This document shows, piece by piece, positions 1 through 64,000 of a stretch of DNA of 64,000 nt. This DNA comes from Thiomonas delicata (GTDB lineage Bacteria > Pseudomonadota > Gammaproteobacteria > Burkholderiales > Burkholderiaceae_C): the NCBI RefSeq assembly GCF_900088825.1, contig NZ_LT592170.1, positions 1,682,109 through 1,746,108 on the forward strand. The letters are read 5' to 3'. Position 1 is the stretch's first letter, and the number at the start of each line of letters is the position of its first letter. The translations under genes were made by a program, and so were the position numbers. Under the pieces are notes generated by a model that did no database searches, was not told where the DNA came from, and was given only the letters and a program-made list of their open reading frames with translations.

Positions 1-2
1 GC

Positions 3-1613
3 GGGCGCGGCAGCCTCAAGGTGCGCGCGCGCTGGAGCGTGGAGGAACTGGCGCGCGGCCAGTGGCAGCTGGTGGTCACCGAACTGCCGCCGGGGACCTC
101 GACCCAGCGCGTGCTGCAGGAGATCGAGGAGCTCACCGACCCCAAGCCCAAGGCCGGCAAGAAGGCCGTCAGCGCCGAGCAGCAGCAACTCAAGCAGACC
201 GTGCTCGCGGTGCTCGACGGCGTGCGCGACGAGTCCGGGCGCGACGCCGCGGTGCGCCTGGTGCTCGAGCCCAAGAGTTCGCGCGTGCCGGTGGAGGAGA
301 TGGTGTCGGTGCTGCTGTCCACCACCAGCCTGGAGCAGAGCGTGCCGCTCAACCTGGTGGTGGTCGGCGCCGACGGCAAGCCGCGCCAGAAGCCGCTGCT
401 GGACATCCTGCGCGAATGGACCGCGTTCCGCCAGGCCACGGTACGGCGCAGAAGCGCGCACCGCCTGCAGCAGGTGCAGGAGCGCCTGCACATTCTCGAG
501 GGGCGGCGCATCGTGCTGCTCAACATCGACGAGGTCATCCGCATCATCCGCGAAAGCGACGAACCCAAGCCGGCGCTGATCGAGCACTTCGCGCTCAGCG
601 ACCGCCAGGCCGAGGACATTCTGGAAATCCGCCTGCGCCAGCTCGCGCGCCTGGAGGCGATCAAGATCGAACAGGAGATCGACAAGCTCACCACGGAGCA
701 GAAGGAACTGCAGACCCTGCTCGGCGACGACAAGGCGCTCACGCGCCGGGTGATCAAGGAGATCGAGCAGGACGCCAAGCAGTTCGGCGACGACCGCCGC
801 ACGCTCATCCAGGCCGAAAGCCGCGCCACCCTGGAGGTGCGCGTGCCCGACGAGCCGGTGACGGTCATCGTCTCGCAAAAGGGCTGGCTGCGCACGCAGA
901 AGGGCCACGGTCTGGCCGCCACCAACCTGAGCTTCAAGCCCGGCGACGCGCTCTACGCTACTTTCGAGTGCCGCAGCACGGGCATGTTGTGGGTGCTGGG
1001 CAGCGACGGGCGCGCCTACAGCATTCCCATCGCCGGCCTGCCGGGCGGCCGCGGCGACGGCCAGCCGGTGACGAGTTTCATCGAACTGACCTCGGGCACG
1101 CTGCCCGCCCATTACTGGGCCGGGCCGGCCGACACGCCGCTGCTGCTGGCGTCGTCGGGCGGCTATGGTTTCATCGCCCCGGCCGAGAGCCTGGGCAGCC
1201 GGCAGAAGGGGGGCAAGACTTTCGTCGCGCTGGAGCCCGGCGAAACCCTGCTGGCGCCGCAAGCCCTGCGTGGCGTGGCGGCGGAAGGCGGCGCGACGCC
1301 GATGGCCGACCGCATCGCCGTGCTCGGCAGCAGCGGGCGTCTGCTGGTGTTCGGCACCGACGAGCTGCGCGAACTGCCGCGCGGCGGGCGCGGCGTCATG
1401 CTCATGGCGCTCGATGCGAAGGAAAGCGTGCGTGCGGTGCAGGCGCTGATGCCGAAGGCCGCCTTGGAACTGACCGGAACCGGACGCGGCGGCGCGGCCA
1501 AGACCATGGTTTTCGAGCACCGTGCGCTGCAGGCCTATGCCGGCAAGCGCGCGCGCAGGGGCAAGGACCTGGGCGCGCCGAGCTTCAAGCCCACGGGCTT
1601 GCGCGCCGTCTGA
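3..1613 (+). CDS. parC: DNA topoisomerase IV subunit A, C-terminal part (5' truncated by window edge)
   Basis: ParC with ParE decatenates daughter chromosomes after replication. The frame is open to the left edge; residues GRGSLK precede the first in-window GTG, so the real start lies outside. The visible 536 residues cover the end of the tower/coiled-coil domain (a charged helical stretch rich in IEQEIDKL-type sequence around residues 190-260) and the C-terminal beta-pinwheel, with glycine-rich repeats such as GWLRTQKGHG. The catalytic tyrosine would be upstream and is not visible. ParC is preferred over GyrA because the C-terminal domain is short and I see no GyrA-box, but GyrA is not fully excluded. 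Confidence 0.88.
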   Translation, partial: GRGSLKVRARWSVEELARGQWQLVVTELPPGTSTQRVLQEIEELTDPKPKAGKKAVSAEQQQLKQTVLAVLDGVRDESGRDAAVRLVLEPKSSRVPVEEMVSVLLSTTSLEQSVPLNLVVVGADGKPRQKPLLDILREWTAFRQATVRRRSAHRLQQVQERLHILEGRRIVLLNIDEVIRIIRESDEPKPALIEHFALSDRQAEDILEIRLRQLARLEAIKIEQEIDKLTTEQKELQTLLGDDKALTRRVIKEIEQDAKQFGDDRRTLIQAESRATLEVRVPDEPVTVIVSQKGWLRTQKGHGLAATNLSFKPGDALYATFECRSTGMLWVLGSDGRAYSIPIAGLPGGRGDGQPVTSFIELTSGTLPAHYWAGPADTPLLLASSGGYGFIAPAESLGSRQKGGKTFVALEPGETLLAPQALRGVAAEGGATPMADRIAVLGSSGRLLVFGTDELRELPRGGRGVMLMALDAKESVRAVQALMPKAALELTGTGRGGAAKTMVFEHRALQAYAGKRARRGKDLGAPSFKPTGLRAV

Positions 1614-1656
1614 CGGCCGGCGATCAAGCCGGTTGCCGGCGCGGGGGCGTCGGCGC

Positions 1657-2112
1657 CTATTCGAGTTCGACGATGAGCTCGATTTCCACCGCCGCGCCCA
1701 GCGGAATCTGCGCCACGCCGAAGGCGCTGCGGGCGTGCTGGCCCTTGGCGCCGAACACCTTGCCGAACAGCTCGGAGGCGCCGTTGATCACCAGGTGCTG
1801 CTCGGTGAAGGTGGGCAGCGAGTTCACCAGCCCCATGAGCTTGACCACGCGGCGGATGCGGTCGAGGTTGCCGGTGGCGGCGTGCAGCGTGCCCAGTAGG
1901 TCGATGGCGACCAGGCGGGCGGCCTCCTGGCCTTGCGCGGTGGTCAGCTCGCGCCCGAGCTGGCCGGCCCAGACCGCGCCGTCCTTCTTGCTGATGTGGC
2001 CGGAGAGGAAAACCAGGTTGCCGGTCTGGACGAAGGGCAGATAGGCGGCGGCGGGCGCAGCGACTTGCGGCAGCGTGATGCCGAGTTCCTGCAGGGTGGT
2101 GTAGACGGACAT
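1657..2112 (-). CDS. RidA family protein (YjgF/YER057c/UK114)
   Basis: RidA proteins are small trimeric enzymes that deaminate reactive enamine/imine intermediates made by PLP enzymes. This 151-residue protein has the family pattern: an early LVFLSGHIS strand, a GRELTTAQGQEAAR helix and a C-terminal GAAVEIELIVELE strand. A conserved arginine of classical RidA is not evident at the end, so this looks like a RidA subfamily with uncertain activity. An ATG at 2112 (MSVYTTL) is preferred to the upstream GTG at 2142 because it begins exactly where family members begin. It is convergent with parC. Confidence 0.85.
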   Translation of the reverse strand: MSVYTTLQELGITLPQVAAPAAAYLPFVQTGNLVFLSGHISKKDGAVWAGQLGRELTTAQGQEAARLVAIDLLGTLHAATGNLDRIRRVVKLMGLVNSLPTFTEQHLVINGASELFGKVFGAKGQHARSAFGVAQIPLGAAVEIELIVELE

Positions 2113-2178
2113 GATGGCGATGTGTTCCGGGGAAAGTCGCACAGCATAAAAGCGTTTTGCCGTGCGGGTGGTGCGCCG

Positions 2179-2823
2179 TTATCCGGCATGTTCCAGGGCG
2201 CGGATCTGGCGGTCCTGCCAGCGGGCGAACGCCAGCATGGCCACGGTGGCGCCGATGAGGGCGAAGAACATGTCGGATTGGGTGTCCCAGGGGTCGCCCT
2301 GGGTGCCGAGAAAGTCCTGCGCGCCCATGCCCAGCGCCAGCGCCACCCACCACTCGACGAGTTCGTAGAAAGCGCTCACCGCCATCGCGACGCAGACGCC
2401 GAGAAAACCCGCCATGCGGGCGTGCGCCCTCGCCACATAGCCGCCACGCAGCAGGATCTCGCGCGCTACCAGCGCCGGCACCAGGCCCTGCATGAAGTGG
2501 CCGATCTTGTCGTAGGGATTGCGCCCGAGGTGCAGCAAATCCTGCAGCCAGAAGCCCAGCGGGACCCGCGCGTAGGTGTAGGTGCCGCCGAGGATGAGCA
2601 CCAGCGCGTGCAGGGCGACGAGCACGTACAGCAGCGGCGTGAGCGGGAAGCGGCGCCAGGTGGCGGCCATGACGGGCAGGGCGATGAGCACCGGCGCCAC
2701 TTCGAGCAGCCAGGTGGCGCGGTCGTGCGGCGCGACGCCGGAAGCGACGAGCGCGACCAGCACGAGGCCGCCGAGGGCGAGGGGAAGGCGTGGTGAATTC
2801 GGCATGGATGGATGTGCTTGCAT
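2179..2823 (-). CDS. DUF2238 / YjdF-like integral membrane protein
   Basis: A 214-residue inner-membrane protein with about six hydrophobic segments (roughly residues 14-30, 38-55, 62-78, 105-122, 138-160 and 185-205). The motifs GRNPYDKIGHFMQG, SAFYELVEWW and DTQSDMFFALIGA are characteristic of the YjdF/DUF2238 family, whose biochemical function is not established. It may start at 2823 or at the internal ATG at 2805 (MPNSPRL). It follows an SDR gene by 30 nt on the same strand, so the two may be cotranscribed. Confidence 0.8.
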   Translation of the reverse strand: MQAHPSMPNSPRLPLALGGLVLVALVASGVAPHDRATWLLEVAPVLIALPVMAATWRRFPLTPLLYVLVALHALVLILGGTYTYARVPLGFWLQDLLHLGRNPYDKIGHFMQGLVPALVAREILLRGGYVARAHARMAGFLGVCVAMAVSAFYELVEWWVALALGMGAQDFLGTQGDPWDTQSDMFFALIGATVAMLAFARWQDRQIRALEHAG

Positions 2824-2853
2824 GTCGGGCGCCTGTTGTGGACTCGACGGGGT

Positions 2854-3807
2854 TCACGCCCCCGCAGCGTAGTGCCGCCGCGCCCAGGCGACGGTGGCCG
2901 CGGCGGCCGGCTCGGCTGGCGTCGGCTGCAGGCCGAAGCGGGCGCGGAAGCGGCTGTCGTCGACGACGAAAGGCGCATCCCACTGGTAGCGCATCTCGAT
3001 GAGTTCCCGCATCAAGGGCATGAACACGCCGGCGGTCTTGAGCATCCAGATGGGCAATGGGGCGAGCCGGATGTCGCGCCCCAGTTGCTGGGAGCAGCGC
3101 TGCGTCAGCGCGCGCAGCGTCGGCGCGGGTTCGCAGGGCAGCATCCAGGGGCGGCCGTAGGCGTCGTCGTCGGCGCAGCCCAGGGCCGCGAGCCCGGCGG
3201 CCACGTCCGGGGTGTAGTGGTAGGTGTGCACCGCGTCCGGGTCAATGGGCAGGCGCACCGGCTTGCCCGCCAGCGCGGCGGGCCAGTACCAGTCGCCCAT
3301 GAAGCTGGCGACCGCCCCAGGGCCGTAGAAATCCGAGGCGCGTCCGCTCGTCGCCAGCACATCGCCCCGCTGGTGCGCGGCGAACAGGGTTTCGGCCACG
3401 CGGGCGCGAATCTCGCCCTTGCGGCTGCAGGGTTGCACGGGCGAGTCCTCGTTCAGCGCGCGCCCATTCGGCCGGCCCAGCATATAGACGTTGTCCAGCA
3501 CCACCAGGCGCGCTTTTATCCGCGCCGCGGCGGCGATCAGGTTGTCCATCAGGCGCGGCAGCGTCGCGGCCCACACCGCCGTGTCGTAAGGCGGGTTCAT
3601 GCAGTGATAGAGCGTGCGCGCGCCCTCGGCGGCGCGCAGGCAGAAGGCGGGGTCGAGCGCGTCCCCGGCCACGGCCTCGATACCCGGCGCCATGTCCTTG
3701 GGCGCGCGCTTGGCCACGCGCACCCGTTTGCCTTCGCGCACGAGTTGTTGCGCCAGGAGGGTCCCCACCTGGCCGGCGCCGAACAGGACGTGGAGGTCTT
3801 CTGCCAT
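2854..3807 (-). CDS. NAD(P)-dependent epimerase/dehydratase family protein (extended SDR)
   Basis: A 317-residue Rossmann-fold protein. The N-terminus has the nucleotide-binding GAGQVGT pattern (residues about 10-16), and the central part carries the extended-SDR core (LVVLDNVYMLG, then ASDFYGPGA). A clear YxxxK catalytic pair is not obvious at the usual place, so it may be an atypical SDR without dehydrogenase activity. The substrate cannot be told from sequence. It is divergent from the P-type ATPase gene and upstream of the YjdF-like gene. Confidence 0.75.
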   Translation of the reverse strand: MAEDLHVLFGAGQVGTLLAQQLVREGKRVRVAKRAPKDMAPGIEAVAGDALDPAFCLRAAEGARTLYHCMNPPYDTAVWAATLPRLMDNLIAAAARIKARLVVLDNVYMLGRPNGRALNEDSPVQPCSRKGEIRARVAETLFAAHQRGDVLATSGRASDFYGPGAVASFMGDWYWPAALAGKPVRLPIDPDAVHTYHYTPDVAAGLAALGCADDDAYGRPWMLPCEPAPTLRALTQRCSQQLGRDIRLAPLPIWMLKTAGVFMPLMRELIEMRYQWDAPFVVDDSRFRARFGLQPTPAEPAAAATVAWARRHYAAGA

Positions 3808-3944
3808 GGTCGTTTCCCTGTGTGATCCGGGCGCGTCGGCTCATGCGGACAAGGCCGCCGACGCGGCGAAGGGCCATAGTATCGGGCTTATGCGCCCCAT
3901 CCCGACCCGGTCACGCGGGCGATGCACTGGGTTGCCATCCTCCA

Positions 3945-6611
3945 ATGCCTATGCCGACTTCATCCATGGCGAATGAGAGCGGTCTGCCGCAGGAACCGCA
4001 TGCGCTGAGCGCCGGCGATGTGGCGCGGCATCTGCGCGTGCAGCCCGACGTGGGCCTGGCCGCCGACGAGATCGATGCGCGCCTGCTGCGCCACGGCCCG
4101 AACCGCCTGCCCGAGACGACGCCGCGCAGCTGGCTGCAGCGTGTGCTCGACCCGTTCCGCGATTTCATGATCATGGTGCTGCTGGCCGCCGCCGTGCTGT
4201 CGGGCTTCATCGGCGACATCGCGGACACGGTGGCCATCGCCGTGATCGTGCTGCTCAATGCCGTCATCGCCATCGTGCAGGAATGGCGCGCCGATCGCGC
4301 GATGCAGGCCTTGCGCCAGCTTGCCGCGCCCCGCGCCAGGGTGCTGCGCGATGGGCGTATGGCGGTGGTCGAAACGTCGCAGCTGGTGCTCGGCGACGTG
4401 GTGCTGCTCGAGGCCGGCGACATGATTCCAGCCGATCTGCGGTTGCACCACGTGGCGCAGCTGCGGGTGGACGAATCTGCCCTGACCGGCGAGTCGGTCT
4501 CGGCGCAGAAGCACGCCGCGCCGCTGCCGCCGCACGCCCTGCCGCTCGGCGATCAGGCCAATATGGCGTTCAAGGGCACGCTGGTGACCCACGGCCGCGC
4601 CACCGGCATCGTCATCGCCACCGGGGCGACGACGCAGCTCGGCCAGATCGCCGCACTGGTGCGGGCGGCCGGTCCGCGCAGCACGCCGCTGCAGCTGCGG
4701 CTGGCCGCGTTCGGCAAGCGCCTGTCGTTGGTGGTGCTGGCGATCTGCGCGCTGATCTTCGCCGTCGGCGTGTTGCGCGGCGAACCCTGGCTGCTGATGG
4801 CGCTGACGGCCGTCAGCCTCGCGGTGGCCGCGATTCCCGAGGCCCTGCCGGCGGTGGTGACCGTGCTGCTGGCGCTGGGCGCGCGCGCCATGGTGCGGGT
4901 GCACGCCCTGGTGCGGCGGCTGCCGGCGGTGGAAACGCTGGGGTCGGTCACCGTCATCTGCTCCGACAAGACCGGCACGCTGACCCTCAACCGCATGCGG
5001 GTGAAGGCATGGCGAACCTGGGGCGACCTGCCGGCGCAGCAGCTGTGGCGGGCCGCCGCGCTGTGCAACGACGCCGTGCCGGACACCGCCGCGGCAGCCT
5101 GGCGCGGCGACCCGACCGAAACCGCCCTGGTGGAGCAGGCCGGGGCGGAAGGGATCGACGTGGTCGCGTTGCGCGCGCGGCAGCCGAGGGCGGGAGAAAT
5201 TCCCTTCGATGCCGAGCGCAAGCGCATGACCACGTGGCACGCCGCGGCCGACGACGGCGCGAACGCGCCGCCATGGATCGCCATGACCAAGGGCGCGCCG
5301 GAAAGCGTGCTTCCGCGCTGCACGCACGTCCTCACCCGCCGCGGCGCCGAGCCGTTGCACGTGCACGAGGCGCTGGACTTCGCCCGGAGCCTGGCCGCGC
5401 AAGGCATGCGGGTGCTGGCGGTGGCGCAGCGCGACTGGCATGAGCAGCCGCGGGCCGAGGCCGACGCGGTCGAGCGCGACATGACCTTGCTGGGCCTCGT
5501 CGGCCTGCTCGACCCGCCGCGCCCCGAGGCCAAGCAGGCCGTGGCCGAATGCCTGGCCGCAGGGATCATCCCGGTGATGATCACCGGCGACCACCCCGCC
5601 ACGGCACTGGCCATTGCGCGTGAACTCGGCATCGCCGCCGAGGGGGCCAAGGCCCTGGGCGGCGCCGAACTCGCGGCGATGGACGCGGCCGCGCTGCGCG
5701 ACGCGGTGGCGCATGTGCGGGTCTATGCGCGCATGGATCCGGCGCAAAAGATCCGCATCGTGGCCGCGCTGCAGGCCAACGGCGAATTCGTCGCCATGAC
5801 CGGCGACGGGGTGAACGACGCCCCCGCGCTGCGCGCCGCCGATATCGGCGTGGCCATGGGCGCGGGCGGCACCGACGTGGCGCGCGAGGCCGCCAGCCTG
5901 GTGCTGCTGGACGACAACTTCGCCACCATCGTCGCCGCGGTGCGCGAAGGCCGGCGCATTTTCGACAACATCCGCAAGTTCGTTCGCTTCAACATGAGCG
6001 GCAACGCCGGAGCCGTGCTGATCCTATTTCTGGCGCCGTTCGTGGGGCTGCCGATCCCGCTGCTGCCGATTCACATCTTGTGGTTCAACATGGTCATCGA
6101 CGGCCTGCCGGGCCTGGCGCTGGCCACCGAACCCGCCGAGCGCGGCGTGATGCAGCGTCCGCCCCGGCCGCCCGGCGAGAGCGTGTTCGCGCATGGCCTG
6201 TGGCAGCACGCGCTGTGGGTGGGGCTGCTGATCGGCGGGCTGTGCCTGGGCGTGCAGGCCTGGGCTGCCGCGGTCGGCAACCCGCACGGCCAGACCATGG
6301 TGTTCACCGTGCTCACGCTCGCGCAGATGGCGCATGTGATGGCCATCCGGTCCGAGCGCGAATCCCTGTTCACCCTCGGCCTGCGCAGCAACCTGCCCCT
6401 GCTCGGCGCCGTGTCGCTGACCTTGGCGCTGCAGCTGGGCGTCGTCTACCTGCCGCTGCTGCAGCCGGTGTTCCATACCTTGCCGCTCGCGCCCGGCGAA
6501 CTCGCGGCCTGCCTGGGCTGCGCGTTGCTGGTGTTCGCCGCCGTGGAGGTCGAGAAGGCCTGGCGGCGCCGCGCCGGCCGGGCCATGCACGCGGCCATTG
6601 GCGCGGCATGA
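3945..6611 (+). CDS. cation-transporting P-type ATPase (P2A, Ca2+/Mn2+-type)
   Basis: An 888-residue inner-membrane pump that uses ATP to export a divalent cation. All hallmark motifs are visible: LTGESV in the actuator domain, IPEALP in membrane helix 4 (the Ca2+-type signature), the phosphorylated aspartate in SDKTGTLT (D341 from this start), and TGDGVNDAPALRAADIGVAMG in the P domain, followed by the C-terminal membrane bundle. The start is uncertain: ATGs at 3945, 3951 and 3966 are possible, none with a strong ribosome site. Cation specificity cannot be settled from the sequence. The gene stands alone between a divergent SDR and rhlE. Confidence 0.9.
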   Translation: MPMPTSSMANESGLPQEPHALSAGDVARHLRVQPDVGLAADEIDARLLRHGPNRLPETTPRSWLQRVLDPFRDFMIMVLLAAAVLSGFIGDIADTVAIAVIVLLNAVIAIVQEWRADRAMQALRQLAAPRARVLRDGRMAVVETSQLVLGDVVLLEAGDMIPADLRLHHVAQLRVDESALTGESVSAQKHAAPLPPHALPLGDQANMAFKGTLVTHGRATGIVIATGATTQLGQIAALVRAAGPRSTPLQLRLAAFGKRLSLVVLAICALIFAVGVLRGEPWLLMALTAVSLAVAAIPEALPAVVTVLLALGARAMVRVHALVRRLPAVETLGSVTVICSDKTGTLTLNRMRVKAWRTWGDLPAQQLWRAAALCNDAVPDTAAAAWRGDPTETALVEQAGAEGIDVVALRARQPRAGEIPFDAERKRMTTWHAAADDGANAPPWIAMTKGAPESVLPRCTHVLTRRGAEPLHVHEALDFARSLAAQGMRVLAVAQRDWHEQPRAEADAVERDMTLLGLVGLLDPPRPEAKQAVAECLAAGIIPVMITGDHPATALAIARELGIAAEGAKALGGAELAAMDAAALRDAVAHVRVYARMDPAQKIRIVAALQANGEFVAMTGDGVNDAPALRAADIGVAMGAGGTDVAREAASLVLLDDNFATIVAAVREGRRIFDNIRKFVRFNMSGNAGAVLILFLAPFVGLPIPLLPIHILWFNMVIDGLPGLALATEPAERGVMQRPPRPPGESVFAHGLWQHALWVGLLIGGLCLGVQAWAAAVGNPHGQTMVFTVLTLAQMAHVMAIRSERESLFTLGLRSNLPLLGAVSLTLALQLGVVYLPLLQPVFHTLPLAPGELAACLGCALLVFAAVEVEKAWRRRAGRAMHAAIGAA

Positions 6612-6644
6612 GCCCATCGCCCGGCCGTCCGCAGATGGGCGAAA

Positions 6645-6676
6645 CCCCGCGCGGCAGGGGCGCGCACGGCGCGGGG
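6645..6676 (+). terminator. GC-rich hairpin downstream of the P-type ATPase
   Basis: CCCCGCGC (6645-6652) is repeated inverted as GCGCGGGG (6669-6676), 33 nt after the ATPase stop codon. There is no T-run, so it is a weak candidate for termination or mRNA 3'-end protection. Confidence 0.35.
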
Positions 6677-6771
6677 ATGCCCTCCCCATGAGCGCAAAAC
6701 GGCATTCACTGCTAGGATGCGCGCTGCTGCCCGAAAGTCCAGTCATCGGGCGGCGGTCTATCTGACATCAT

Positions 6772-6798
6772 GGCCGGAGCCTCCGGCCGCCTTTTCTG
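6772..6798 (+). terminator. hairpin plus T-run in the rhlE leader (terminator or attenuator)
   Basis: GGCCGGAG and CTCCGGCC flank a single C (6772-6788) and are followed by GCCTTTTCTG, the layout of an intrinsic terminator. It sits 67 nt before the rhlE start codon, so it could either end the ATPase transcript or attenuate rhlE. No promoter could be placed reliably downstream of it. Confidence 0.5.
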
Positions 6799-6865
6799 TT
6801 GCGGACTGGCGTCGCGCCATGCGACGGCCGCAGAGCCAATGCCGCAGACTCGCGGCCATCTCCAC

Positions 6866-8263
6866 ATGCATTTTGATCAACTCGGGCTCGCTGAGCCCAT
6901 TCTGCTTGCCGTGCGCGAGCAGGGCTACACCACGCCCACCCCCATCCAGGCCCAGGCCATTCCCGCCGTGCTGCAAGGTGGCGATCTGCTGGCGGCAGCG
7001 CAGACCGGCACCGGCAAGACCGCGGCTTTCACCCTGCCCATCCTGCACCGACTGAGCCAGAGCGAACAGGCGCGCGATGCGCAAGGCCGCGTCATCCCCC
7101 GCGTGCTGGTGCTGGTGCCCACGCGTGAACTCGCCGCGCAAGTGGCCGAGAGCGTGCGCGACTACGGCAAGAACCTCAAGCTGCGCAGCATGGTCATGTA
7201 CGGCGGCGTGGGCATGCAGCCGCAGATCGACGCGCTCAAGCGCGGCGTCGACATCGTCGTCGCCACCCCGGGCCGCATGCTCGACCACCACGGCCAGCGC
7301 ACGCTCAACCTCTCCGGCATCAACACCCTGGTGTTGGATGAGGCCGACCGCATGCTCGACATGGGCTTCATCCACGACATCAAGCGCGTGCTCGCCCTGC
7401 TGCCCAAGCAGCGCCAGAACCTGCTGTTCTCGGCCACCTTCTCCGACGAGATCAAGACCCTGGCCAACGGCCTGCTGAACAAGCCGGCCGTGATCGAGGT
7501 GGCGCGCCGCAACGCCACCGCCACCACCGTGCAGCAAACGGTGCACCCGGTGGGCCGCGAGCGCAAGCGCGAGCTGCTCTCCCACCTCATCCGCGAAAGC
7601 AACTGGTACCAGGTGCTGGTGTTCATGCGCACCAAGCACGGCGCCAACCGCCTGGCCGAGCAGCTCAACACCGACGGCATCGGCGCCGATGCCATTCACG
7701 GCAACAAGAGCCAGGGGGCGCGCACCCGCGCGCTGGCCTCGTTCAAGAGCGGCAAGCTGCAGGTGCTGGTGGCCACCGACATTGCCGCGCGCGGCATCGA
7801 CATCGACCAGCTGCCCATGGTGGTGAACTACGAACTGCCCAACGTGCCCGAGGACTACGTGCACCGCATCGGCCGCACCGGCCGTGCCGGCGCCGAAGGC
7901 CAGGCCATCTCGCTGGTGTGCGTGGACGAGTTGCGTTTCCTGCGCGATATCGAGACCCTCATCGGCAAGCCCATCGACCGCAAACTCATCGCCGGGTTCG
8001 AACCCGATCCCAAGGAGCGTGCCCAGCCCATCCGCGTCGGCCGCACCACGATCGGCGGCGGCAAACCCGCCGGTGGCGGTGGCCAACGCCGCGGCGAAGG
8101 CCCGGCCCGCGGCAACGCCGGCCATGGCCACGGTCGCAGCGACGCCAGCGGCCATGCCCACGGCAGCGGACGTCGCGACGGCGGCCGCCCGGCCCCGGCG
8201 CGTACCGACTCCGGCCGCCGCGGCAGTTCCAGCGCGCCACGCCGCGACGGCAACCGCGGCTGA
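6866..8263 (+). CDS. rhlE: DEAD-box ATP-dependent RNA helicase, RhlE type
   Basis: A 465-residue RNA helicase acting in ribosome assembly and mRNA turnover. The helicase motifs are in order: Q-motif ([13 protein letters not shown]), motif I AQTGTGKT, motif II DEAD in [10 protein letters not shown], motif III SAT, then RGIDI and [10 protein letters not shown] in the second RecA domain. The last 75 or so residues form a Gly/Arg/His-rich disordered tail typical of RhlE-like helicases and likely bind RNA. The ATG at 6866 (MHFDQLGL) begins the family consensus; longer upstream starts run into non-conserved sequence. Confidence 0.92.
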
Positions 8264-8792
8264 TTCCACCAGTCCGCGGCCACGGTCTGCGGGCCATGGG
8301 TGCGGACTGGCGCATCAAAAAAAGGCGATCCGGACTGGGCTGCGTGTCATGGCGGCCCGGTCCGTTTTGCTCCCGGTGCTGGCGTGCCGCCGGGTTGCCG
8401 TTCTGCGGCCATGATGGCCGGGATCGACTTGTTGCCGTCTGCAGTGTTGGACTTGGACCGTGCGTCTGAATTCACCGGCCTGCGCGACTTTTCGCGCAGA
8501 TTCGGTGGAATGATGGCTTGGGCATCAGACCCTTCCCTGGGAATGTGAACTCATGTGAATGAGGTCAACGATGTCAGCGCCGCTTGCGCTACCAATGACA
8601 GAGCGGTCTTTAACCAGGGACGCGAGGATGCCGCTTAGCCGATGAATCTTGATGCCTCGCTGAGCGATGAGATCCAATTCCGGTTCTAACTTCACGACAT
8701 TCCAACACCGCGACCGGGAATCGCGCCACGCCCGTGGGTCGCAGGCCAAGCCTGGGTCAATCAAGGAAGGAGAGGAGGGAGACGTCGGGCGT
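8264..8792. other. 529-bp region without a convincing gene; possible remnant ORF
   Basis: No confident gene here. A minus-strand open frame at 8525-8764 (79 codons) has a plausible protein-like C-terminal half (residues such as KLEPELDLIAQRGIKIHRL) and lower GC than its surroundings, but I recognise no family and see no ribosome site. It may be the tail of a lost accessory gene. An A7 run at 8318-8324 lies downstream of rhlE. Confidence 0.3.
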
Positions 8793-9422
8793 TCAGAGCC
8801 GGGAGACGAATTCCTCCGGCCGGGGGCGCGGGCGTATCGGCTTGCGGTGTTGCACGGTGCCGATGGCCAGAAAGCAGACCGCGCGTTCCCCGTCCCGTAG
8901 CCCGAACAGCCGGCGCATGCCGTCGGTGTTGAGGGCCTGGCCGCTGACGAGGCCGGCGCCGAAGCCGTTGGCGTGCGCGATCAGCAGGATGTTCTGGATG
9001 GCGCAGCCCAGCGAGACCAGGCGTTCCTGGGCGGGGATTTCCGGGTGGCCGTCGGCATGCTCGCGGACGATGGCCAGTGCCAGGAATGGCCCCCGATGCG
9101 CCTTGTCGCGAGCCTCGGCCAGCGCATGGTCGTCGGCGTTCGGATCGCGTTCGCGCAAGGCCGCCGCGAACACCTCGCCCAGGGCGTCGCGCCGGTCGCC
9201 GGGAACGACGACAAAGCGCCAGGGCAGGATCTGGCCGTGATCGGGCGCGGCTGCCGCCGCCAGGAAAAACGCCTGGATCTGCGCGTCGCTGGGCCCCGGT
9301 TCGTGCAGGCGCTTGGGTCCGAACTGCTGTCGCGTCTGAATGATGGTCGCGGCCAGTTCGGCATAGGCCGGAGCCCCCGGTGGCGTTGGAGCGGGCGGCG
9401 TGGGTTCCGTCACGGCGGACAT
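8793..9422 (-). CDS. nitroreductase family protein (YdjA-like)
   Basis: A 209-residue FMN-dependent nitroreductase-fold protein. Features are an N-terminal IIQTRQQF helix, the APDHGQILPWRFVVV segment typical of the YdjA branch, and GCAIQNILLIAHANGFGAGLVSG in the dimer core. Family members use NAD(P)H and FMN to reduce nitro compounds or quinones; the natural substrate is usually unknown. The start at 9422 has a good ribosome site (CAGGAG 8 nt upstream). It lies 73 nt downstream of a NarK transporter on the same strand and may be read from the nar transcript. Confidence 0.85.
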   Translation of the reverse strand: MSAVTEPTPPAPTPPGAPAYAELAATIIQTRQQFGPKRLHEPGPSDAQIQAFFLAAAAAPDHGQILPWRFVVVPGDRRDALGEVFAAALRERDPNADDHALAEARDKAHRGPFLALAIVREHADGHPEIPAQERLVSLGCAIQNILLIAHANGFGAGLVSGQALNTDGMRRLFGLRDGERAVCFLAIGTVQHRKPIRPRPRPEEFVSRL

Positions 9423-9495
9423 GGCGATTCTCCTGGAAGGCCAATGGGAGCGATGATCCTGCGCACCAGCGTCCGGCTGTCGCTGAAGCGGGGCA

Positions 9496-10881
9496 TCAGC
9501 AGGGCGTTGGCGCATTTTTGCGACTGTAGTACCACCACGTCGCCACCACGCACAGCACATAGAAGACGATGAACCCATACAGCGCCGGCTGCGGCCCGCC
9601 GGTCAGGGCAATGGACGTACCGTAGCTCTTGGGGACGAAGAAGGCGCCGTAGGCCGCCACCGCCGAGCTGAAACCGATGACCGCCGCGGCCTCCTTGTTC
9701 GCATCCTTCACCGCCTGTTCCTGCGCTGTGGCCGCCTGGCCGGCGGTGGCACGCTTGCGGTCGGTGAGGAAGATGACCGGGATCATGCGGAAGGTGGAGC
9801 CGTTGCCGATCCCGGTGGTGGCGAACAGCAGCATGAACGCGGCGAGAAAGCCGCTGAAGCTGCCGCCCTGCCCGGCATGGGGCAGGAAGCTCAGCACGGC
9901 GAACACGCCCAGGGCCATCACGATGAAGTTCCAGAACGTCACGCGCGCGCCGCCCAGCTTGTCGGCCAGCCAGCCGCCCACGGGCCGCACCAGCGCGCCG
10001 ACGAGGGGGCCGAGCCAGGCGTAGTCGAGGGCGTTGATGCCGGGGAATTGCGACTTGATCAACAGCGGAAAGCCCGCCGAATAGCCGATGAAGGAGCCGA
10101 AGGTCCCGGTGTAGAGAAAGCTCATGATCCACGTGTGCTTGCGCCTGAAGATCACGGCCTGGTCGGCGAACGAGGCCTTGGCATCGGCCAGGTCGTTCAT
10201 GCCGAACCAGGCGGCCAGCGTCGCGGCGACGATGAACGGCACCCAGACCAGCCCGGCGTTTTGCAGCCAGAGCTGGGTGGTCTTGCCGCCGACCACCGCG
10301 GTCTGCGGCCCGCCGCCCAGAACGCCGTAAACCCCGGCGGTGATCACCAGCGGCACGATGAACTGCACGATGGACACCCCCAGATTCCCCAGACCGGCGT
10401 TCAGCCCCAGCGCCAGGCCTTTTTGCGCCTTGGGGAAGAAGAAGTTGATGTTCGCCATCGACGAGGCGAAATTGCCGCCGCCGAAGCCGCTGAGCAGGGC
10501 CAGGATGACGAAGATCTCGTAGGGCGTGTTGGGGTTTTGCACCGCGTAGTAGATGCCCATGGCCGGCAGAAGTAAGGACGCGGTGGAGATCGCGGTCCAG
10601 CGCCGGCCGCCGAAAATCGGCACCATGAACGAGTAGAAGATCCGCAGCGTGGCGCCGAACAGCCCCGGCAGCGCGGCGAGCCAGAACAGCTGGTTGGTGG
10701 TGAACCTGAATCCCACCTGCGGCAGCTTGACCACCACCACCGACCACACCATCCAGACCGCGAAGGCCAGGGTGAGGGCCGGGATGGAAATCCACAGATT
10801 GCGGTTGGCGATGCCGTGGCCCTGGCGCTGCCAGAACGCGGCGTCTTCGGGGTTCCAATGCTGGATCACATGACTGGACAT
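9496..10881 (-). CDS. narK: NarK-type nitrate/nitrite transporter (second copy, NarK2-like)
   Basis: A 461-residue major-facilitator protein of the nitrate/nitrite porter family with about 12 membrane helices. It has the family's signature glycine-rich helices, FGGGNFASSMANINFFFP and GLNAGLGNLGVSIVQF. NarK-type porters bring nitrate in and exchange it for nitrite during nitrate respiration. It starts 18 nt after the upstream narK gene with a strong ribosome site (AGGAG), so the two are cotranscribed. Fused or paired NarK1/NarK2 modules are known in beta- and gammaproteobacteria; by position and sequence this is the NarK2-like partner. Confidence 0.92.
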   Translation of the reverse strand: MSSHVIQHWNPEDAAFWQRQGHGIANRNLWISIPALTLAFAVWMVWSVVVVKLPQVGFRFTTNQLFWLAALPGLFGATLRIFYSFMVPIFGGRRWTAISTASLLLPAMGIYYAVQNPNTPYEIFVILALLSGFGGGNFASSMANINFFFPKAQKGLALGLNAGLGNLGVSIVQFIVPLVITAGVYGVLGGGPQTAVVGGKTTQLWLQNAGLVWVPFIVAATLAAWFGMNDLADAKASFADQAVIFRRKHTWIMSFLYTGTFGSFIGYSAGFPLLIKSQFPGINALDYAWLGPLVGALVRPVGGWLADKLGGARVTFWNFIVMALGVFAVLSFLPHAGQGGSFSGFLAAFMLLFATTGIGNGSTFRMIPVIFLTDRKRATAGQAATAQEQAVKDANKEAAAVIGFSSAVAAYGAFFVPKSYGTSIALTGGPQPALYGFIVFYVLCVVATWWYYSRKNAPTPC

Positions 10882-10899
10882 GATGATTCTCCTGTTGAT

Positions 10900-12216
10900 T
10901 TAGTCGCGGGCGGCATGGGCAGGTTGGGCTAGCGCGAGCCCGCCTCCCGATGCACGGGCGTCGTCGTGCGACGCGGGGGGTTTGAAAACGTCGGTCCGGC
11001 GGACCTCGGTGAAGAACATCCACGCCAGCGACACCGACACCACGCCGTACATCAGCATGAAGGCCGAGGAGCGGATGCCGGTGAGGTCGAGCAGCGCGCC
11101 GAACAGGATGGGCAGCAGAAACCCGCCCATGCCGCCGGCCAGACCGACGATGCCCGAGACCGTGCCGATATTGGCCGGGTAGTCGTCGGCGATGTACTTG
11201 AACACGCTGGCCTTGCCGAAGGCGAAGGCGATGCCGAGGATGAACATCAGCGCGGTGAAGGTATAGACGTTGAGGCCGAGGTGGAAGGTGGAGGGGCCGC
11301 TGGTGGTCAGCACCGTGAACTCGGTTTGCGGATACGACAGCACGAACAGCGCCACCCAACTCACCCACAGCACCCACCAGGTCACGCTATGCGCGCCGTA
11401 TTTGTCCGACAGCCATCCGCCTACCGCGCGCAGCACCCCGCCGGGCAGCGAGAACGCAGCGGCCAGCAGGGCCGCCACGGGCAGGCTGAGCTTGTACTCG
11501 CCCACGTAGTACTGCACCATCCACAGCGACAACGCGACATAGCCGCCGAACACGATGCTGTAGTACTGGCTGTACTTCAGAACCCCGGGGTCGCGCAGGG
11601 CGCGCAACTGGTCCATGAAACGGGTCTGGCCTTGCACCACATGGCTCGCGTCGTGGCGGCTGAACACCCAGAACAGAATGACCGTGCCCAGCATGACGGC
11701 GGCATACACGTGCGGCACCATGGTCCAGCCGAAGCCCACGACCAAAGCCGGGGCGACGAACTTGTTGACCGCCGCGCCCGAGTTGCCAGCGCCGAAAATG
11801 CCCATCGCCAGCCCCTGGCGTTCCTTGGGGAACCAGCGCGCGACATAGGGCGTGCCGACCGAGAACGAGCCGCCGGCCAGGCCGATGAACAGGCCGATGG
11901 TCAGGTACTGCCAGTACTGCGTGGCATAGGCCAGCATCCAGATCGGGATCACGGTCGCCGCCATGATCAGGGCGAACACGATGCGCCCGCCGTAGCGGTC
12001 GGTCCAGATGCCCAGCGGCACGCGCACCAGCGAGCCGCTGAGCACCGGCATGGCGGTGAGCAGGCCGAATTCGGTGGCGTTGAGGCCGAGGGTTTTCTTG
12101 ATCGGGATGCCGATGACGGCAAACATCATCCACACCATGAAACACACCGTGAAGGCCCAGGTGCTGACGATCAGCACCGACCAGGCCTGGCGGTTGTGCT
12201 GCAAATTCGGACGCAT
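10900..12216 (-). CDS. narK: NarK-type nitrate transporter (first copy, NarK1-like)
   Basis: A 438-residue major-facilitator transporter with about 12 membrane helices. It contains the nitrate signature segments GLAGGSFSVGTPYVARWFP and GIFGAGNSGAAVNKFVAP. NarK1-type proteins are thought to act as proton/nitrate symporters that start nitrate uptake, with NarK2 then exchanging nitrate for nitrite. The start at 12216 (MRPNLQHN) is preceded by AAGGAG at a good distance, which decides it over an upstream in-frame ATG at 12246. It lies downstream of narXL and heads a narK1-narK2 pair. Confidence 0.92.
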   Translation of the reverse strand: MRPNLQHNRQAWSVLIVSTWAFTVCFMVWMMFAVIGIPIKKTLGLNATEFGLLTAMPVLSGSLVRVPLGIWTDRYGGRIVFALIMAATVIPIWMLAYATQYWQYLTIGLFIGLAGGSFSVGTPYVARWFPKERQGLAMGIFGAGNSGAAVNKFVAPALVVGFGWTMVPHVYAAVMLGTVILFWVFSRHDASHVVQGQTRFMDQLRALRDPGVLKYSQYYSIVFGGYVALSLWMVQYYVGEYKLSLPVAALLAAAFSLPGGVLRAVGGWLSDKYGAHSVTWWVLWVSWVALFVLSYPQTEFTVLTTSGPSTFHLGLNVYTFTALMFILGIAFAFGKASVFKYIADDYPANIGTVSGIVGLAGGMGGFLLPILFGALLDLTGIRSSAFMLMYGVVSVSLAWMFFTEVRRTDVFKPPASHDDARASGGGLALAQPAHAARD

Positions 12217-12304
12217 GACAGACTCCTTGGCTTTGCCTGGAGTCAATCTAGGCCGTGGGGGCTCGGGCGGACATTCGTCGATGGAGTGACCGCGGGCGGC
12301 AGAA

Positions 12305-12332
12305 GAACGAGGATGCGCGCGCGTCCTCGTTC
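12305..12332 (-). terminator. perfect inverted repeat between narL and narK1
   Basis: GAACGAGGA (12305-12313) and TCCTCGTTC (12324-12332) are perfect 9-bp arms around a 10-nt GC loop. The element lies 88 nt past the narL stop and 89 nt before narK1. On the minus strand it is followed by TTCTTCT, so it could be a partial terminator separating regulators from transporters, or an operator. I found no clear FNR box nearby. Confidence 0.4.
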
Positions 12333-12419
12333 GAACGAACTACGTCCGGTCCCGACCGTTCAAGGGCTGCGGCGGCGCAAGGCGTCGATGCCGCCCGCGT
12401 GAACAGGCCTTAGTCCGGC

Positions 12420-13079
12420 TCAATCCGCCAGGCCGTGCTCGCTGGCGTAGACGGCGATTTGCACCCGCGAACTCAGGTCGAGCTTGCGCAGGACGCTCTG
12501 CACATGCACCTTGACCGTGGTTTCGGCGATGTCGAGCTCGCGTGCGATCTGCTTGTTGCTCGCGCCCCGTGCGATGGCGGCGGCGATTTGCCGTTCGCGC
12601 GGGCTCAGCGGGCTTGCGTACTGCCGCGCGCCGGCCGGCGGGGCCGGTTCCCCGGCGGTGAAGGCTTGCGCCAGCTTGGGCGCCATTTCCGCGCCGATCA
12701 CGACCTCGCCGCGCTGCGCGCGGTGCACCGCGCCGATGAGTTCGCCGGCCTCGCAGGTCTTGAGCAGGTAGCCGCAGGCCCCGGCGCGTAGCGCCGCGCC
12801 GAGATCGGCGGCGTCTTCGCTGACCGTGAGCATCAGGACCTTTGCCGCAGGCGCGGCCTGACGCAGGCCTGGCACCGCATCGACTCCCCTCACCCCGGGA
12901 AGATGGTTGTCGAGCAGCACGATGTCGGGCCGGACCTGCGCCGCCAGGCGCAAGGCCTCCCCGGCATCGGCCGCTTCGCCGACCACGGCCAGGCTCGGAT
13001 CTTCGCCCAGCAGCGCGACCAGCCCGCGCCGGAACAGCGTGTGGTCGTCGACCAGAAGGATGCGGATCTCAGGCGGCAT
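12420..13079 (-). CDS. narL: nitrate/nitrite response regulator NarL
   Basis: A 219-residue response regulator of the NarL/FixJ class. The receiver domain (about residues 5-120) has the acidic pocket DD at 11-12, the phospho-accepting D57 in VLLDNHLPG and the lysine in YLLKT. A LuxR-type helix-turn-helix follows (LSPRERQIAAAIARGASNKQIARELDIAE...). The ATG at 13079 lies inside the 3' end of narX (11-nt overlap), indicating translational coupling with its sensor. It probably controls the two narK genes just downstream. Confidence 0.9.
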   Translation of the reverse strand: MPPEIRILLVDDHTLFRRGLVALLGEDPSLAVVGEAADAGEALRLAAQVRPDIVLLDNHLPGVRGVDAVPGLRQAAPAAKVLMLTVSEDAADLGAALRAGACGYLLKTCEAGELIGAVHRAQRGEVVIGAEMAPKLAQAFTAGEPAPPAGARQYASPLSPRERQIAAAIARGASNKQIARELDIAETTVKVHVQSVLRKLDLSSRVQIAVYASEHGLAD

Positions 13080-15012
13080 GGGCGGACTCGGCGTCCGCGT
13101 CGCGCCCCGGGCGCTGCGTTGCGGACAAGGGGGCGGGTTGCGGCAATTCCAGCACGACGCGTGTGCCTTGGCCGGGGGTCGACTCGATGGACAGGCTGGC
13201 TCCGATGTTGGCGGCGCGTTCGCGCATGATTTGCAGGCCGACATGGGCCAGGGCGTCGGCGGCACGTTGTCGGACGTCGAAGCCGAGGCCGTCGTCGCGG
13301 ATCTCGAAGCGCCAGCTCGGCAGGCTGCTGACGTCGAGCGTCACCAGGCCGGCGCGCGCATGCTTGCGCACGTTCGACAGCGATTCCTGCAGCACATGAA
13401 GCACCTGGACCTGGATATCGGGGTCGAGCGGCTGGCCGTGGCCGTTGAACTGCAGCCGCGTCTGCACCCCGCTTTGCAGTTCGAACTTCTGCAGCGTGCT
13501 GCGCAGCGCGGGTTCGAAGTCCTGCTCCCGGGTGCGAGTGCGGAAATGCAGCAGGAGTTCGCGCACGTCGGCCAGGCTTTCCCGCACGCCGGCGTCGAGT
13601 TCGTTGACGGTGGCCTCGACGCGGGCGGGATCGTTCGACTTCAGGGCCGAGCGCAGCAATTGCAACTGGATTTTCATGAAGGCGAGGGCCTGGGCGATGG
13701 AGTCGTGCAGCTCGCGTGCCAGCAAGGCGCGTTCCTGCGCCACGGCCGCCTCGCGCTCCAGCGCTGCGCTGCGCAGGCCCTCCATCGCGACGGCCAGATG
13801 CCCGGCCAGCGTTTCAAGCAGGGCGAGCTGCGCCGGATCGTCGTCGTGCCGGGCACGGTAGAACAGATCGATTTCGCCCAGCAAGCGATGCTGGGTGGAC
13901 ACCGGCACGCTGACCAGAGTGGCGAAACCGGCCTCCACGCAAGGCTCGTCCATGCCGGGACCGAGTGCCCGCTCGCCGGGCTTGTGGAAATGCACCACCT
14001 GCGGGCCGGTGTCGGTCTGCGCCTGCCCGCAGTGGCAGGTGCCGGCCAGCAGGCAGCCCTCGCCTTCGGTGATCGCCTGGGGCATGCCCTCGGCGGCCAG
14101 CAGCACGTAGCGCTGCGCCGCCTCGTCGGTCCAGCGCAGCATGACCGCGTCGGCGCCGACGATGCGCTTGATCGCCGGTGTGAAGGCGCCCGACAGTTCC
14201 TCCAGGCTTTGCGCGCCCGACACCAGGGCGCTGACCTCATAGAGTGCGGCCAGGCGTTGCTGCTCGGTCTGCAGATCGGCGGTCTTTTGCCTGACCCGGT
14301 TCTCCAGCTCGGCATGGTCGGTCTGCAACTGCTCGGCCATGCGGTTGAAGCCTGCGGCCAGATCGCCCAGCTCGTCCGAGAATTCCACGTCGACGCGGGC
14401 GGCATAGTCGCCGCCCTCGAGCGCCGCCACGCCGCGGCTGAGCCGCCCGACCGGATCGAGCACGAACAGATAGCCGGCGTAGAACATGAGCAGCGCGCCG
14501 ATGACCACCAATGCCGCCATCGCCATCTGGAAGGCGTGCAGCACCGTGGTCCAGAAGTCCAGCCGGTGTTCGATGGCGGTCACCAAGGCGTCGATCTGGG
14601 CGACGAAGTGGTCGAGTTCGGGGCGGCCGATCGGGGGACCCAGCGCAGGGTCCAGCCAACGCGGGGCCAGTTGCTTCCACGCGGCTCGCACCGCGGCGTA
14701 ACGCTGCCGGATGGTGCTGTCCCAGGGCACGAACAAGGGCCGCGCCTGGCTGCCGGTGCGCAGCAGTTCGAGGCTGTCCTGCATGTGCGCCACGTCCTGC
14801 GCGACGGAGGCCCGGCCCGGCGCGGTGGAGCTGAGCGCGAGGCGGTAGGTCATCATGCGCAGGCGCCCCGCCTCGTTCACGGCGGCCGCGCCGCCTTCCA
14901 GATTCCACGAAATCCACAAGGTCGAACCCACCGACAGCAGAGACAGCACGAGAAACAGCCCCGCGAACAGGGCGATCTTGCCGGTGAGGGTCCAACGCTG
15001 CGGCATGGGCAT
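13069..15012 (-). CDS. narX: nitrate/nitrite sensor histidine kinase NarX
   Basis: A 647-residue membrane sensor kinase. Helix TM1 (about residues 11-36) is followed at once by the periplasmic P-box-like segment NEAGRLRMMTYRLAL (46-60), the nitrate-binding element of NarX/NarQ. TM2 is at about 162-186, then come a HAMP domain, a GAF-like module with a cysteine cluster (GTCHCG) and a HisKA_3 domain with the phospho-accepting H436 in LARELHDSIAQAL. The ATPase domain has the DDGLGFD G-box. It is the first gene of the narXL unit. Confidence 0.92.
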   Translation of the reverse strand: MPMPQRWTLTGKIALFAGLFLVLSLLSVGSTLWISWNLEGGAAAVNEAGRLRMMTYRLALSSTAPGRASVAQDVAHMQDSLELLRTGSQARPLFVPWDSTIRQRYAAVRAAWKQLAPRWLDPALGPPIGRPELDHFVAQIDALVTAIEHRLDFWTTVLHAFQMAMAALVVIGALLMFYAGYLFVLDPVGRLSRGVAALEGGDYAARVDVEFSDELGDLAAGFNRMAEQLQTDHAELENRVRQKTADLQTEQQRLAALYEVSALVSGAQSLEELSGAFTPAIKRIVGADAVMLRWTDEAAQRYVLLAAEGMPQAITEGEGCLLAGTCHCGQAQTDTGPQVVHFHKPGERALGPGMDEPCVEAGFATLVSVPVSTQHRLLGEIDLFYRARHDDDPAQLALLETLAGHLAVAMEGLRSAALEREAAVAQERALLARELHDSIAQALAFMKIQLQLLRSALKSNDPARVEATVNELDAGVRESLADVRELLLHFRTRTREQDFEPALRSTLQKFELQSGVQTRLQFNGHGQPLDPDIQVQVLHVLQESLSNVRKHARAGLVTLDVSSLPSWRFEIRDDGLGFDVRQRAADALAHVGLQIMRERAANIGASLSIESTPGQGTRVVLELPQPAPLSATQRPGRDADAESAHAA

Positions 15013-15103
15013 GGATCAAGCTGCTGGATGAGGGGGGCCGTGGCGCAAGCCGGATGCAAACAGGCGCTGGCGGCCTGTTACCGCAGTGTACGGCTGGCCC
15101 GGG

Positions 15104-15427
15104 CTATGGTCGCCGCTTCAGGTCAGCCTCCTGTGCGGGGGTGCGCTGGGCCATTTCCGTCTGCATGAAGGCGCGCAACTGCACGAGCGTGAGCGTGCCC
15201 TTGCGCGTGGTGTCGATCTCGTCGAAGCGCTGCGCCACCAGCGGCATGCCGGCCTGAGCCTCCTCGCGCGTGAGCAGGCCGTCGTGGTTGACGTCGGCTT
15301 GCTGGAAGCGGCTGCTCAGCTGCGCGTCCATGCGCGCGAGCATCGCCTTCTCGCCGAAGGCCTGCGCGGCTGGGCTCAGCAAGGCCAGGGCGAGGGGTAT
15401 GGTCAGCTGAAATTTGCGGATCTGCAT
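15104..15427 (-). CDS. small secreted EF-hand protein
   Basis: A 107-residue protein with an N-terminal signal peptide (hydrophobic core LTIPLALALLSPA, cleavage likely after AQA at about residue 23). The mature part carries one canonical Ca2+-binding EF-hand loop at residues 45-56 (D45, N47, D49, G50, E56), and a second, degenerate loop beginning DEIDTTRKG. The protein is therefore predicted to be a periplasmic calcium binder. A strong AGGAG ribosome site precedes the ATG. It follows the substrate-binding-protein gene by 19 nt and is probably in its operon. Confidence 0.82.
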   Translation of the reverse strand: MQIRKFQLTIPLALALLSPAAQAFGEKAMLARMDAQLSSRFQQADVNHDGLLTREEAQAGMPLVAQRFDEIDTTRKGTLTLVQLRAFMQTEMAQRTPAQEADLKRRP

Positions 15428-15446
15428 GAAAGTCTCCTGGGCGGTT

Positions 15447-16628
15447 TTACAGGCTGCGGTAGAACGAGGCGGGTGGCGCGCTGCCGATCACTTCGGTGAG
15501 GAAGGTGTTCAGATCGGGCTGGATGGCGGCCATGGTCAGATCGGTGCGGAACACCAGTTCCTGCTGCGCGAGCGACGCGGCAATCACCGGGGCCGGGAGC
15601 GACAGGCCATATTGGCCGTAATACGTGGTGATGCCGGCGGAGATGGTTTGCGCAATCTGCTGCAGTGCCTGCGGGTCGCCGCGTGCGGCCATGATCGCGT
15701 CGGCGGCAGCGCGGTAGGCCTGTAGCACGACCTGTGCCGTAGCGCTGCGCGAGGGATCGTCGAGCACCGTGCTCAGCACGCCCACGCCGCCGTGGGGCAA
15801 CTGGCTGCTCGGCCAGGCGGTGTAGCCGGTGAACAGGACTTGCATGTCGATGGCCCTTGTCATCGGCACCGCGCCGCTCATCGGCATCAGGGTCTGCATC
15901 ACCAGGCCGGTGGCGGCAGGTTCGACCAGCGAGATCGCCGTCGGCGGCATATTGAAGCTCGGGTCGCAGGCCGGGTTGCTGTTCATCGGCAACTGCTGCG
16001 CCATCATGGGAGCGGCCTGCATCACCGGCAGGTAACAGATCTTGAAGTCCGCAGGGCTCTGGCCCGCGCGGTGCAAGGCGGCCTGGAAGATCAGGTCGGG
16101 TCCGCCCCCCTTGCCGCCCGAGGTGGGGCCAGACACCAACACACCCTGGCCGACCAGTTGCGCGAAGCTGGTGATGCCGGCGCTTTGCGGCGCCACCATC
16201 CAGAAGCCGCGCCAGTCGTTCACCTGCACCAATTGCAAGTTCGGCACCTTGCCGGTGATGACTTTCTTCGCCATGGTGTAGGTCATCGCCAGCGCCGCAT
16301 CGGTGTTGCCGGCGGCGAACGCGCTGTCGATGCCGCTGCTGTCGGCCACCGGCTGCAGGACGACGGGAAGCGCGGGGTTGTTCGCCATCGCCAGCAGGAG
16401 TGGGAACACATTGGGGTTGGGTGTGGCCACCACGCGCAACGGCACCTGGGCTTGTGCGCTGGCCGACGATGCCGAGGTTGCCGCCTTGGCCGCACCGCCA
16501 CCGCCGTAGGCGCCGAGCAGCGCGCTCAAACCGAGCGCGATCAGCATGGCCGCAATGCGCTGGCGTGACGAGTATGACGGGGCCCCGGGGCCGCTGCCGC
16601 CGCGGCATGGTGATGTCTGATGTTGCAT
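15447..16628 (-). CDS. periplasmic substrate-binding protein (NMT1/TauA-like), altered lipobox
   Basis: A 393-residue exported protein. After a basic N-region a hydrophobic segment ends LSALLGAYGGGG. The mature part resembles ABC-type solute-binding proteins of the NMT1/TauA group (LRVVATPNPNVFPLLLAM start, then SGPTSGGKGGGPDLIFQAAL). No permease or ATPase gene is adjacent, so the transport partner, if any, is elsewhere and the ligand is unknown. The ATG at 16628 has an AGGAG ribosome site. It is divergent from a response-regulator gene and is followed by the EF-hand gene. Confidence 0.75.
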   Translation of the reverse strand: MQHQTSPCRGGSGPGAPSYSSRQRIAAMLIALGLSALLGAYGGGGAAKAATSASSASAQAQVPLRVVATPNPNVFPLLLAMANNPALPVVLQPVADSSGIDSAFAAGNTDAALAMTYTMAKKVITGKVPNLQLVQVNDWRGFWMVAPQSAGITSFAQLVGQGVLVSGPTSGGKGGGPDLIFQAALHRAGQSPADFKICYLPVMQAAPMMAQQLPMNSNPACDPSFNMPPTAISLVEPAATGLVMQTLMPMSGAVPMTRAIDMQVLFTGYTAWPSSQLPHGGVGVLSTVLDDPSRSATAQVVLQAYRAAADAIMAARGDPQALQQIAQTISAGITTYYGQYGLSLPAPVIAASLAQQELVFRTDLTMAAIQPDLNTFLTEVIGSAPPASFYRSL

Positions 16629-16712
16629 GGCGATCTCCTGGTTGGGTGGCGCGAAGACGGGACATGGCCTCCTCGTCTCGAACATTGAGGCCATCCTAGG
16701 AAGCGCCTGTTA

Positions 16713-16728
16713 GCGTGCAATTGCACGC
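16713..16728. promoter_or_regulatory. perfect 16-bp palindrome between divergent operons
   Basis: GCGTGCAATTGCACGC reads the same on both strands. It sits 85 nt upstream of the substrate-binding-protein start and 140 nt upstream of the response-regulator start, where a shared operator would lie. Dimeric regulators recognise such sites; which protein binds is unknown. Another short palindrome, AACCCGGGTT, follows at 16744-16753. Confidence 0.5.
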
Positions 16729-16867
16729 ATGACCCATTGCATGAACCCGGGTTACGCGGGTTCGGCTTTGTCATCGCCAGTAACCAAACGGCGGGTTGGA
16801 GCGGCAGGTCCCGCTCATTACCATCAGGTCCATCGCCACGGTGCCATTCACATTCAGCCCATCCGTC

Positions 16868-17656
16868 ATGCCGCACGAGGTTCTTCCGCAGGACACCCCC
16901 CAGCCCGACGCTCGGCCCCGGTTGCTGTTGGTGGACGACGAGGCGGATCTGCGCGCCATGCTGCAGCGCTACCTCGGCGATCAAGGCTTCGTCGTACGTG
17001 CGGTGGCCGACGCCACGCAGATGCAGCGCCAGTTGCAGCGCGAACGCTTTGACCTTCTGGTGCTGGACCTCACCCTGCCCGGTGTCGACGGCCTGACGGT
17101 GTGCCGCGACCTGCGCGCAGCCGGTGAAACGCTGCCCATCCTCATGCTCACCGCGCGCGGCGACCCGGTGGACCGCATCATCGGCCTGGAGATGGGTGCC
17201 GACGACTACCTGCCCAAGCCGTTCAATCCGCGCGAGCTGCTGGCGCGGCTGCGCGCCATGCTCAGGCGCAACCAGATGCAGGGTCAGCTTCCGGTGGCGC
17301 GGCAGGAACGGATCATTCGTTTCGGGCGCTATGCGCTCGACCCGGTGGCGCGAAGCCTGCGACGCGATGGCGAATTCCTGCGCCTGAGTTCTGGCGAATG
17401 CGCCATGTTGCTGGCGCTGGCTGCACGCCCGGGTCGGCCACTTTCGCGCGAGCGTCTCATCGAACTGGCCTACGGTCGCGACCATGCCTCCACGGACCGC
17501 AGCGTGGACGTGCAGATCCTGCGCTTGCGCCGCCTGATCGAGGACGACCCCGCAGTACCCCGATTCATCCAGACCGTGCGCGGTCTGGGCTATGTGTTCA
17601 CGCCGGATGCCGCCGATGCGTCTTCCAGCACGGCACCGGAAGAGGCCGGGCGATGA
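16868..17656 (+). CDS. OmpR-family response regulator
   Basis: A 262-residue two-domain regulator. The receiver domain has the acidic pair DD at 23-24, phospho-acceptor D67 in LLVLDLTLPG and the conserved lysine in DYLPKPFNP. The C-terminal winged helix (about residues 150-245) has the OmpR-type pattern ending TVRGLGYVF. The stop overlaps the ATG of the next gene by 4 nt (ATGA), so regulator and kinase are translationally coupled. The 16-bp palindrome upstream and the divergent solute-binding protein suggest, without proof, a local target. Confidence 0.88.
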   Translation: MPHEVLPQDTPQPDARPRLLLVDDEADLRAMLQRYLGDQGFVVRAVADATQMQRQLQRERFDLLVLDLTLPGVDGLTVCRDLRAAGETLPILMLTARGDPVDRIIGLEMGADDYLPKPFNPRELLARLRAMLRRNQMQGQLPVARQERIIRFGRYALDPVARSLRRDGEFLRLSSGECAMLLALAARPGRPLSRERLIELAYGRDHASTDRSVDVQILRLRRLIEDDPAVPRFIQTVRGLGYVFTPDAADASSSTAPEEAGR

Positions 17657-18960
17657 GCCTGTGGCCGCGCAGCTTTTTCGCGCGCAACCTGCTGCTCATC
17701 GTCGGCATGTTCGGCGTGGCCCAATTCGCCAGCTGGGCCTTGTTCGCGGCTATGGTGCAACGCCCGCGCATCGAGCGCTTCGCGCCTTACGTCAGCGCCC
17801 AGACCACCACGCTGCGCTTGGCCCTGCAGGACCGCACGCCCGCCGAGCGCACGCGTTTTCTCGCCGCCGTGCAGCAGCAATCCGGCGGCACGCTGCGCGT
17901 CATGCAGCAGCCACCGGCCGGACTTGCGCCGCCGTCCGAACTGTTGGTGCGCTGGTTTTTCGAACTGCTGCGGCCGCGCCTGGGCCCTGGCGAGGCGCTG
18001 GCCTGGCAAGGCGCGCCCGAGCGCATGCTTTGGGTGAAGGTTCCCGTGCAGGCGCAAGACTACTGGGTGGGGTTCTCGGCCGAGGGGTTCGTCCTTGAAC
18101 TGACCGATGCCGCGCTCGCCGTGCTGGCGGTGAGCGTGCTGCTGGCGCTGCTGGGCGCGTGGCTCATTCGCGCCGGGCTGATCCGGCCATTGCGTGCCCT
18201 GGAAACGGCGGCTTTGCGTGTGGGCGAGGGCGCGCCGCAGCCCCAAGTGCGGGCATCCATGCCGCTGGAACTCGAACGGGTGGCGCGCAGCTTCAACACC
18301 ATGGCCGAGCGGCTGGACGCGCGCGACCGCGAGCGCGCACTGATGCTGGCCGGTATTTCGCACGACCTGCGCACGCCGCTGACCAAGCTGTGGCTGGGGG
18401 TGGAAATGCTTGATGGCCACGCCGACGCCGAATTGCTGGCGCGCATGACGCGCAGCGTCGAGGCCGCCAGCCGCATCATCGAACAGTTCATCGACTTCGC
18501 GCGTGACGACGCCGAGCCCGTGCAGGACTGCGACGTGCGAGCGCTGTTGCAGGAGGTGGCACACGACACGCTGGGGGGCGCCGCACAGATCAGTCTGGCG
18601 GAGGGCGCTGCTGCCATCTGCTTGGCGCGGCCGCAGGCCTTGCGCCGCATGCTGGCCAATCTGCTGGAGAACGCCCGCCGCCACGGCCTCGCGCCCGTGG
18701 CGGTGCGTGTCGATCGGCAGGCCGACATGTTGACGATCGAGATCGTCGACCACGGACCCGGTGTGCCTGCCGCCGCATTGGCTACGCTGACCCAGCCCTT
18801 CGTGCGCCTGGATGCTGCGCAGGCGGCCACCCACGGTACGGGCCTGGGCCTGGCCATCGTCGAGCGCCTGGCACGCGCGCACGGTGGTTCGCTCGAACTC
18901 GACAACGCGCCGCATGCCGGCTTGCGCGCGCGGTTGCGGCTGCAGGCGCCCGTCGCCTGA
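17653..18960 (+). CDS. sensor histidine kinase (EnvZ/OmpR type)
   Basis: A 435-residue membrane kinase. TM1 (about residues 12-35) and TM2 (about 151-173) bracket a periplasmic sensor region of about 115 residues. A HAMP linker precedes the dimerisation helix with H237 in LAGISHDLRTPLTK. The ATPase domain has an N-box (ANLLENARRHG), a G1 box (DHGPGVP) and a GTGLGLAIVER G2 box. The sensed stimulus cannot be inferred. It pairs with the response regulator just upstream through an ATGA overlap. Confidence 0.88.
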   Translation: MSLWPRSFFARNLLLIVGMFGVAQFASWALFAAMVQRPRIERFAPYVSAQTTTLRLALQDRTPAERTRFLAAVQQQSGGTLRVMQQPPAGLAPPSELLVRWFFELLRPRLGPGEALAWQGAPERMLWVKVPVQAQDYWVGFSAEGFVLELTDAALAVLAVSVLLALLGAWLIRAGLIRPLRALETAALRVGEGAPQPQVRASMPLELERVARSFNTMAERLDARDRERALMLAGISHDLRTPLTKLWLGVEMLDGHADAELLARMTRSVEAASRIIEQFIDFARDDAEPVQDCDVRALLQEVAHDTLGGAAQISLAEGAAAICLARPQALRRMLANLLENARRHGLAPVAVRVDRQADMLTIEIVDHGPGVPAAALATLTQPFVRLDAAQAATHGTGLGLAIVERLARAHGGSLELDNAPHAGLRARLRLQAPVA

Positions 18961-18987
18961 CACACGCCGCGCGGCGCCAGTCCGGGC

Positions 18988-20043
18988 TCAGCCCGCTTCG
19001 GGCGCAGCGGTGTCCGCGAACAGGCTCTGCAAACGATCCCACACCACCTCGGGCGCGATGCCGCGCAGGCAGTTCGAATGCCCGAGCGGGCAGGTGCGCT
19101 GAAAACACGGGCTGCAGTCCAGGTGCAGCCAGAGCGTGGCGCTGCGGTGCGCGGCAGGCGGGGTGTGGCGCGGGTCGGTCGAGCCGTACACGCCCACGGT
19201 CGGCCGGCCCAGCGCGGCGGCCACGTGCATCAGCCCCGAATCGTTGCTGACCACGCCGCTTGCCGTGGCGAGCAGGGCGATGGCGTCGTCCAGTTTCGTG
19301 CCGCCGCACAGATTCAGCGTGCCCGGTGCTTGCGTGGCGATGGCCGCGCCGGTCTGCGCATCGCGCGGAGCGCCGAGCACCGCCACGCTGAAACCCCGCT
19401 GCCGCGCCAGGCGGGCCAGCGCGGCGTAGTGCTCCACCGGCCATTGTTTGGCGGGGCCGAATTCGGCCCCCGGGCATAGCGCGATCCAGCGTTCCGGTAG
19501 GGCAAAACGCTCGCGTTGCGCACACGCTTCGGCCTGGTCGGCCGCAAGCGTGGGTTCGGGCAGCGGGGGATCGCAGGCGCCGGATGGCGAAGTTGGCGCC
19601 GCGGCCGGCGTTTCGGGCCGGCGCGCCAGCGCGGCGTAGTGGCGGCGCATGTCGGGGCGCTGCTTGTTCGGCGGGGCTTCGGCCAGTGCCTCGGTGAGCA
19701 GCAGACCGCGCGCCTCGCCACGGTAGCCGATGCGCCGCGGAATGCGCGCCAGCCACGGCACCAGCCGCGACTTGACGTTGTTGGTCAGCACGTAGGCGCG
19801 CTCGAAACCTTGCCGCCGCAGTTGTGCGGCGAGCGCGCGGCGCGCCTTGAAATCCAGCCGGCCGTGGGCGAACGGGGCCTCGACCACTTCTGCCACACCG
19901 GGCATGGCGCGCAGCACCGGGGCGACGCCCGGCAGGGCCAGCGCCGTGATGCGCGCGCCTTGCCCCGCCAGCAGCGCCACCAGGGGCTGGGCCATCACCG
20001 CGTCGCCGATCCACTGCGGGGCGATCAGCAGCACGCGGCGCAT
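18988..20043 (-). CDS. waaF: lipopolysaccharide heptosyltransferase II
   Basis: WaaF adds the second L-glycero-D-manno-heptose to the LPS inner core at the inner-membrane cytoplasmic face. The 351-residue protein has the GT9 pattern: MRRVLLIAPQWIGDAVMAQPL at the start, TNNVKSRLVPWLARIPRRIGY in the first domain, CPGAEFGPAKQWP and SNDSGLMHVAAALGRPTVGVYGSTDP in the donor-binding domain, then a terminal cysteine-rich HLDCSPCFQRTCPLGH segment. It lies downstream of ilvE and a zinc-ribbon gene, an order common in Burkholderiales. Confidence 0.9.
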   Translation of the reverse strand: MRRVLLIAPQWIGDAVMAQPLVALLAGQGARITALALPGVAPVLRAMPGVAEVVEAPFAHGRLDFKARRALAAQLRRQGFERAYVLTNNVKSRLVPWLARIPRRIGYRGEARGLLLTEALAEAPPNKQRPDMRRHYAALARRPETPAAAPTSPSGACDPPLPEPTLAADQAEACAQRERFALPERWIALCPGAEFGPAKQWPVEHYAALARLARQRGFSVAVLGAPRDAQTGAAIATQAPGTLNLCGGTKLDDAIALLATASGVVSNDSGLMHVAAALGRPTVGVYGSTDPRHTPPAAHRSATLWLHLDCSPCFQRTCPLGHSNCLRGIAPEVVWDRLQSLFADTAAPEAG

Positions 20044-20119
20044 GGGCGGGTTGGGATGCGTGTTGCGGCTCCGGGAACTGGAGCCAGCCGGATCAAGGTT
20101 GCGCGAGTCTGGCCGCGAT

Positions 20120-20320
20120 TCAATGCCCGTGCGCCACTTCGCCCGGCGCCAGGCGGTAGCGCGTGCCGCAGTAAGGGCAGGCGGCTTCGCCGTGGGTGAT
20201 GTCGATGAACACGCGCGGGTGGCTGCTCCAGATCGGCATATTGGGGTTGGGGCAGTGCGCGGGCAGATCCTTGGCCTTGAGTTCGACCACGGGCATGTCG
20301 GGTTTGGGGATGGCGCTCAT
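20120..20320 (-). CDS. zinc-ribbon (zf-CHCC) domain protein
   Basis: A 66-residue protein of the zf-CHCC family, whose eukaryotic relatives are accessory subunits of respiratory complex I. The metal site is built from an upstream cysteine (AHCPNPNMP), a histidine (THGEAACPYCG) and the CPYC pair. The bacterial function is not established. It lies 76 nt upstream of waaF and is interrupted from ilvE by a hicB gene. The ATG at 20320 (MSAIPKPDM) gives the family-length product; upstream codons in frame overlap hicB and are not conserved. Confidence 0.82.
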   Translation of the reverse strand: MSAIPKPDMPVVELKAKDLPAHCPNPNMPIWSSHPRVFIDITHGEAACPYCGTRYRLAPGEVAHGH

Positions 20321-20342
20321 GGGGTCTTTCGAGAAATGGATA

Positions 20343-20555
20343 TCAAGCTGCGACGTCGATGTATTCGACCCGGCTTTCCGGCGGCGGGATGCTGACGCCA
20401 TCCTGCTGCAGTCCTTCGAGATGGAAGGCAATCGCTTCGCGGATCTCGCGTTCGACTTCGGCCACCGTCGAGCCGGTCGCAACGCAGCCAGGCAGGTCTG
20501 GCACATAGGCCGAGTCATTGCTTTGCGCACGTTCGATCACGATGGCATAACGCAT
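20343..20555 (-). CDS. hicB: HicB-family antitoxin (orphan)
   Basis: A 70-residue protein with the HicB fold: an N-terminal strand MRYAIVIE, the signature DSAYVPDLPGCVATGSTVAEVEREIREAI and a C-terminal tail ending VEYIDVAA. In an intact module HicB neutralises the mRNA-cleaving toxin HicA, encoded just upstream. Here only a damaged hicA is present (20564-20684), so HicB is likely an orphan. It lacks an added DNA-binding domain and is unlikely to act alone as a repressor. It sits inside the ilvE / zf-CHCC / waaF block. Confidence 0.85.
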   Translation of the reverse strand: MRYAIVIERAQSNDSAYVPDLPGCVATGSTVAEVEREIREAIAFHLEGLQQDGVSIPPPESRVEYIDVAA

Positions 20556-20563
20556 AGTGGTCC

Positions 20564-20684
20564 TCACTGTTTAAGGCCGGCTTGCTTCAGGATGCTATTG
20601 CTTGAGCTGACGATGACTGCCGCGCGTCGCCACCAGCACCCTGCCAGCTTTATGCAGCTGACGAAGTATCTCACCAACCTTGAT
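20564..20684 (-). pseudogene. hicA: hicA remnant (toxin gene, start lost and middle deleted)
   Basis: Read on the minus strand from 20684, the sequence encodes KVGEILRQLHKAG then LVATRGSHRQLK, the typical HicA N-terminal half with the catalytic histidine in GSHRQ, and then stops. In another frame it resumes as NSILKQAGLKQ, the HicA C-terminal motif, ending at 20564. The middle of the protein (about 23 codons, by family length) is missing and the frame has shifted. The expected initiating ATG reads ATC at 20682-20684. I infer a dead toxin. Confidence 0.75.
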
Positions 20685-20723
20685 CGCTGCACATCAGTGC
20701 CGTGACGCGAGAGCCGGCGACGT

Positions 20724-21659
20724 TCAAACAGCCGTCAGCCAGCTTGCGTACTTGGGGTTGCGTCCGCCGACGATGTCGAAGAAGGCGTTCTGGATGCGCT
20801 CGGTGATGGGGCCGCGGTGGCCGGGGCCGATGCTCACGCCGTCGAGTTCGCGGATGGGCGTCACCTCGGCGGCGGTGCCGGTGAAAAAGGCTTCGTCGGC
20901 GATGTACACCTCGTCGCGGGTGATGCGCTTTTCCTTCACCGTCAGGCCCAGGTCTTCGCAGATGGAGAACACGGTCTTGCGCGTGATGCCGTTGAGCGCG
21001 CCGGACGACAGGTCGGGGGTGTGCAGCACGCCGTCGCGGATGACGAAGATGTTCTCGCCCGCGCCTTCGCTGACGAAGCCTTGCGGGTCGAGCAGCAGGG
21101 CCTCGTCGTAGCCGTCGTTGGTCACTTCCAGGTTCGCCAGGATGGAATTGGTGTAGTTGCTCACCGCCTTGGCGTTGCACATCGTGATGTTGACGTGGTG
21201 GCGGGTGTAGCTGGAGGTCTTGACGCGGATGCCTTTCTTCAGCCCTTCCTCGCCCAGGTAGGCGCCCCAGGGCCAGGCGGCGATCATCAGATGGATGGTG
21301 TTGCCGCGCGGCGAGACGCCCAGCTTCTTGTCGCCGATCCAGGTCAGCGGGCGGATGTAGCAGGAGTCGAAGCCGTTGGCGCGCACCACGTCGATCTGCG
21401 CCTGCATGGCCTGTTCCAGCGTGAAGGGAATGGTCATGCGCAGGATCTTGGCGCTGTTGAACAGGCGCTCGGTGTGCTCGCGCAGGCGGAAGATGGCCGT
21501 GCCCTTGTCCGTCTTGTACGCGCGCACGCCCTCGAAGGCGCCGCAGCCGTAGTGCAGGGTGTGGGTCAGCACGTGGATCTTGGCGTCGCGCCATTCGACG
21601 AGCTGGCCGTCCATCCAGATTTTGCCGTCGCGGTCAGACATGGATGTGGGCAGGGCCAT
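20724..21659 (-). CDS. ilvE: branched-chain amino acid aminotransferase
   Basis: IlvE catalyses the last, PLP-dependent transamination in leucine, isoleucine and valine synthesis. The 311-residue class IV aminotransferase has the LHYGCGAFEGVRAY start, the Schiff-base lysine K164 in CNAKAVSNY, the SEGAGENIFVI phosphate-binding segment and the FFTGTAAEVTPI loop. GGAG lies a little upstream of the ATG at 21659. It would originally have been followed by the zf-CHCC gene; a hicAB pair now separates them. Confidence 0.93.
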   Translation of the reverse strand: MALPTSMSDRDGKIWMDGQLVEWRDAKIHVLTHTLHYGCGAFEGVRAYKTDKGTAIFRLREHTERLFNSAKILRMTIPFTLEQAMQAQIDVVRANGFDSCYIRPLTWIGDKKLGVSPRGNTIHLMIAAWPWGAYLGEEGLKKGIRVKTSSYTRHHVNITMCNAKAVSNYTNSILANLEVTNDGYDEALLLDPQGFVSEGAGENIFVIRDGVLHTPDLSSGALNGITRKTVFSICEDLGLTVKEKRITRDEVYIADEAFFTGTAAEVTPIRELDGVSIGPGHRGPITERIQNAFFDIVGGRNPKYASWLTAV

Positions 21660-21723
21660 GATGGGTGTTCTCCAGGGGTGTGTCGGATCAAGCTCTCCAT
21701 TCTAGGAGCCTGCGCTCGCCTGT

Positions 21724-21744
21724 CGCCCGCCGTCTCGGCGGGCG
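21724..21744. promoter_or_regulatory. hairpin in the ilvE / ABC transporter divergent region
   Basis: CGCCCGCC and GGCGGGCG pair around GTCTC. It lies in the 228-bp divergent spacer, which also has a T8 run at 21779-21786. It may be leader structure for ilvE or unrelated; no promoter could be assigned with confidence. Confidence 0.3.
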
Positions 21745-21887
21745 CGGGTTAAGCCGCGGCTAAGCGTGCCTGGGTACATTTTTTTTGATCACCGGGCGCT
21801 GCGCCGCCGCCGCGGGCGCCGCCGCCCATGCACAATCGCGCACCATGAGCCGCCCGTCCAGAGCGGAGTCCAGGAGTTTTCAACGCT

Positions 21888-23714
21888 ATGCAAGCCGAGC
21901 AGCCCCAGCCCTACCGTTTCTCAGTCCGGCATTTCATCCAGCTCGCCAAACCCTACTGGGTGTCGGAAGACAAGCAGAAGGGGTGGGCGCTGCTGCTCAC
22001 CGTCCTGGCCATGAACCTGGCCATCGTCTGGGTGAACGTGCGGCTGAACTACTGGAACAACGACTTCTACAACTCGCTGCAGGCGCGCAAGTTCGAGGTG
22101 TTCAAGCACCTGCTGTTCGTGTTCACCGGCTACGCCTTCCTCTACATCGTGCTGGCGGTGTACTCGCAGTATTTCCTGCAGATGCTGCAGATCCGCTGGC
22201 GGCGCTGGGTCACCGAGGTCTTCCTCAAGGACTGGCTGGTGGGCGGCGCGCACTACCGCATGTCGCTGCGCCAGGGCAACACCGACAACCCCGACCAGCG
22301 CATCGCCGACGACATCCGCCTGTTCGTCAACGACAGCCTGAGCCTGTTCTTCGGCTTCATTTCCTCGGTGGTCACGCTGCTGTCCTTCCTCATGATTCTT
22401 TGGACCCTCTCAGGCGCGATTTCGCTCCTGGGCGTCAGCATTCCCGGCTATATGGTGTGGGTGGCGCTCGCCTATGCCGGCTTCGGCAGCTATTTCGCGC
22501 ACAAGGTCGGCAAGCCGCTGATCAAGCTCAACTTCAACCAGCAGCGCTACGAGGCCGATTTCCGCTTCGGCCTGGCGCGCACGCGCGAGCACAACGAGGG
22601 CATCGCCCTCTACCGCGGCGAGGCGCGCGAGATCGAGGGCCATACCAACCGCTTCGCCTATGTCTGGAGCAACTGGTGGGGCATCATGAAACGGCAGAAG
22701 CTGTTCACCTGGTACAGCTCGTTCTACGGCCAGATGGCCATCATCTTTCCCATCCTGGTGGCCGCGCCGCGCTATTTCGCCGGCCAGATCCAGCTCGGCG
22801 GCCTGACGCAGACCGCCAGCGCCTTCGGCCAGGTGCAGGGCGCGCTGTCGTGGTTCATCGACGCGTACGGCCGCATCGTCGACTGGCGCGCGACGCAAGA
22901 GCGTCTCTACACCTTCGTGCAGTCGGTGGAGGCCGTGCGCCACGTGCCGGTGACTGAACTGCTCGACGGAACCGAGCCGGCCGATGCCGCGCCGGACGCC
23001 GCCGTGGCCGCGGATCCTGGCGGCATCGACCTCGGCGACCTGCGCATCGCCACCCCGGACGGCCGGGCGCTGCTGCAGGCCGCCGGCGAGCGCATCGCCC
23101 CGGGCCAGCACACCCTGTTCGTCGGTCCCTCGGGCCTGGGCAAGAGCACGCTGGTGCGCTGGCTGGCCGGCATCTGGCCTTATGCGCAGGGCACGCACTA
23201 CCGCCTGGCGTCCGGGCGCAGCCTGTTCCTGCCGCAAAAGCCGTATCTGCCGATGGGCACGCTGCGCCAGGCGCTGACCTATCCACTGCCGCCCGAGCAG
23301 TTCGACGACGCGCGGCTGCGCGAGGTGCTGGAACTGGCGCGGATACCAGCCCTGGCCGCCGTCCTCGACCAGACCGATACCTGGATGCAGCGCCTGTCCC
23401 CGGGTGAGCAGCAGCGCCTGGCGATTGCGCGCGCTTTGCTGGCTGCGCCCGACTGGCTGTTCCTCGACGAGGCCACCAGCGCGCTGGATGGCCCCACCGA
23501 GGCCGCCATGTACGCGCTGCTTCAGCAGCAGTTGCCCGGCACCACCCTGGTCAGCGTGGCGCACCGTGCCGGCGTGGTGCGCTTCCACAAGCAGATCCTG
23601 GTGGTGCAGCCCGGCGATGACGGCGCCCCGGCACGGCTCGTTCAGCATACCGCGCAACAGGCCGAGGCGCGCGCCGCCGCGGAGTCGGGCGACTGGGCGC
23701 TGGCCGGCGTTTGA
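21888..23714 (+). CDS. ABC transporter, fused permease/ATPase, SbmA/BacA-like (ABC_membrane_2)
   Basis: A 608-residue half-transporter. The N-terminal part (about residues 30-330) is an SbmA/BacA-type membrane domain with several helices and the segments LNYWNNDFYNSLQAR and NPDQRIADDIRLF. The C-terminal ATPase has Walker A GPSGLGKST, the signature LSPGEQQRLAIARAL and Walker B WLFLDEATSALD. Relatives move fatty-acid or peptide-like substrates or vitamin B12 (ABCD/Rv1819c type); the substrate here is unknown. AGGAG precedes the ATG at 21888. Confidence 0.85.
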   Translation: MQAEQPQPYRFSVRHFIQLAKPYWVSEDKQKGWALLLTVLAMNLAIVWVNVRLNYWNNDFYNSLQARKFEVFKHLLFVFTGYAFLYIVLAVYSQYFLQMLQIRWRRWVTEVFLKDWLVGGAHYRMSLRQGNTDNPDQRIADDIRLFVNDSLSLFFGFISSVVTLLSFLMILWTLSGAISLLGVSIPGYMVWVALAYAGFGSYFAHKVGKPLIKLNFNQQRYEADFRFGLARTREHNEGIALYRGEAREIEGHTNRFAYVWSNWWGIMKRQKLFTWYSSFYGQMAIIFPILVAAPRYFAGQIQLGGLTQTASAFGQVQGALSWFIDAYGRIVDWRATQERLYTFVQSVEAVRHVPVTELLDGTEPADAAPDAAVAADPGGIDLGDLRIATPDGRALLQAAGERIAPGQHTLFVGPSGLGKSTLVRWLAGIWPYAQGTHYRLASGRSLFLPQKPYLPMGTLRQALTYPLPPEQFDDARLREVLELARIPALAAVLDQTDTWMQRLSPGEQQRLAIARALLAAPDWLFLDEATSALDGPTEAAMYALLQQQLPGTTLVSVAHRAGVVRFHKQILVVQPGDDGAPARLVQHTAQQAEARAAAESGDWALAGV

Positions 23715-23791
23715 GGGGGTACCGCGCGGCCGTCCGGTGTGCGGCTGCGAAAAGCGCGTGGCAAGCCGGGCGGCCGTGGAGTGACGGCGAT

Positions 23792-24214
23792 TCAGTCGGC
23801 GAAGCCGCTCGAGCGGCGCCGGCGCTTGCGCTGGCGCCAGTGGTCGATGCTGAGCGTGCCGGCGCCTTGCGCCGCGACGTACAGCAGCCCTCCGGTCATC
23901 GCCAGCTCGGCGTAGAGGATGATGACCCCGGTGCCGGTGTTCGCAGGCAGCACGAAGATGGCTATGGCGGCCAGCGAAAACAGCGCCAGCGCGGCGGCCA
24001 TGAAGCGCGTGAACAGTCCGCAGGCGAGGGCGAGGCCGCCGCCCAGTTCCAGCAGGATGACCAGCGGCAGCAGCATGGCCGGCACGCCGTGGGACTGCAT
24101 GAAGGCGGCGGTCTGCGCATAGCCGTCGATCTTCGACAGGCCGGCGTGGACGAAGATGGCGGCCATCAGAATGCGGCCGATGGCCATCAGCAAGGCGTTC
24201 AGGGCATTTTGCAT
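23792..24214 (-). CDS. DoxX family membrane protein
   Basis: A 140-residue protein with four hydrophobic helices and the DoxX signature (RILMAAIFVHAGLSKIDGY near the start, then LLELGGGLALACGLFTR). DoxX relatives take part in quinone-linked redox or detoxification at the inner membrane, but individual functions vary. The C-terminal arginine-rich tail is encoded in part by a 14-bp palindrome (23804-23817). It is convergent with the ABC transporter gene and adjoins a broken MocR-type gene. Confidence 0.8.
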   Translation of the reverse strand: MQNALNALLMAIGRILMAAIFVHAGLSKIDGYAQTAAFMQSHGVPAMLLPLVILLELGGGLALACGLFTRFMAAALALFSLAAIAIFVLPANTGTGVIILYAELAMTGGLLYVAAQGAGTLSIDHWRQRKRRRRSSGFAD

Positions 24215-24374
24215 CGCGTGCTCCAGGGAGGGTTGCCGTGGCCTCAGTCTAGGGCCTGTTCACGCCCTGTCTGGGGGAACCCTTCGGGCCGGGTTTTGAG
24301 GCGACGCATGGCCACGTTGCAGTCCGCTTTGTGGTGCGACACACCACGGCGCGGCCTGCGCCTCGCACTGCAAC

Positions 24375-24897
24375 TGCACCTACTTCGGCTTCCTGCGCGT
24401 GCTGCTGCCGTTGGGGCTGCGAGTCGTGGAAATTCCCATGCTGCCCCGCGCCGGCCTGTCGCTCGAGGCGTTGGAACTGGCGCTGGACACCCAGCCGGTG
24501 AAGGCCGTGCTGGCGGTGCCCACGCTATCCAACCCGCTGGGCACCATCATGCCCACCGCGTCCAAGAAGCGCCTGGCCGAGCTGCTCGAGCGCCGCAAGG
24601 TTCCGTTGATCGAGGACGTGATTTGCAACGACCTGGCGCCCACGGAGGACGGGCGGCGGCTATGTGCTGTGGATGGAGCTGCCCATGGGCATCGACACCA
24701 TCGAGCTGTATCGCCGCTGCATCGAGCAGCGCATCGTCATCGTCCCGGGCGCGCTGTTCACCAACACCCATCGCTACGGCAACTGCCTGCGGCTCAGCGC
24801 CGGCGGGCGCTGGACGCCGGAGCGCGAACAGGCGTTGCGCACGGTGGGCCGCATCGCCTGCCTCATGGCCGGCTCTCCGGCCAACGCGACAGGTTGA
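24375..24897 (+). pseudogene. MocR-type (PLP-domain) transcriptional regulator remnant
   Basis: Two plus-strand frames match one MocR/GntR-aminotransferase fusion. The first (about 24375-24655) encodes TYFGFLR, LGLRVVEIP, then VPTLSNPLGTIM and LIEDVICNDLA. The second (24657-24897) begins GGYVLWMELPMGIDT and ends with a stop at 24895-24897. The helix-turn-helix N-terminus and the central PLP-lysine region are absent, so the gene has lost its 5' end and an internal segment. The active ancestor would have been a pyridoxal-dependent regulator. Confidence 0.7.
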
Positions 24898-25291
24898 AGG
24901 GTCGCGCGCTTGGGCGGCCTCGCGCCGCGGCAAGAAACCGCATCGACATGGGCATCATGCTCTGCATGGCCTGTTCGCCGTGCGCGATGCTTTGCGCGGC
25001 ACCACTGGCGCCATGACGCTGCAAGTCACCTGCAAACCTGAGTGTGATCGACGTTAAGATGCGCAGAAATGTATGCCAATGAGGTCTGGCGCGTTACCCG
25101 CTCCAGGCACTTCCGCCGAAGTGGCGTTTGATCGCCAAACGCTGCGTGTGCGGCCATGAACAGGCATCCGTTGAGGGGGTTTCGGACAACAGAAGGCATG
25201 GTCGATCGGCCGGCGCGCAGCGCCGCCGGACCTGCCTGGATGTGGCTTGATGGCGGGCACTTCTCCGAACCACTTTGACAGGCATACATGC
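24898..25291. other. 394-bp spacer between MocR remnant and diguanylate cyclase
   Basis: I see no supported gene here. A small hairpin, GCGTTTG then CAAACGC around ATCGC, lies at 25124-25142. A minus-strand frame at 25026-25301 is open but has no recognisable product or start signal. The leader of the downstream cyclase presumably starts in this spacer. Confidence 0.4.
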
Positions 25292-26746
25292 ATGAATCCA
25301 ACCGAGCAGCAATGCATCATCGATCTGTGTCGCTCCATTTTGGCGACGATGGCGCATGGCGGCGATGCGCAGGCGCAGCTTGATGCGCTGTGCCGTCTGC
25401 AGGAGCAGGCGTCGCCGTCGAGTTTGGCCGCGCTCATGATCCCAACGCACCGCGGCAGGGGGCTGCGGGTTCTGGCCGCCCCGAGCTTGCCCTCGCGCAT
25501 GGCCGAGGGGCTCGATGGCCTGTCGGCCGAAGCCGCGGACGTGTTCGGCATGCATGCGGCCGATGACCAGGTCCCCGTCATCGTCGCCGACACGTCGAGC
25601 GACCCGCGATGGCTGGCATGGCGCGACATGGCGCGCGAGCTCGGCATCATGGCCTGCTGGTCCATGCCGATACGCCACGACAATGGCCAGCCGTGGGGCA
25701 TCTTCGCGCTGTTCGGCACGCAGCCGAGCGTGCCGAACGCCACGCAATTGAAACTGTTGGACATGGGCGCTGTCGCGGCGGGGCTCGTCATCCATCGCAT
25801 GCGCCTGATGGAGAACGCATCCATCCTGGACGCGGCGCTGGCGGCCACGACGGATGCCGTCCTGTTGGCCAACCCGGATGGCGTCATCGAGTGGGTGAAC
25901 CCCGCTTTCACGACCATGACCGGCTTCGCCGCGGAAGACATCATCGGCGCCACGCCCCAGATCCTCCACGGCCCCCTGACCGATCCCGAGGTGAAGGCGC
26001 GCATCCGCGACGCCTTGCGGCAGGGCCAGTCGTTTCGTGGCGAGATTCTGTATTACCGCAAGGACGGCTCCCTGCTCTGGAACGAGCTCAACATCAATCC
26101 GGTGTTCGATGCGCGGGGCAAGGTGCAGCGGTTTTTCGGCATCCATCGCGACACCACCGCCATGCACGCCATGCGCGAACAGGTCGAACGCATGGCCTAC
26201 ACCGATCCCCTCACCGCGCTGCCGAATCGCCACGCGCTCGAAAGCTTTCTTTCACAGGCCCTGCTCAGGGCGAAACAGAACAAGACCCAGGTTCTCGTCG
26301 GCATGCTGGACGTGGACGACTTCAAGCCCGTGAACGACACGTGGGGTCATGCCACCGGCGATGCCTTGCTGCGGGCGCTTGCGTCGCGTCTGCAGGCCGC
26401 CGTGCGCGAGACCGATCTGGTCGCCCGCTATGGCGGCGACGAATTTGTCGTGGTGCTCGTCGACCTCCAGGCATTCGATGATCTGCCGCTCATCATGCAG
26501 CGAATCCACGCTGCGGTCGAACAGCCGTTTTCCATGCGCGACGGGGTCCAGATCCGGGTCGGGTTGAGCATGGGCATGACCCAATATCCGCAAGACGACG
26601 CGGACGGCGAGGTGCTGCTGCGCCACGCCGACGCCGCGCTTTACCGGAGCAAGACGAACAAGGCCGGGCGCGAAGCCTGGTGGGAGTTCTGGCAGCCCGT
26701 GGCCTTGCCGGCGGCGGCCGACGCGCGGGGCATGAACGGATCCTGA
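25292..26746 (+). CDS. GAF-PAS diguanylate cyclase (GGDEF)
   Basis: A 484-residue soluble signalling protein. An N-terminal GAF-like domain (about residues 20-170) is followed by a PAS/PAC module (about 180-310, TTDAVLLANPDGVIEWVNPAFTTMTG...) and a GGDEF domain (about 320-470). The active motif is intact (RYGGDEF), with RETD five residues upstream as an inhibitory I-site, so it should make cyclic di-GMP and be feedback-inhibited. No EAL domain is present. The sensed signal is unknown. The ATG at 25292 is preferred over the upstream in-frame ATG at 25247. Confidence 0.9.
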   Translation: MNPTEQQCIIDLCRSILATMAHGGDAQAQLDALCRLQEQASPSSLAALMIPTHRGRGLRVLAAPSLPSRMAEGLDGLSAEAADVFGMHAADDQVPVIVADTSSDPRWLAWRDMARELGIMACWSMPIRHDNGQPWGIFALFGTQPSVPNATQLKLLDMGAVAAGLVIHRMRLMENASILDAALAATTDAVLLANPDGVIEWVNPAFTTMTGFAAEDIIGATPQILHGPLTDPEVKARIRDALRQGQSFRGEILYYRKDGSLLWNELNINPVFDARGKVQRFFGIHRDTTAMHAMREQVERMAYTDPLTALPNRHALESFLSQALLRAKQNKTQVLVGMLDVDDFKPVNDTWGHATGDALLRALASRLQAAVRETDLVARYGGDEFVVVLVDLQAFDDLPLIMQRIHAAVEQPFSMRDGVQIRVGLSMGMTQYPQDDADGEVLLRHADAALYRSKTNKAGREAWWEFWQPVALPAAADARGMNGS

Positions 26747-26783
26747 CCCGTCCGCGTGCCGGATTTCCCTGGGCGGCACGGCC

Positions 26784-28271
26784 TCAGCCCTGCAGCCCGC
26801 GCACCACCTCGAGCGCCTCGTCGATGCGCGACACCGGGTGCAGGGTCAGACCTTCGAACTGGCGGGCAGCCCCCTTCGGGGCATTGGCGGCGGGGATGAT
26901 CGCGGCGGAGAACCCGAGCTTGGCGGCCTCGCGCAGGCGTTCCTGGCCGCGCGGGGCGGGACGGATTTCTCCGGCCAGGCCCACCTCGCCGAAGGCCAGC
27001 AGGCGGCGCGGCAGCGGACGGTTCTTCAGCGACGACTGGATCGCCAGCAGCACGGCCAGGTCGGCGGCTGGCTCGGTGATGCGGACCCCGCCCACGGCGT
27101 TGACGAACACGTCCTGGTCGCCGCAGGCGATGCCGGCGTGGCGGTGCAGCACCGCCAGCAGCATGGCCAGGCGCGCGGGCTCCAGGCCCACGCTGAGGCG
27201 GCGCGGGTTGGGCGCGGCGGCGGTGTCGGCCAGGGCCTGCACCTCCACCAGGAGCGGGCGCGTGCCCTCCAGCGTGGCCAGCACGCAGGCGCCCGCCACC
27301 GGGGCGCCGTGATGCGAGAGGAAGATGGCCGAGGGGTTGGACACGCCCTTGAGGCCGCGCTCGGTCATGGCGAACACGCCGAGTTCGTTGACCGCGCCGA
27401 AGCGGTTCTTGATGGCGCGGATGAGCCGGTAGCTGGAGTGGGTGTCGCCCTCGAAGTACAGCACGGTGTCGACCATGTGCTCGAGCACGCGCGGGCCGGC
27501 CAGCGCGCCTTCCTTCGTGACATGGCCGACCAGCACGATGCAGGTGCCGCCGGCCTTGGCGGTGCGCGTGAGCTGCGCCGCGCATTCGCGCACCTGGGCC
27601 ACCGAGCCGGGCGCCGAGGTGAGCATTTCGGTGTAGACGGTCTGGATGGAGTCCACCACGCACACCGCGGGCCGCTCGGCGGCGATCACTTCGGTGATGC
27701 GCTCGAGCTGGATCTCGGCCATCAGCCGCACCTCGCTGTCCTTCAAACCCAGGCGCTGCGCGCGCAGACCCACTTGCGCAGCCGATTCCTCGCCGCTGAC
27801 GTAGAGCACGGGCACGCCGGTTTGCGCCGCGTGCGTGCTCGCGAGGCGTCCTTGGGGCCTGGCGGACGCCTCGACCCCCTCGGGGGGCGGGTGCCGCTCG
27901 AGCGGCACCCTGGGGGTCCTACTCAACGACGCAAGAACCTGCAGCAGCAGGGTGGACTTGCCGATGCCGGGATCGCCGCCGATGAGTACCACGCTGCCCG
28001 GGACGAGGCCGCCGCCGAGCACGCGGTCGAGTTCGTCGATGCCGCTGGGCAGGTGAGGCAGGGCGCTGGCATGCACGTCGCGCAGCACCTGCACTTGCGA
28101 GGTGGGGGCTAGCGCGGCATGGGCGGTGGTGCGCACGCCGGCGCGCGGCGCTGCGGCGGGCGCCGTTTCCACCAGGCTGTTCCAGGCGTCGCAATGCGGG
28201 CAGCGGCCCTGCCACTTGGCGGACTGGCCGCCGCACTCGCCGCAGACGAACACGGTCTTGTCGCGCGCCAT
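26784..28271 (-). CDS. radA: DNA repair protein RadA (Sms) with in-frame insertion
   Basis: RadA is a RecA-like branch-migration helicase in recombination repair. The 495-residue protein has the N-terminal zinc finger (CGECGG...CPHC), Walker A GGDPGIGKST, the RadA-specific KNRFG motif and a C-terminal Lon-like domain. It is about 35 residues longer than usual: between LLLQVLASLSRTP and VLYVSGEES lies an extra stretch encoded by palindromic DNA (about 27823-27930). The frame stays open, and the start (28271) shares one nucleotide with the alr stop. Confidence 0.9.
   Translation of the reverse strand: MARDKTVFVCGECGGQSAKWQGRCPHCDAWNSLVETAPAAAPRAGVRTTAHAALAPTSQVQVLRDVHASALPHLPSGIDELDRVLGGGLVPGSVVLIGGDPGIGKSTLLLQVLASLSRTPRVPLERHPPPEGVEASARPQGRLASTHAAQTGVPVLYVSGEESAAQVGLRAQRLGLKDSEVRLMAEIQLERITEVIAAERPAVCVVDSIQTVYTEMLTSAPGSVAQVRECAAQLTRTAKAGGTCIVLVGHVTKEGALAGPRVLEHMVDTVLYFEGDTHSSYRLIRAIKNRFGAVNELGVFAMTERGLKGVSNPSAIFLSHHGAPVAGACVLATLEGTRPLLVEVQALADTAAAPNPRRLSVGLEPARLAMLLAVLHRHAGIACGDQDVFVNAVGGVRITEPAADLAVLLAIQSSLKNRPLPRRLLAFGEVGLAGEIRPAPRGQERLREAAKLGFSAAIIPAANAPKGAARQFEGLTLHPVSRIDEALEVVRGLQG
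27842..27910. repeat. palindromic element inserted in frame in radA
   Basis: Two nested inverted structures occur inside the coding sequence: CGAGGCGTCC (27842-27851) with GGACGCCTCG (27864-27873), and a perfect 22-bp palindrome at 27889-27910 whose half-site is GGGTGCCGCTC. Between them is CCCCC/GGGGG pairing. The region encodes the extra residues of RadA, rich in Pro, Arg, Gly and Ala. It resembles an intragenic palindromic element; the family is unnamed by me. Confidence 0.7.
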
Positions 28272-29479
28272 CAGTCTTCCACCCGCACCGGCACGCGCGG
28301 CGCCACGGCGCACATCAGCTCGTAGCCCACGGTGCCGGCGGCCATCGCCACCTCGTCGATGGGCAGCTCGGCGCCGTTGCGCCGGCCCCAGCACAGCACG
28401 GTGCTGCCGACGTCGCCGGCGCGGCCGGCGGCGCGCACGGGGTCCAGATCCACCGTCACCATGTCCATCGAGACGCGGCCGACAATGCGGGTGCGCACGC
28501 CGTCGACCACGATGGGGGTGCCGGTCGGGGCATGGCGCGGGTAGCCGTCGGCGTAGCCCACGGCGGCCACGCCGACGCGCATGGGCCGCTCGGCGGTGAA
28601 ACTGCCGCCATAACCCACGGTGGCGCCGGCGGGAATCTGCTGGATGCCGATGATGCGGGTGACCAGGCTCATGGCCGGGCGCAGATCCCAGTCGGCGGCG
28701 GCGGGCTCCAGGCCGGTGGGCGAGCCGCCGTAGAGCATGATGCCCGGGCGCACCCAATCGCCCAGCACCTCGTCGGACCCGGTGCGTGCCGGCGCGGCCT
28801 GGGGCCGGTCGGCGCCGTCGTTGCCGGTTTCGGCGGCGTCCCCCGCCACCATGTGCAGCACGCCGGACTTCTGCGGGCTGTGCCCATGCCGCAGCAGCGC
28901 CGCCGAATTGCACGCGCTGCGCTCGCCCTCCAGGCCGGAGACGGTGCGCTGGAACAGATCGAAGGCGTCGTCCGTGCCGTGCGGCGCATCCGCGCTGGCG
29001 AAATGGGTCATGTGGGTGATCTCGCCCACCGCCTGGCTCTGCCGCAGGCGCTCCCAGGCGACGCGGTACTGCGCGGGCGCGAAGCCCAGCCGGTTCATGC
29101 CGGTGTTCATCTTGAGGAATATGCGGTGGGCGCGCGGCTTGCGCCGCGCCGCCAGCCAGTTGAGCTGGGCCACGTCGTGCACCACGTGCCAGAGGTTCAG
29201 GCGCTCGCACAGCGCCAGATCGGAGGCCTCGAAGCAGCCTTCCAGCAGCAGGATGGGGCCGCCCCAGCCGAGCGCGCGCAGGCGCTCGGCCTCGGCCAGG
29301 TCGAGCAGCGCGAAGCCGTCGGCCGCGCGCAGCGGGGCGAAGGCGCGCTCGATGCCATGCCCGTAGGCGTTGGCCTTGACCACCGCCCACACCTTGGCGC
29401 GCGGTGCCGCGCGCTGCGCGCGCGCGAGGTTGTGGGCCAGCGCTTCGGCATGGATGATGGCTTGGATCGGGCGTGGCAT
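28271..29479 (-). CDS. alr: alanine racemase
   Basis: Alr converts L- to D-alanine with PLP for peptidoglycan. The 402-residue protein has the PLP-lysine motif [10 protein letters not shown], the tyrosine region GYADGYPR and the terminal [12 protein letters not shown]. It is about 30-40 residues longer than usual because of an insertion between [10 protein letters not shown] and [13 protein letters not shown]. The start at 29479 ([10 protein letters not shown]) matches family N-termini. It is divergent from lplT and 1 nt overlapped with radA, an arrangement common in Burkholderiales. Confidence 0.9.
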
Positions 29480-29505
29480 GGGGGTGTATTCGAGGTTTTC
29501 GATGC

Positions 29506-29548
29506 GGTGCGGCGGCGGCACCCCGCAGGCGGGGTGCGTCGCCGCACC
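29506..29548. promoter_or_regulatory. long hairpin in the alr leader (alr-lplT divergent region)
   Basis: GGTGCGGCG pairs with CGCCGCACC (outer arms 29506-29514 and 29540-29548), and inside it CACCCCGC pairs with GCGGGGTG, giving a 43-nt stem-loop 27 nt upstream of the alr start codon. It may affect alr mRNA translation or stability, or be an operator. No protein or ligand can be named. Confidence 0.4.
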
Positions 29549-29629
29549 CTCATGGTCGTGTCGGGGCTTGCGGGGCGGGCGCGGCAAGCGCCTCATGGTA
29601 GTTTGGCAGAAATCCGTGGCGACGCGCTG

Positions 29630-29638
29630 TGCTATAAA
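29630..29638 (+). promoter_or_regulatory. candidate extended -10 promoter for lplT
   Basis: TGCTATAAA (29630-29638) fits an extended -10 element, TG-N-TATAAA. It would give an mRNA leader of about 95 nt before the lplT ATG. I see no good -35 hexamer at the expected distance, so this is tentative. Confidence 0.35.
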
Positions 29639-29738
29639 GCCGCAGCCTGGCGGCAGCGAGCAGCCTGCGGCCAGTTCGGGGAGGCAGCGACAACACCCGA
29701 GCCACAGGCCTGAGCCCGGCGCAACAGCTACCGACGCA

Positions 29739-31064
29739 ATGAAAAAAGGGTTTTACTGGATCATGGCCGCGCAGTTTTTTTCGTCGCTGGCCGATAACGC
29801 GCTGCTCATTGCCTCCATCGCCTTGCTCGTGCAGCTGCAGGCGCCGGGGTGGATGACGCCGCTGCTGAAGTTCTTTTTCACCGTGTCCTATGTCGTGCTG
29901 GCGCCCTTCGTCGGCGCCTTCGCGGACTCGCTGCAAAAAGGGCGCGTGATGTTCATCACCAACATCATCAAGATGTTCGGCCTGCTGCTGATGCTGGCCA
30001 GCGTGCACCCGCTGCTGGCGTACGGCGTGGTCGGCCTCGGGGCCGCGGCCTACTCGCCGGCGAAGTACGGCATCCTCACCGAGCTGCTGCCGCCCCAGCA
30101 GCTGGTGGCGGCCAACGGCTGGATCGAGGGCACCACGGTCGGCTCCATCATCCTTGGCACGGTTCTCGGCGGTTTCCTGGTCAGCGAGCTGGCCGGGCGC
30201 TACCTGGTCAACCTGTCGTGGTTGCATTGGTTCGGCATCACCACGGTTCCCGAGACTGCGCTGGCGGTGATCGTGCTGGTCTACCTGGTCGCCGCGCTGT
30301 GCAACCTGAAGATCCCCGACACCGGCGCGCGCTATCCGCACCAGACCGCCAACCCCCTGAAGCAGCTGCCCGAATTCATCCAGTGCACCAAGGTGCTGTG
30401 GACCGACAAGCTCGGCCAGATCTCGATGGCCGTGACCACCCTGTTCTGGGGCGCCGGCGCCACCCTGCAGTTCATCGTCATCAAATGGGCCGAGCATGCG
30501 CTGGGCCTGGACTTGAGCAAGGCCGCCACCCTGCAGGCCACCGTGGCTTTCGGCGTGGCCGCGGGCGCCGCGCTGGCCGCCAGCCGCGTGCCGCTGAAGA
30601 AGAGCCTGACCGTGCTGCCGGTGGGCATGGGCATGGGCATCCTGTGCATGGTGCTGTCGCTGTACTCGCGCGACCTCGTGCCCGACGTGCAGTTCAGCAT
30701 CGGCCACTTTCACGTTCCGCTGTACCTGCTGCTGGCCGGCGTGTTCATGGTGTCGATCGGCGCCATGGCGGGTTATTTCGTCGTGCCGATGAACGCGCTG
30801 CTGCAGCACCGCGGCTACGTGCTGCTGTCGGCCGGGCATTCGATCGCGGTGCAGAACTTCAACGAGAACGTCAGCGTGCTGGTGATGCTGCTCATGTATG
30901 CGATGCTCATCAGGCTCGACCTGCCCATCCAGTGGATCATCGGCCTGTTCGGCGCCTTCGTGCTCGGCACCATGTGGCTGGTGATGCGCTGGAACGCGCG
31001 CAATATGCGCCAGCGCGACTGGACCCAGCTCATCGGCGAGTCGCGGCACGAGTCGGCGCCCTGA
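29739..31064 (+). CDS. lplT: lysophospholipid transporter LplT
   Basis: LplT flips lysophospholipids across the inner membrane for re-acylation. The 441-residue MFS-type protein has about 11-12 helices, an N-terminal [21 protein letters not shown] motif and the conserved [17 protein letters not shown] segment of LplT. The ATG at 29739 is followed by the family N-terminus MKKGFYW. It is divergent from alr. No acyl-ACP synthetase/acyltransferase (Aas) is fused or adjacent in this window. Confidence 0.9.
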
Positions 31065-31082
31065 GCCTGCCGAAGCGGCAAG

Positions 31083-31898
31083 ATGGACGCGCTTCGCCTC
31101 GGTCCGCTGGTGCTGCCCTGGGGGCCGCTGGTCCTGGCGCTGGGCTACACGGTGGCGATGTTCGCCGCCGGGGCCGCGCGCCGCGCCGGACGCGGCGATC
31201 CCGAGCCCGCCTTGCTGCCGCTGCTGGTGCTGGCCCTCGTCGCCGCGCGCTTGGCTTTCGTCCTGCAGCACCTTGCGGACTATCCCACGGCACTGTCCAT
31301 GCTCGACATCCGCGATCGCGGCTTCGATGCCTGGGCGGGCTGGCTCGCGGGACTGCTGGGCGTGGCGTTCTGGGCCTGGCGCCGTCCGGCGCTGCGGCGC
31401 AGCCTGCCGGCAAGCGCAGCCACCGGCGCGGCCGTGGTGCTGGCGACGCTCGGTCTGCTGCAGCTCGCGCAGCCGCCGCGCCCGCCGCTCCCGGCCATCA
31501 ACCTGCCCAGGCTGGGCGGCGGCGAGCTGGCCTTGCAAAGCCTGCGGGGCCGGCCGGTGGTGCTCAATTTGTGGGCCACCTGGTGTCCGCCATGCCGGCG
31601 CGAGCTGCCCATGCTGGCGCAGGCGGCGCGGCGGGAGCAGGGCGTGCGCATCGTGCTGGTGGACGAAGGCGAGCCAGCCGCCCGGGTGGCCGATTTCCTG
31701 CGGCGCGAGAACCTGGCGCCGCCCGAGGTGCTGCTGGATGCGCACAATGTCCTGATGGCGCACTACCGCGCGCCCGGCTTCCCGACCACCTTGTTCATCG
31801 CGGCGGACGGGCGCGTGCAGCGCATGCACATCGGCGAGTTGTCGGCGGCAACCCTCGCCCAGGGCGTGGCGGAACTGCGCCGCAGCCCCGCGTCATGA
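31083..31898 (+). CDS. TlpA-family membrane-anchored thioredoxin-like reductase
   Basis: A 271-residue protein. The N-terminal 130 residues contain three or four hydrophobic helices; the rest is a thioredoxin-fold domain facing the periplasm, with the redox pair C168/C171 in WATWCPPCR and a cis-proline region GFPTTLFI. Relatives keep cysteines of exported proteins reduced or repair oxidised ones. It begins 18 nt after lplT on the same strand and may be cotranscribed. The substrate protein is unknown. Confidence 0.85.
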   Translation: MDALRLGPLVLPWGPLVLALGYTVAMFAAGAARRAGRGDPEPALLPLLVLALVAARLAFVLQHLADYPTALSMLDIRDRGFDAWAGWLAGLLGVAFWAWRRPALRRSLPASAATGAAVVLATLGLLQLAQPPRPPLPAINLPRLGGGELALQSLRGRPVVLNLWATWCPPCRRELPMLAQAARREQGVRIVLVDEGEPAARVADFLRRENLAPPEVLLDAHNVLMAHYRAPGFPTTLFIAADGRVQRMHIGELSAATLAQGVAELRRSPAS

Positions 31899-31996
31899 GG
31901 CGCCCCGTGCGGGACGCCGTCCAAGGGCCGGCGGCGCCTGGGTGGTTGCGGCGCAACGCCGGCAGCCCTTGCGGGCGCAGCGAATAATTCCTCTTC

Positions 31997-32917
31997 ATGT
32001 CCACATTCCGCCAAACCCTGCTCGGCATCGCCGGCCTGATGCTCAATGCCTTCGTCTGGGGCGTGTCCTGGTGGCCGTTCCGCTACCTCCACGGCCTGGG
32101 GCTCAACCCCTTGTGGGCCACGGCCTTCATCTACGGCGTGAGCGCCTGCGCCATCCTGCTGTGGCGTCCGGGGGCGTTCGCCCAGTTGTTGCGGAACCGC
32201 CCGCTGTGGCTCATCGTGCTGTCGTCCGGGGCGACCAACGCCGCCTTCAACTGGGGCGTCACCGTCGGCGACGTGGTGCGCGTCGTCCTGCTGTTCTACC
32301 TCATGCCGGTGTGGGCGGCGCTGCTGGCGCGCTGGCTGCTGCACGAGCGCTTCACGCCGCTGATGGGGGTGCGCCTGCTGCTGGCCATGGCCGGCGCGAT
32401 GGCGGTGCTGTGGCCGCCCGGCGGCGGGCTGCCGCTGCCGCGCCAGCCGGCGGACTGGCTGGGGGTGATCGGCGGGTTTTTCTTTGCCCTGAACAATGTG
32501 ATGCTGCGCAAATACGCCCACACGCCGCCCGAAGCCCGCGGCCTGGCCATGTTCGCCGGCGGCATGGCGGTGGCGGGCGGGCTGGCCGCCTTGCTCGCCG
32601 CGCGCGGCATGGCCAGCCCGCTGCCCGCGCCGGCGATGGGCTGGATGCTGGCGGTGAGCCTGTTGTCGCTGGGTTTTCTGGCCGGCAACCTGGGGCTGCA
32701 ATATGGCGCCGAGCGCCTGCCCTCCAGCCTCACCGCGGTGGTGATGACGGCGGAAGTGGTGTTCGCCAGCGGCAGCGCGGTGCTGCTGGGGGCCGAGCAC
32801 CTCACCGCGCCGCTGTGGATTGGTGGTAGCCTCATCTTGCTGGCCATCCTGCTCGCGGCGTGGCGCCGCCCGGCATTGTCGTTGCACACGCATCCGCCCA
32901 GGGAGACCCTGACATGA
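31997..32917 (+). CDS. EamA/DMT family transporter
   Basis: A 306-residue inner-membrane protein with ten predicted helices in two EamA repeats (GLMLNAFVWGVSWWPFRYL in the first; GFFFALNNVMLRKYAHTP in the second). EamA proteins export amino acids or other metabolites; the substrate cannot be read from sequence. The stop codon overlaps the ATG of the glutathione-peroxidase gene by 4 nt (ATGA), so the two are translationally coupled. Confidence 0.85.
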   Translation: MSTFRQTLLGIAGLMLNAFVWGVSWWPFRYLHGLGLNPLWATAFIYGVSACAILLWRPGAFAQLLRNRPLWLIVLSSGATNAAFNWGVTVGDVVRVVLLFYLMPVWAALLARWLLHERFTPLMGVRLLLAMAGAMAVLWPPGGGLPLPRQPADWLGVIGGFFFALNNVMLRKYAHTPPEARGLAMFAGGMAVAGGLAALLAARGMASPLPAPAMGWMLAVSLLSLGFLAGNLGLQYGAERLPSSLTAVVMTAEVVFASGSAVLLGAEHLTAPLWIGGSLILLAILLAAWRRPALSLHTHPPRETLT

Positions 32918-33444
32918 AGCCTGCCGAACCTCATCCCGTCCACACGGCTTTCGATTTCTCGGCAACCGGCATCGACGGGGTCGAGCAGCCGCTGGCCCAA
33001 TGGCGCGGCAAGGTGCTGCTGATCGTCAACACCGCCAGCGAATGCGGCTACACCCCGCAATACGCCGGCCTGCAGGCGCTCTATCACGCCTATCGCGGGC
33101 GCGGCTTCGAGGTGCTGGCGTTCCCGTGCAACCAGTTCGGCGCACAGGAGCCGGGCAGCTCCGAGCAGATCGCCCAGTTCTGCAGCGCCAACTACGGCGT
33201 GGAGTTTCCGCTGTTTGCCAGGATCGACGTCAACGGCGCGCACACCCACCCGCTGTGGCGCTGGCTCAAGGACGAGGCCAGCGGCGTGCTCGGCACCGAA
33301 GTCATCAAGTGGAACTTCACCAAGTTCCTGATCGGCCGCGACGGGCAGGTGATCCGCCGCTACGCGCCGCAGACCCAGCCCGACGCGCTGCGCGGCGACA
33401 TCGAGATGGCGTTGGACGCGCCCCTGCCCGCAATCGCCTCTTGA
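32914..33444 (+). CDS. glutathione peroxidase family protein
   Basis: A 176-residue thiol peroxidase of the GPx family that reduces peroxides. The catalytic tetrad is visible: C44 in NTASECGYTPQ (cysteine rather than selenocysteine), Q74 in PCNQFGAQEP, and W133-N134 in IKWNFTKF. Bacterial enzymes of this type often use thioredoxin. It lacks a signal peptide, so it is cytoplasmic. It is translationally coupled to the upstream DMT transporter. Confidence 0.92.
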   Translation: MKPAEPHPVHTAFDFSATGIDGVEQPLAQWRGKVLLIVNTASECGYTPQYAGLQALYHAYRGRGFEVLAFPCNQFGAQEPGSSEQIAQFCSANYGVEFPLFARIDVNGAHTHPLWRWLKDEASGVLGTEVIKWNFTKFLIGRDGQVIRRYAPQTQPDALRGDIEMALDAPLPAIAS

Positions 33445-33494
33445 GGTTTGCGCCATGGGCGATGGGCGCGGAACGGCGTAGACACGAGGCGCGC

Positions 33495-33557
33495 CCTCCC
33501 GGCCTCCCCCACCGTGCGGGGGTGGGGAGAGGTGCGGACGGGCGCGATGCCGGGAGG
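33495..33557. terminator. bidirectional terminator-like hairpin between gpx and glcF
   Basis: CCTCCCGGC (33495-33503) pairs with GCCGGGAGG (33549-33557), with a second stem CTCCCC...GGGGAG inside. It fills most of the 115-bp space between convergent genes, ending 3 nt before the glcF stop codon. No T-run is seen on either side, so termination is inferred from position. Confidence 0.45.
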
Positions 33558-33559
33558 CC

Positions 33560-34789
33560 TCAGCGGTCCCGCATCGCCTCGTCGAGAAATTCCAGCCAGT
33601 GCTGCACCGGCATCGTGGTGCCGGACTGCAGGTGCTGGATGCAGCCGATGTTGGCGCTCAGGATGCGCTGCGGCGCCAGGTGCGCCAGGTGCTTGAGCTT
33701 GCGCTCGCGCAGCTGCTTGGACAGATCGGCCTGCAGCACCGAGTAGGTGCCCGCCGAGCCGCAGCACAGGTGGCTTTCCGCCGGCAGGCTGACGCTGAAA
33801 CCCAGCTTGCGCAGCAGATCTTCCACGCGGCCGCCCAGGCGCTGGCCATGCTGCAGCGAGCAGGGCGGGTGCCAGGCCAGGTTCTCGGCCGGCTTGGCGC
33901 GCAGTTTGGCGGCCAGGGCCTCGGCCTGGTCGGCGAGGAATTCGACGGGATCGCGCGCGAGCGCCGCGATGCGCGCGGCCTTCTCGGCATAGGCCGGGTC
34001 GGCGCCGAGTTCGCGGCCATAGTCCTTCACCTGCACGCCGCAGCCCGAGGCATTCACCACGATGGCCTCCACCGCGTCGCGCTGGACCAGCGGCCACCAG
34101 GCGTCGATGTTGCGGCGCATGTCGGCCAGCGCGCCGTCATGGTCGCTGAGATGCTGGCGGATGGCGCCGCAGCAACCGGCGTCGGGCGCGGTCAGCGCCT
34201 GCACGCCGATGGCGTCGAGCACGCGCGCGGTGGCGGCGTTGATGTTCGGCGCCATGGCCGGTTGCACGCAGCCCGCGAGCATGAGGACCTTGCGCGCGTG
34301 CTCGCGCGTCGGCCATGCGCCCGATGGCCTGGCGTGCGGCACCTTGTCCTTCAGCGCCTTGGGCACCAGGGGCTTGAGCGCCTGGCCCAGCTTGAGCGCC
34401 GGGCCGAACAGCGGCGAGGTCAGGCCCTCCATCAGCGCCCAGCGCGCCGCGCGCTGGCCCGCCGGGCGCGGCACCTTGGCATCCACCACGCGCCGGCCGA
34501 TGTCGATCAACTGGCCATAGGCCACGCCGGATGGACAGGTGGTTTCGCAGTTGCGGCAGGTCAGGCAGCGGTCGAGATGCTGCTGGGTCTTGCGCGTGGG
34601 CTCGGCGCCTTCGAGCACTTGCTTGATGAGGTAGATGCGTCCGCGCGGACCGTCGAGCTCGTCGCCAAGCAGCTGGTAGGTGGGGCAGGTGGCGGTGCAG
34701 AAGCCGCAGTGCACGCAGGCGCGCAGGATGGCCTCGGCTTGCTGGCCTTCGGGCGTGCCGGCGAATTCGGGGGACAGGCGGGTTTCCAT
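33560..34789 (-). CDS. glcF: glycolate oxidase iron-sulfur subunit GlcF
   Basis: A 409-residue electron-transfer subunit of glycolate oxidase, passing electrons from the FAD subunits toward the quinone pool. Two [4Fe-4S] motifs are clear: CVHCGFCTATCP and CLTCRNCETTCP. Two CCG-type cysteine-rich domains follow (including SGCGVQVKDYG and CCGSAGTYS). It is the last gene of a minus-strand glcDEF set, 82 nt after glcE. Confidence 0.92.
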   Translation of the reverse strand: METRLSPEFAGTPEGQQAEAILRACVHCGFCTATCPTYQLLGDELDGPRGRIYLIKQVLEGAEPTRKTQQHLDRCLTCRNCETTCPSGVAYGQLIDIGRRVVDAKVPRPAGQRAARWALMEGLTSPLFGPALKLGQALKPLVPKALKDKVPHARPSGAWPTREHARKVLMLAGCVQPAMAPNINAATARVLDAIGVQALTAPDAGCCGAIRQHLSDHDGALADMRRNIDAWWPLVQRDAVEAIVVNASGCGVQVKDYGRELGADPAYAEKAARIAALARDPVEFLADQAEALAAKLRAKPAENLAWHPPCSLQHGQRLGGRVEDLLRKLGFSVSLPAESHLCCGSAGTYSVLQADLSKQLRERKLKHLAHLAPQRILSANIGCIQHLQSGTTMPVQHWLEFLDEAMRDR

Positions 34790-34871
34790 GAGGGTTGGGG
34801 TCGAGCGTATCGGGGTCGGTGGAGCGGGGTTGCCGTGACAGGGCTGGTTCGATGCGGCGTGCCGGCGCGGC

Positions 34872-35993
34872 TCAGGTCCCCACGATGGCCGGGAAGATGC
34901 CGTGCGGGTCGAAGGCGCGCTTGACCTCGCGGTGGATGCGCTCCAGCGCCGGGGGCGGGGGCGTGAACACCGGCGTGGACGGATCGCCGCCGCGAAAGCG
35001 CGTGGCGTGGCCGCCGACCTGCGCCGCCGCTTCGCGTATGACGGCTGCCGGCATGGCGGTTTTCATCCAGCGCTGCGCGCCGCCCCATTCGACGAGGATG
35101 TCCCCCTGCAGCTTGAGCGGCGGCGACGTGCTCGGCACGGCCAGGCGCCACAAGGCCTCGCCCGCCGCGCCGGGCTGCGCCCAGGTGGCGGCGAACCAGG
35201 GCAGGGTCTGTTCGCGCAGCCCTTGCCACAGCGCGCCGGCGGCTTGCTCCTGCAGGCGCGCGCCGCCCAGGCGCGCGCAGGCCGCGGCAACCGCCGCCTG
35301 CGCGCCGCGCAGGCGCACATGCAGGCGGTCGGCGCCGGAGCCGTCGCGCCACCAGGCGCTGGCGACGATGGGCAGGGGCTGGCCGCCCCAGGTGTTGATC
35401 TGGTCCAGCGCGCGGTCCTTGCCCATGTCGAACGTCAGCGTGGCCTCGCTCGGCGCGCGCGGCAGCACCTTCAGCGACACCTCCAGGATGGCGCCCAGCG
35501 AGCCCATCGACCCCACCAGCAGCCGCGAGGCGTCGAAGCCGGCGACGTTTTTCATCACCTGTCCGCCGAAGTGCAGCACCTCGCCTCTGCCGTTGAGCAG
35601 CACGGCGCCGAGCACATAGTCGCGCACGCCCCCGGCGCCCAGCCTGGAGGGGCCGGCCAGGCCGGCCGCGACCATGCCGCCCACGGTGGCGACGGCGCCG
35701 GTATGGGCGAAATGCGGCGGCTCGAAGGGCAGGCACTGGCCCTGCTCGGCGAGCGCCGACTCCAGCTCGGCGAGCGGGGTGCCGGCGCGCGCCGTGACGA
35801 CCAGTTCGGTAGGCTCGTAGCTGACGATGCCCCGATAGGCGCGCAGATCCAGCACGCGGCCGCCTGGCGCGCGGCCCGGCGTTCCGCCCAGCCAGGACTT
35901 GCTGCCGCCACCGCGCACGGCGAGGGGCTGGTGTTCGGCCGCGGCTTGACGCACCTGGTCCTGCAGGGCGGCGAGGTGTTCTTGAGGATTCAC
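34872..35993 (-). CDS. glcE: glycolate oxidase FAD-binding subunit GlcE
   Basis: A 373-residue FAD-binding type-4 protein. The flavin-binding part begins with LAVRGGGSKSWLGG and continues to VATVGGMVAAGLAGPSRLGAGGVRDYVLG. In the known complex GlcD and GlcE both carry FAD-binding folds and GlcF carries iron-sulfur clusters. It sits between glcD (140 nt gap) and glcF (82 nt gap), on one strand. Confidence 0.9.
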   Translation of the reverse strand: MNPQEHLAALQDQVRQAAAEHQPLAVRGGGSKSWLGGTPGRAPGGRVLDLRAYRGIVSYEPTELVVTARAGTPLAELESALAEQGQCLPFEPPHFAHTGAVATVGGMVAAGLAGPSRLGAGGVRDYVLGAVLLNGRGEVLHFGGQVMKNVAGFDASRLLVGSMGSLGAILEVSLKVLPRAPSEATLTFDMGKDRALDQINTWGGQPLPIVASAWWRDGSGADRLHVRLRGAQAAVAAACARLGGARLQEQAAGALWQGLREQTLPWFAATWAQPGAAGEALWRLAVPSTSPPLKLQGDILVEWGGAQRWMKTAMPAAVIREAAAQVGGHATRFRGGDPSTPVFTPPPPALERIHREVKRAFDPHGIFPAIVGT

Positions 35994-36132
35994 GACGGAT
36001 CTCGAATCGGATGAAAGGTTGTAGGGCTGGTGCGGCAGGGCGCCGGAACCGCGCCGCGGCTGCGGGAGTGCGGACGCCTGGCCCGGGACGCTCGTGGCGG
36101 CCTGGAACGCCTGGGCCGGGCGGGCGCCGGGT

Positions 36133-37626
36133 TCAGAAGCGCGCCAGCTCCGGAAACGGCACGCGCCCCCCGCGCACGTGCATCTTGCCGTATTCGGCGC
36201 AGCGCGCGTGCGAGGGAATGTGCTTGCCCGGGTTGAGCAGCTCGGCCGGGTCGAAGGCGCGGCGCAGGGCGCGGAACTGCTCGAGTTCCTCGGGGCTGAA
36301 CTGCACGCACATGGAGTTGATCTTCTCCAGCCCCACGCCGTGCTCGCCGGTGATCGAGCCGCCCATCTCCACGCAGGTCTCCAGGATTCTGGCGCCGAAG
36401 GCCTCGGCGCGCTCCAGCTCGCCCGGCTTGTTGGCGTCGAACAGGATCAGCGGGTGCAGGTTGCCGTCGCCGGCGTGGAACACGTTCACGCAGCGCAGCG
36501 CGAACTCCTGCTCCATGGTCTGGATCGACAGCAGCATGTCCGCCACGCGTTTGCGCGGGATGGTGCCGTCCATGCAGTAGTAGTCCGGCGAGATGCGGCC
36601 CGACGCCGCGAACGCGTTCTTGCGCCCGCTCCAGAAGCGCAGGCGTTCGGCCTCGTCCCGGCTCACCGCGGTGGCCGTGGCGCCGCACATCCGCAGCACC
36701 GTGGTCATGCGCCCGATCTCCTCCTCCACCTCCTCCGGCGTGCCGTCGGACTCGCACAGCAGGATGGCTGCGGCGTCGAGGTCGTAGCCGGCGTGCACGA
36801 AGTCCTCCACGGCGCGGGTCATGGGCTTGTCCATCATCTCCAGCCCGGCCGGGATGATGCCGGCGGCGATCAGGCTGGCGACGGCGTCGCCGGCCTTGCG
36901 CAGGTCGTCGAAGCTGGCCATGATGCAGCGCGCCAGCTGCGGCTTCGGGATGAGCTTGACCGTCACCTCCGTCACCACCATCAGCATGCCCTCGCTGCCG
37001 ATGACGGCCGCCAGCAGGTCCGGCCCCGGGCAGTCGCCCGCCAGGCTGCCCACGGTGATGGGCTCGCCCTCCACCGTGTAGCCGCGCACCTGCAGCACGT
37101 TGTGCACCGTCAGGCCGTATTTCAGGCAGTGCACGCCGCCCGAGTTCTCCGCCACGTTGCCGCCGATGGAGCAGGCGATCTGGCTGGAGGGGTCGGGCGC
37201 GTAGTACAGCCCATAAGGCGCGGCCGCCTCGGAGATGGCCAGGTTGCGCACCCCGCACTCCACCGTGGCGGTGCGCGCCAGTTTGTCGATGTGCTTGATG
37301 CGGTTGAAGCGCGACAGCGCCAGCAGCACGCCCTCGGCATGCGGCAGCGCTCCGCCGGACAGCCCGGTGCCCGCGCCGCGCGCCACTACCGGCACCTGCA
37401 AATGGTGGCAAACGCGCAACACCGCGGCCACCTGGGCCTCGGTCTCCGGCAGCGCCACGACCATGGGCTTTTGCCGGTAGGCGGACAGGCCGTCGCACTC
37501 ATAGGGGGTCACGTCCTCGCGCTGCCACAGCAGACAGGAGGCCGGCAGCACGTCCGTCAGGGCGGCCACCACCTCGGCCTGGCGCTGCGCGCGCGCGGCG
37601 AGGTCTTGGGGAATGGGGGCATTCAT
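36133..37626 (-). CDS. glcD: glycolate oxidase FAD subunit GlcD
   Basis: A 497-residue flavoprotein oxidising glycolate to glyoxylate. The FAD-binding region has VARGAGTGLSGGALPHAEG and the conserved YGLYYAPDPSSQIACSIGGNVAENSGG segment; the C-terminal cap has VFHAGDGNLHP and ITGEHGVGLEK, typical of glycolate/D-lactate dehydrogenases. It is the first gene of glcDEF. D-lactate dehydrogenase activity is an alternative not excluded, although the glcEF context supports glycolate. Confidence 0.92.
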   Translation of the reverse strand: MNAPIPQDLAARAQRQAEVVAALTDVLPASCLLWQREDVTPYECDGLSAYRQKPMVVALPETEAQVAAVLRVCHHLQVPVVARGAGTGLSGGALPHAEGVLLALSRFNRIKHIDKLARTATVECGVRNLAISEAAAPYGLYYAPDPSSQIACSIGGNVAENSGGVHCLKYGLTVHNVLQVRGYTVEGEPITVGSLAGDCPGPDLLAAVIGSEGMLMVVTEVTVKLIPKPQLARCIMASFDDLRKAGDAVASLIAAGIIPAGLEMMDKPMTRAVEDFVHAGYDLDAAAILLCESDGTPEEVEEEIGRMTTVLRMCGATATAVSRDEAERLRFWSGRKNAFAASGRISPDYYCMDGTIPRKRVADMLLSIQTMEQEFALRCVNVFHAGDGNLHPLILFDANKPGELERAEAFGARILETCVEMGGSITGEHGVGLEKINSMCVQFSPEELEQFRALRRAFDPAELLNPGKHIPSHARCAEYGKMHVRGGRVPFPELARF

Positions 37627-38118
37627 GGGGTTGCGGGCTTGTGAACGCGAGTGGATTTTCGGATTGTTTCAAACCATAGCGCAGCCCATGTTGCAGTGCA
37701 TGAGGGACAAACCCGACGCAGGCGTGAACGCCGGGCAAAGCTGCCTTGATCGGGATGGGGGTAAAGCGGGCGCTTGCCGCATCCACGCGGCGCACAGTGG
37801 GGCGGCCTTAAATCTGAAGTGCAAAACCCCAAGGGGCTATGCAAAGATTGCCCGGTATTCATGAGGACAGCAATCTTTACGATGTTTTCAGTGCCCGGCG
37901 CGATTTCGTTGCGCGTTCGACAAGTAAATCGAATGATTCGGTCCGTGGATCGAAATCCCCTTGCGAATTTCGTTCAACCTGGCGTGGCTGTTTGGTGGTT
38001 TGGGCCTGGTGTGACCTGACCGCGCACGCGGGCTCTGCGCCTGCCCTTCATCGAGAGGGCGGACAAGCGGTCGCGGCGACGGATGGGGTTCGGCTAGCAT
38101 GGGTGCGCGCCAACATGC
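37627..38118. other. 492-bp spacer between glcD and the PAP2 gene
   Basis: No gene that I can support. GC is visibly lower around 37800-37980 than in flanking genes. Plus-strand open frames at 37774-38019 and 37839-38162 have no recognisable motifs. The glcDEF promoter should lie at the left side, and the promoter of the PAP2 gene at the right; no consensus sites are clear. Confidence 0.4.
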
Positions 38119-38655
38119 ATGCTCATGCCGCCTCCACGCTGGGACCGTCTCGACAACCTTGAACTGCCTATCGTCAGGCGCTTCGTTGCGCTGGCGAGGT
38201 GGCGTTGGGTGCGCTCCGGCGTCGGCGTGGTCAACGTCCTGGCCAACGGGTGGATCTACCTTCCGATCGCCGCGGCGACCGCGCTGCTGGCGCCCGGGAG
38301 CGCCTGGCTGATGATCGGCCAGGCGGTTTTGGCGACGCTGCTGGCGCACATCGTGCATATCCTGCTGAAGCATGGTCTGAAACGCCCGCGCCCCTTCGAC
38401 CGCGTCCCGGCGCTTGCGGCGCGGACGCGCGTGCTCGGCCGCTATGCGTTTCCGAGCGGCCATTGCATGACGCTGACCTGCATTGTCGTGCCCATCGTTC
38501 ACCACGCGCCGTGGCTGTGGCCGCCGGCAGCCTTGGGCGTCGCGCTGCTCGCGGTATGCCGGATTATCGCGGGTCACCACTATCCGACCGACGTGCTGGC
38601 CGGGATCCTCATCGGCCTGGGCGTTGCATGGCCGACGGTGGCGTTGATCAAGTGA
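38119..38655 (+). CDS. PAP2-family phosphatase (membrane)
   Basis: A 178-residue membrane phosphatase. The three active-site motifs are present: KHGLKRPRP, PSGH in YAFPSGH, and a third motif CRIIAGHHYPTDV (usually SRxxxxxHxxxD; here the leading serine is cysteine). Such enzymes dephosphorylate lipid phosphates such as undecaprenyl pyrophosphate or phosphatidylglycerol phosphate. The exact substrate is unknown. Several ATGs near the start are possible. Confidence 0.85.
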   Translation: MLMPPPRWDRLDNLELPIVRRFVALARWRWVRSGVGVVNVLANGWIYLPIAAATALLAPGSAWLMIGQAVLATLLAHIVHILLKHGLKRPRPFDRVPALAARTRVLGRYAFPSGHCMTLTCIVVPIVHHAPWLWPPAALGVALLAVCRIIAGHHYPTDVLAGILIGLGVAWPTVALIK

Positions 38656-38819
38656 GGCGGCGGCTATCGCGCCGGGCGGCGGCGATGCGCGAATTGGGGT
38701 GGCGCGGGCCGATTGGGGCGCCATGGTTCAGCCGAAGGGTGTGACCCTTTCTGGAGGGGCGGCGATGGACATTGCATTCAAATTGTGCGATGTTAGTTTC
38801 CGTCCAGCCGGGGGAGCCG

Positions 38820-39557
38820 ATGAAAGTCATGCCAGCGCCCAGTCGCCGCAACGCGGCCGCGCATCCTTGCGAGCAGTGCTTTCAGAGCCGGTTCTGTTTG
38901 CCTATCGCACTGCCCCAAGATGAACTGGCCTGCATGCGCGACATCATGCAGGCCACGGTGCGCATGCACAAGGGCGAGGCGCTGTTCGAGGCGGGCCAGC
39001 CGGTCAGCAAGCTCTACTCGGTCCATGCGGGTTCGTTCAAGTCGGTGGTCGGCAGTCCCGACGGGCGCCAGCAGATCGTCGGCTTTCACGTCGCGGGGGA
39101 ACTGATGGGGCTGGAGAGCTTCGCCATGCGAACCTTCGCCACCGATGGCGTGGCGCTGGAAGACAGCGAGGCCTGCGAAATCGACGTCGGCACCCTGGAG
39201 CGTCACGCCGCCGCATCGCCGGCCCTGCTGCACCAGATCCATGGCCTGATCGGCAACCGGCTGGCGTGCGCGCAGCAAAACCAGTTCGCCCTGGGCAGCA
39301 TGCATGCCGAGGAGCGGCTGGCGCGCTTCCTGCTCGACCTGTCCCAGCGCTACAGGGCACGCGGGCTCTCGCCCGATGCCTTCGTGTTGAGCATGACGCG
39401 GCAAGACATCGCCAGCTACCTCGGCTTGAAGCTGGAGACGGTCAGCAGGTTGATGACGCGCCTGCATCGCGATGGAATCCTGCAGGTGGAGCAGCGCCGG
39501 GTCCGCATCACCAACCGCGACGGCCTCACCGCTCTGCTCGCGCCGCCGGGGCACTGA
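38820..39557 (+). CDS. fnr: oxygen-responsive FNR-type transcriptional regulator
   Basis: A 245-residue Crp/Fnr regulator. N-terminal cysteines C17, C20 and C26 have the FNR spacing C-x2-C-x5-C, and C119 (EACEI) is the likely fourth ligand of an oxygen-labile [4Fe-4S] cluster. The winged helix (about residues 193-213, TRQDIASYLGLKLETVSRL) has the E-x2-SR residues that read TTGAT half-sites. GGGGAG precedes the ATG at 38820. It is a probable activator of nar genes under anoxia. An IS lies 97 nt downstream. Confidence 0.9.
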   Translation: MKVMPAPSRRNAAAHPCEQCFQSRFCLPIALPQDELACMRDIMQATVRMHKGEALFEAGQPVSKLYSVHAGSFKSVVGSPDGRQQIVGFHVAGELMGLESFAMRTFATDGVALEDSEACEIDVGTLERHAAASPALLHQIHGLIGNRLACAQQNQFALGSMHAEERLARFLLDLSQRYRARGLSPDAFVLSMTRQDIASYLGLKLETVSRLMTRLHRDGILQVEQRRVRITNRDGLTALLAPPGH

Positions 39558-39643
39558 ACCGGCGGCAAGGCAGGCTCCGCGCCTCGGGGCGCGAAGTCCG
39601 TGCGCATGGTTGCGGCCTCGATGGCAGACGGCGCTCGAAGCTG

Positions 39644-39653
39644 TATAAATAAA
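39644..39653. repeat. left target-site repeat of the IS1595-type element
   Basis: TATAAATAAA directly precedes the element and is repeated exactly at its other end (40745-40754). The IS1595 family is known for 8-bp AT-rich target duplications; the two extra bases of identity may be chance or part of the target. Confidence 0.8.
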
Positions 39654-40744
39654 AGGGGTATCCACTTAGCTCCAGTGAAGGCAGAATAGCTGGATGGATA
39701 TCCAGACTTTAGCGCCAACGCCCGGAAAAGACTACCCACAGACCTGGAACGAGTTCCTCGACTGGTTTGGCACCGAAGAGGCGTGTCTGACGTACCTGGA
39801 ACGATTGCGCTGGTCCAGCGGATTTGTTTGCCCACGCTGCGGCTGCGCTGGGCAGGCCTATCGCGCCACGCGTGGCCGGCTGATGTGCCCGAGCTGCCAG
39901 CACCAGAGTTCGGTGACCGCCGGCACCATCTTCGACAAGACCCGCACGCCACTGCGCGTGTGGCTGGCTGCGGCCTGGTACCTGACCAACCAGAAGCAAG
40001 GTGTGAGCGCTTTGGGGTTGCAGCGCGTGCTGGGGCTGGGCAGCTACCAGACCGCGTGGACCATGCTGCACCGACTGCGTCGTGCCATGGTTCGCCCGGG
40101 CCGCGAGCAACTCAGGGGGTTGGTCGAAGTTGACGAGACCTACCTGTCCATCACGGACAGACAAGCCCCCATCTCTCCCAAAGGGCGCAAGAGCAGCACG
40201 AGCAAGGTGCTGGTGGTGATGGCAGTGGAGATGCTGGAGCCCAAGGGGTTTGGCCGCATCCGCCTGCGCCGCATTGCCAACGATTGCGCCTCGTGTGTGA
40301 TGCCGTTCGTGCAGGAGGTCATCGAGCCAGGCGCACAGGTGCGCACGGACGGCTCGGCCGCCTATCGGTCGTTGACGGAGTTGGGCTTCATCCATCAGCG
40401 CACGGTCATGCTGGGCTCCGATGTCCCCGCCCATGTCTCGATGGCAGGAGTGCATCGGGTGGCCGCTCTGGTGCAACGCTGGATTCTGGGCACCCACCAT
40501 GGCTCGGTGCAGCCCGAACACCTGGATGCCTATCTGGACGAGTTCGTGTTCCGTTTCAACCGCCGCACGTCCAACTCGCGGGGCCTGTTGTTCTACCGGT
40601 TGCTGCAACAAGCCGTCGCCACTGCACCGGTGACCTACCGCGATGTGGTGCGAAAGGCTTGAATGTTTGGGTGACGGCCATAGAATGCATGTACTGGGTA
40701 TTTATCCAGCATCCAAGCGTCACTGGAGCTAAGTGGATATCCCT
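39654..40744. mobile_element. IS1595-family insertion sequence, complete
   Basis: A 1091-bp element with inverted ends, AGGGG on the left and AGGGA on the right, each followed by TATCCACTTAGCTCCAGTGA. It carries a single transposase gene and is flanked by identical TATAAATAAA repeats, evidence of a complete insertion between fnr and a Y-family polymerase gene. It has no passenger gene. Confidence 0.88.
39694..40662 (+). CDS. IS1595-family transposase (ISXO2-like)
   Basis: A 322-residue transposase. The N-terminus has a zinc ribbon (CPRCGCAGQAY and CPSCQ), followed by an HTH-like region and an ISXO2-type catalytic domain with acidic residues in VEVDETYL and RTDGSAAY, and the C-terminal GVHRVAALVQRWILGTHHGS block. 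The frame is uninterrupted from 39694 to 40662, so the element is potentially active. It starts 40 nt inside the left end. Confidence 0.9.
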   Translation: MDIQTLAPTPGKDYPQTWNEFLDWFGTEEACLTYLERLRWSSGFVCPRCGCAGQAYRATRGRLMCPSCQHQSSVTAGTIFDKTRTPLRVWLAAAWYLTNQKQGVSALGLQRVLGLGSYQTAWTMLHRLRRAMVRPGREQLRGLVEVDETYLSITDRQAPISPKGRKSSTSKVLVVMAVEMLEPKGFGRIRLRRIANDCASCVMPFVQEVIEPGAQVRTDGSAAYRSLTELGFIHQRTVMLGSDVPAHVSMAGVHRVAALVQRWILGTHHGSVQPEHLDAYLDEFVFRFNRRTSNSRGLLFYRLLQQAVATAPVTYRDVVRKA

Positions 40745-40754
40745 TATAAATAAA
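40745..40754. repeat. right target-site repeat of the IS1595-type element
   Basis: TATAAATAAA directly follows the right inverted repeat and matches the left copy at 39644-39653. Confidence 0.8.
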
Positions 40755-40835
40755 CAGTTAACATGGGCGCTCGGCTGCTTGCTGCCGCGCCCATGGCGGG
40801 CCGTGGCGGGTGCGCCGGGGTTTGAGGTGCTGGCC

Positions 40836-42059
40836 ATGTTGCGTTGTCTGCTCGTCGATTTCAATTCCTACTTCGCTTCGGTGGAGCAGCAGGCGCGGCC
40901 CGAACTGCGCGGCCGGCCGGTGGGCGTGGTGCCGATGATGGCCGACACCACCTGCTGCATCGCTGCCAGCTACGAGGCCAAGGCCTTCGGCGTGAAGACC
41001 GGCACGCAGGTGGCCGAGGCGCGCAGGCTGTGCCCCGGGATGGTGTTCGTCGAGGCGCGGCATGCCTTGTACGTGGAGTTCCACCATCGCGCCATCGCTG
41101 CGGTGGACCGGGTGGCGCCGGTGGAGCAGGTGCTGTCCATCGACGAGATGGCCTGCGGCCTGCCCATGGGCTGGAGCAGTCGCGAGCGGGCCACGCAGCT
41201 GGCGCTGCGCATCAAGGCCGCGCTGCGCGAGGAGCTGGGCGAGTGCCTGCGGGTGTCGGTGGGCATCGCCCCCAATGTGTTCCTGGCCAAGCAGGCGTCC
41301 AATCTGCAAAAGCCGGACGGCCTGGTGGTGCTGGACGAGGCGGACCTGCCCGGCCCGCTGCTCGGCATGAAGCTCGACGGCCTGACCGGCATCGCCCGCG
41401 CCATGCTGGCGCGCCTGCAGGGGCATGGCATCGGCACCGTGGAGCAACTCTGGCGCGCGCGGCGCGAGCAGTTGCGCACGGTGTGGGGCGGGGTGGCGGG
41501 GGAGGATTTCTTCGACATGCTGCACGGCCGCACCGTGGAGCGCGTCGCCGGGCCGCGCCGCAGCCTGAGCCACAGCCATGTGCTGCCGCCCGAGCAGCGC
41601 AACCGCGACGACGCCTGCGGCGTGCTGGACCGCCTGACGCAAAAGGCGGCCATGCGCCTGCGCCGCGAGGGCCTGGCCGCCGGGGCCATGGCGGTGGGGC
41701 TGCGCTTCGCCGTGCGCGGCCAGCGCTTGCGCTGGGAGAACGCCGCGCGCCTGCCGCACACGCAGGACACGCAGACCCTGCTGCACACCCTGGGCACGCT
41801 GTGGGCCGCGCTGCCCCGGCACAGCCCGGCGCCGCTGAAAGTGGGCGTGGTGCTGTACGACCTGTTGCCCCTGGCCCAGGCCAGCGGCAACCTGTTCGAC
41901 GACGACACCCGCCGCAGCGGCCTGTGGCAGGCGGTGGACGCCATCAATCTGCGCTACGGCAAGCACACGGTGTATTGCGGCAGTGCGCACCGCGCGCGCG
42001 ACGCGGCGCCGATGCGCATTGCCTTCAACCACATCCCGGATCTCGGGACCGAGGCTTGA
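40836..42059 (+). CDS. Y-family DNA polymerase (UmuC/DinB-like)
   Basis: A 407-residue translesion polymerase. Catalytic acidic residues are visible: D8 in LLVDFNSYFASVE and D103-E104 in SIDEMA. The finger-domain YEAKAFGVKTG and the C-terminal little-finger segment are UmuC-like. GNLFDD near the end may be a sliding-clamp-binding motif of the kind found in UmuC. No umuD or imuA is adjacent. The IS ends 92 nt upstream, so its former promoter region may be disturbed. Whether it is LexA-regulated could not be seen. Confidence 0.85.
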   Translation: MLRCLLVDFNSYFASVEQQARPELRGRPVGVVPMMADTTCCIAASYEAKAFGVKTGTQVAEARRLCPGMVFVEARHALYVEFHHRAIAAVDRVAPVEQVLSIDEMACGLPMGWSSRERATQLALRIKAALREELGECLRVSVGIAPNVFLAKQASNLQKPDGLVVLDEADLPGPLLGMKLDGLTGIARAMLARLQGHGIGTVEQLWRARREQLRTVWGGVAGEDFFDMLHGRTVERVAGPRRSLSHSHVLPPEQRNRDDACGVLDRLTQKAAMRLRREGLAAGAMAVGLRFAVRGQRLRWENAARLPHTQDTQTLLHTLGTLWAALPRHSPAPLKVGVVLYDLLPLAQASGNLFDDDTRRSGLWQAVDAINLRYGKHTVYCGSAHRARDAAPMRIAFNHIPDLGTEA

Positions 42060-42104
42060 GGGGCCTCCGTGTCCGGGCCTGGGCATGCGGGGTAACCGCA
42101 CGGC

Positions 42105-43385
42105 TTAGCGTTTGATGGCGCGGTGGCCGATGTCTTGGCGGTATTGCATGCCGTCGAACTGGATCTGCCGCACGCCGGCGTAGGCGCGGGCCTGGGCCAT
42201 GCGCACGGAGTCGCCCAGCGCGGTGACGGCCAGCACGCGGCCGCCGCTGGTCAGCAGCTTGCCGCCCTCCAACCGTGTCCCGGCGTGGAACACGCGCAGG
42301 TCGTCCTCGGGCTTGGGCAGGCCGCCGATGACGTCGCCGGTGCGCGGGGCCTCGGGGTAGCCGGCGGCGGCCATCACCACCGCCAGCGCAGTGCGGCGGT
42401 CCCATTGCAGTTCGAGCTGGTCGAGCTTGCCGTCGACGGCGGCGTCGAGCACGGCCACCAGGTCGGTCTTCAGGCGCATGAGGATGGGCTGGGTCTCGGG
42501 ATCGCCCAGGCGGCAGTTGAACTCCAGCGTCTTGGCGCGGCCCTGCGGATCGATCATCAGCCCGGCGTAGAGGAAGCCGGTGTAGGGATGGCCCTCGGCG
42601 GCCATGCTCTGCACCGTGGGCAGGATGATTTCGCGCATCACCCGCGCATGCACCTCGGGCGTGACCACCGGGGCCGGTGAATACGCGCCCATGCCGCCGG
42701 TGTTGGGGCCGGTGTCGCCGTCCTTGAGGCGCTTGTGGTCCTGGCTGGAGGCCAGCGGCACGACGCTGTGGCCGTCCACCAGCACGATGAAGCTGGCTTC
42801 CTCGCCGTCGAGGAAGTCCTCGATCACCACCCGCGCGCCGTCCTCGCCGTGCTGCAGGCCCAGGGTGTTGTGTTCGAGCATGTCGGCCACGGCGGCGTGC
42901 GCGGCCTCCAGGGTTTGCGCCACGACCACGCCCTTGCCGGCGGCCAGGCCGTCGGCCTTGACCACCAGCGGCGCGCCGTGCGTGTCGACATAGGCATGGG
43001 CCTCGGCGGCGTCGGTGAAGGTGCGGTGCGCGGCGGTGGGAATGCGGTTGCGCTCCATGAAGGCCTTGGCGTAGGCCTTGGAGCTTTCCAACTGGGCGGC
43101 GCCCTGGGTGGGGCCGAAGATGCGCAGGCGGCGCATGCGGAAGTAGTCGACGACGCCGGCGGCCAGCGGCGCCTCGGGGCCGACCACGGTGAGGTGGATG
43201 TCCTCGGCGACGCAGAAGTCGGCGAGTTGCTCCAGATCGGTGATGGGGAGGTTCTCGACATGCTGCTCGGTGGCGGTGCCGCCGTTGCCGGGGGCGACGT
43301 ACACGCGCTTGACGCCGGGCGATTGCGCAAGCTTCCAGGCCAGGGCGTGCTCGCGCCCGCCCGAGCCGATGACCAGAAGTTTCAT
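42105..43385 (-). CDS. purD: phosphoribosylamine-glycine ligase
   Basis: PurD joins phosphoribosylamine and glycine with ATP in purine synthesis. The 426-residue ATP-grasp protein begins MKLLVIGSGGREHALAWKLAQSP and contains VVKADGLAAGKGVVVA, the TGGMGAYSPAP loop and EFNCRLGDPETQ in the ATP-grasp core. It starts 25 nt after yebC on the same strand, a typical Burkholderiales order. Confidence 0.95.
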   Translation of the reverse strand: MKLLVIGSGGREHALAWKLAQSPGVKRVYVAPGNGGTATEQHVENLPITDLEQLADFCVAEDIHLTVVGPEAPLAAGVVDYFRMRRLRIFGPTQGAAQLESSKAYAKAFMERNRIPTAAHRTFTDAAEAHAYVDTHGAPLVVKADGLAAGKGVVVAQTLEAAHAAVADMLEHNTLGLQHGEDGARVVIEDFLDGEEASFIVLVDGHSVVPLASSQDHKRLKDGDTGPNTGGMGAYSPAPVVTPEVHARVMREIILPTVQSMAAEGHPYTGFLYAGLMIDPQGRAKTLEFNCRLGDPETQPILMRLKTDLVAVLDAAVDGKLDQLELQWDRRTALAVVMAAAGYPEAPRTGDVIGGLPKPEDDLRVFHAGTRLEGGKLLTSGGRVLAVTALGDSVRMAQARAYAGVRQIQFDGMQYRQDIGHRAIKR

Positions 43386-43410
43386 GATGGAGGTGGGAGG
43401 GTTGGCGGGC

Positions 43411-44133
43411 TCAGGGCAGGATGGCGTTGTGGTCCACGCGCTGCACGTCGTCGAGGTCTTCCAGCGCGTCCACCAGCTTGTGCATACGCTCGGCGTCGTC
43501 GCCGCTCAGTTCCACCTCGACTTGCGGCTTCATGCCGAGCTCGGCCATCTCGGGCTTGAGCCCGGCGTCTTCCAGCGCCTTGCGCACGGCTTCGAAGTCG
43601 TGCGGCGCGCACAGCACCTCGATCGAGCCGTCGTCGCCGGTGGCGACGTCCTCGGCGCCGGCTTCCAGCGCGGCTTCCATCACCTTGTCCTCGCTGGTGC
43701 CGGGGGCGAACAGGAACTGGCCGCAATGCTTGAACTGGAACGCCACCGAGCCCTCGGTGCCGAGATTGCCGCCGAGCTTGGACAGCGCATGCCGCACCTC
43801 GGCCACGGTGCGCACGCGGTTGTCGGTCATGCAGTCGATGATCAGGGCGGCGCCGCCGGGGCCGTAGCCTTCGTAGCGGATTTCCTCGTAGTGCGCGCCG
43901 TCCAGGTTGCCGGTGCCGCGGTCGATCGCGCGCTTGAGGTTGTCGGCCGGCATATTGGCCTCGCGCGCCTTGTCCAGCGCCATGCGCAGGCGCGGGTTGG
44001 CGCCAGGGTCGCCGCCGCCGAGCTTGGCGGCCACGGTGACCTCACGGATGATCTTGGTCCACACCTTGCCGCGTTTTTCGTCCTGGCGGCCCTTGCGGTG
44101 CTGGATATTGGCCCATTTGGAATGGCCGGCCAT
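43411..44133 (-). CDS. yebC: YebC/PmpR family regulator
   Basis: A 240-residue protein beginning [18 protein letters not shown], the hallmark of YebC, with the conserved [20 protein letters not shown]. Some members act as transcription regulators (PmpR), and recent work links others to translation through difficult peptide sequences. It is 25 nt upstream of purD, and divergent from the HerA-like gene. Confidence 0.93.
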
Positions 44134-44231
44134 AAGTTCTCGCTCCCGGCGCCATGGCGGCGCTCTTTCGTGTAAGGGGTTGTTAGACTGGGTTGCCCAT
44201 TTTACGGCCCGCCTTGCAGGAGACCTTTCCG

Positions 44232-45743
44232 ATGACCGAGCCCATTCTCATCGCCCAGCACGGCGCCCTGCAATGCCAGCTGTTGCCGCGCATGGCCAAC
44301 CGCCACGGGCTCATCACCGGCGCCACCGGCACCGGCAAGACCATCAGCCTGCAGGTGCTGGCCGAAGCGTTCTCGCGCATCGGCACCCCGGTGTTCCTGG
44401 CCGACGTGAAGGGCGACCTCACCGGCGTGAGCCAGGCCGGCAGCCTGAGTCCCAAGCTGGCCGAGCGCCTGAAGAACCTGGGCCTGCCCGAGCCGGTCTT
44501 CGGCGCCTGCCCGGCCACGCTGTGGGACGTGTTCGGCGAGCAGGGCCATCCGGTGCGCGCCACCATTTCCGACATGGGGCCGCTGCTGCTGACCCGCCTG
44601 CTGCAGCTCAACGAGACCCAGGCCGGAGTGCTCAACCTCGTCTTCAAGATTGCCGACGACAACGGCCTGCTGCTGCTCGACCTCAAGGACTTGCGCGCCA
44701 TGCTGCAGGAAGTGGGCGACAGCGCGGCCCAGTTCACCACCGAGTACGGCAACATCAGCGCGGCCAGCGTGGGCGCCATCCAGCGCGGCCTGCTGCAGCT
44801 CGAAAGCCAGGGCGCGGACAAGTTCTTCGGCGAGCCCATGCTCAACATCGCCGACCTGATGCAGACCGACGGCAACGGGCGCGGCATGGTCAACATCCTC
44901 GCCGCCGACAAGCTGTATCAGTCGCCCCGGCTGTACGCCACCTTCCTGCTGTGGCTGCTGTCCGAGCTGTTCGAGCATCTGCCCGAGGTGGGCGACGTGG
45001 ACCAGCCCAAGCTGGTGTTCTTTTTCGACGAGGCCCACCTGCTGTTCGCCGATGCGCCCAAGGCGCTGGTGGACAAGGTGGAGCAGGTGGTGCGCCTGAT
45101 CCGCTCCAAGGGGGTGGGCGTGTTCTTCGTCACGCAGAACCCGCTGGACATTCCCGACGCCGTGCTCGGCCAGCTCGGCAACCGCATCCAGCACGCGCTG
45201 CGCGCCTACACCCCGCGCGACCAGAAGGCGGTGAAGACGGCGGCCGACACCATGCGGCCCAATGCCGGGCTGGACATCGCGCAGGCCATCACCGAACTCG
45301 CCGTGGGCGAGGCCCTGGTGTCCCTGCTCGACGACAAGGGCAGGCCGTCGCCCACCGAGCGGGTGTGGATGCTGGCTCCCGGCACCCGCATCGGCCCCAT
45401 CACGCCCGACGAGCGCAAGGTTCTCATGCAGGGCTCGCTGGTGGCCGGGGTGTACGAGAAGGTGGTGGACCGCGAATCCGCCTACGAACGGCTCAAGGGC
45501 CGCGTCGCTGCGCAGCCGGCGCCCGCGAACGCGCCTGGCCAGGCCACGCAGCCCGCCTCCGCGGGCGGCCAGGCCTCGGGCGGCTGGCTCGGCGGCCTGG
45601 GCAGCCTCGGAACCGGCACCGGGCGCAAGGACTCGCTGCTCGAGGCCCTGGCCAAGTCCGCCGCGCGCAGCATCGGCAGCACCGTGGGCCGCGAAATCAT
45701 CCGCGGCGTGCTGGGCGGCATTCTGGGTGGGCGCGGACGTTAA
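44232..45743 (+). CDS. HerA-like ATPase (DUF853 family)
   Basis: A 503-residue ATPase. Walker [11 protein letters not shown] is at the N-terminus, followed by a strand [10 protein letters not shown] and Walker [12 protein letters not shown]. The C-terminal part is Gly/Ala-rich with a hydrophobic ending. The DUF853 family is related to archaeal HerA DNA translocases; its bacterial role is not settled. The ATG at 44232 is preceded by GGAGA. It is divergent from yebC and followed by a diguanylate cyclase on the other strand. Confidence 0.85.
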
Positions 45744-45825
45744 CCGGCGCCATACAAGCAGCTAACGGACCCGATGCTGGCCCAAGCGCCTTGCGCGCGA
45801 ATGGGATGTTGCAAGAAAGGTCCGT

Positions 45826-47001
45826 TCAGATCGTGCTTGGCACGGCCGAGTTGACCGAAGGGGGCGACGCCTCCCCCGACACCTGGTTGCGCCCGTCGTT
45901 CTTGGCGCGGTAGAGCGCGGCGTCGGCATCGTTCATCCACGCGCGCAGGTTGTCGTGCCGTGCTTGCGCGGCCGCCAGGCCGATGCTGCAGGTCAGGCGC
46001 AAATCGGGTTGTTCGGGCAGGCGCAGGTCCTGCACGCAAGCGCGGATACGCTCGGCAATGGCGCGCGCTTCGCCGGCTTGGGTGTCGGCGCACACCACCG
46101 CGAACTCATCGCCGCCATAGCGGCCGGCGCTGTCGTGGGCGCGTATGCAGTCACGGATGACATGGCCCACGGCGCTGATCACCTCGTCACCCGCGCTGTG
46201 GCCAAGGGTGTCGTTGATGAACTTGAAGCGGTCGATGTCGATCATCAGCAGGTAGGCCGGCTCGCCGCGCGCGCGGAAGTCGCGCAGGGCCGCGTCGGCG
46301 CGCTCCTGCCAATGGTCGCGCGTGTACAGGCCGGTTTGCGAGTCCGTGCGGCGCAATTCCTCGAGCTGGCGGTTTTGGCGCGATACGGTGCGGATCAGGC
46401 GGTAGCTGCCGATGCTGGAGGCCAGGGTGTGGACGATGATCAGGGGCAGCGTGCACAGCACCACGAGGTGCGAGCTTTGCAGCATCGGCTCGGGCCGCGT
46501 CAGCAGCGTCGCCAGCCCCGCCGCGCCGAGCAAGCCGGGCAGCGAATGCAGCCACAGCCGCTTGATGCCGGTGCTGAGCTTGTCGAACGTGGTCACCGTG
46601 ACCAGCACCAGGCTGGGCAGCAGGTTGAAGTGCATGAGGGGAACCCACAGTCCTGCGATCGCCGAGTCGATCAGCAGGTTGCGCTTCTCGGCGCGGTAGC
46701 GTTCCTTGCTGCGGCGTGCCAGCAGGTAGGCCAGGTGCGGCCAGACGAAGCACGTGGCGACCAGGATCCACCAGTAGGCTGGCGGCACCTGTTGCTCGAG
46801 CAGCACGCTGCCCGCGGCCACGCCGCCCAAGCCCATGCCGAGAACGCGCATCGGGTAGATGTAGCGGTAGGTTTGCTCGCGCGTGGCGGACGCGGCATAA
46901 CTCGGCGGGCGGGAGGGTGATGGCGGCACAGGCGCTTGAGTGTGGTGGGGGTGGTTCTCGGGGATGGCGGCAACCGGTAACCGTCTGCAACGGGCAAGCA
47001 T
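45826..47001 (-). CDS. MASE2-domain diguanylate cyclase (GGDEF)
   Basis: A 391-residue membrane cyclase. The N-terminal 200 residues form a MASE2 sensory domain with several helices and the segment RYIYPMRVLGMGLGG. The GGDEF domain has an intact RYGGDEF motif and an RAHD I-site five residues before it, so it should synthesise c-di-GMP and be product-inhibited. The start at 47001 is chosen to keep the whole MASE2 domain; no strong ribosome site is visible. It is divergent from the pigment operon. Confidence 0.88.
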   Translation of the reverse strand: MLARCRRLPVAAIPENHPHHTQAPVPPSPSRPPSYAASATREQTYRYIYPMRVLGMGLGGVAAGSVLLEQQVPPAYWWILVATCFVWPHLAYLLARRSKERYRAEKRNLLIDSAIAGLWVPLMHFNLLPSLVLVTVTTFDKLSTGIKRLWLHSLPGLLGAAGLATLLTRPEPMLQSSHLVVLCTLPLIIVHTLASSIGSYRLIRTVSRQNRQLEELRRTDSQTGLYTRDHWQERADAALRDFRARGEPAYLLMIDIDRFKFINDTLGHSAGDEVISAVGHVIRDCIRAHDSAGRYGGDEFAVVCADTQAGEARAIAERIRACVQDLRLPEQPDLRLTCSIGLAAAQARHDNLRAWMNDADAALYRAKNDGRNQVSGEASPPSVNSAVPSTI

Positions 47002-47088
47002 AGCGCCGCAGGCCTGGCAAGCCAACGGCCGGTTGCCGCGCGCTGCCTGTGTGCCCGATTCTTGACCGTCCGCACCCCTCCTCCGCCT

Positions 47089-47116
47089 CTCCCCTCTCCA
47101 TGCATGGGGAGGGGAG
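47089..47116. repeat. near-perfect 28-bp palindrome in the cyclase/halogenase divergent region
   Basis: CTCCCCTCTCCATG is followed immediately by CATGGGGAGGGGAG, one mismatch in 14 bp. The composition is like the inner stem of the gpx/glcF hairpin. It may be a repeat or an operator shared by the divergent genes. Not otherwise explained. Confidence 0.5.
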
Positions 47117-47246
47117 GGAGCCACGCGCGCGCCGGAGTCCGCCTGCGTCCCTTCTAAAATGCCGCCACCTTCCAGGGCACCATAGACTGCGGCATGGGGC
47201 ATGGCTTTGGCAGGGTTTGTGTCCCCACCCGCACGCAGCGTTCAAC

Positions 47247-47264
47247 GACCGGGCATGCCCGGTC
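47247..47264. promoter_or_regulatory. perfect 18-bp palindrome just upstream of the halogenase-like gene
   Basis: GACCGGGC with ATGC-type centre reads identically on both strands (47247-47264). It ends 13 nt before the start codon, at the edge of the ribosome site (CAGGGAG). It may be a repressor operator or an mRNA hairpin that masks the ribosome site. No sequence-specific regulator is known for it. Confidence 0.5.
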
Positions 47265-47277
47265 CTCAGGGAGTTTC

Positions 47278-48627
47278 ATGACGGATTCACGAGATGGGGC
47301 TTCGGCACCGACCGCGGCGCAAGAGACCGACGTCCTGATCATCGGCGGCGGCCCCGGCGGGGCCACGGCGGCGGCGCTGCTGGCCGAGCGCGGCCTGCGC
47401 GTCGTGCTGGCGGAGAAGTCGCGGCATCCGCGCTTTCACATCGGCGAATCCCTGCTCCCGGCCAATCTGCCCTTGTTCGACAAGCTGGGCGTGGCCGACG
47501 AAGTGCGCGCCATCGGCATGGAGAAATGGGGCGCCGAGTTCGTCTCGCCCTGGCATGCGCAGAAGTCGCAGAGCTTCGTTTTCGCCGACGCCTGGGACAA
47601 GTCCATGCCGATGGCCTATCAGGTGCGGCGTTCGGACTTCGACCACATCCTGATCCGCAACGCCGCGCGCAAGGGCGCCCAGGTGGTGGAGGGCTGCGAG
47701 GTGCGCGACGTGCGGTTCCTGCCCGATGCGCAGGGCGCGGTCATCAGCGCCGCGCAGGACGACGGCAGCCTGGCGGTCTGGCGCGCGCGCTACGTCATCG
47801 ACGCCTCGGGCCGCGACACCTTTCTCTCCAGCCGCTTCAAGGCCAAGCACCGCGACCCCAAGCACAACAGCGCCGCGCTCTATGCCCATTTCACCGGGGC
47901 GCAGCGGCACGCTGGCAAGGAGCAGGGCAACATCACCATTTTCTGGTTCGACCACGGCTGGTTCTGGTTCATCCCGCTGGCCGACGGCGCCACCAGCGTG
48001 GGCGCCGTGGTCTGGCCCTATTTCCTCAAGACGCGCGGTTCCAGGTCGCTGGAGCAGTTCTTCGCCGACACCATCGCGATGTCACCGGCGCTGTCGGCAC
48101 GCTTGGAGGGCGCGGCCCGCGTGACCGAGGTCGAGGCCACCGGCAATTTCTCGTATCGCAGCGACCGCACGCACGGGCCGAATTACCTGCTGATCGGCGA
48201 CGCCTACGCCTTCATCGACCCGGTGTTTTCCTCCGGCGTGATGCTGGCCATGCAAGGGGCCTTCGTCGCTGCCGAGACGGTTGACGTCTGTCTGCGCCAC
48301 CCCGCGCGCGCGGCGCAGGCCCTGGCGCGCTTCGACCACCAGATCCGCTTCGGTCCGCGCGAATTTTCCTGGTTCATCTATCGCGTGAACCACCCCACGA
48401 TGCGCGACATGTTCATGGGGCCGAGCAATCTCTGGCGAGTGAAGGAAGCACTGCTGTCGGTGCTGGCGGGCGATATTTTCGGCACCACGCCGATCTGGAA
48501 CTCGCTGCGTCTGCTCAAGGGCATTTTCTATCTCGCCTCCTTGCGCCATCTGGGCAGATCGTGGCGGGCCGCTTTGCTGCGCAAGCGGCAAATCCGTCCG
48601 GAGCCGCTCGAGACGTCGAGCGGCTGA
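47278..48627 (+). CDS. flavin-dependent halogenase-like oxidoreductase
   Basis: A 449-residue FAD protein. The N-terminus binds flavin with IIGGGPGGATAAALLAERG (about residues 21-39), followed by HIGESLLPANL and YVIDASGRD. The halogenase signature W-x-W-x-I-P occurs as W228-F-W230-F-I232-P233, and K83 in EKWGAEF matches the lysine expected for HOCl activation. It is the first gene of a plus-strand operon with a chorismatase, which suggests halogenation of an aryl-polyene head group. A non-halogenating FAD oxidase is possible. Confidence 0.8.
   Translation: MTDSRDGASAPTAAQETDVLIIGGGPGGATAAALLAERGLRVVLAEKSRHPRFHIGESLLPANLPLFDKLGVADEVRAIGMEKWGAEFVSPWHAQKSQSFVFADAWDKSMPMAYQVRRSDFDHILIRNAARKGAQVVEGCEVRDVRFLPDAQGAVISAAQDDGSLAVWRARYVIDASGRDTFLSSRFKAKHRDPKHNSAALYAHFTGAQRHAGKEQGNITIFWFDHGWFWFIPLADGATSVGAVVWPYFLKTRGSRSLEQFFADTIAMSPALSARLEGAARVTEVEATGNFSYRSDRTHGPNYLLIGDAYAFIDPVFSSGVMLAMQGAFVAAETVDVCLRHPARAAQALARFDHQIRFGPREFSWFIYRVNHPTMRDMFMGPSNLWRVKEALLSVLAGDIFGTTPIWNSLRLLKGIFYLASLRHLGRSWRAALLRKRQIRPEPLETSSG
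48602..48625. promoter_or_regulatory. hairpin across the halogenase-chorismatase gene junction
   Basis: AGCCGCTCGA (48602-48611) pairs with TCGAGCGGCT (48616-48625) around GACG. It includes part of the halogenase stop codon and ends just before the chorismatase start, so it could affect translational coupling. Confidence 0.45.
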
Positions 48628-49694
48628 TGGCGGGGGCCCCCATGTTGCAACTGCAGTTCATGCCGGCTGCCGAGCTTGCCGGCCAAGCGTCGCTTGGGCC
48701 GGACGGCGTGCTCGGCGCGGCCTGCTTCGGCATCGAGCCGCCGGCTTCGCTGGCGGCGCTGGATCTGCCCTTGGCCTGCGTGCGGGTCGCGCCCCTGTGT
48801 GCCGGCGCGACCCCGCCCGTTGCCGCCGTCTGCGAGGTCTGGACCACCGCCGCGCCGCTGCGCCGGGGGGAGCACGGGCGGCTGCGCTACCGTTGCAGCG
48901 AAGAGATCTTGTTCGGCACGCTGTCGATCCCGGTGGCCGACGCGGAGCCGGTCGCCGCCAACATGGCCCCGGCGATGCAGCGCGCCGCCGAGCGCGCCTA
49001 CGCCGAGCTGTTCGCCGCCGTGGAGGCGCTGGGTTTTCCTCACCTGCTCCGGGTGTGGAACCACGTGCCGGACATCAATGGCCGCAGCGCGGGGCTGGAG
49101 CATTACCGCCTGTTCAATATCGGCAGGCAGGACGCGTTCCTGGCGTTCGATCGTCAAATCGCCGGGGCCAGCGTGCCGGCGGCCAGCGCCTTGGGCGCGC
49201 AGGACGGTTCTGCGCTGGTGGTGTACTGCATGGCGGCCCGCCGGCCCGCAGCGGCCCTGGAGAACCCGCGCCAGATCAGCGCCTACGACTACCCGCGCGA
49301 CTACGGCCCGCGCGCGCCGACGTTTTCGCGCGCCAACCTGGCGCGTATCGATGGCCAGTCCGTCCTGTTCATTTCCGGCACCGCCAGCATCGTCGGCCAC
49401 CAGACCCAGCATGCCGGGGACGCGGCCATGCAGACCCGCGAGACCTTGCGCAACATCGAGGCGCTGTTGCAGCAGGCCGCCCGGCGCGGCGCCGCGGGCT
49501 TGCGCCTGGAGCATTTGCATTACAAGGTGTACGTGCGCCACGCGCATGATCTGCCCCTGGTGCGCGCCGAGCTGGAGCGCGCCGCGGGCGGCGGCGCGCG
49601 AGTGCTGTATCTGCAGGCCGACGTCTGCCGTGCGGACCTGCTGGTGGAAATCGAGGCCGTGGCCTTTCCCGCGGAACCGGAGTCTCCATGTTGA
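48627..49694 (+). CDS. chorismatase / hydroxybenzoate synthase (XanB2-like)
   Basis: A 355-residue protein of the chorismatase (RidA-related fold) family. Enzymes of the XanB2 type turn chorismate into 3- and 4-hydroxybenzoate, the aromatic starter of xanthomonadin. The central motif RVWNHVPDINGRSAGLEHYRLFN and the later VLFISGTASIVGHQTQHAGD resemble this family; the gene has no signal peptide. The ATG at 48627 overlaps the upstream stop by 1 nt; a second ATG lies at 48642. Other chorismatase products cannot be excluded. Confidence 0.8.
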   Translation: MAGAPMLQLQFMPAAELAGQASLGPDGVLGAACFGIEPPASLAALDLPLACVRVAPLCAGATPPVAAVCEVWTTAAPLRRGEHGRLRYRCSEEILFGTLSIPVADAEPVAANMAPAMQRAAERAYAELFAAVEALGFPHLLRVWNHVPDINGRSAGLEHYRLFNIGRQDAFLAFDRQIAGASVPAASALGAQDGSALVVYCMAARRPAAALENPRQISAYDYPRDYGPRAPTFSRANLARIDGQSVLFISGTASIVGHQTQHAGDAAMQTRETLRNIEALLQQAARRGAAGLRLEHLHYKVYVRHAHDLPLVRAELERAAGGGARVLYLQADVCRADLLVEIEAVAFPAEPESPC

Positions 49695-50527
49695 ACCGCC
49701 GCGTCCCGGCCGCGCTGGCCTTCCTGGCGCTGTGCGCCTTGCCGGCTGGCGCCCAGGCCGACCCCAAGCCGCTGTGGGAAGCGGGGCTGGGGGTGGGGGC
49801 GCTCACCTTTCCCGATTACGTCGGCTCGGACCGGCAGCACGGCGACCTGCTGCCGGTGCCGTATTTCGTCTACCGCGGAGAGATCATCAAGGCCGGGCGC
49901 AACGGCGTGCAGGCCCGCTTGTTCGACAGTCTGCACGCCGAGGTCTATTTCAGCCTCGGCGCCTCGCCGCCGGTCAACAGCACCGACAACCGCGCGCGCA
50001 GCGGCATGCCCGACCTCAGGCCCATGGTCGAATTCGGCCCCGCACTGGAAGTGCATCTGTGGGGCTCCGCCGCGCGACGCATGCGCCTGGATTTTCGCGC
50101 GCCGCTGCGCAGCGCCTTCACCGTGGAGTCGCATACGCGCCAGGTCGGCTGGGTGTTCGCGCCGGTGCTGAACCTGGACATGGCCGATGTGGCCGGACTG
50201 CAGGGCTGGAACCTCGGCGCGCAGGCCGGGCCGATCTTCACGGACCGCAGCTACAACCAGACCTTCTACGGCGTCGCTCCCGGCGAGGCCACCGCCACGC
50301 GACCGGCCTACAGCGCCCAGGGGGGCTATGCGGGCAGCCAGTTCACCCTGGCGCTGAGCAAGCGCTTCCCCGGCTTCTGGGTAGGGGCGTTCACACGCTA
50401 CGACAATCTCGCAGGTGCGGTGTTTGCCGACAGCCCGCTGGTGCGGCGCAGCCGCAATGTGTCGGCCGGCATCGGTATTGCCTGGATCCTGGGGCAGTCT
50501 TCGCAAATGGTCGAAAGCCATGAATGA
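49688..50527 (+). CDS. MipA/OmpV family outer-membrane protein
   Basis: A 279-residue protein with a signal peptide (LAFLALCALPAGAQA, cleavage near residue 24). The mature part has the MipA/OmpV pattern of amphipathic strands (GVGALTFPDYVGSDRQ; ending with AGIGIAWIL) and so is likely a beta-barrel. MipA is a scaffold for murein enzymes; OmpV-like members also take up oligosaccharides. It overlaps the chorismatase stop by 7 nt and may help place a pigment or its precursor in the outer membrane. This role is inferred. Confidence 0.78.
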   Translation: MLNRRVPAALAFLALCALPAGAQADPKPLWEAGLGVGALTFPDYVGSDRQHGDLLPVPYFVYRGEIIKAGRNGVQARLFDSLHAEVYFSLGASPPVNSTDNRARSGMPDLRPMVEFGPALEVHLWGSAARRMRLDFRAPLRSAFTVESHTRQVGWVFAPVLNLDMADVAGLQGWNLGAQAGPIFTDRSYNQTFYGVAPGEATATRPAYSAQGGYAGSQFTLALSKRFPGFWVGAFTRYDNLAGAVFADSPLVRRSRNVSAGIGIAWILGQSSQMVESHE

Positions 50528-51326
50528 CGACGTGATACGTGCGGCACCCATGCCCGGCCGTCTGCGCACGGCCTGGGACGCGGCGCGCGTGTATTTCGGC
50601 CTGGGCGTGCTGGGCGTGCTGGGCTTTTTGTGGTCGCTGCTGGCGGTGCCGCTGTATTACCTGCTGCCGCGCAGGCTCGGGCAGGCGCTGGGGCGCGGGC
50701 TGATCCACCATGCCTTTCGCTTCTACCTGCGCACGCTGGCGGTGATCGGCGCCTGCCGCTTCGACCTCTCGGCGCTGGACGCACTGCGTGGGCAAGCGCC
50801 GATGATCATCGCGCCCAACCATCCGACGCTCATCGACGCGGTGCTGGTGATCTCGCGCCTGCCGGGGCTGGCTTGCATCATGAAGGCCAGCATTCTCGAC
50901 AACCCGTCCCTCGGCGCCGGCGCGCGCCTGGCGCGCTACATCCGCAACGACTCGCTGCGCAACATGATCAACCTGGCCGTGGCCGACCTGCACGAAGGCC
51001 ACCACTTGCTGCTTTTTCCCGAGGGCACGCGCTCCACGCGCCTGCCCATCGGCGCGGTACGCGGCAGCGTCGGGCTCATCGCCAAGCAGGCCCAGGTGCC
51101 GGTGCAGACCGTGTTCATCGAGACCGACTCCCCCTTCCTCGCCAAGGGCTGGCCCTTGTTCCGCCGCCCGCTGTTGCCCATCACGTACCGTCTGCGGCTG
51201 GGGCGCCGTTTCGACGCGCCACAAGACGTGCAAACGTTCGTGGCCGAACTCGAGGCCTACTTCCGCTGCGCGCTGGCCGACGCCTGCCTGCCCGCTCCGT
51301 TGACAAGCACCCAGGACGATGACTGA
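50520..51326 (+). CDS. 1-acylglycerol-3-phosphate O-acyltransferase-type acyltransferase
   Basis: A 268-residue acyltransferase of the PlsC family with a membrane helix near the N-terminus (about residues 25-48). The catalytic HX4D motif appears as NHPTLID, followed by the glycine/serine-rich FPEGTRSTRLPIG region. In an aryl-polyene context it could attach the polyene to a lipid carrier; a phospholipid role is the alternative. The start overlaps MipA by 8 nt. Confidence 0.82.
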   Translation: MNDDVIRAAPMPGRLRTAWDAARVYFGLGVLGVLGFLWSLLAVPLYYLLPRRLGQALGRGLIHHAFRFYLRTLAVIGACRFDLSALDALRGQAPMIIAPNHPTLIDAVLVISRLPGLACIMKASILDNPSLGAGARLARYIRNDSLRNMINLAVADLHEGHHLLLFPEGTRSTRLPIGAVRGSVGLIAKQAQVPVQTVFIETDSPFLAKGWPLFRRPLLPITYRLRLGRRFDAPQDVQTFVAELEAYFRCALADACLPAPLTSTQDDD

Positions 51327-52116
51327 GCAATCCGCAACCGACCCCGGCGACAACCCGCCGCAACCTTCGTCCACCCATCTCGTTCTCATCCCCAGCTACA
51401 ACCCGGGCGCCCAGGTGTACGACACCGTGCGCGCGGCGCGCGCTCGGTGGGCGCCGGTCTGGGTGGTCGTGGACGGCAGCCGCGACGGCAGCGCCGAGGG
51501 CCTGCAAGCGCTGGCCGCGGCCGATGCCCAACTGCGCGTGATGGTTCTGCCGGAGAACCGCGGCAAGGGCGCCGCCGTCCTGCATGGACTGGACGCCGCC
51601 GCCGCCGCGGGCTACACGCATGTGCTGACCATGGATTCCGACGGCCAGCACCCGGCCGACCGCATCCCCGTCTTCATGGCCGCCTCGCAACAGCAGCCGC
51701 GCGCCATGGTGCTGGGCGTGCCGGTGTTCGACGCCAGCGCGCCCAATCTGCGCGTGCAGGGGCGCAAGGTGTCCAACGCCTGGGCCAATCTGGAAACCCT
51801 CTGGGCCGGCATCGGCGATTCGCTCTACGGCTTTCGCGTCTATCCGGTCAAGGCCCTGCGCCGGATCATGCACCGCCAGACCTGGATGCGTCGTTTCGAC
51901 TTCGATCCCGAGGCCGTGGTGCGCCTGAGCTGGGCGGGGATTCCGGCCGTCAACCTGCCCGCGCCGGTGCGCTACCTGCGTGCCGAGGAAGGCGGGGTCT
52001 CGCACTTCAACTACTGGCGCGACAACGCCTTGCTGACGTGGATGCACACCAGGTTGTTCCTCGGCTTCGTGCTGCGCCTGCCGCTGCTGTTGTGGCGGCG
52101 CTTGCGCGGGGGCTGA
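51319..52116 (+). CDS. family-2 glycosyltransferase
   Basis: A 265-residue GT-A enzyme. The donor site shows the IPSYN start, VVDGSRDGS and D106-S-D108 in TMDSDGQHP. A short hydrophobic region is at the C-terminus. Such enzymes in aryl-polyene clusters are thought to build the sugar part of the lipid-linked product; the donor and acceptor are unknown. It overlaps the acyltransferase by 8 nt and is the last gene of the plus-strand operon. Confidence 0.85.
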   Translation: MTEQSATDPGDNPPQPSSTHLVLIPSYNPGAQVYDTVRAARARWAPVWVVVDGSRDGSAEGLQALAAADAQLRVMVLPENRGKGAAVLHGLDAAAAAGYTHVLTMDSDGQHPADRIPVFMAASQQQPRAMVLGVPVFDASAPNLRVQGRKVSNAWANLETLWAGIGDSLYGFRVYPVKALRRIMHRQTWMRRFDFDPEAVVRLSWAGIPAVNLPAPVRYLRAEEGGVSHFNYWRDNALLTWMHTRLFLGFVLRLPLLLWRRLRGG

Positions 52117-52135
52117 GGCGGCGGGATCCGTCCAT

Positions 52136-52159
52136 CTGCGCGCTTGCCTATACGCGCAG
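52136..52159. terminator. hairpin between convergent operons
   Basis: CTGCGCG and CGCGCAG pair around a 10-nt loop in the 104-bp gap between glycosyltransferase and antiporter genes. No T-run is present. A bidirectional terminator role is inferred from position. Confidence 0.35.
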
Positions 52160-52220
52160 CATCGAGGGGGTGCAGACGGGGCGGGTCGACAAGGCCTGGA
52201 GCTGAGTTCAGGGCGGATCG

Positions 52221-53534
52221 TCAGGCTTGCGGCGATGCGGCGGGCATGTCGGTGGGCGCAGGCAGGGCGTAGCCGGCACGTGGCAGCCACAGGCGCAGCA
52301 GCGGGGCGGTGAGGATGGTGCTGAAGATGGCCATGATGACCAGCATGGTGAACACCGGCCGGGAGATGGCGCCGAGGTCGTAGCCGACGTTGATGACGAT
52401 GAGTTCCATCAGCGCGCGGGTGTTCATCAGGGCGCCCATGATGCCGGCTTCGGGCCGGCTCATGCCGCAGATGCGCGCGGCCAGATAGGCGGCGCCGAAC
52501 TTGCCCAGGGTGGCGAGCAGCACCAAGGCCGCGCACCAGGCCCACAGCGCGGCGCTGGCGAGGCCGCCGATGTCGGTGCGCAGGCCGGTGTAGGTGAAGA
52601 AGATGGGCAGGAAAAACACCAGCACGAAAGGGGAGACCTGGTCGTTCCAGGCGCGCACGAAACGGGTCTCGTCGTGCAGGATGACGCCCATCATGAAACC
52701 GCCGAAGATGGCGAAGATGCCGATCTGGTAGGTGGCCATGCCCGAGGCGAAGATCGCCGCCAGCACGATGCCGAGCAGGTGCGGCGGCAGGTCGCGTCCC
52801 GCGGCCTGGAAGCGGTGGACGATGCGGCGCATCAGCGGCCGCAGGCCGAACATCCACAGCAGCATGAAGCCCAGCACCAGCGCCACCTTGATGGCGAAGG
52901 ACGCGGCGTCGAAATGGCTGAGCGTGAGGGTGGTGACGAGCGCCAGCAGCAGCCAGCCGGCGACGTCGTTGATGGCCGCGGCGCTGATGGCGATCACGCC
53001 CAGCGGCGTGCGCGTGAGGTTGAAGTCCATCAGGATGCGGCCGAGGATGGGCAGCGCGGTGATGGAAAACGCCGTGGCGACGAACAGCGCCGACGCCACG
53101 CGCCCCGCCTGCGGCGACAGTTCCGGCGCGGCAACCCAGCCCCAGGCGGCCCCGAGGGCGAAGGGCGCGACCATGCTGGCCAGACCCACCCACAGCACGG
53201 CGCGGCGGTTCCGTCCGCTGCGCAGGTGGCCGAAATCGAACTCCAGGCCGATCTGGAACATCAGCAGGATGAGCCCGATCTGCGACAGCATCTGCAGCGG
53301 TGCGGGCGGGATGGAGAGGAAGATGGCATGGAAGGCGCGCGGCGCGAGCAGCCCCAGCAGCGAGGGGCCGAGCAGGATGCCGACGACGATCTCGCCCACG
53401 GCGGCGGTCTGTCCCAATCGCACGGCGATTTCGCCGCCGACGCGGGCGGCCAGCACGATGAGGGTCAGTTGCAGCAGGACGAAGAACAGCATCGACTCGG
53501 TTGCATGCTGGGCGATGTGGATCGTGGGCTGCAT
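52221..53534 (-). CDS. cation:proton antiporter (CPA2/Kef-like)
   Basis: A 437-residue membrane protein with about 12 helices and the CPA2-type motifs EIVVGILLGPSLLG and DVAGWLLLALV. No TrkA-N regulatory domain follows, so it is the short form. It would exchange K+ or Na+ for H+. It begins 39 nt after the ketoreductase gene of the minus-strand pigment operon and so is probably cotranscribed with it. A second ATG at 53492 is possible. Confidence 0.85.
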   Translation of the reverse strand: MQPTIHIAQHATESMLFFVLLQLTLIVLAARVGGEIAVRLGQTAAVGEIVVGILLGPSLLGLLAPRAFHAIFLSIPPAPLQMLSQIGLILLMFQIGLEFDFGHLRSGRNRRAVLWVGLASMVAPFALGAAWGWVAAPELSPQAGRVASALFVATAFSITALPILGRILMDFNLTRTPLGVIAISAAAINDVAGWLLLALVTTLTLSHFDAASFAIKVALVLGFMLLWMFGLRPLMRRIVHRFQAAGRDLPPHLLGIVLAAIFASGMATYQIGIFAIFGGFMMGVILHDETRFVRAWNDQVSPFVLVFFLPIFFTYTGLRTDIGGLASAALWAWCAALVLLATLGKFGAAYLAARICGMSRPEAGIMGALMNTRALMELIVINVGYDLGAISRPVFTMLVIMAIFSTILTAPLLRLWLPRAGYALPAPTDMPAASPQA

Positions 53535-53573
53535 GAGGGGCGCGGGGGAGGCGTGTGGGCGGGAAGGCGGCGG

Positions 53574-54317
53574 TCAGATCATCGCGCCGTTGATGGACAC
53601 GACCTGGCCGCTGATGTAGGCGGCCTGGTCCGAGGCGAGGAAGCCGACGAGGTCGGCCACTTCCTCGGGCCGCCCGGCGCGCTTCATCGGCACCATGCGG
53701 GCGATGGTTTCGGCGTCGAAGCTGTCGGCGCTCATGGGCGTGGCGATGATGCCGGGAGCCACGGCATTGACCGTGATGCCGCGGCTCGCCACTTCCAGCG
53801 CCAGCGACTTGGTGGCGGCGTGCAGCGCGCCCTTGGCGGCGGCGTAGTTGACCTGGCCGCGGTTGCCGGCAATCGCGGCCACCGAGGTGATGTTGACGAT
53901 GCGGCCCCAGCGCGTGCGGATCATGGGCAGCATGAGCGGCTGGGTGACGTGGAAAAAGCCGTTGAGGCTGACGTCGATCACGCGCTGCCACTGCAACGCG
54001 CGCATGCCGGGGAACACGGCGTCGTCGTGCACGCCGGCGTTGTTCACCAGCACTTGCACCGGCCCGTCGGCGAGGATGGCGGCGATGGCGGCGGCGGTGG
54101 CGGCGGCATCGGTGATGTCGAAGGCTGCGGCCTGCGCGCTTGCGCCCTGCGCACGCAATTCTGCGGCCAGCGCTTCGGCGCGGTCGGCGCCGTGGTTGGC
54201 GTGCACGATGACGTGGCAACCGTCGGCGGCCAGGCGGCGGCAGATGGCGGCGCCGATGGCTCCGCTGCCGCCGGTGACGAGGGCGCGGCGGGCATGGGCT
54301 GCTGCGGGCTTGCTCAT
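53574..54317 (-). CDS. 3-oxoacyl-ACP reductase (FabG/ApeQ-like)
   Basis: A 247-residue short-chain dehydrogenase that reduces 3-ketoacyl groups on a carrier protein. The NADPH-binding GGSGAIGAAI, the NNAG strand, the catalytic triad Ser/Tyr/Lys (ITSVAA, then VNYAAAKGALHAATKS) and the terminal ISGQVVSINGAMI of FabG are present. It is the ketoreductase of the aryl-polyene assembly line. It overlaps the upstream dehydratase gene by 4 nt (ATGA). Confidence 0.88.
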   Translation of the reverse strand: MSKPAAAHARRALVTGGSGAIGAAICRRLAADGCHVIVHANHGADRAEALAAELRAQGASAQAAAFDITDAAATAAAIAAILADGPVQVLVNNAGVHDDAVFPGMRALQWQRVIDVSLNGFFHVTQPLMLPMIRTRWGRIVNITSVAAIAGNRGQVNYAAAKGALHAATKSLALEVASRGITVNAVAPGIIATPMSADSFDAETIARMVPMKRAGRPEEVADLVGFLASDQAAYISGQVVSINGAMI

Positions 54318-54841
54318 GGCTGGGTGTGGTCGGGAGAATGAAGTGGCCCGGGCAGGGGCGGGCGGGCGCCCGTCGTCTGGACGTCGAGCACGACCGCGGC
54401 CTGACCTTCCATCAGCAGGCGTTTCCCGGCGCGCAAGGCGAAGGTGTAGCGCAGCAGCTGGGCGTCGGCGCCGTCGCAGACCGCCTGCACGAGGAGGTCC
54501 GCGGCGATGTCGTCGAGCCGCGCCACGTGCCAACGCACCGCGCGCGCGCTGACCAGCATGCCGGGCCGCGGGGCGGCGTCGCCGGTTTCGCCCGATGCGC
54601 GCAGCGCGCCGTGCACGGCCATGGCCTGCGCGGCGTATTCGATGCCGCACGCCACGCCCAGCCGGCCGTATTGACGCAGCGGGTTGGCGGGGCTGCGGTG
54701 GCTGCGGGCGGCACACAGCACATGCCCGGCGTCCCAGGCGAGCACCGCGTCGAGCAGGCACATGGAACCCTGGTGCGGAATGCGCGCGGCGATCCAGTCG
54801 CGGTCCAGCGCCTGGCCCCGCAAGGTGGCGACGTTCAGCAT
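54314..54841 (-). CDS. hotdog-fold 3-hydroxyacyl-ACP dehydratase (ApeP-like)
   Basis: A 175-residue hotdog protein. The start contains IPHQGSMCLLDAVLAW, like the FabA/FabZ substrate-binding segment, with H23 as the catalytic histidine. In characterised clusters the dehydratase is a heterodimer of ApeI and ApeP, and a second small dehydratase gene is present at 61750-62085, matching that pair. It overlaps the CLF-like gene by 7 nt. Confidence 0.75.
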   Translation of the reverse strand: MLNVATLRGQALDRDWIAARIPHQGSMCLLDAVLAWDAGHVLCAARSHRSPANPLRQYGRLGVACGIEYAAQAMAVHGALRASGETGDAAPRPGMLVSARAVRWHVARLDDIAADLLVQAVCDGADAQLLRYTFALRAGKRLLMEGQAAVVLDVQTTGARPPLPGPLHSPDHTQP

Positions 54842-55665
54842 GGCGCGACGCTCACGGCCAGCGTCTGGCCGGGCAGATAGTCCAGGCGCAGCGGCCCCGC
54901 TGCGTGGTGGGCCAGCGCATGCAGCAGCGGCAGCGCACGGGCCGATGGGATGGCCTGGCGCAGGGCTTCCAGCTCCGGCAGGCGCAGGGTGTCGGCAGGC
55001 GCGTCGCTGCACGGCGCCGCCGCATCGATGGCGATGCGCGCCAGGCTGCGCGGGCCGGGCCTGGGGGACAGGGCGAGCGCCACGCCCAGGCTGTCCGGAA
55101 TCGGCCGCACGGCATGCAGGGGTTCGGGGTAATCCGAATCGTAGGCCAGCAGCAGGACCGGGGCCTGTGCCAGGGCGACCTGGGCGAGTGCCTCGAGCAG
55201 GCCGGCGGCGAAGCTGCCGTCATGGGCGCACAGCACCGCGGAAGGCGCCATGGCGCCGGTGGCGATGCCCCAGTAGCCCGAGGCGGCGTTGTGCACCGAG
55301 TTGTGAAAGCGGGTCGGGGAAATCAATCTGTCGTCCGACGCCAGCGCGGCGCAGATGGCATGGCAATTGTGGCTGTCGCCGCCGGACGAGGTGAACACCG
55401 TGGCCAGTTGCGCCGGATCCATGCCGGCCGAGCGCGCGGCCTCGAGGCCGACGGCCAGGGTGAGCTTGACCACGGCGGCGGCGCGCCGCCGTTCCGCGGC
55501 GTGCAGCGCCTGCGGCACGGGCAGCACGGTTTTTTGCGGTGCGTAAGCTGCCTGTCCGCGCAGCACGGCGCTGGCTTGCGGCCAGTCCGCCAGGCCGGGG
55601 CCGAGCAGTCCGACGCCGTCGACCCAGGCTTCAAGCGGGGCGGCGGGTGTCGCGGCGCGGTTCAT
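54835..55665 (-). CDS. ketosynthase-like chain-length-factor protein (ApeC-like)
   Basis: A 276-residue thiolase-fold protein, shorter than a full ketosynthase. It has the TSSGGDSHNCHAICAAL and SVHNAASGYWGIATGA segments, but the nucleophilic cysteine motif of ketosynthases is not conserved; the site reads SAVLCAHDGSFAAG. It is therefore likely a non-catalytic partner that forms a heterodimer with the neighbouring ketosynthase and controls chain length. Its start overlaps the ketosynthase stop by 4 nt. Confidence 0.78.
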   Translation of the reverse strand: MNRAATPAAPLEAWVDGVGLLGPGLADWPQASAVLRGQAAYAPQKTVLPVPQALHAAERRRAAAVVKLTLAVGLEAARSAGMDPAQLATVFTSSGGDSHNCHAICAALASDDRLISPTRFHNSVHNAASGYWGIATGAMAPSAVLCAHDGSFAAGLLEALAQVALAQAPVLLLAYDSDYPEPLHAVRPIPDSLGVALALSPRPGPRSLARIAIDAAAPCSDAPADTLRLPELEALRQAIPSARALPLLHALAHHAAGPLRLDYLPGQTLAVSVAPC

Positions 55666-56891
55666 GCGCAGGCTCCCAGGCCGAACACCAGGCTGCAGTT
55701 GGTGCCGCCGAAACCGAAGGAGTTGCTCAGGACGCGGCGCGGCGCCTGGGCACGGGGCTGCAGCAGGTAGTCGAGCGCGCCGGCGCCGGCGATGGCGGGA
55801 TCCAGGGTTTGCGTGCCGGCGCTGCCGGGCATGAAGCCGTGGCGCAGGGCGATCGCGCAGAACGCGGCCTCGACCGCGCCGGCGGCGCCCAGGGTGTGGC
55901 CGGTGGCGCCTTTGGTGGAACTGCATGGGGTTGCGGAGCCGAACAGCGCGGCCACGGCACGGCCCTCGGCGGCGTCGTTGCTGGAGGTGGCGGTGCCATG
56001 CAGATTGATGTAGTCGATGTCGGCGGGACGCAGGCCTGCCTGGGCCAGCGCCTGCTGCATCGCCAGGCGCGCGCCGAGGCCGTCCGGGTGGGGCGAGGAC
56101 ATGTGGTGGGCGTCGCTGGATTCGCCCGCGCCGAGCAGCAGCACGGTGTCCGGCGCGACGGGTTCGGCGGGACGCTCCAGCAAGGCGAAGGCGGCGGCCT
56201 CGCCGATCGACAGCCCCTTGCGCTGCGCATCGAAGGGGCGGCAGGGGTCGCTGGACATCAGCTGCAGCGAGTTGAAGCCGTACAGCGTGGTCAGGCACAG
56301 GCTGTCGACCCCGCCGACCACGGCGGCGTCGATCACGCCGCAGGCCAGCAGGCGCTGCGCCGTGGCGAACACCTTGGCGCTGGACGAGCAGGCCGACGAG
56401 ATGGTGTAGGCCGGCCCGCGCAGCCCCAGGCGCTCGCGCACGTAGGCGGTGACGGAATAGGGGTTGTGGGTCTCGGCATAGTGGAAAGTTGCCGGCAGGG
56501 CGCCCGAGGCATCGCGCTCGCGGTAGGCCCGTTCGGTTTGGAGGATGCCCGAGGTGCTGGTGCCGATGAACACCCCCACGCGGTGCGGGCCCAGGCGCGC
56601 GGCGGCCTGCTGCACGGCGCTCGCGAAACCGTCTTGGAGCAGGCCGAGTTCGGCCAGGCGGTTGTTGCGGCAGTCATAGTGCCGCAGGGCTTGCGGCAGG
56701 CGCGTGGCGTCCACGTCGGGCACCGCGCCGATCCAGGCCGGCAGATCGAACAGGTCGAAGCCCTCGCGGCGCAGCCCGCTGCGCGTGTGGCGCAGCGCGT
56801 CGAGGGCGGCGGCCAGGCCGTGGCCCAGGCAGGTGCTGACGGTGTCGTGCGTCAGCGCGATGGGGGGTGGGGCGGCGGTTCGCATCGGCAT
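55662..56891 (-). CDS. beta-ketoacyl-ACP synthase (FabF-like, ApeO-like)
   Basis: A 409-residue ketosynthase with a full Cys-His-His triad: C168 in ISSACSSS, H298 in NLHGTATSSND and H332 in STKGATGHTLGAAG. It elongates the aryl-primed polyene by decarboxylative condensation with malonyl-ACP. The SSNDAAEG segment and GFGGTNCS C-terminus are normal. It pairs with the CLF-like protein encoded immediately downstream. It begins the 3' section of the operon after a 70-nt gap. Confidence 0.9.
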   Translation of the reverse strand: MPMRTAAPPPIALTHDTVSTCLGHGLAAALDALRHTRSGLRREGFDLFDLPAWIGAVPDVDATRLPQALRHYDCRNNRLAELGLLQDGFASAVQQAAARLGPHRVGVFIGTSTSGILQTERAYRERDASGALPATFHYAETHNPYSVTAYVRERLGLRGPAYTISSACSSSAKVFATAQRLLACGVIDAAVVGGVDSLCLTTLYGFNSLQLMSSDPCRPFDAQRKGLSIGEAAAFALLERPAEPVAPDTVLLLGAGESSDAHHMSSPHPDGLGARLAMQQALAQAGLRPADIDYINLHGTATSSNDAAEGRAVAALFGSATPCSSTKGATGHTLGAAGAVEAAFCAIALRHGFMPGSAGTQTLDPAIAGAGALDYLLQPRAQAPRRVLSNSFGFGGTNCSLVFGLGACA

Positions 56892-56961
56892 CAGGCGACG
56901 GACGCGGCGGGCCGTGCCGCATCGGTCCGCGCGGCGTCGATCAGGTACGGAAACATTCGGT

Positions 56962-57795
56962 TCAGGCGCATGAAAAAGCTTGACGCAAGGTGATGGGGCG
57001 CAATCCGGCGGCCGCGATCGACCTCAGCAGCGCGGGCAGCACTTCGAGGACGACCGGCTGCCCCGAGGCCGTGCGCGCGGCGTGGCCGTCGTGCAGCAGC
57101 AGGATGTCGCCGGCGCGCAGGCTGCGGCGCAGACGGCGCAGGACCGTGATTGGATCACGCTCGCGGGTGTCGAAGCCGCGCCGCGTCCAGCTCACCAGGC
57201 GCAGGCCGAGCCGGTGGAGAACCGGGTCGAGGAAAGGGTTGCGCAAACCGGCGGGGGCGCGGAAGAACGCCGGAACCTGCCCGGTGATGTCTGTCAGGGT
57301 GGCTTGCGCGGCTTGCAATTCGCGCCCGAAGCCGCGCGGGCCGGACAGCGAGAAGCTGTGGCGGTGGCGCTGGCTGTGGTTCTCCACGGCGTGGCCGCGC
57401 CGCACGATCTCGCGGCACAGGTCCGGGTGGGCGCGGGCGCGTTCGCCGATGCAAAAGAACGTGGCCCTGGCGTCGTGGGCGTCGAGCAGATCGAGCACGG
57501 CGGGGGTGACGCGGGGGTCGGGCCCGTCGTCGATGGTCAGCGCGAGTTCGCCGCGCGCCGCCGCATCGGTGGGTAGACGCGTGTGGTTGGCGCCGAGCAG
57601 GCGGCTGCGCGGCCACAGTCCGGCGCCGGTGAGCGCCATGTGATCGGCCGCCAAGGCGCCCAGCGCCCAGGGCCAGAGTTGCGGCAGCGCGAGCATCGTG
57701 CCCAGCGCCAGCGGGTGCAGGGCGATGGACGCCGCGAGGAGCGGCGTGGGTCGCCAGCGCGTTGCGGGACGGGGAGGGACGGCAGGGGTGGGCAT
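56962..57795 (-). CDS. polysaccharide deacetylase family protein
   Basis: A 277-residue membrane-anchored NodB-type protein. Hydrophobic segments fill the first 60 residues. The catalytic domain has LTIDDGPDPRVTPAVLDLL, the metal histidines in NHSQRHRHSF, and RAPAG then LLLHDGHA. NodB-type enzymes remove acetyl groups from carbohydrate acceptors. In the middle of an aryl-polyene operon it could act on a carrier glycan, but this is inferred. Confidence 0.82.
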   Translation of the reverse strand: MPTPAVPPRPATRWRPTPLLAASIALHPLALGTMLALPQLWPWALGALAADHMALTGAGLWPRSRLLGANHTRLPTDAAARGELALTIDDGPDPRVTPAVLDLLDAHDARATFFCIGERARAHPDLCREIVRRGHAVENHSQRHRHSFSLSGPRGFGRELQAAQATLTDITGQVPAFFRAPAGLRNPFLDPVLHRLGLRLVSWTRRGFDTRERDPITVLRRLRRSLRAGDILLLHDGHAARTASGQPVVLEVLPALLRSIAAAGLRPITLRQAFSCA

Positions 57796-57816
57796 CGGCG
57801 TGCTGGGTGGGCGGCG

Positions 57817-60183
57817 TCAGGCCGGCGCGCGGCGCGGCGGCGTGGCGTTTGGTGGAGCCGACAGCATGGCCGAAAACAGCAGGGCCAACAACACCCCGGG
57901 GCCCACGGTCATGCCCAGCGCCTGCAGCACCGGCACGCCCGACAAGGCCAGCGGACCGAAGCCGAACACGGTGGTGAGATTGGCCAGCAGCAGCGAGGCC
58001 AGGGTGCGCGGCGCGATGCCGCCGCTTTGCGCTCCCTGGTCGAAGAACAGCGCGTAGTTCGAGCCGACCGCGACGATGAGCATCAGGCCGATGAGGTGCA
58101 GCAGAGTGAGTTGGCGCCCGGCCAGCAGCAGTCCGGCGCCGACCACCACCACCGCGCCCAGCAGCGGGGCCAGGATCCGCAGGGTGCGGCGCGCGGAGCG
58201 CAGGGCGAGCAGGAGCAGGACGGCGATGGAGATCAGGCCCGCCAGGGACAGCCAGGCGGCAGTATGCAGGTAGCCGTCGTAGAGGCTGCTGCTGATCCGG
58301 CCCAGGTTGATGTAAGTCGCTTGGGTTCCGGCCAGCGCGGCATGCACCTGCGCGGCGTCGATGCTTGCATGCGCCCTGGCATGCAGCGGCAGCATGGCGA
58401 GCCAGCGACCGTCGGGCTCGCGCAGCAGCATGCCGTCGAGCGCCATGGCGAACGAGGTGTGCGCGAGCTGTTCGCGCGTCAGCAGGCCCTGCGCGCGCGC
58501 GGCCTGCACGTCGCGCACGAAGGGGGCGAACAGCGCGGCCTTGACCGGCAGGCCGGCCACGGCCTGCTCCAGCCGGGAGCGCAGCACATCGGCATCGGGC
58601 AGCGCGGCGAGCCGGCTGCGCTGGGTGGCCGCGCTGGGCAGATAGTGGGCGGGGCTGTCGAAGCCGGCGATCACGCCGCGCGCAACCAGGCCTTGCAGGC
58701 GCGGGCGCAGGCTCTCGGCTGCCGCCAGGGCGGCATCGGCGCTGGAACCTTCGACCGCGACCAGATCACCCGAATCGGGCGCGCCGAGCTGGCGGCGCAG
58801 CTGCGCGTCCAGCGCCAGTGCGGCGGGACTCACGGGGCTGAGCGCGGACAGCCTGGTGTTCCACATGGCATGGCGGTGGGCGACGAGCACGCCGGCCGCC
58901 AGCAGCACGGCGACGCCGAGCAGCCAGCGCAAGCGCCGCAGGGCAGGAAGCCGCGCGGCCAGGCGTTGGCCGAAAGGCGCGAGATCGCGCATGGACAGGC
59001 GCGCGGGCAACAGCTGCGGCAGCACGAAGCGCGTGACCAGCGCCGCGGCGACCAGGCCGGCGATGGAATACAGGCCGAGCTGGGCCAGTCCGGGGAATCC
59101 CGACAGCAGCAGGGTGGCGAAGCCGAACACCGAGGTCAGCATGCCCAGGCGGATGGTGGGCCAGAAGCCGTGCCGCCAGGCGTTGCGGTCGAGCTGCGCC
59201 GGCTGGGCCGACTGCACGAACAGGTAGATCGCGTAGTCCACCGCCTCGCCCATGAGGGTGGTGCCGAAACCCAACGTGATGCCTTGCACCACGCCGAAGC
59301 CCAGGCTGACCGCGGCGATGCCGGCGAGCACGCCCGACAGCACCGGCAGCAGGCCCAGCGCCAGAGCCAACGGGGAGCGGTAGACGAGCAGCAGCAGGCC
59401 GACGATGAGCACGGCCCCGATGAGCGAAACACGCGTTGCCGCGCGTTCGATGAGCGCGCGTGACTGCACGGCGAATACACCGGCTCCGCTCATCACCAGC
59501 GTGGCCTCGCGCGCCGAGCCGCCGGCCTGGCGCTGCGCCGCGGCGAAGTCGGTGCGGATGGCGGCCAACGCGGCCTGCAGCGCATCGGTGTCGGTGCCCT
59601 GGGCGCGGGTTTGCACCAGCAGCAGCGCGCGCGCTGCGCCGTGCGCAACCCAGACGCCCTGGGCTCGTTCGGGGCCGTTGCCCGGCGTAAGGTTCTGCAG
59701 CAGGTTCAAGAACGCGCCGGTGGGGTCGGACGGCAGCAGACTTTTGAGGTTTTGTCCCATCGGCGAAGCCAGGCGGTCGATGCTGTCGGCGATGGCGCGG
59801 TGCAGGCCCGCGACGCTGAACTCCGACGCGGTGGTGTGCGTCAGCACGTAGCGATAGCGCAGTAGCAAGCGCTCGTCGCGCTCTGCGTTGACGGGTTCCC
59901 CGTTTTCCACGACGGCAAAGGCGGGGTCGGCGCGCAGGCGCTCGGCCAGGGCTTTGGACAGCGCGGCGCGCGCGTCGGCGTCGGCGCCGTCGATGCCGAT
60001 CAGGATCAGGCGCGAGATCAGTCCATCGCGCAGCTGATTCACCAGAACGCGTTCTTGCGCCGTCGGCGCCTGCGGCAGGAAGGCCGACATGTCGGCGGCA
60101 AAGCGGCTGTTGGCGATGACCGCCGCGCAAGCCAGCAGCGCGGCCAGCCACAGCAGCACCGGGAGGGCTGCGCGCCGGTTCAT
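57817..60183 (-). CDS. MMPL/RND-family exporter
   Basis: A 788-residue inner-membrane exporter with about 12 helices in two repeats, each preceded by a large periplasmic domain (about residues 30-260 and 430-600). The first repeat contains GFGTTLMGEAVDYAIYLFVQSAQ, the second AVGSNYALFFDQGA. MMPL-type exporters in aryl-polyene clusters are thought to move the lipid-linked pigment toward the outer membrane. Its start overlaps the LolA-like gene by 4 nt. Confidence 0.85.
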   Translation of the reverse strand: MNRRAALPVLLWLAALLACAAVIANSRFAADMSAFLPQAPTAQERVLVNQLRDGLISRLILIGIDGADADARAALSKALAERLRADPAFAVVENGEPVNAERDERLLLRYRYVLTHTTASEFSVAGLHRAIADSIDRLASPMGQNLKSLLPSDPTGAFLNLLQNLTPGNGPERAQGVWVAHGAARALLLVQTRAQGTDTDALQAALAAIRTDFAAAQRQAGGSAREATLVMSGAGVFAVQSRALIERAATRVSLIGAVLIVGLLLLVYRSPLALALGLLPVLSGVLAGIAAVSLGFGVVQGITLGFGTTLMGEAVDYAIYLFVQSAQPAQLDRNAWRHGFWPTIRLGMLTSVFGFATLLLSGFPGLAQLGLYSIAGLVAAALVTRFVLPQLLPARLSMRDLAPFGQRLAARLPALRRLRWLLGVAVLLAAGVLVAHRHAMWNTRLSALSPVSPAALALDAQLRRQLGAPDSGDLVAVEGSSADAALAAAESLRPRLQGLVARGVIAGFDSPAHYLPSAATQRSRLAALPDADVLRSRLEQAVAGLPVKAALFAPFVRDVQAARAQGLLTREQLAHTSFAMALDGMLLREPDGRWLAMLPLHARAHASIDAAQVHAALAGTQATYINLGRISSSLYDGYLHTAAWLSLAGLISIAVLLLLALRSARRTLRILAPLLGAVVVVGAGLLLAGRQLTLLHLIGLMLIVAVGSNYALFFDQGAQSGGIAPRTLASLLLANLTTVFGFGPLALSGVPVLQALGMTVGPGVLLALLFSAMLSAPPNATPPRRAPA

Positions 60184-60776
60184 GGCGAGGCGACGGGGGT
60201 GATGTGCATGACCGAACGGTCGCCGTCGCTCTGTTCCACGGTGACGGTGCGCACCATGCCCGCGCGCCCGCCGATGCGGATGTCACGCACGTGTTCGCGT
60301 GTCTTGTCGTCGCGCGGAACCAGGGTCAGGGTCCATTGCGCCTGCGTTCCCTCCAGCGTCAGCGTGTAGTGTTTCTGCAGGGTGGACAGATCGCCGTTGA
60401 GCGTGGCGCGTATGCCGTCGATCAGGGTGGCGATATCGGGATGGTCGCGCAGGTCGAACTGCTGCGAGCGCCCACCCATCTCCAGCGTGACCTGGTTGCC
60501 CATCAGCGTGAGGGTCTGCGGCTTGGGCTTGAGCGTGCGCATCTGCAGAAAGTCAGGCGCCGCGAAACGCAGTTCGCCGGACGATTCGATGGGCTTGTCC
60601 AGCATCGCCAGGGTCTTGGTTTCGGTGAAATCGGCGCGGCCGCCGCGGTACTGCGCCAAGGCTTGCGTCAGTGTTTGCAGGTTCCAGCCGGCGGCTGGGG
60701 CGCAGGCGGACCACAGCAGCGCCAGGCCGGCCAGGCCGGCGCGCAGCGCGGGATTGAGGACGGATGCGAGCTTCAT
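60180..60776 (-). CDS. LolA-like periplasmic carrier protein
   Basis: A 198-residue exported protein with an N-terminal signal peptide (LAGLALLWSACAPAAG) and the LolA-type fold signatures (DFTETKTLAML, ELRFAAPDFLQMRTLKP). Paralogues of LolA occur with aryl-polyene genes and are predicted to carry the hydrophobic product across the periplasm to the outer membrane. It is flanked by the MMPL exporter and an acyltransferase with 4-nt overlaps on both sides. Confidence 0.8.
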   Translation of the reverse strand: MKLASVLNPALRAGLAGLALLWSACAPAAGWNLQTLTQALAQYRGGRADFTETKTLAMLDKPIESSGELRFAAPDFLQMRTLKPKPQTLTLMGNQVTLEMGGRSQQFDLRDHPDIATLIDGIRATLNGDLSTLQKHYTLTLEGTQAQWTLTLVPRDDKTREHVRDIRIGGRAGMVRTVTVEQSDGDRSVMHITPVASP

Positions 60777-61753
60777 GGTGCTTGTGTTCCCGCGGGCCTT
60801 TCGGCTTCGCCGGCCCAGAAATCATAGAAATTGAACCAGTTGTCGGGCGCGCTTTCGCAGTGGGCCTGCAGGCGGCGCACATAGGTGGCGAGGGCCGCCT
60901 GCACGGCCTCGCTGCGTGAACCGCGCTCGGTCGCGGAGAAATCGGCCAGGGTCTCGAAGTGCACGTCGTAGCGGTTGCCGCCGCGGTAGATGCCCAGGGC
61001 CATGACGACGGGCCTGCGCAGCAGCGCGGCGATGCGCCAGGGCCCCAGTGGCCACTGCGCCGGCTCGCCGAGGAAGGGCAGGGTCGCGGTTTCGTCGTCA
61101 TGCAGGGAGCGGTCCGCCAGCATGCCGACGACGGCGCCTTCATCGAGCGCCTCGCGCAGGCGCAGCATGGAATCCGAGTGTCCCAGCGCAATGATGTCCC
61201 GCTCCGCGCGCGGGTTGATGGCCTGCAGCGCGGCATTGATCTTGCGCGCGTTGTCCTCGTACATCAGCATGCACACGCGCGGGCCCTGGTGCTGGCGCGA
61301 GAGGGCGCGCAGGACCTCGAAGCTGCCGAAATGGGCGCCGATCATGAAGACGCCCTCACCGCGCTGCAGCGCGGCTTCGATGACGTCCTGTCCGTGCAGG
61401 CGGATGTCGAACAGATCGAAACGATCATTGAGCAGGTAGACCCGGTCGTGAATGGTCGACGCGAAGCTGAACACCTGCGCGAAACCATCGGCCAGCCGAG
61501 CCCGTCTGCCGAGCGCGCGTTCCAGATATCGGCGCGAGGCGTGCCTCGCGCTGGGGGCGAACAGCAGGAAGTACGCGGCGATGCCCGCCAGGACGACGCG
61601 TGACGCGCGCCGGCCCAGGTGGAGGGAGATCCAGGTCATGACGCGCAGCATCAGCCTGTTGCTGCGCTCGGCACGGCGTGCCCAGCCGGTGCGCGCCGCA
61701 ACGCCCGTCGTGTCGGCGTGCGGCATGGCTGGCGGCGGTTGGCGCGTGCTCAT
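60773..61753 (-). CDS. LpxL/HtrB-like lysophospholipid acyltransferase
   Basis: A 326-residue membrane acyltransferase. One N-terminal membrane helix (about residues 42-62) is followed by a catalytic domain with the H-x4-E motif HFGSFE, and DNARKINAALQ. The family includes lipid A late acyltransferases (LpxL/HtrB). In this operon it may attach the aryl polyene to a lipid. Both ends overlap neighbouring genes by 4 nt. Confidence 0.82.
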   Translation of the reverse strand: MSTRQPPPAMPHADTTGVAARTGWARRAERSNRLMLRVMTWISLHLGRRASRVVLAGIAAYFLLFAPSARHASRRYLERALGRRARLADGFAQVFSFASTIHDRVYLLNDRFDLFDIRLHGQDVIEAALQRGEGVFMIGAHFGSFEVLRALSRQHQGPRVCMLMYEDNARKINAALQAINPRAERDIIALGHSDSMLRLREALDEGAVVGMLADRSLHDDETATLPFLGEPAQWPLGPWRIAALLRRPVVMALGIYRGGNRYDVHFETLADFSATERGSRSEAVQAALATYVRRLQAHCESAPDNWFNFYDFWAGEAERPAGTQAP

Positions 61754-62085
61754 CGGACCGCTTCGCTGGCCGGCATCCGCGGCGGGGCGCCGGATTGGCG
61801 CAGGCGCCCGCTGGCCACGGTGCGCGCCTGGGCATGCAGGCTGAAGGCGATGGCGCCATCGGCCGCGGCGTCGTGGCGCAGTTCCAGCGATGTGCCGGGT
61901 GACACCGGGGAGAGGAATTTGACCGTGGCGAGGTGCCAGCCGGTTTCGTCAAGGCCTTGGGCCGCGCACACGGCATGCACCACGGCGTCGAGCAGCATGA
62001 CGCCGGGCACGATGGGACGCCCCGGAAAGTGCCCGGCATAAACGGGGTGGTCCGCGCAAGGCGCGGTCAGCGTTTCAGTCGGCAT
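61750..62085 (-). CDS. small hotdog dehydratase (FabZ-like, ApeI-like)
   Basis: A 111-residue hotdog protein. The segment HPVYAGHFPGRPIVPGVMLLDAVVHAV matches the FabZ active-site helix with H19. In known systems this small dehydratase (ApeI) forms a heterodimer with the second one (ApeP), and such a partner is at 54314-54841. The start at 62085 (MPTETL) gives a family-length product; it overlaps the ligase stop by 11 nt and the acyltransferase start by 4 nt. Confidence 0.75.
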   Translation of the reverse strand: MPTETLTAPCADHPVYAGHFPGRPIVPGVMLLDAVVHAVCAAQGLDETGWHLATVKFLSPVSPGTSLELRHDAAADGAIAFSLHAQARTVASGRLRQSGAPPRMPASEAVR

Positions 62086-63442
62086 GGGGGCTGGAATCGT
62101 GGATTTGCGGCGGCGGCGCGCGCATGGCCAATGCGTGCAAGGCGGACCGCGGCAGCTTGCCCGTGGCGTTGCGCGGCAGCGCGTCGACAAGCACCAGCGG
62201 GCGCGGCATGAACACCGGGTCGATGCGTTCGCGCAGCGCGGCGCGCACGAGATCGTGATCCAGCCCCGGAGCGACGACGAAGGCCATGAGCCGCGTCACG
62301 GAATCATCCGTTTCGGCGTCCGGCATGAAGAAGGCGCCGTCGCGCACGCCAGGGATGCTGGCGAGCTGGTGATTGAGGTGGGCCAGCGAACTGCGTTTGC
62401 CGGCGATGTTGACCATGTCGGCGCTGCGTCCGTGCAGGCGGAAGCGGCGCTGGTCGACGATCTCGATCACGTCGTGCAGGACCTGCGCCTGCGCCAGATG
62501 GGCGCCGCAGACGCGGACGTGGCCTTGGGCTTCGGGTTCCAGGCGCAGGTCGGGGAGTAGTTCCCAGAGGTCGGTCTGCGCGGTGCGGCGCGTGGCGATC
62601 TGGCCTGTCTCGGTGGAGCCGTAGATTTCCAGCAGCGGAGCCTGCAGCCGGGCCTCGGCCAGTTGCGCCAGATCGGCTGGCAGCGCCGCCGTGGCCGACA
62701 GCAGCAGGTCCAAGGGGGGGATGCGCACGTGCGCATCGAGCAGCGCGCGCAAGTGCACGGGCGAGGTGACGAGCATGCGCGGCGCGGGGATGCGCGCCAG
62801 CGCGGCGGCAATGTCGGCCGGATAGAAAGGCTGTTCGGCGCTCATGGCCACTCCGCCATGCAGCGCGATGAGGGCCGTCGATTCGAAGCCGTACATGTGC
62901 TGGGCCGGAACCGTGCCGACCAGAGCATGGCGGCGCCCGTCCAGCAGACCCAGGCGCGAGGCGCCGGATTGCACGCAGCCGACGAGCGCGCCCCAGGCCT
63001 TGGCGTGCGGTACCGGAGTTCCGGTGGAGCCCGAGGTGAAGACCTGCGCAACGATGCGTTCGGCGTCGATGCGCGGCATGTCGATCTCGGCAGGCGCGGC
63101 GCAGCCGGCATCCCGCTCGGCGTAGGCGACGTGCGGCAGGTCGATGCCGTCATCGTGATCGCTCAAGCAGAAGGCGTCCGGGGCCAGGTCGCGCAATTGG
63201 CGTATCGCCTCGGGCGTGCGGGTCGAAGGCAGCAGGCTGGTCTTGCCGGCCATGACCGAGGCGGCGAACCCGGCCAGGAAGCGGTAGCGATCCTGGCAGA
63301 CATTGAGCACGTGGCGGCCGGGCGGCAGGCGAGCCGCGAGGGCCTGCACGTCGAGCAGGAATTCGCGCAGGTTCACCGCATGGCCGTTCCGCCAAGCCAG
63401 TACGTCATGCGCGGCAAGCCTGGAGACGAGGGGTAGCTGCAT
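62075..63442 (-). CDS. AMP-dependent acyl/aryl ligase (ApeH-like)
   Basis: A 455-residue adenylate-forming ligase. The P-loop is FTSGSTGTPVPHAK (about residues 135-148), the core has YGSTETGQIATRR, and the hinge region GRSADMVNIAGKR and the C-terminal lysine in ATGKLPRSAL complete the enzyme. In aryl-polyene pathways it activates the aromatic acid starter for loading on a carrier. With the XanB2-like enzyme nearby, hydroxybenzoate is the likely substrate. Confidence 0.85.
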   Translation of the reverse strand: MQLPLVSRLAAHDVLAWRNGHAVNLREFLLDVQALAARLPPGRHVLNVCQDRYRFLAGFAASVMAGKTSLLPSTRTPEAIRQLRDLAPDAFCLSDHDDGIDLPHVAYAERDAGCAAPAEIDMPRIDAERIVAQVFTSGSTGTPVPHAKAWGALVGCVQSGASRLGLLDGRRHALVGTVPAQHMYGFESTALIALHGGVAMSAEQPFYPADIAAALARIPAPRMLVTSPVHLRALLDAHVRIPPLDLLLSATAALPADLAQLAEARLQAPLLEIYGSTETGQIATRRTAQTDLWELLPDLRLEPEAQGHVRVCGAHLAQAQVLHDVIEIVDQRRFRLHGRSADMVNIAGKRSSLAHLNHQLASIPGVRDGAFFMPDAETDDSVTRLMAFVVAPGLDHDLVRAALRERIDPVFMPRPLVLVDALPRNATGKLPRSALHALAMRAPPPQIHDSSPHAD

Positions 63443-63482
63443 CGGCTTCGTGCTTGAGGGCGCGCGGGGGTCTCGCAAGGTT

Positions 63483-64000
63483 TCAGCGCGCCGAGATCGA
63501 GCCGGGGGCCATCGTCCCCGCCTGGTGGCTCGCCACGGGCGCGTCGCCGGCCTCGGTGCCATGCACCGCATGCTCCGTGGCATGTTTGCGATAGCGCATG
63601 AAAGCCGCCACCGCCTGCAAGGGGCCGGTGCGCTCGTGCGCGGGAAGCGCAAGCACCCGCACCCCGTATTCAGCGATGAACATGGCCAGGGTCAGGGGTG
63701 CGGTCAGCGCGTTGGCGAACAAGGCCCATATCGCCGGCGGCGCGGTGAGGAACAGCGTCGTCGACGTCAGCGCCATGAGCGTGAAAAACAGGGTCCAGGC
63801 CCAGGTGACGCCGCGCGTGTAGCGCGAGGTGCGCGGGGTGATGCGGCCTTCGTGTGCCACCAGCGCCAGGCGCGTGATCAGGGCCGTCTGGCCGCGCCGC
63901 AGGCTGTTGCCGAAAACCACGGCGAGCAGCACCATCGGGCCGGCGCTTTGGGCCAGATAGCCCCAGCGGTAGTGTTGCAGCAGCACATCGCGACCAAGCC
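63483..64000 (-). CDS. small integral-membrane protein, 5' end beyond window edge
   Basis: About 167 visible residues with three or four hydrophobic segments (GPMVLLAVVFGNSL; WAWTLFFTLMALTSTTLFL; IWALFANALTAPLTLAMFI). The frame is open up to the right edge (residues LGRD precede the first visible GTG), so the start is not shown. A short C-terminal region is Ala/His-rich. It lies 40 nt from the ligase gene on the same strand and looks like part of the pigment operon; I assign no function. Confidence 0.7.
   Translation of the reverse strand, partial: LGRDVLLQHYRWGYLAQSAGPMVLLAVVFGNSLRRGQTALITRLALVAHEGRITPRTSRYTRGVTWAWTLFFTLMALTSTTLFLTAPPAIWALFANALTAPLTLAMFIAEYGVRVLALPAHERTGPLQAVAAFMRYRKHATEHAVHGTEAGDAPVASHQAGTMAPGSISAR

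Follow-up and report, generated by a model that had tools for sequence, protein, structure and literature searches.

Introduction

Pigments of the xanthomonadin/arcuflavin kind are a known sort of bacterial sunscreen, and the pathway behind them is of a known type that is ordinary in betaproteobacteria. In Azoarcus sp. BH72 two unlinked arc loci have been described, and disruption of arcK or arcT abolishes the pigment (PMC3949708). When the published arc gene list was compared with a 64,000-nucleotide stretch of Thiomonas delicata DNA (the window) and the genes at its right edge, arcA-E, arcG-K, arcN and arcP-V each had a counterpart by function and by order within blocks, here gathered in one locus, whereas no counterpart of arcF or arcM was seen in it (PMC3949708). 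The published gene lists of the xanthomonadin (pig) cluster of Xanthomonas name a chorismatase, a halogenase, an acyl carrier protein (ACP), an AMP ligase, acyltransferases, a dehydratase and an exporter, as found here (PMC3838355, PMC3691225). In the gene list of the yellow-pigment cluster of Lysobacter enzymogenes the ketosynthase (KS) always lies beside a half-size protein resembling a chain-length factor, and an ACP, a ketoreductase (KR), two dehydratases, a LolA-like carrier and a xanB2 homologue are also shared with the present locus; the Lysobacter list contains no halogenase, whereas one is present here (PMC3691225). The aryl polyene (APE) clusters of E. coli CFT073 and Xenorhabdus (PMC8253772; PDB 6qsp, 6qsr) have counterparts here of ApeO, ApeC, ApeP, ApeI, ApeQ and ApeH, and also share two ACPs, three KS-type proteins, a LolA-like carrier and an RND transporter. 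For these clusters a 4-hydroxybenzoate starter has been predicted and the gene table holds neither chorismatase nor halogenase, while the methyltransferase, thioesterase and LolB-like protein of the APE clusters were not seen in the present locus (PMC8253772).

Results

The best explanation of the locus, to which we give a probability of about 0.93, is an aryl polyene pathway of the xanthomonadin/arcuflavin type with the whole pathway in a single locus. The genes probably make up an essentially complete set for a yellow, probably membrane-linked pigment of this kind. Two gene sets converge, one on the plus strand (47278-52116) and one on the minus strand (64509-52221), and a consensus scan of 52050-52280 found no terminator between them. 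Starts and stops of neighbouring genes overlap and the gene order is repeated in relatives, indicating that the grouping is no chance arrangement. All thirteen functions listed in a preliminary description of the sequence were present in the window, and its gene list, coordinates and quoted residues proved correct on re-check. Its reading of the locus as an aryl polyene system of xanthomonadin type was borne out in two ways: proteins of the locus directly matched the solved ApeO:ApeC and ApeP structures, and the gene content agreed with the arc list in the literature. Active sites and motifs are intact in the KS, the KR, the ACP, both acyltransferases, dehydratase S (ArcS-like) and the halogenase. 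Other features of the aryl polyene class were likewise found, namely an ApeP/ApeI-type dehydratase pair, a KR, an ACP with an LDS motif, an aryl ligase, and a LolA-like carrier and MMPL/RND exporter (both by Pfam matches). Several curated models (ApeP-like, ApeI-like, TIGR04444, TIGR02372 and NF053544) were matched only below their cut-offs, which is a point against this explanation.

The core of the minus-strand set is formed by an ApeO/ArcK-like KS (55662-56891) and a half-size ketosynthase (54835-55665) that resembles a chain-length factor (ApeC/ArcJ/Lysobacter ORF16-like). The KS matched NF006618 with 548 bits (cut-off 407), shows the previously noted Cys-His-His triad as C168, H298 and H332, and has 7f28_B and 6qsp_A as its best PDB chains (265 bits each; the next scored 168). 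The partner matched PF13723 (7e-27), gave PDB sequence matches only to 6qsp_B (7e-8) and 7f28_A, the companion chains in the same two entries, and its predicted structure (pLDDT 90.7) agreed, with 6qsp_B as the top fold match. In a set of 80 related loci selected by the KS, the two genes were adjacent in all 80. Asp149 of the partner, present in 91 of 91 rows, stands where the KS has Cys168 in a correspondence drawn by eye, in keeping with the earlier description of a partner lacking the nucleophile. Its Q162, kept in 83 of the 91 rows, is probably the counterpart of the essential Gln of the Lysobacter partner, judging from an inferred correspondence. The two hotdog dehydratases named earlier were both recovered, the first by profile and predicted fold only. 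This dehydratase 1 (ApeP/ArcI-like; 54314-54841, minus strand) matched the Pfam ApeP-like model at 0.0027, below the cut-off, and its AlphaFold model (pLDDT 83.7) had as top PDB match 6qsr_B, which represents ApeP in its solved complex with ApeI. Dehydratase 2 (ApeI/ArcS-like; 61750-62085, minus strand), with the motif GHFPG, was recognized by Pfam FabA (PF07977, 2e-7) and by the ApeI-like model at 2.5e-4, below the cut-off. On the same strand are the KR (FabG/ApeQ/ArcH-like; 53574-54317; NF004200, 357 bits, cut-off 273), with Y158-x3-K162, and the AMP-dependent aryl-ACP ligase (ApeH/ArcT-like; 62075-63442; PF00501, 7e-15), which matched the 4-coumarate-CoA ligase model TIGR02372 at 1e-38, below its cut-off, and has 4-chlorobenzoate CoA ligase as its nearest PDB chains.

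The plus-strand set begins with a flavin-dependent halogenase of 449 aa (ArcA-like; 47278-48627), for which Pfam Trp_halogenase was matched at 6e-30 on a longer frame from 47194. A W-x-W-x-I-P motif together with a catalytic Lys is the signature of flavin-dependent halogenases. Both K83 and W228-F-W-F-I-P (numbering of the preliminary description) were confirmed; in the alignment Lys83 occurs in all 37 rows that are ungapped at this position and W-x-W-x-I-P in 38 of 38, so that K83, W228, W230, I232 and P233 are invariant in the 37 or 38 rows with a residue there. The closest PDB chains were 8zop, 3e1t, 5buk, ChlB4, PltA and CmlS; nine of the ten best PDB matches are halogenases, among which we count ChlB4 and CmlS, and one is named a flavoprotein/dehydrogenase. 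The comparison with characterised flavin halogenases that had been proposed earlier placed the protein among halogenases in a ranking against PDB and NCBIfam. The halogenase tree itself consisted of orthologues only, with three long rows (G034, L099 and L123) and with support given as SH-aLRT only.

The same pathway might yield a non-halogenated product in ordinary conditions, the halogenase being idle, limited by halide or acting on a minor fraction, and we regard this as a real possibility that is nonetheless not the favoured one. The Azoarcus arcuflavin polyene was assigned as a non-brominated heptaene despite the annotation of arcA as a halogenase (PMC3949708), and five of 24 same-genus relatives (G002, G004, G009, G017 and G018) carry the core half-size partner gene without a detected halogenase orthologue. 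However, the invariant residues argue for selection on halogenase chemistry, and xanthomonadins carrying bromine have been reported from Xanthomonas and Steroidobacter. A brominated product of aryl octaene type marks xanthomonadin proper, and the locus has the halogenase gene that such a product would call for.

The second plus-strand gene (48627-49694) encodes an FkbO/Hyg5-family chorismatase (ArcB/XanB2-like), the predicted supplier of a 3-hydroxybenzoate starter. It matched PF21168 (9e-34) and TIGR04444 (E 1e-69, 235 bits, under the cut-off of 325). Markers of CH-II (Hyg5) chorismatases are Gly, Gly, Cys and the catalytic Glu (PMC7170507). With Hyg5 residue numbers that rest on an inferred offset of 9, G240, C327 and E334 are kept and G173 is replaced by Ala (Ala188, invariant in a 33-row alignment), leaving the CH-II set incomplete. 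The first Gly is a weak marker, since FkbO likewise has Gly at this position. On these residues the protein appears to fit a XanB2/ArcB (CH-III) enzyme, and the XanB2-type chorismatase of the xanthomonadin/arcuflavin subgroup is represented in the locus (PF21168; Hyg5 alignment). UbiC is encoded separately in the genome, so the chorismatase is probably unneeded for ubiquinone.

The presence of UbiC would also permit a starter of 4-hydroxybenzoate instead of chorismatase-made 3-hydroxybenzoate, as predicted for the E. coli pathway (PMC8253772), and in 10 same-genus genomes the clusters lack a detectable chorismatase. We consider this unlikely for T. delicata, where the chorismatase is part of the plus-strand set with its catalytic residues kept; in Azoarcus, moreover, ArcB gives 3-hydroxybenzoate, and fluorinated 3-hydroxybenzoate was incorporated while the fluorinated 4-isomer was not (PMC3949708).

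The remaining genes encode candidate tailoring and transport proteins. On the plus strand these are a MipA-family outer-membrane protein (ArcC-like; 49688-50527; PF06629, 3e-40), arcC being listed as an MltA-interacting protein (PMC3949708), a PlsC-type acyltransferase (ArcD-like; 50520-51326; PF01553, 2e-12) with the motif NHPTLID at 100, and a family 2 glycosyltransferase (GT2, ArcE-like; 51319-52116; PF00535, 4e-19), found in 57 of 80 related loci. The minus strand encodes an Na+/H+ antiporter-like protein (ArcG-like; 52221-53534; PF00999, 2e-50) whose matches in 24/80 related loci include several that are weak (about 30%) and lie on the opposite strand, a NodB-type polysaccharide deacetylase (ArcN-like; 56962-57795; PF01522, 1e-27; 74/80) and an MMPL/RND-type exporter (ApeM/ArcP-like; 57817-60183; PF03176, 1e-11; 72/80). 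These are followed by a LolA-like periplasmic carrier (ApeL/ArcQ-like; 60180-60776; PF19574, 6e-25; NF053544 flexirubin LolA2, 1e-18, below cut-off) and an LpxL-type acyltransferase (ArcR-like; 60773-61753; PF03279, 4e-15) with the motif HFGSFE at 141. A membrane protein at 63483-64217, also on the minus strand, which crosses the window edge at 64000, gave no match in a Pfam/NCBIfam profile search at the thresholds used; it occupies the ArcU position, between the ligase and ACP genes in relatives, and is ApeG-like by position only. The MipA-family protein, the antiporter, the deacetylase and this edge-crossing protein had been omitted from the preliminary list.

Two ACP genes and another ketosynthase, predicted earlier to lie past the right edge, were found there at 64219-64509 and 66025-66318 and at 66315-67574, respectively. 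The second ACP and this KS2 belong to an extra ACP2-KS2-PAP2-dehydratase set (66025-68820), with two small secreted proteins in between; compared with the published arc loci, the locus differs in having this set and in the lack of a DarB candidate. The methyltransferase also expected beyond 64000 did not appear: an arcM-like N-terminal query of 115 residues, taken from G034, found no O-methyltransferase match in the T. delicata genome (G000), a 50% match in G024 and a weak one in G001. An arcM-like match is present in 22 of 80 related loci, and its absence here counts against the xanthomonadin/arcuflavin reading.

A product of the arcuflavin/flexirubin type, an ester of the polyene with a dialkylresorcinol, would accord with the arc gene content, the closest published match, since Azoarcus makes such a hybrid (PMC3949708). 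However, no dar-like genes were seen directly to the right of the cluster. DarB contains a FabH-superfamily C-terminal domain, and the search for this domain (PF08541) revealed only two in the genome, one consistent with a housekeeping FabH and the other in a type III polyketide synthase. As no DarB candidate was found, the hybrid is highly improbable and the product is probably xanthomonadin-like. Least probable of all is a role of the type II enzymes in producing some unusual fatty acid or a different lipid: the acyltransferases, deacetylase and exporters could serve any glycolipid, and both KS2 and the third dehydratase, which lie beyond the edge, resemble FabF/FabZ proteins, but the nearest solved relatives are ApeO:ApeC and ApeP, and the chorismatase and the aryl-type ligase share the same locus.

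Almost every genome of the genus had a core marker gene (23 of 25), while the halogenase occurred in 17 of 25 and the chorismatase in 6 of 24; both are dispensable to the cluster, a further point against the pathway as proposed. The tree suggests two losses of the chorismatase, from clusters in which the rest was kept. In ten empty slots, tblastn searches for chorismatase remnants at E up to 10 gave either no match or matches at the level of chance (best E 0.025). A switch in ligase specificity was not borne out, as no column of the ligase had disjoint residues between chorismatase-plus (15) and chorismatase-minus (12) rows in a comparison of 28 loci hand-picked from those fetched; five control proteins likewise showed no such column. 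Compensation by UbiC was also rejected, its presence not tracking chorismatase absence across 25 genomes. A scanned stretch of the ubiC locus L044 matched an adjacent gene of TetR type, a result without bearing on UbiC.

Discussion

In the aryl polyene pathway proposed here, the chorismatase would convert chorismate to 3-hydroxybenzoate (perhaps also 4-hydroxybenzoate), which the AMP ligase would load onto the ACP encoded at 64219-64509. The KS with its half-size partner would add malonyl units, the FabG-type KR would reduce and the ApeP/ApeI-like pair dehydrate, repeated cycles giving an aryl-polyenoyl-ACP. The most likely target of the FADH2-dependent halogenase would be the phenolic ring, on a precursor that is either ACP-bound or free. 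Attachment of the polyene to an amino-sugar lipid would fall to GT2, the deacetylase of NodB type and the acyltransferases of PlsC and LpxL type, and transfer to the outer membrane would fall to the MMPL exporter, the LolA-like carrier and the MipA-type protein. In that membrane the pigment would act as a quencher of damage by light and peroxide, a role that has been reported for related pigments. The halogenated and lipid-linked nature that the preliminary description gave to the product is something we still infer.

A xanthomonadin-type pathway is whole in one locus, and natural variants without halogenase or chorismatase keep the core. We suggest, as a tentative and rather doubtful model, that the aryl polyene core serves as a platform whose ends can be exchanged, with independent gain or loss of the halogenase and of the starter supply, and that two lineages without chorismatase, keeping ligase, halogenase and core, moved from 3-hydroxybenzoate to another starter, e.g. 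4-hydroxybenzoate. Pairs of such variants make testable both the action of an ArcA-type halogenase on the pigment, given the report of a non-brominated polyene, and the starter used without chorismatase. If the model is true, the same machinery would yield halogenated pigments with a different substitution in the chorismatase-less lineages.

Organization of the gene cluster

Two gene sets of Thiomonas delicata (assembly size 3.84 Mb), lettered after the arcuflavin (arc) genes of Azoarcus sp. BH72 and annotated with Pfam and NCBIfam, converge from position 47278 on and meet at 52116/52221. The plus-strand set (47278-52116) encodes a halogenase (A), a chorismatase (B), a MipA-type protein (C), a PlsC-type acyltransferase (D) and a GT2 (E), with overlaps of 1-8 bases between successive genes. 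The minus-strand set runs from 64509 down to 52221 in the order V (acyl carrier protein, ACP), U (membrane protein), T (ligase), S (dehydratase), R (LpxL-type), Q (LolA-like), P (MMPL), N (deacetylase), K (ketosynthase, KS), J (half-size partner), I (dehydratase), H (ketoreductase) and G (antiporter), and its neighbouring genes overlap or stand at most 70 bases apart. A MASE2-GGDEF diguanylate cyclase gene (45826-47202) lies divergent from the halogenase gene, 75 bases apart; relatives G020 and G021 carry a different gene there. In relative G013 (locus L012, 14143-16405) the KS and deacetylase genes are separated by a gene and a gene fragment that, judging from the translation, resemble fumarase and malic enzyme, respectively.

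ACP genes, another ketosynthase and a methyltransferase had been predicted beyond the right edge of the window. The first two were found there: ACP V (to 64509), ACP2 (66025-66318) and KS2 (66315-67574), followed by PAP2 (67598-68323), a FabZ-like dehydratase (68320-68820) and, named by its look, glnS. Between the two ACP genes, on the minus strand, lie two similar-looking, Pro/Tyr-rich small secreted proteins (64723-65034 and 65257-65631), for which a Pfam search gave no match. Both also occur in G001 and G013, and one of them (sec1) alone in G020 and G021.

Elongation core and accessory genes

KS K scored 265 bits each to 7f28_B and 6qsp_A (ApeO) among all PDB sequences, the next chain scoring 168. 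With E values of 10 or less, partner J matched only two distinct PDB sequences, 6qsp_B (ApeC) and 7f28_A, and its AlphaFold model (29-row alignment, pLDDT 90.7) had 6qsp_B as first fold match. Dehydratase I remained below the cut-off of the Pfam ApeP-like model (E 0.0027); its first match, both in a profile search (1e-11) and by fold of its AlphaFold model (27-row alignment, pLDDT 83.7), was ApeP from the ApeI:P complex (chain 6qsr_B). Because K, J and I thus match ApeO, ApeC and ApeP best among PDB chains, by sequence, profile or fold, they are aryl-polyene elongation machinery, as the preliminary description had proposed.

KS2 and PAP2 stand beside the cluster in T. delicata and in the stretches of seven relatives (G005, G012, G014, G015, G019, G022 and G024). 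Six of the seven also have ACP2, the exception being G015, whose contig begins inside KS2; only G024 has the third dehydratase. PAP2 alone occupies this position in G001, G013, G020 and G021, and the stretches of G003, G008, G010 and G023 do not extend that far. Since its presence varies among relatives' stretches, the ACP2-KS2-PAP2-dehydratase set is accessory. KS2 itself resembles FabF and has its triad intact. ApeR, a third KS, was needed for initiation in Xenorhabdus in vitro, according to the part of PMC8253772 used here, and our guess is that KS2 acts like ApeR or supplies acyl groups for a lipid anchor. The GT2, the NodB-type deacetylase and the two acyltransferases would fit an amino-sugar lipid anchor.

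Starter unit, possible halogenation and probable product

The chorismatase could be aligned with Hyg5 and FkbO. Among the marker residues of 3-hydroxybenzoate-forming chorismatases, as given in the part of PMC7170507 used, it retains the second Gly, the Cys and the catalytic Glu, while the first Gly is Ala188, invariant in a 33-row alignment. We read it from these residues as a putative XanB2/ArcB-like enzyme; the ArcB product in vitro is 3-hydroxybenzoate (PMC3949708, in part). As ubiC is also present in the genome, ubiquinone probably does not depend on the chorismatase. Relative G021, which has no chorismatase, showed two ubiC matches (G021:C2:2670917 and 2768707), about 98 kb apart.

The halogenase-like identity of the 47278 protein was borne out by comparison with PDB sequences. 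Nine of its ten best matches (at least 142 bits) are halogenases, counting ChlB4 and CmlS among them; the other, 3nix, is named a flavoprotein/dehydrogenase. Next in rank come nine more halogenase sequences (45-84 bits); only after them does a different type of enzyme appear, a geranylgeranyl reductase at 40.8 bits. K83 was retained in all 37 alignment rows that cover this position, and W228, W230, I232 and P233 in 38/38. Neither of the two best NCBIfam models assigns the protein, because both were matched below cut-off: CmlS (197 bits, cut-off 900) and the non-halogenating monooxygenase QhpG (165 bits, cut-off 240). In the parts of the literature used, the assignment of arcuflavin as a non-brominated polyene (PMC3949708) counts against a halogenated product, whereas brominated xanthomonadins reported in Xanthomonas and Steroidobacter count for one. 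We put the probability that some fraction of the pigment is halogenated at about 0.6.

Compared with the published list (PMC3949708, Table 1), arcA-E, arcG-K, arcN and arcP-V have the same content and block order, but form one locus in T. delicata and two unlinked loci in Azoarcus. No arcF was seen within the T. delicata locus. The predicted methyltransferase did not appear: a 115-residue arcM query from relative G034 found no match in T. delicata in a search of 15 genomes (G034 itself among them); G024 gave a match of 50% and G001 a weak match. Arcuflavin also requires dialkylresorcinol genes, and DarB, the FabH-like dialkylresorcinol synthase, is expected to carry an ACP_syn_III_C domain. 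Of the only two such domains in the genome, one belongs to a protein consistent with FabH and the other to a type III polyketide synthase; the product is therefore more likely a xanthomonadin-like polyene, free or bound to a lipid, than arcuflavin. The type III synthase gene (L041 676-3030; contig C5, about 606-609 kb) adjoins a methyltransferase-like gene, with an FAD protein nearby, and presumably belongs to a separate phenolic-lipid locus.

Variation within the genus

In the genus sample (T. delicata and 24 relatives), J was present in 23/25 genomes, and 17/25 carried a halogenase orthologue of full or almost full length, one of them ended by a contig end; identity in relatives was at least 67%, and G006 had fragments only. 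The chorismatase was found in 6 of the 24 genomes searched (G006 left out). The analysis covered cluster stretches, several ended by contig ends, of G034 and of 15 among the 16 halogenase-bearing relatives; the chorismatase was absent in 10 of these 15. Incomplete assemblies could mimic such absence; G020, G021 and G022 are 99-100% complete. On the 38-row halogenase tree, chorismatase state has to change three times over 17 rows (T. delicata, the 15 relatives and G034) and six times over all rows, absence in named-genome rows meaning that none was seen within the fetched locus. Read from L049, the closest outside row that has this gene, the tree suggests that the chorismatase was lost twice in the genus. 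In G021 the MipA and halogenase genes have an IS605-type OrfB gene (Pfam) between them, and in G003 an OrfB look-alike reading frame. The IS605-type OrfB/TnpB genes that take the place of the relatives' chorismatase are at L016 (14025-15065, Pfam-scanned) and L017 (2969-3967).

Distribution beyond the genus

A KS scan of named genomes covered the best 80 of at least 571 loci, with up to 10 kb per side and many ended by contig ends; L048, L053 and L055 are apparently the genus genomes G020, G022 and G024. Among these best 80, J was present in all, the deacetylase in 74, MMPL in 72, the chorismatase in 34 and the halogenase in 31; 18 had both of the latter and 33 neither. All sixteen core genes, chorismatase and halogenase included, occurred in 9 of the 80, among them loci recorded as Azoarcus, Thiobacillus and Hydrogenophaga, and the combination of core, chorismatase and halogenase is therefore an ordinary one.
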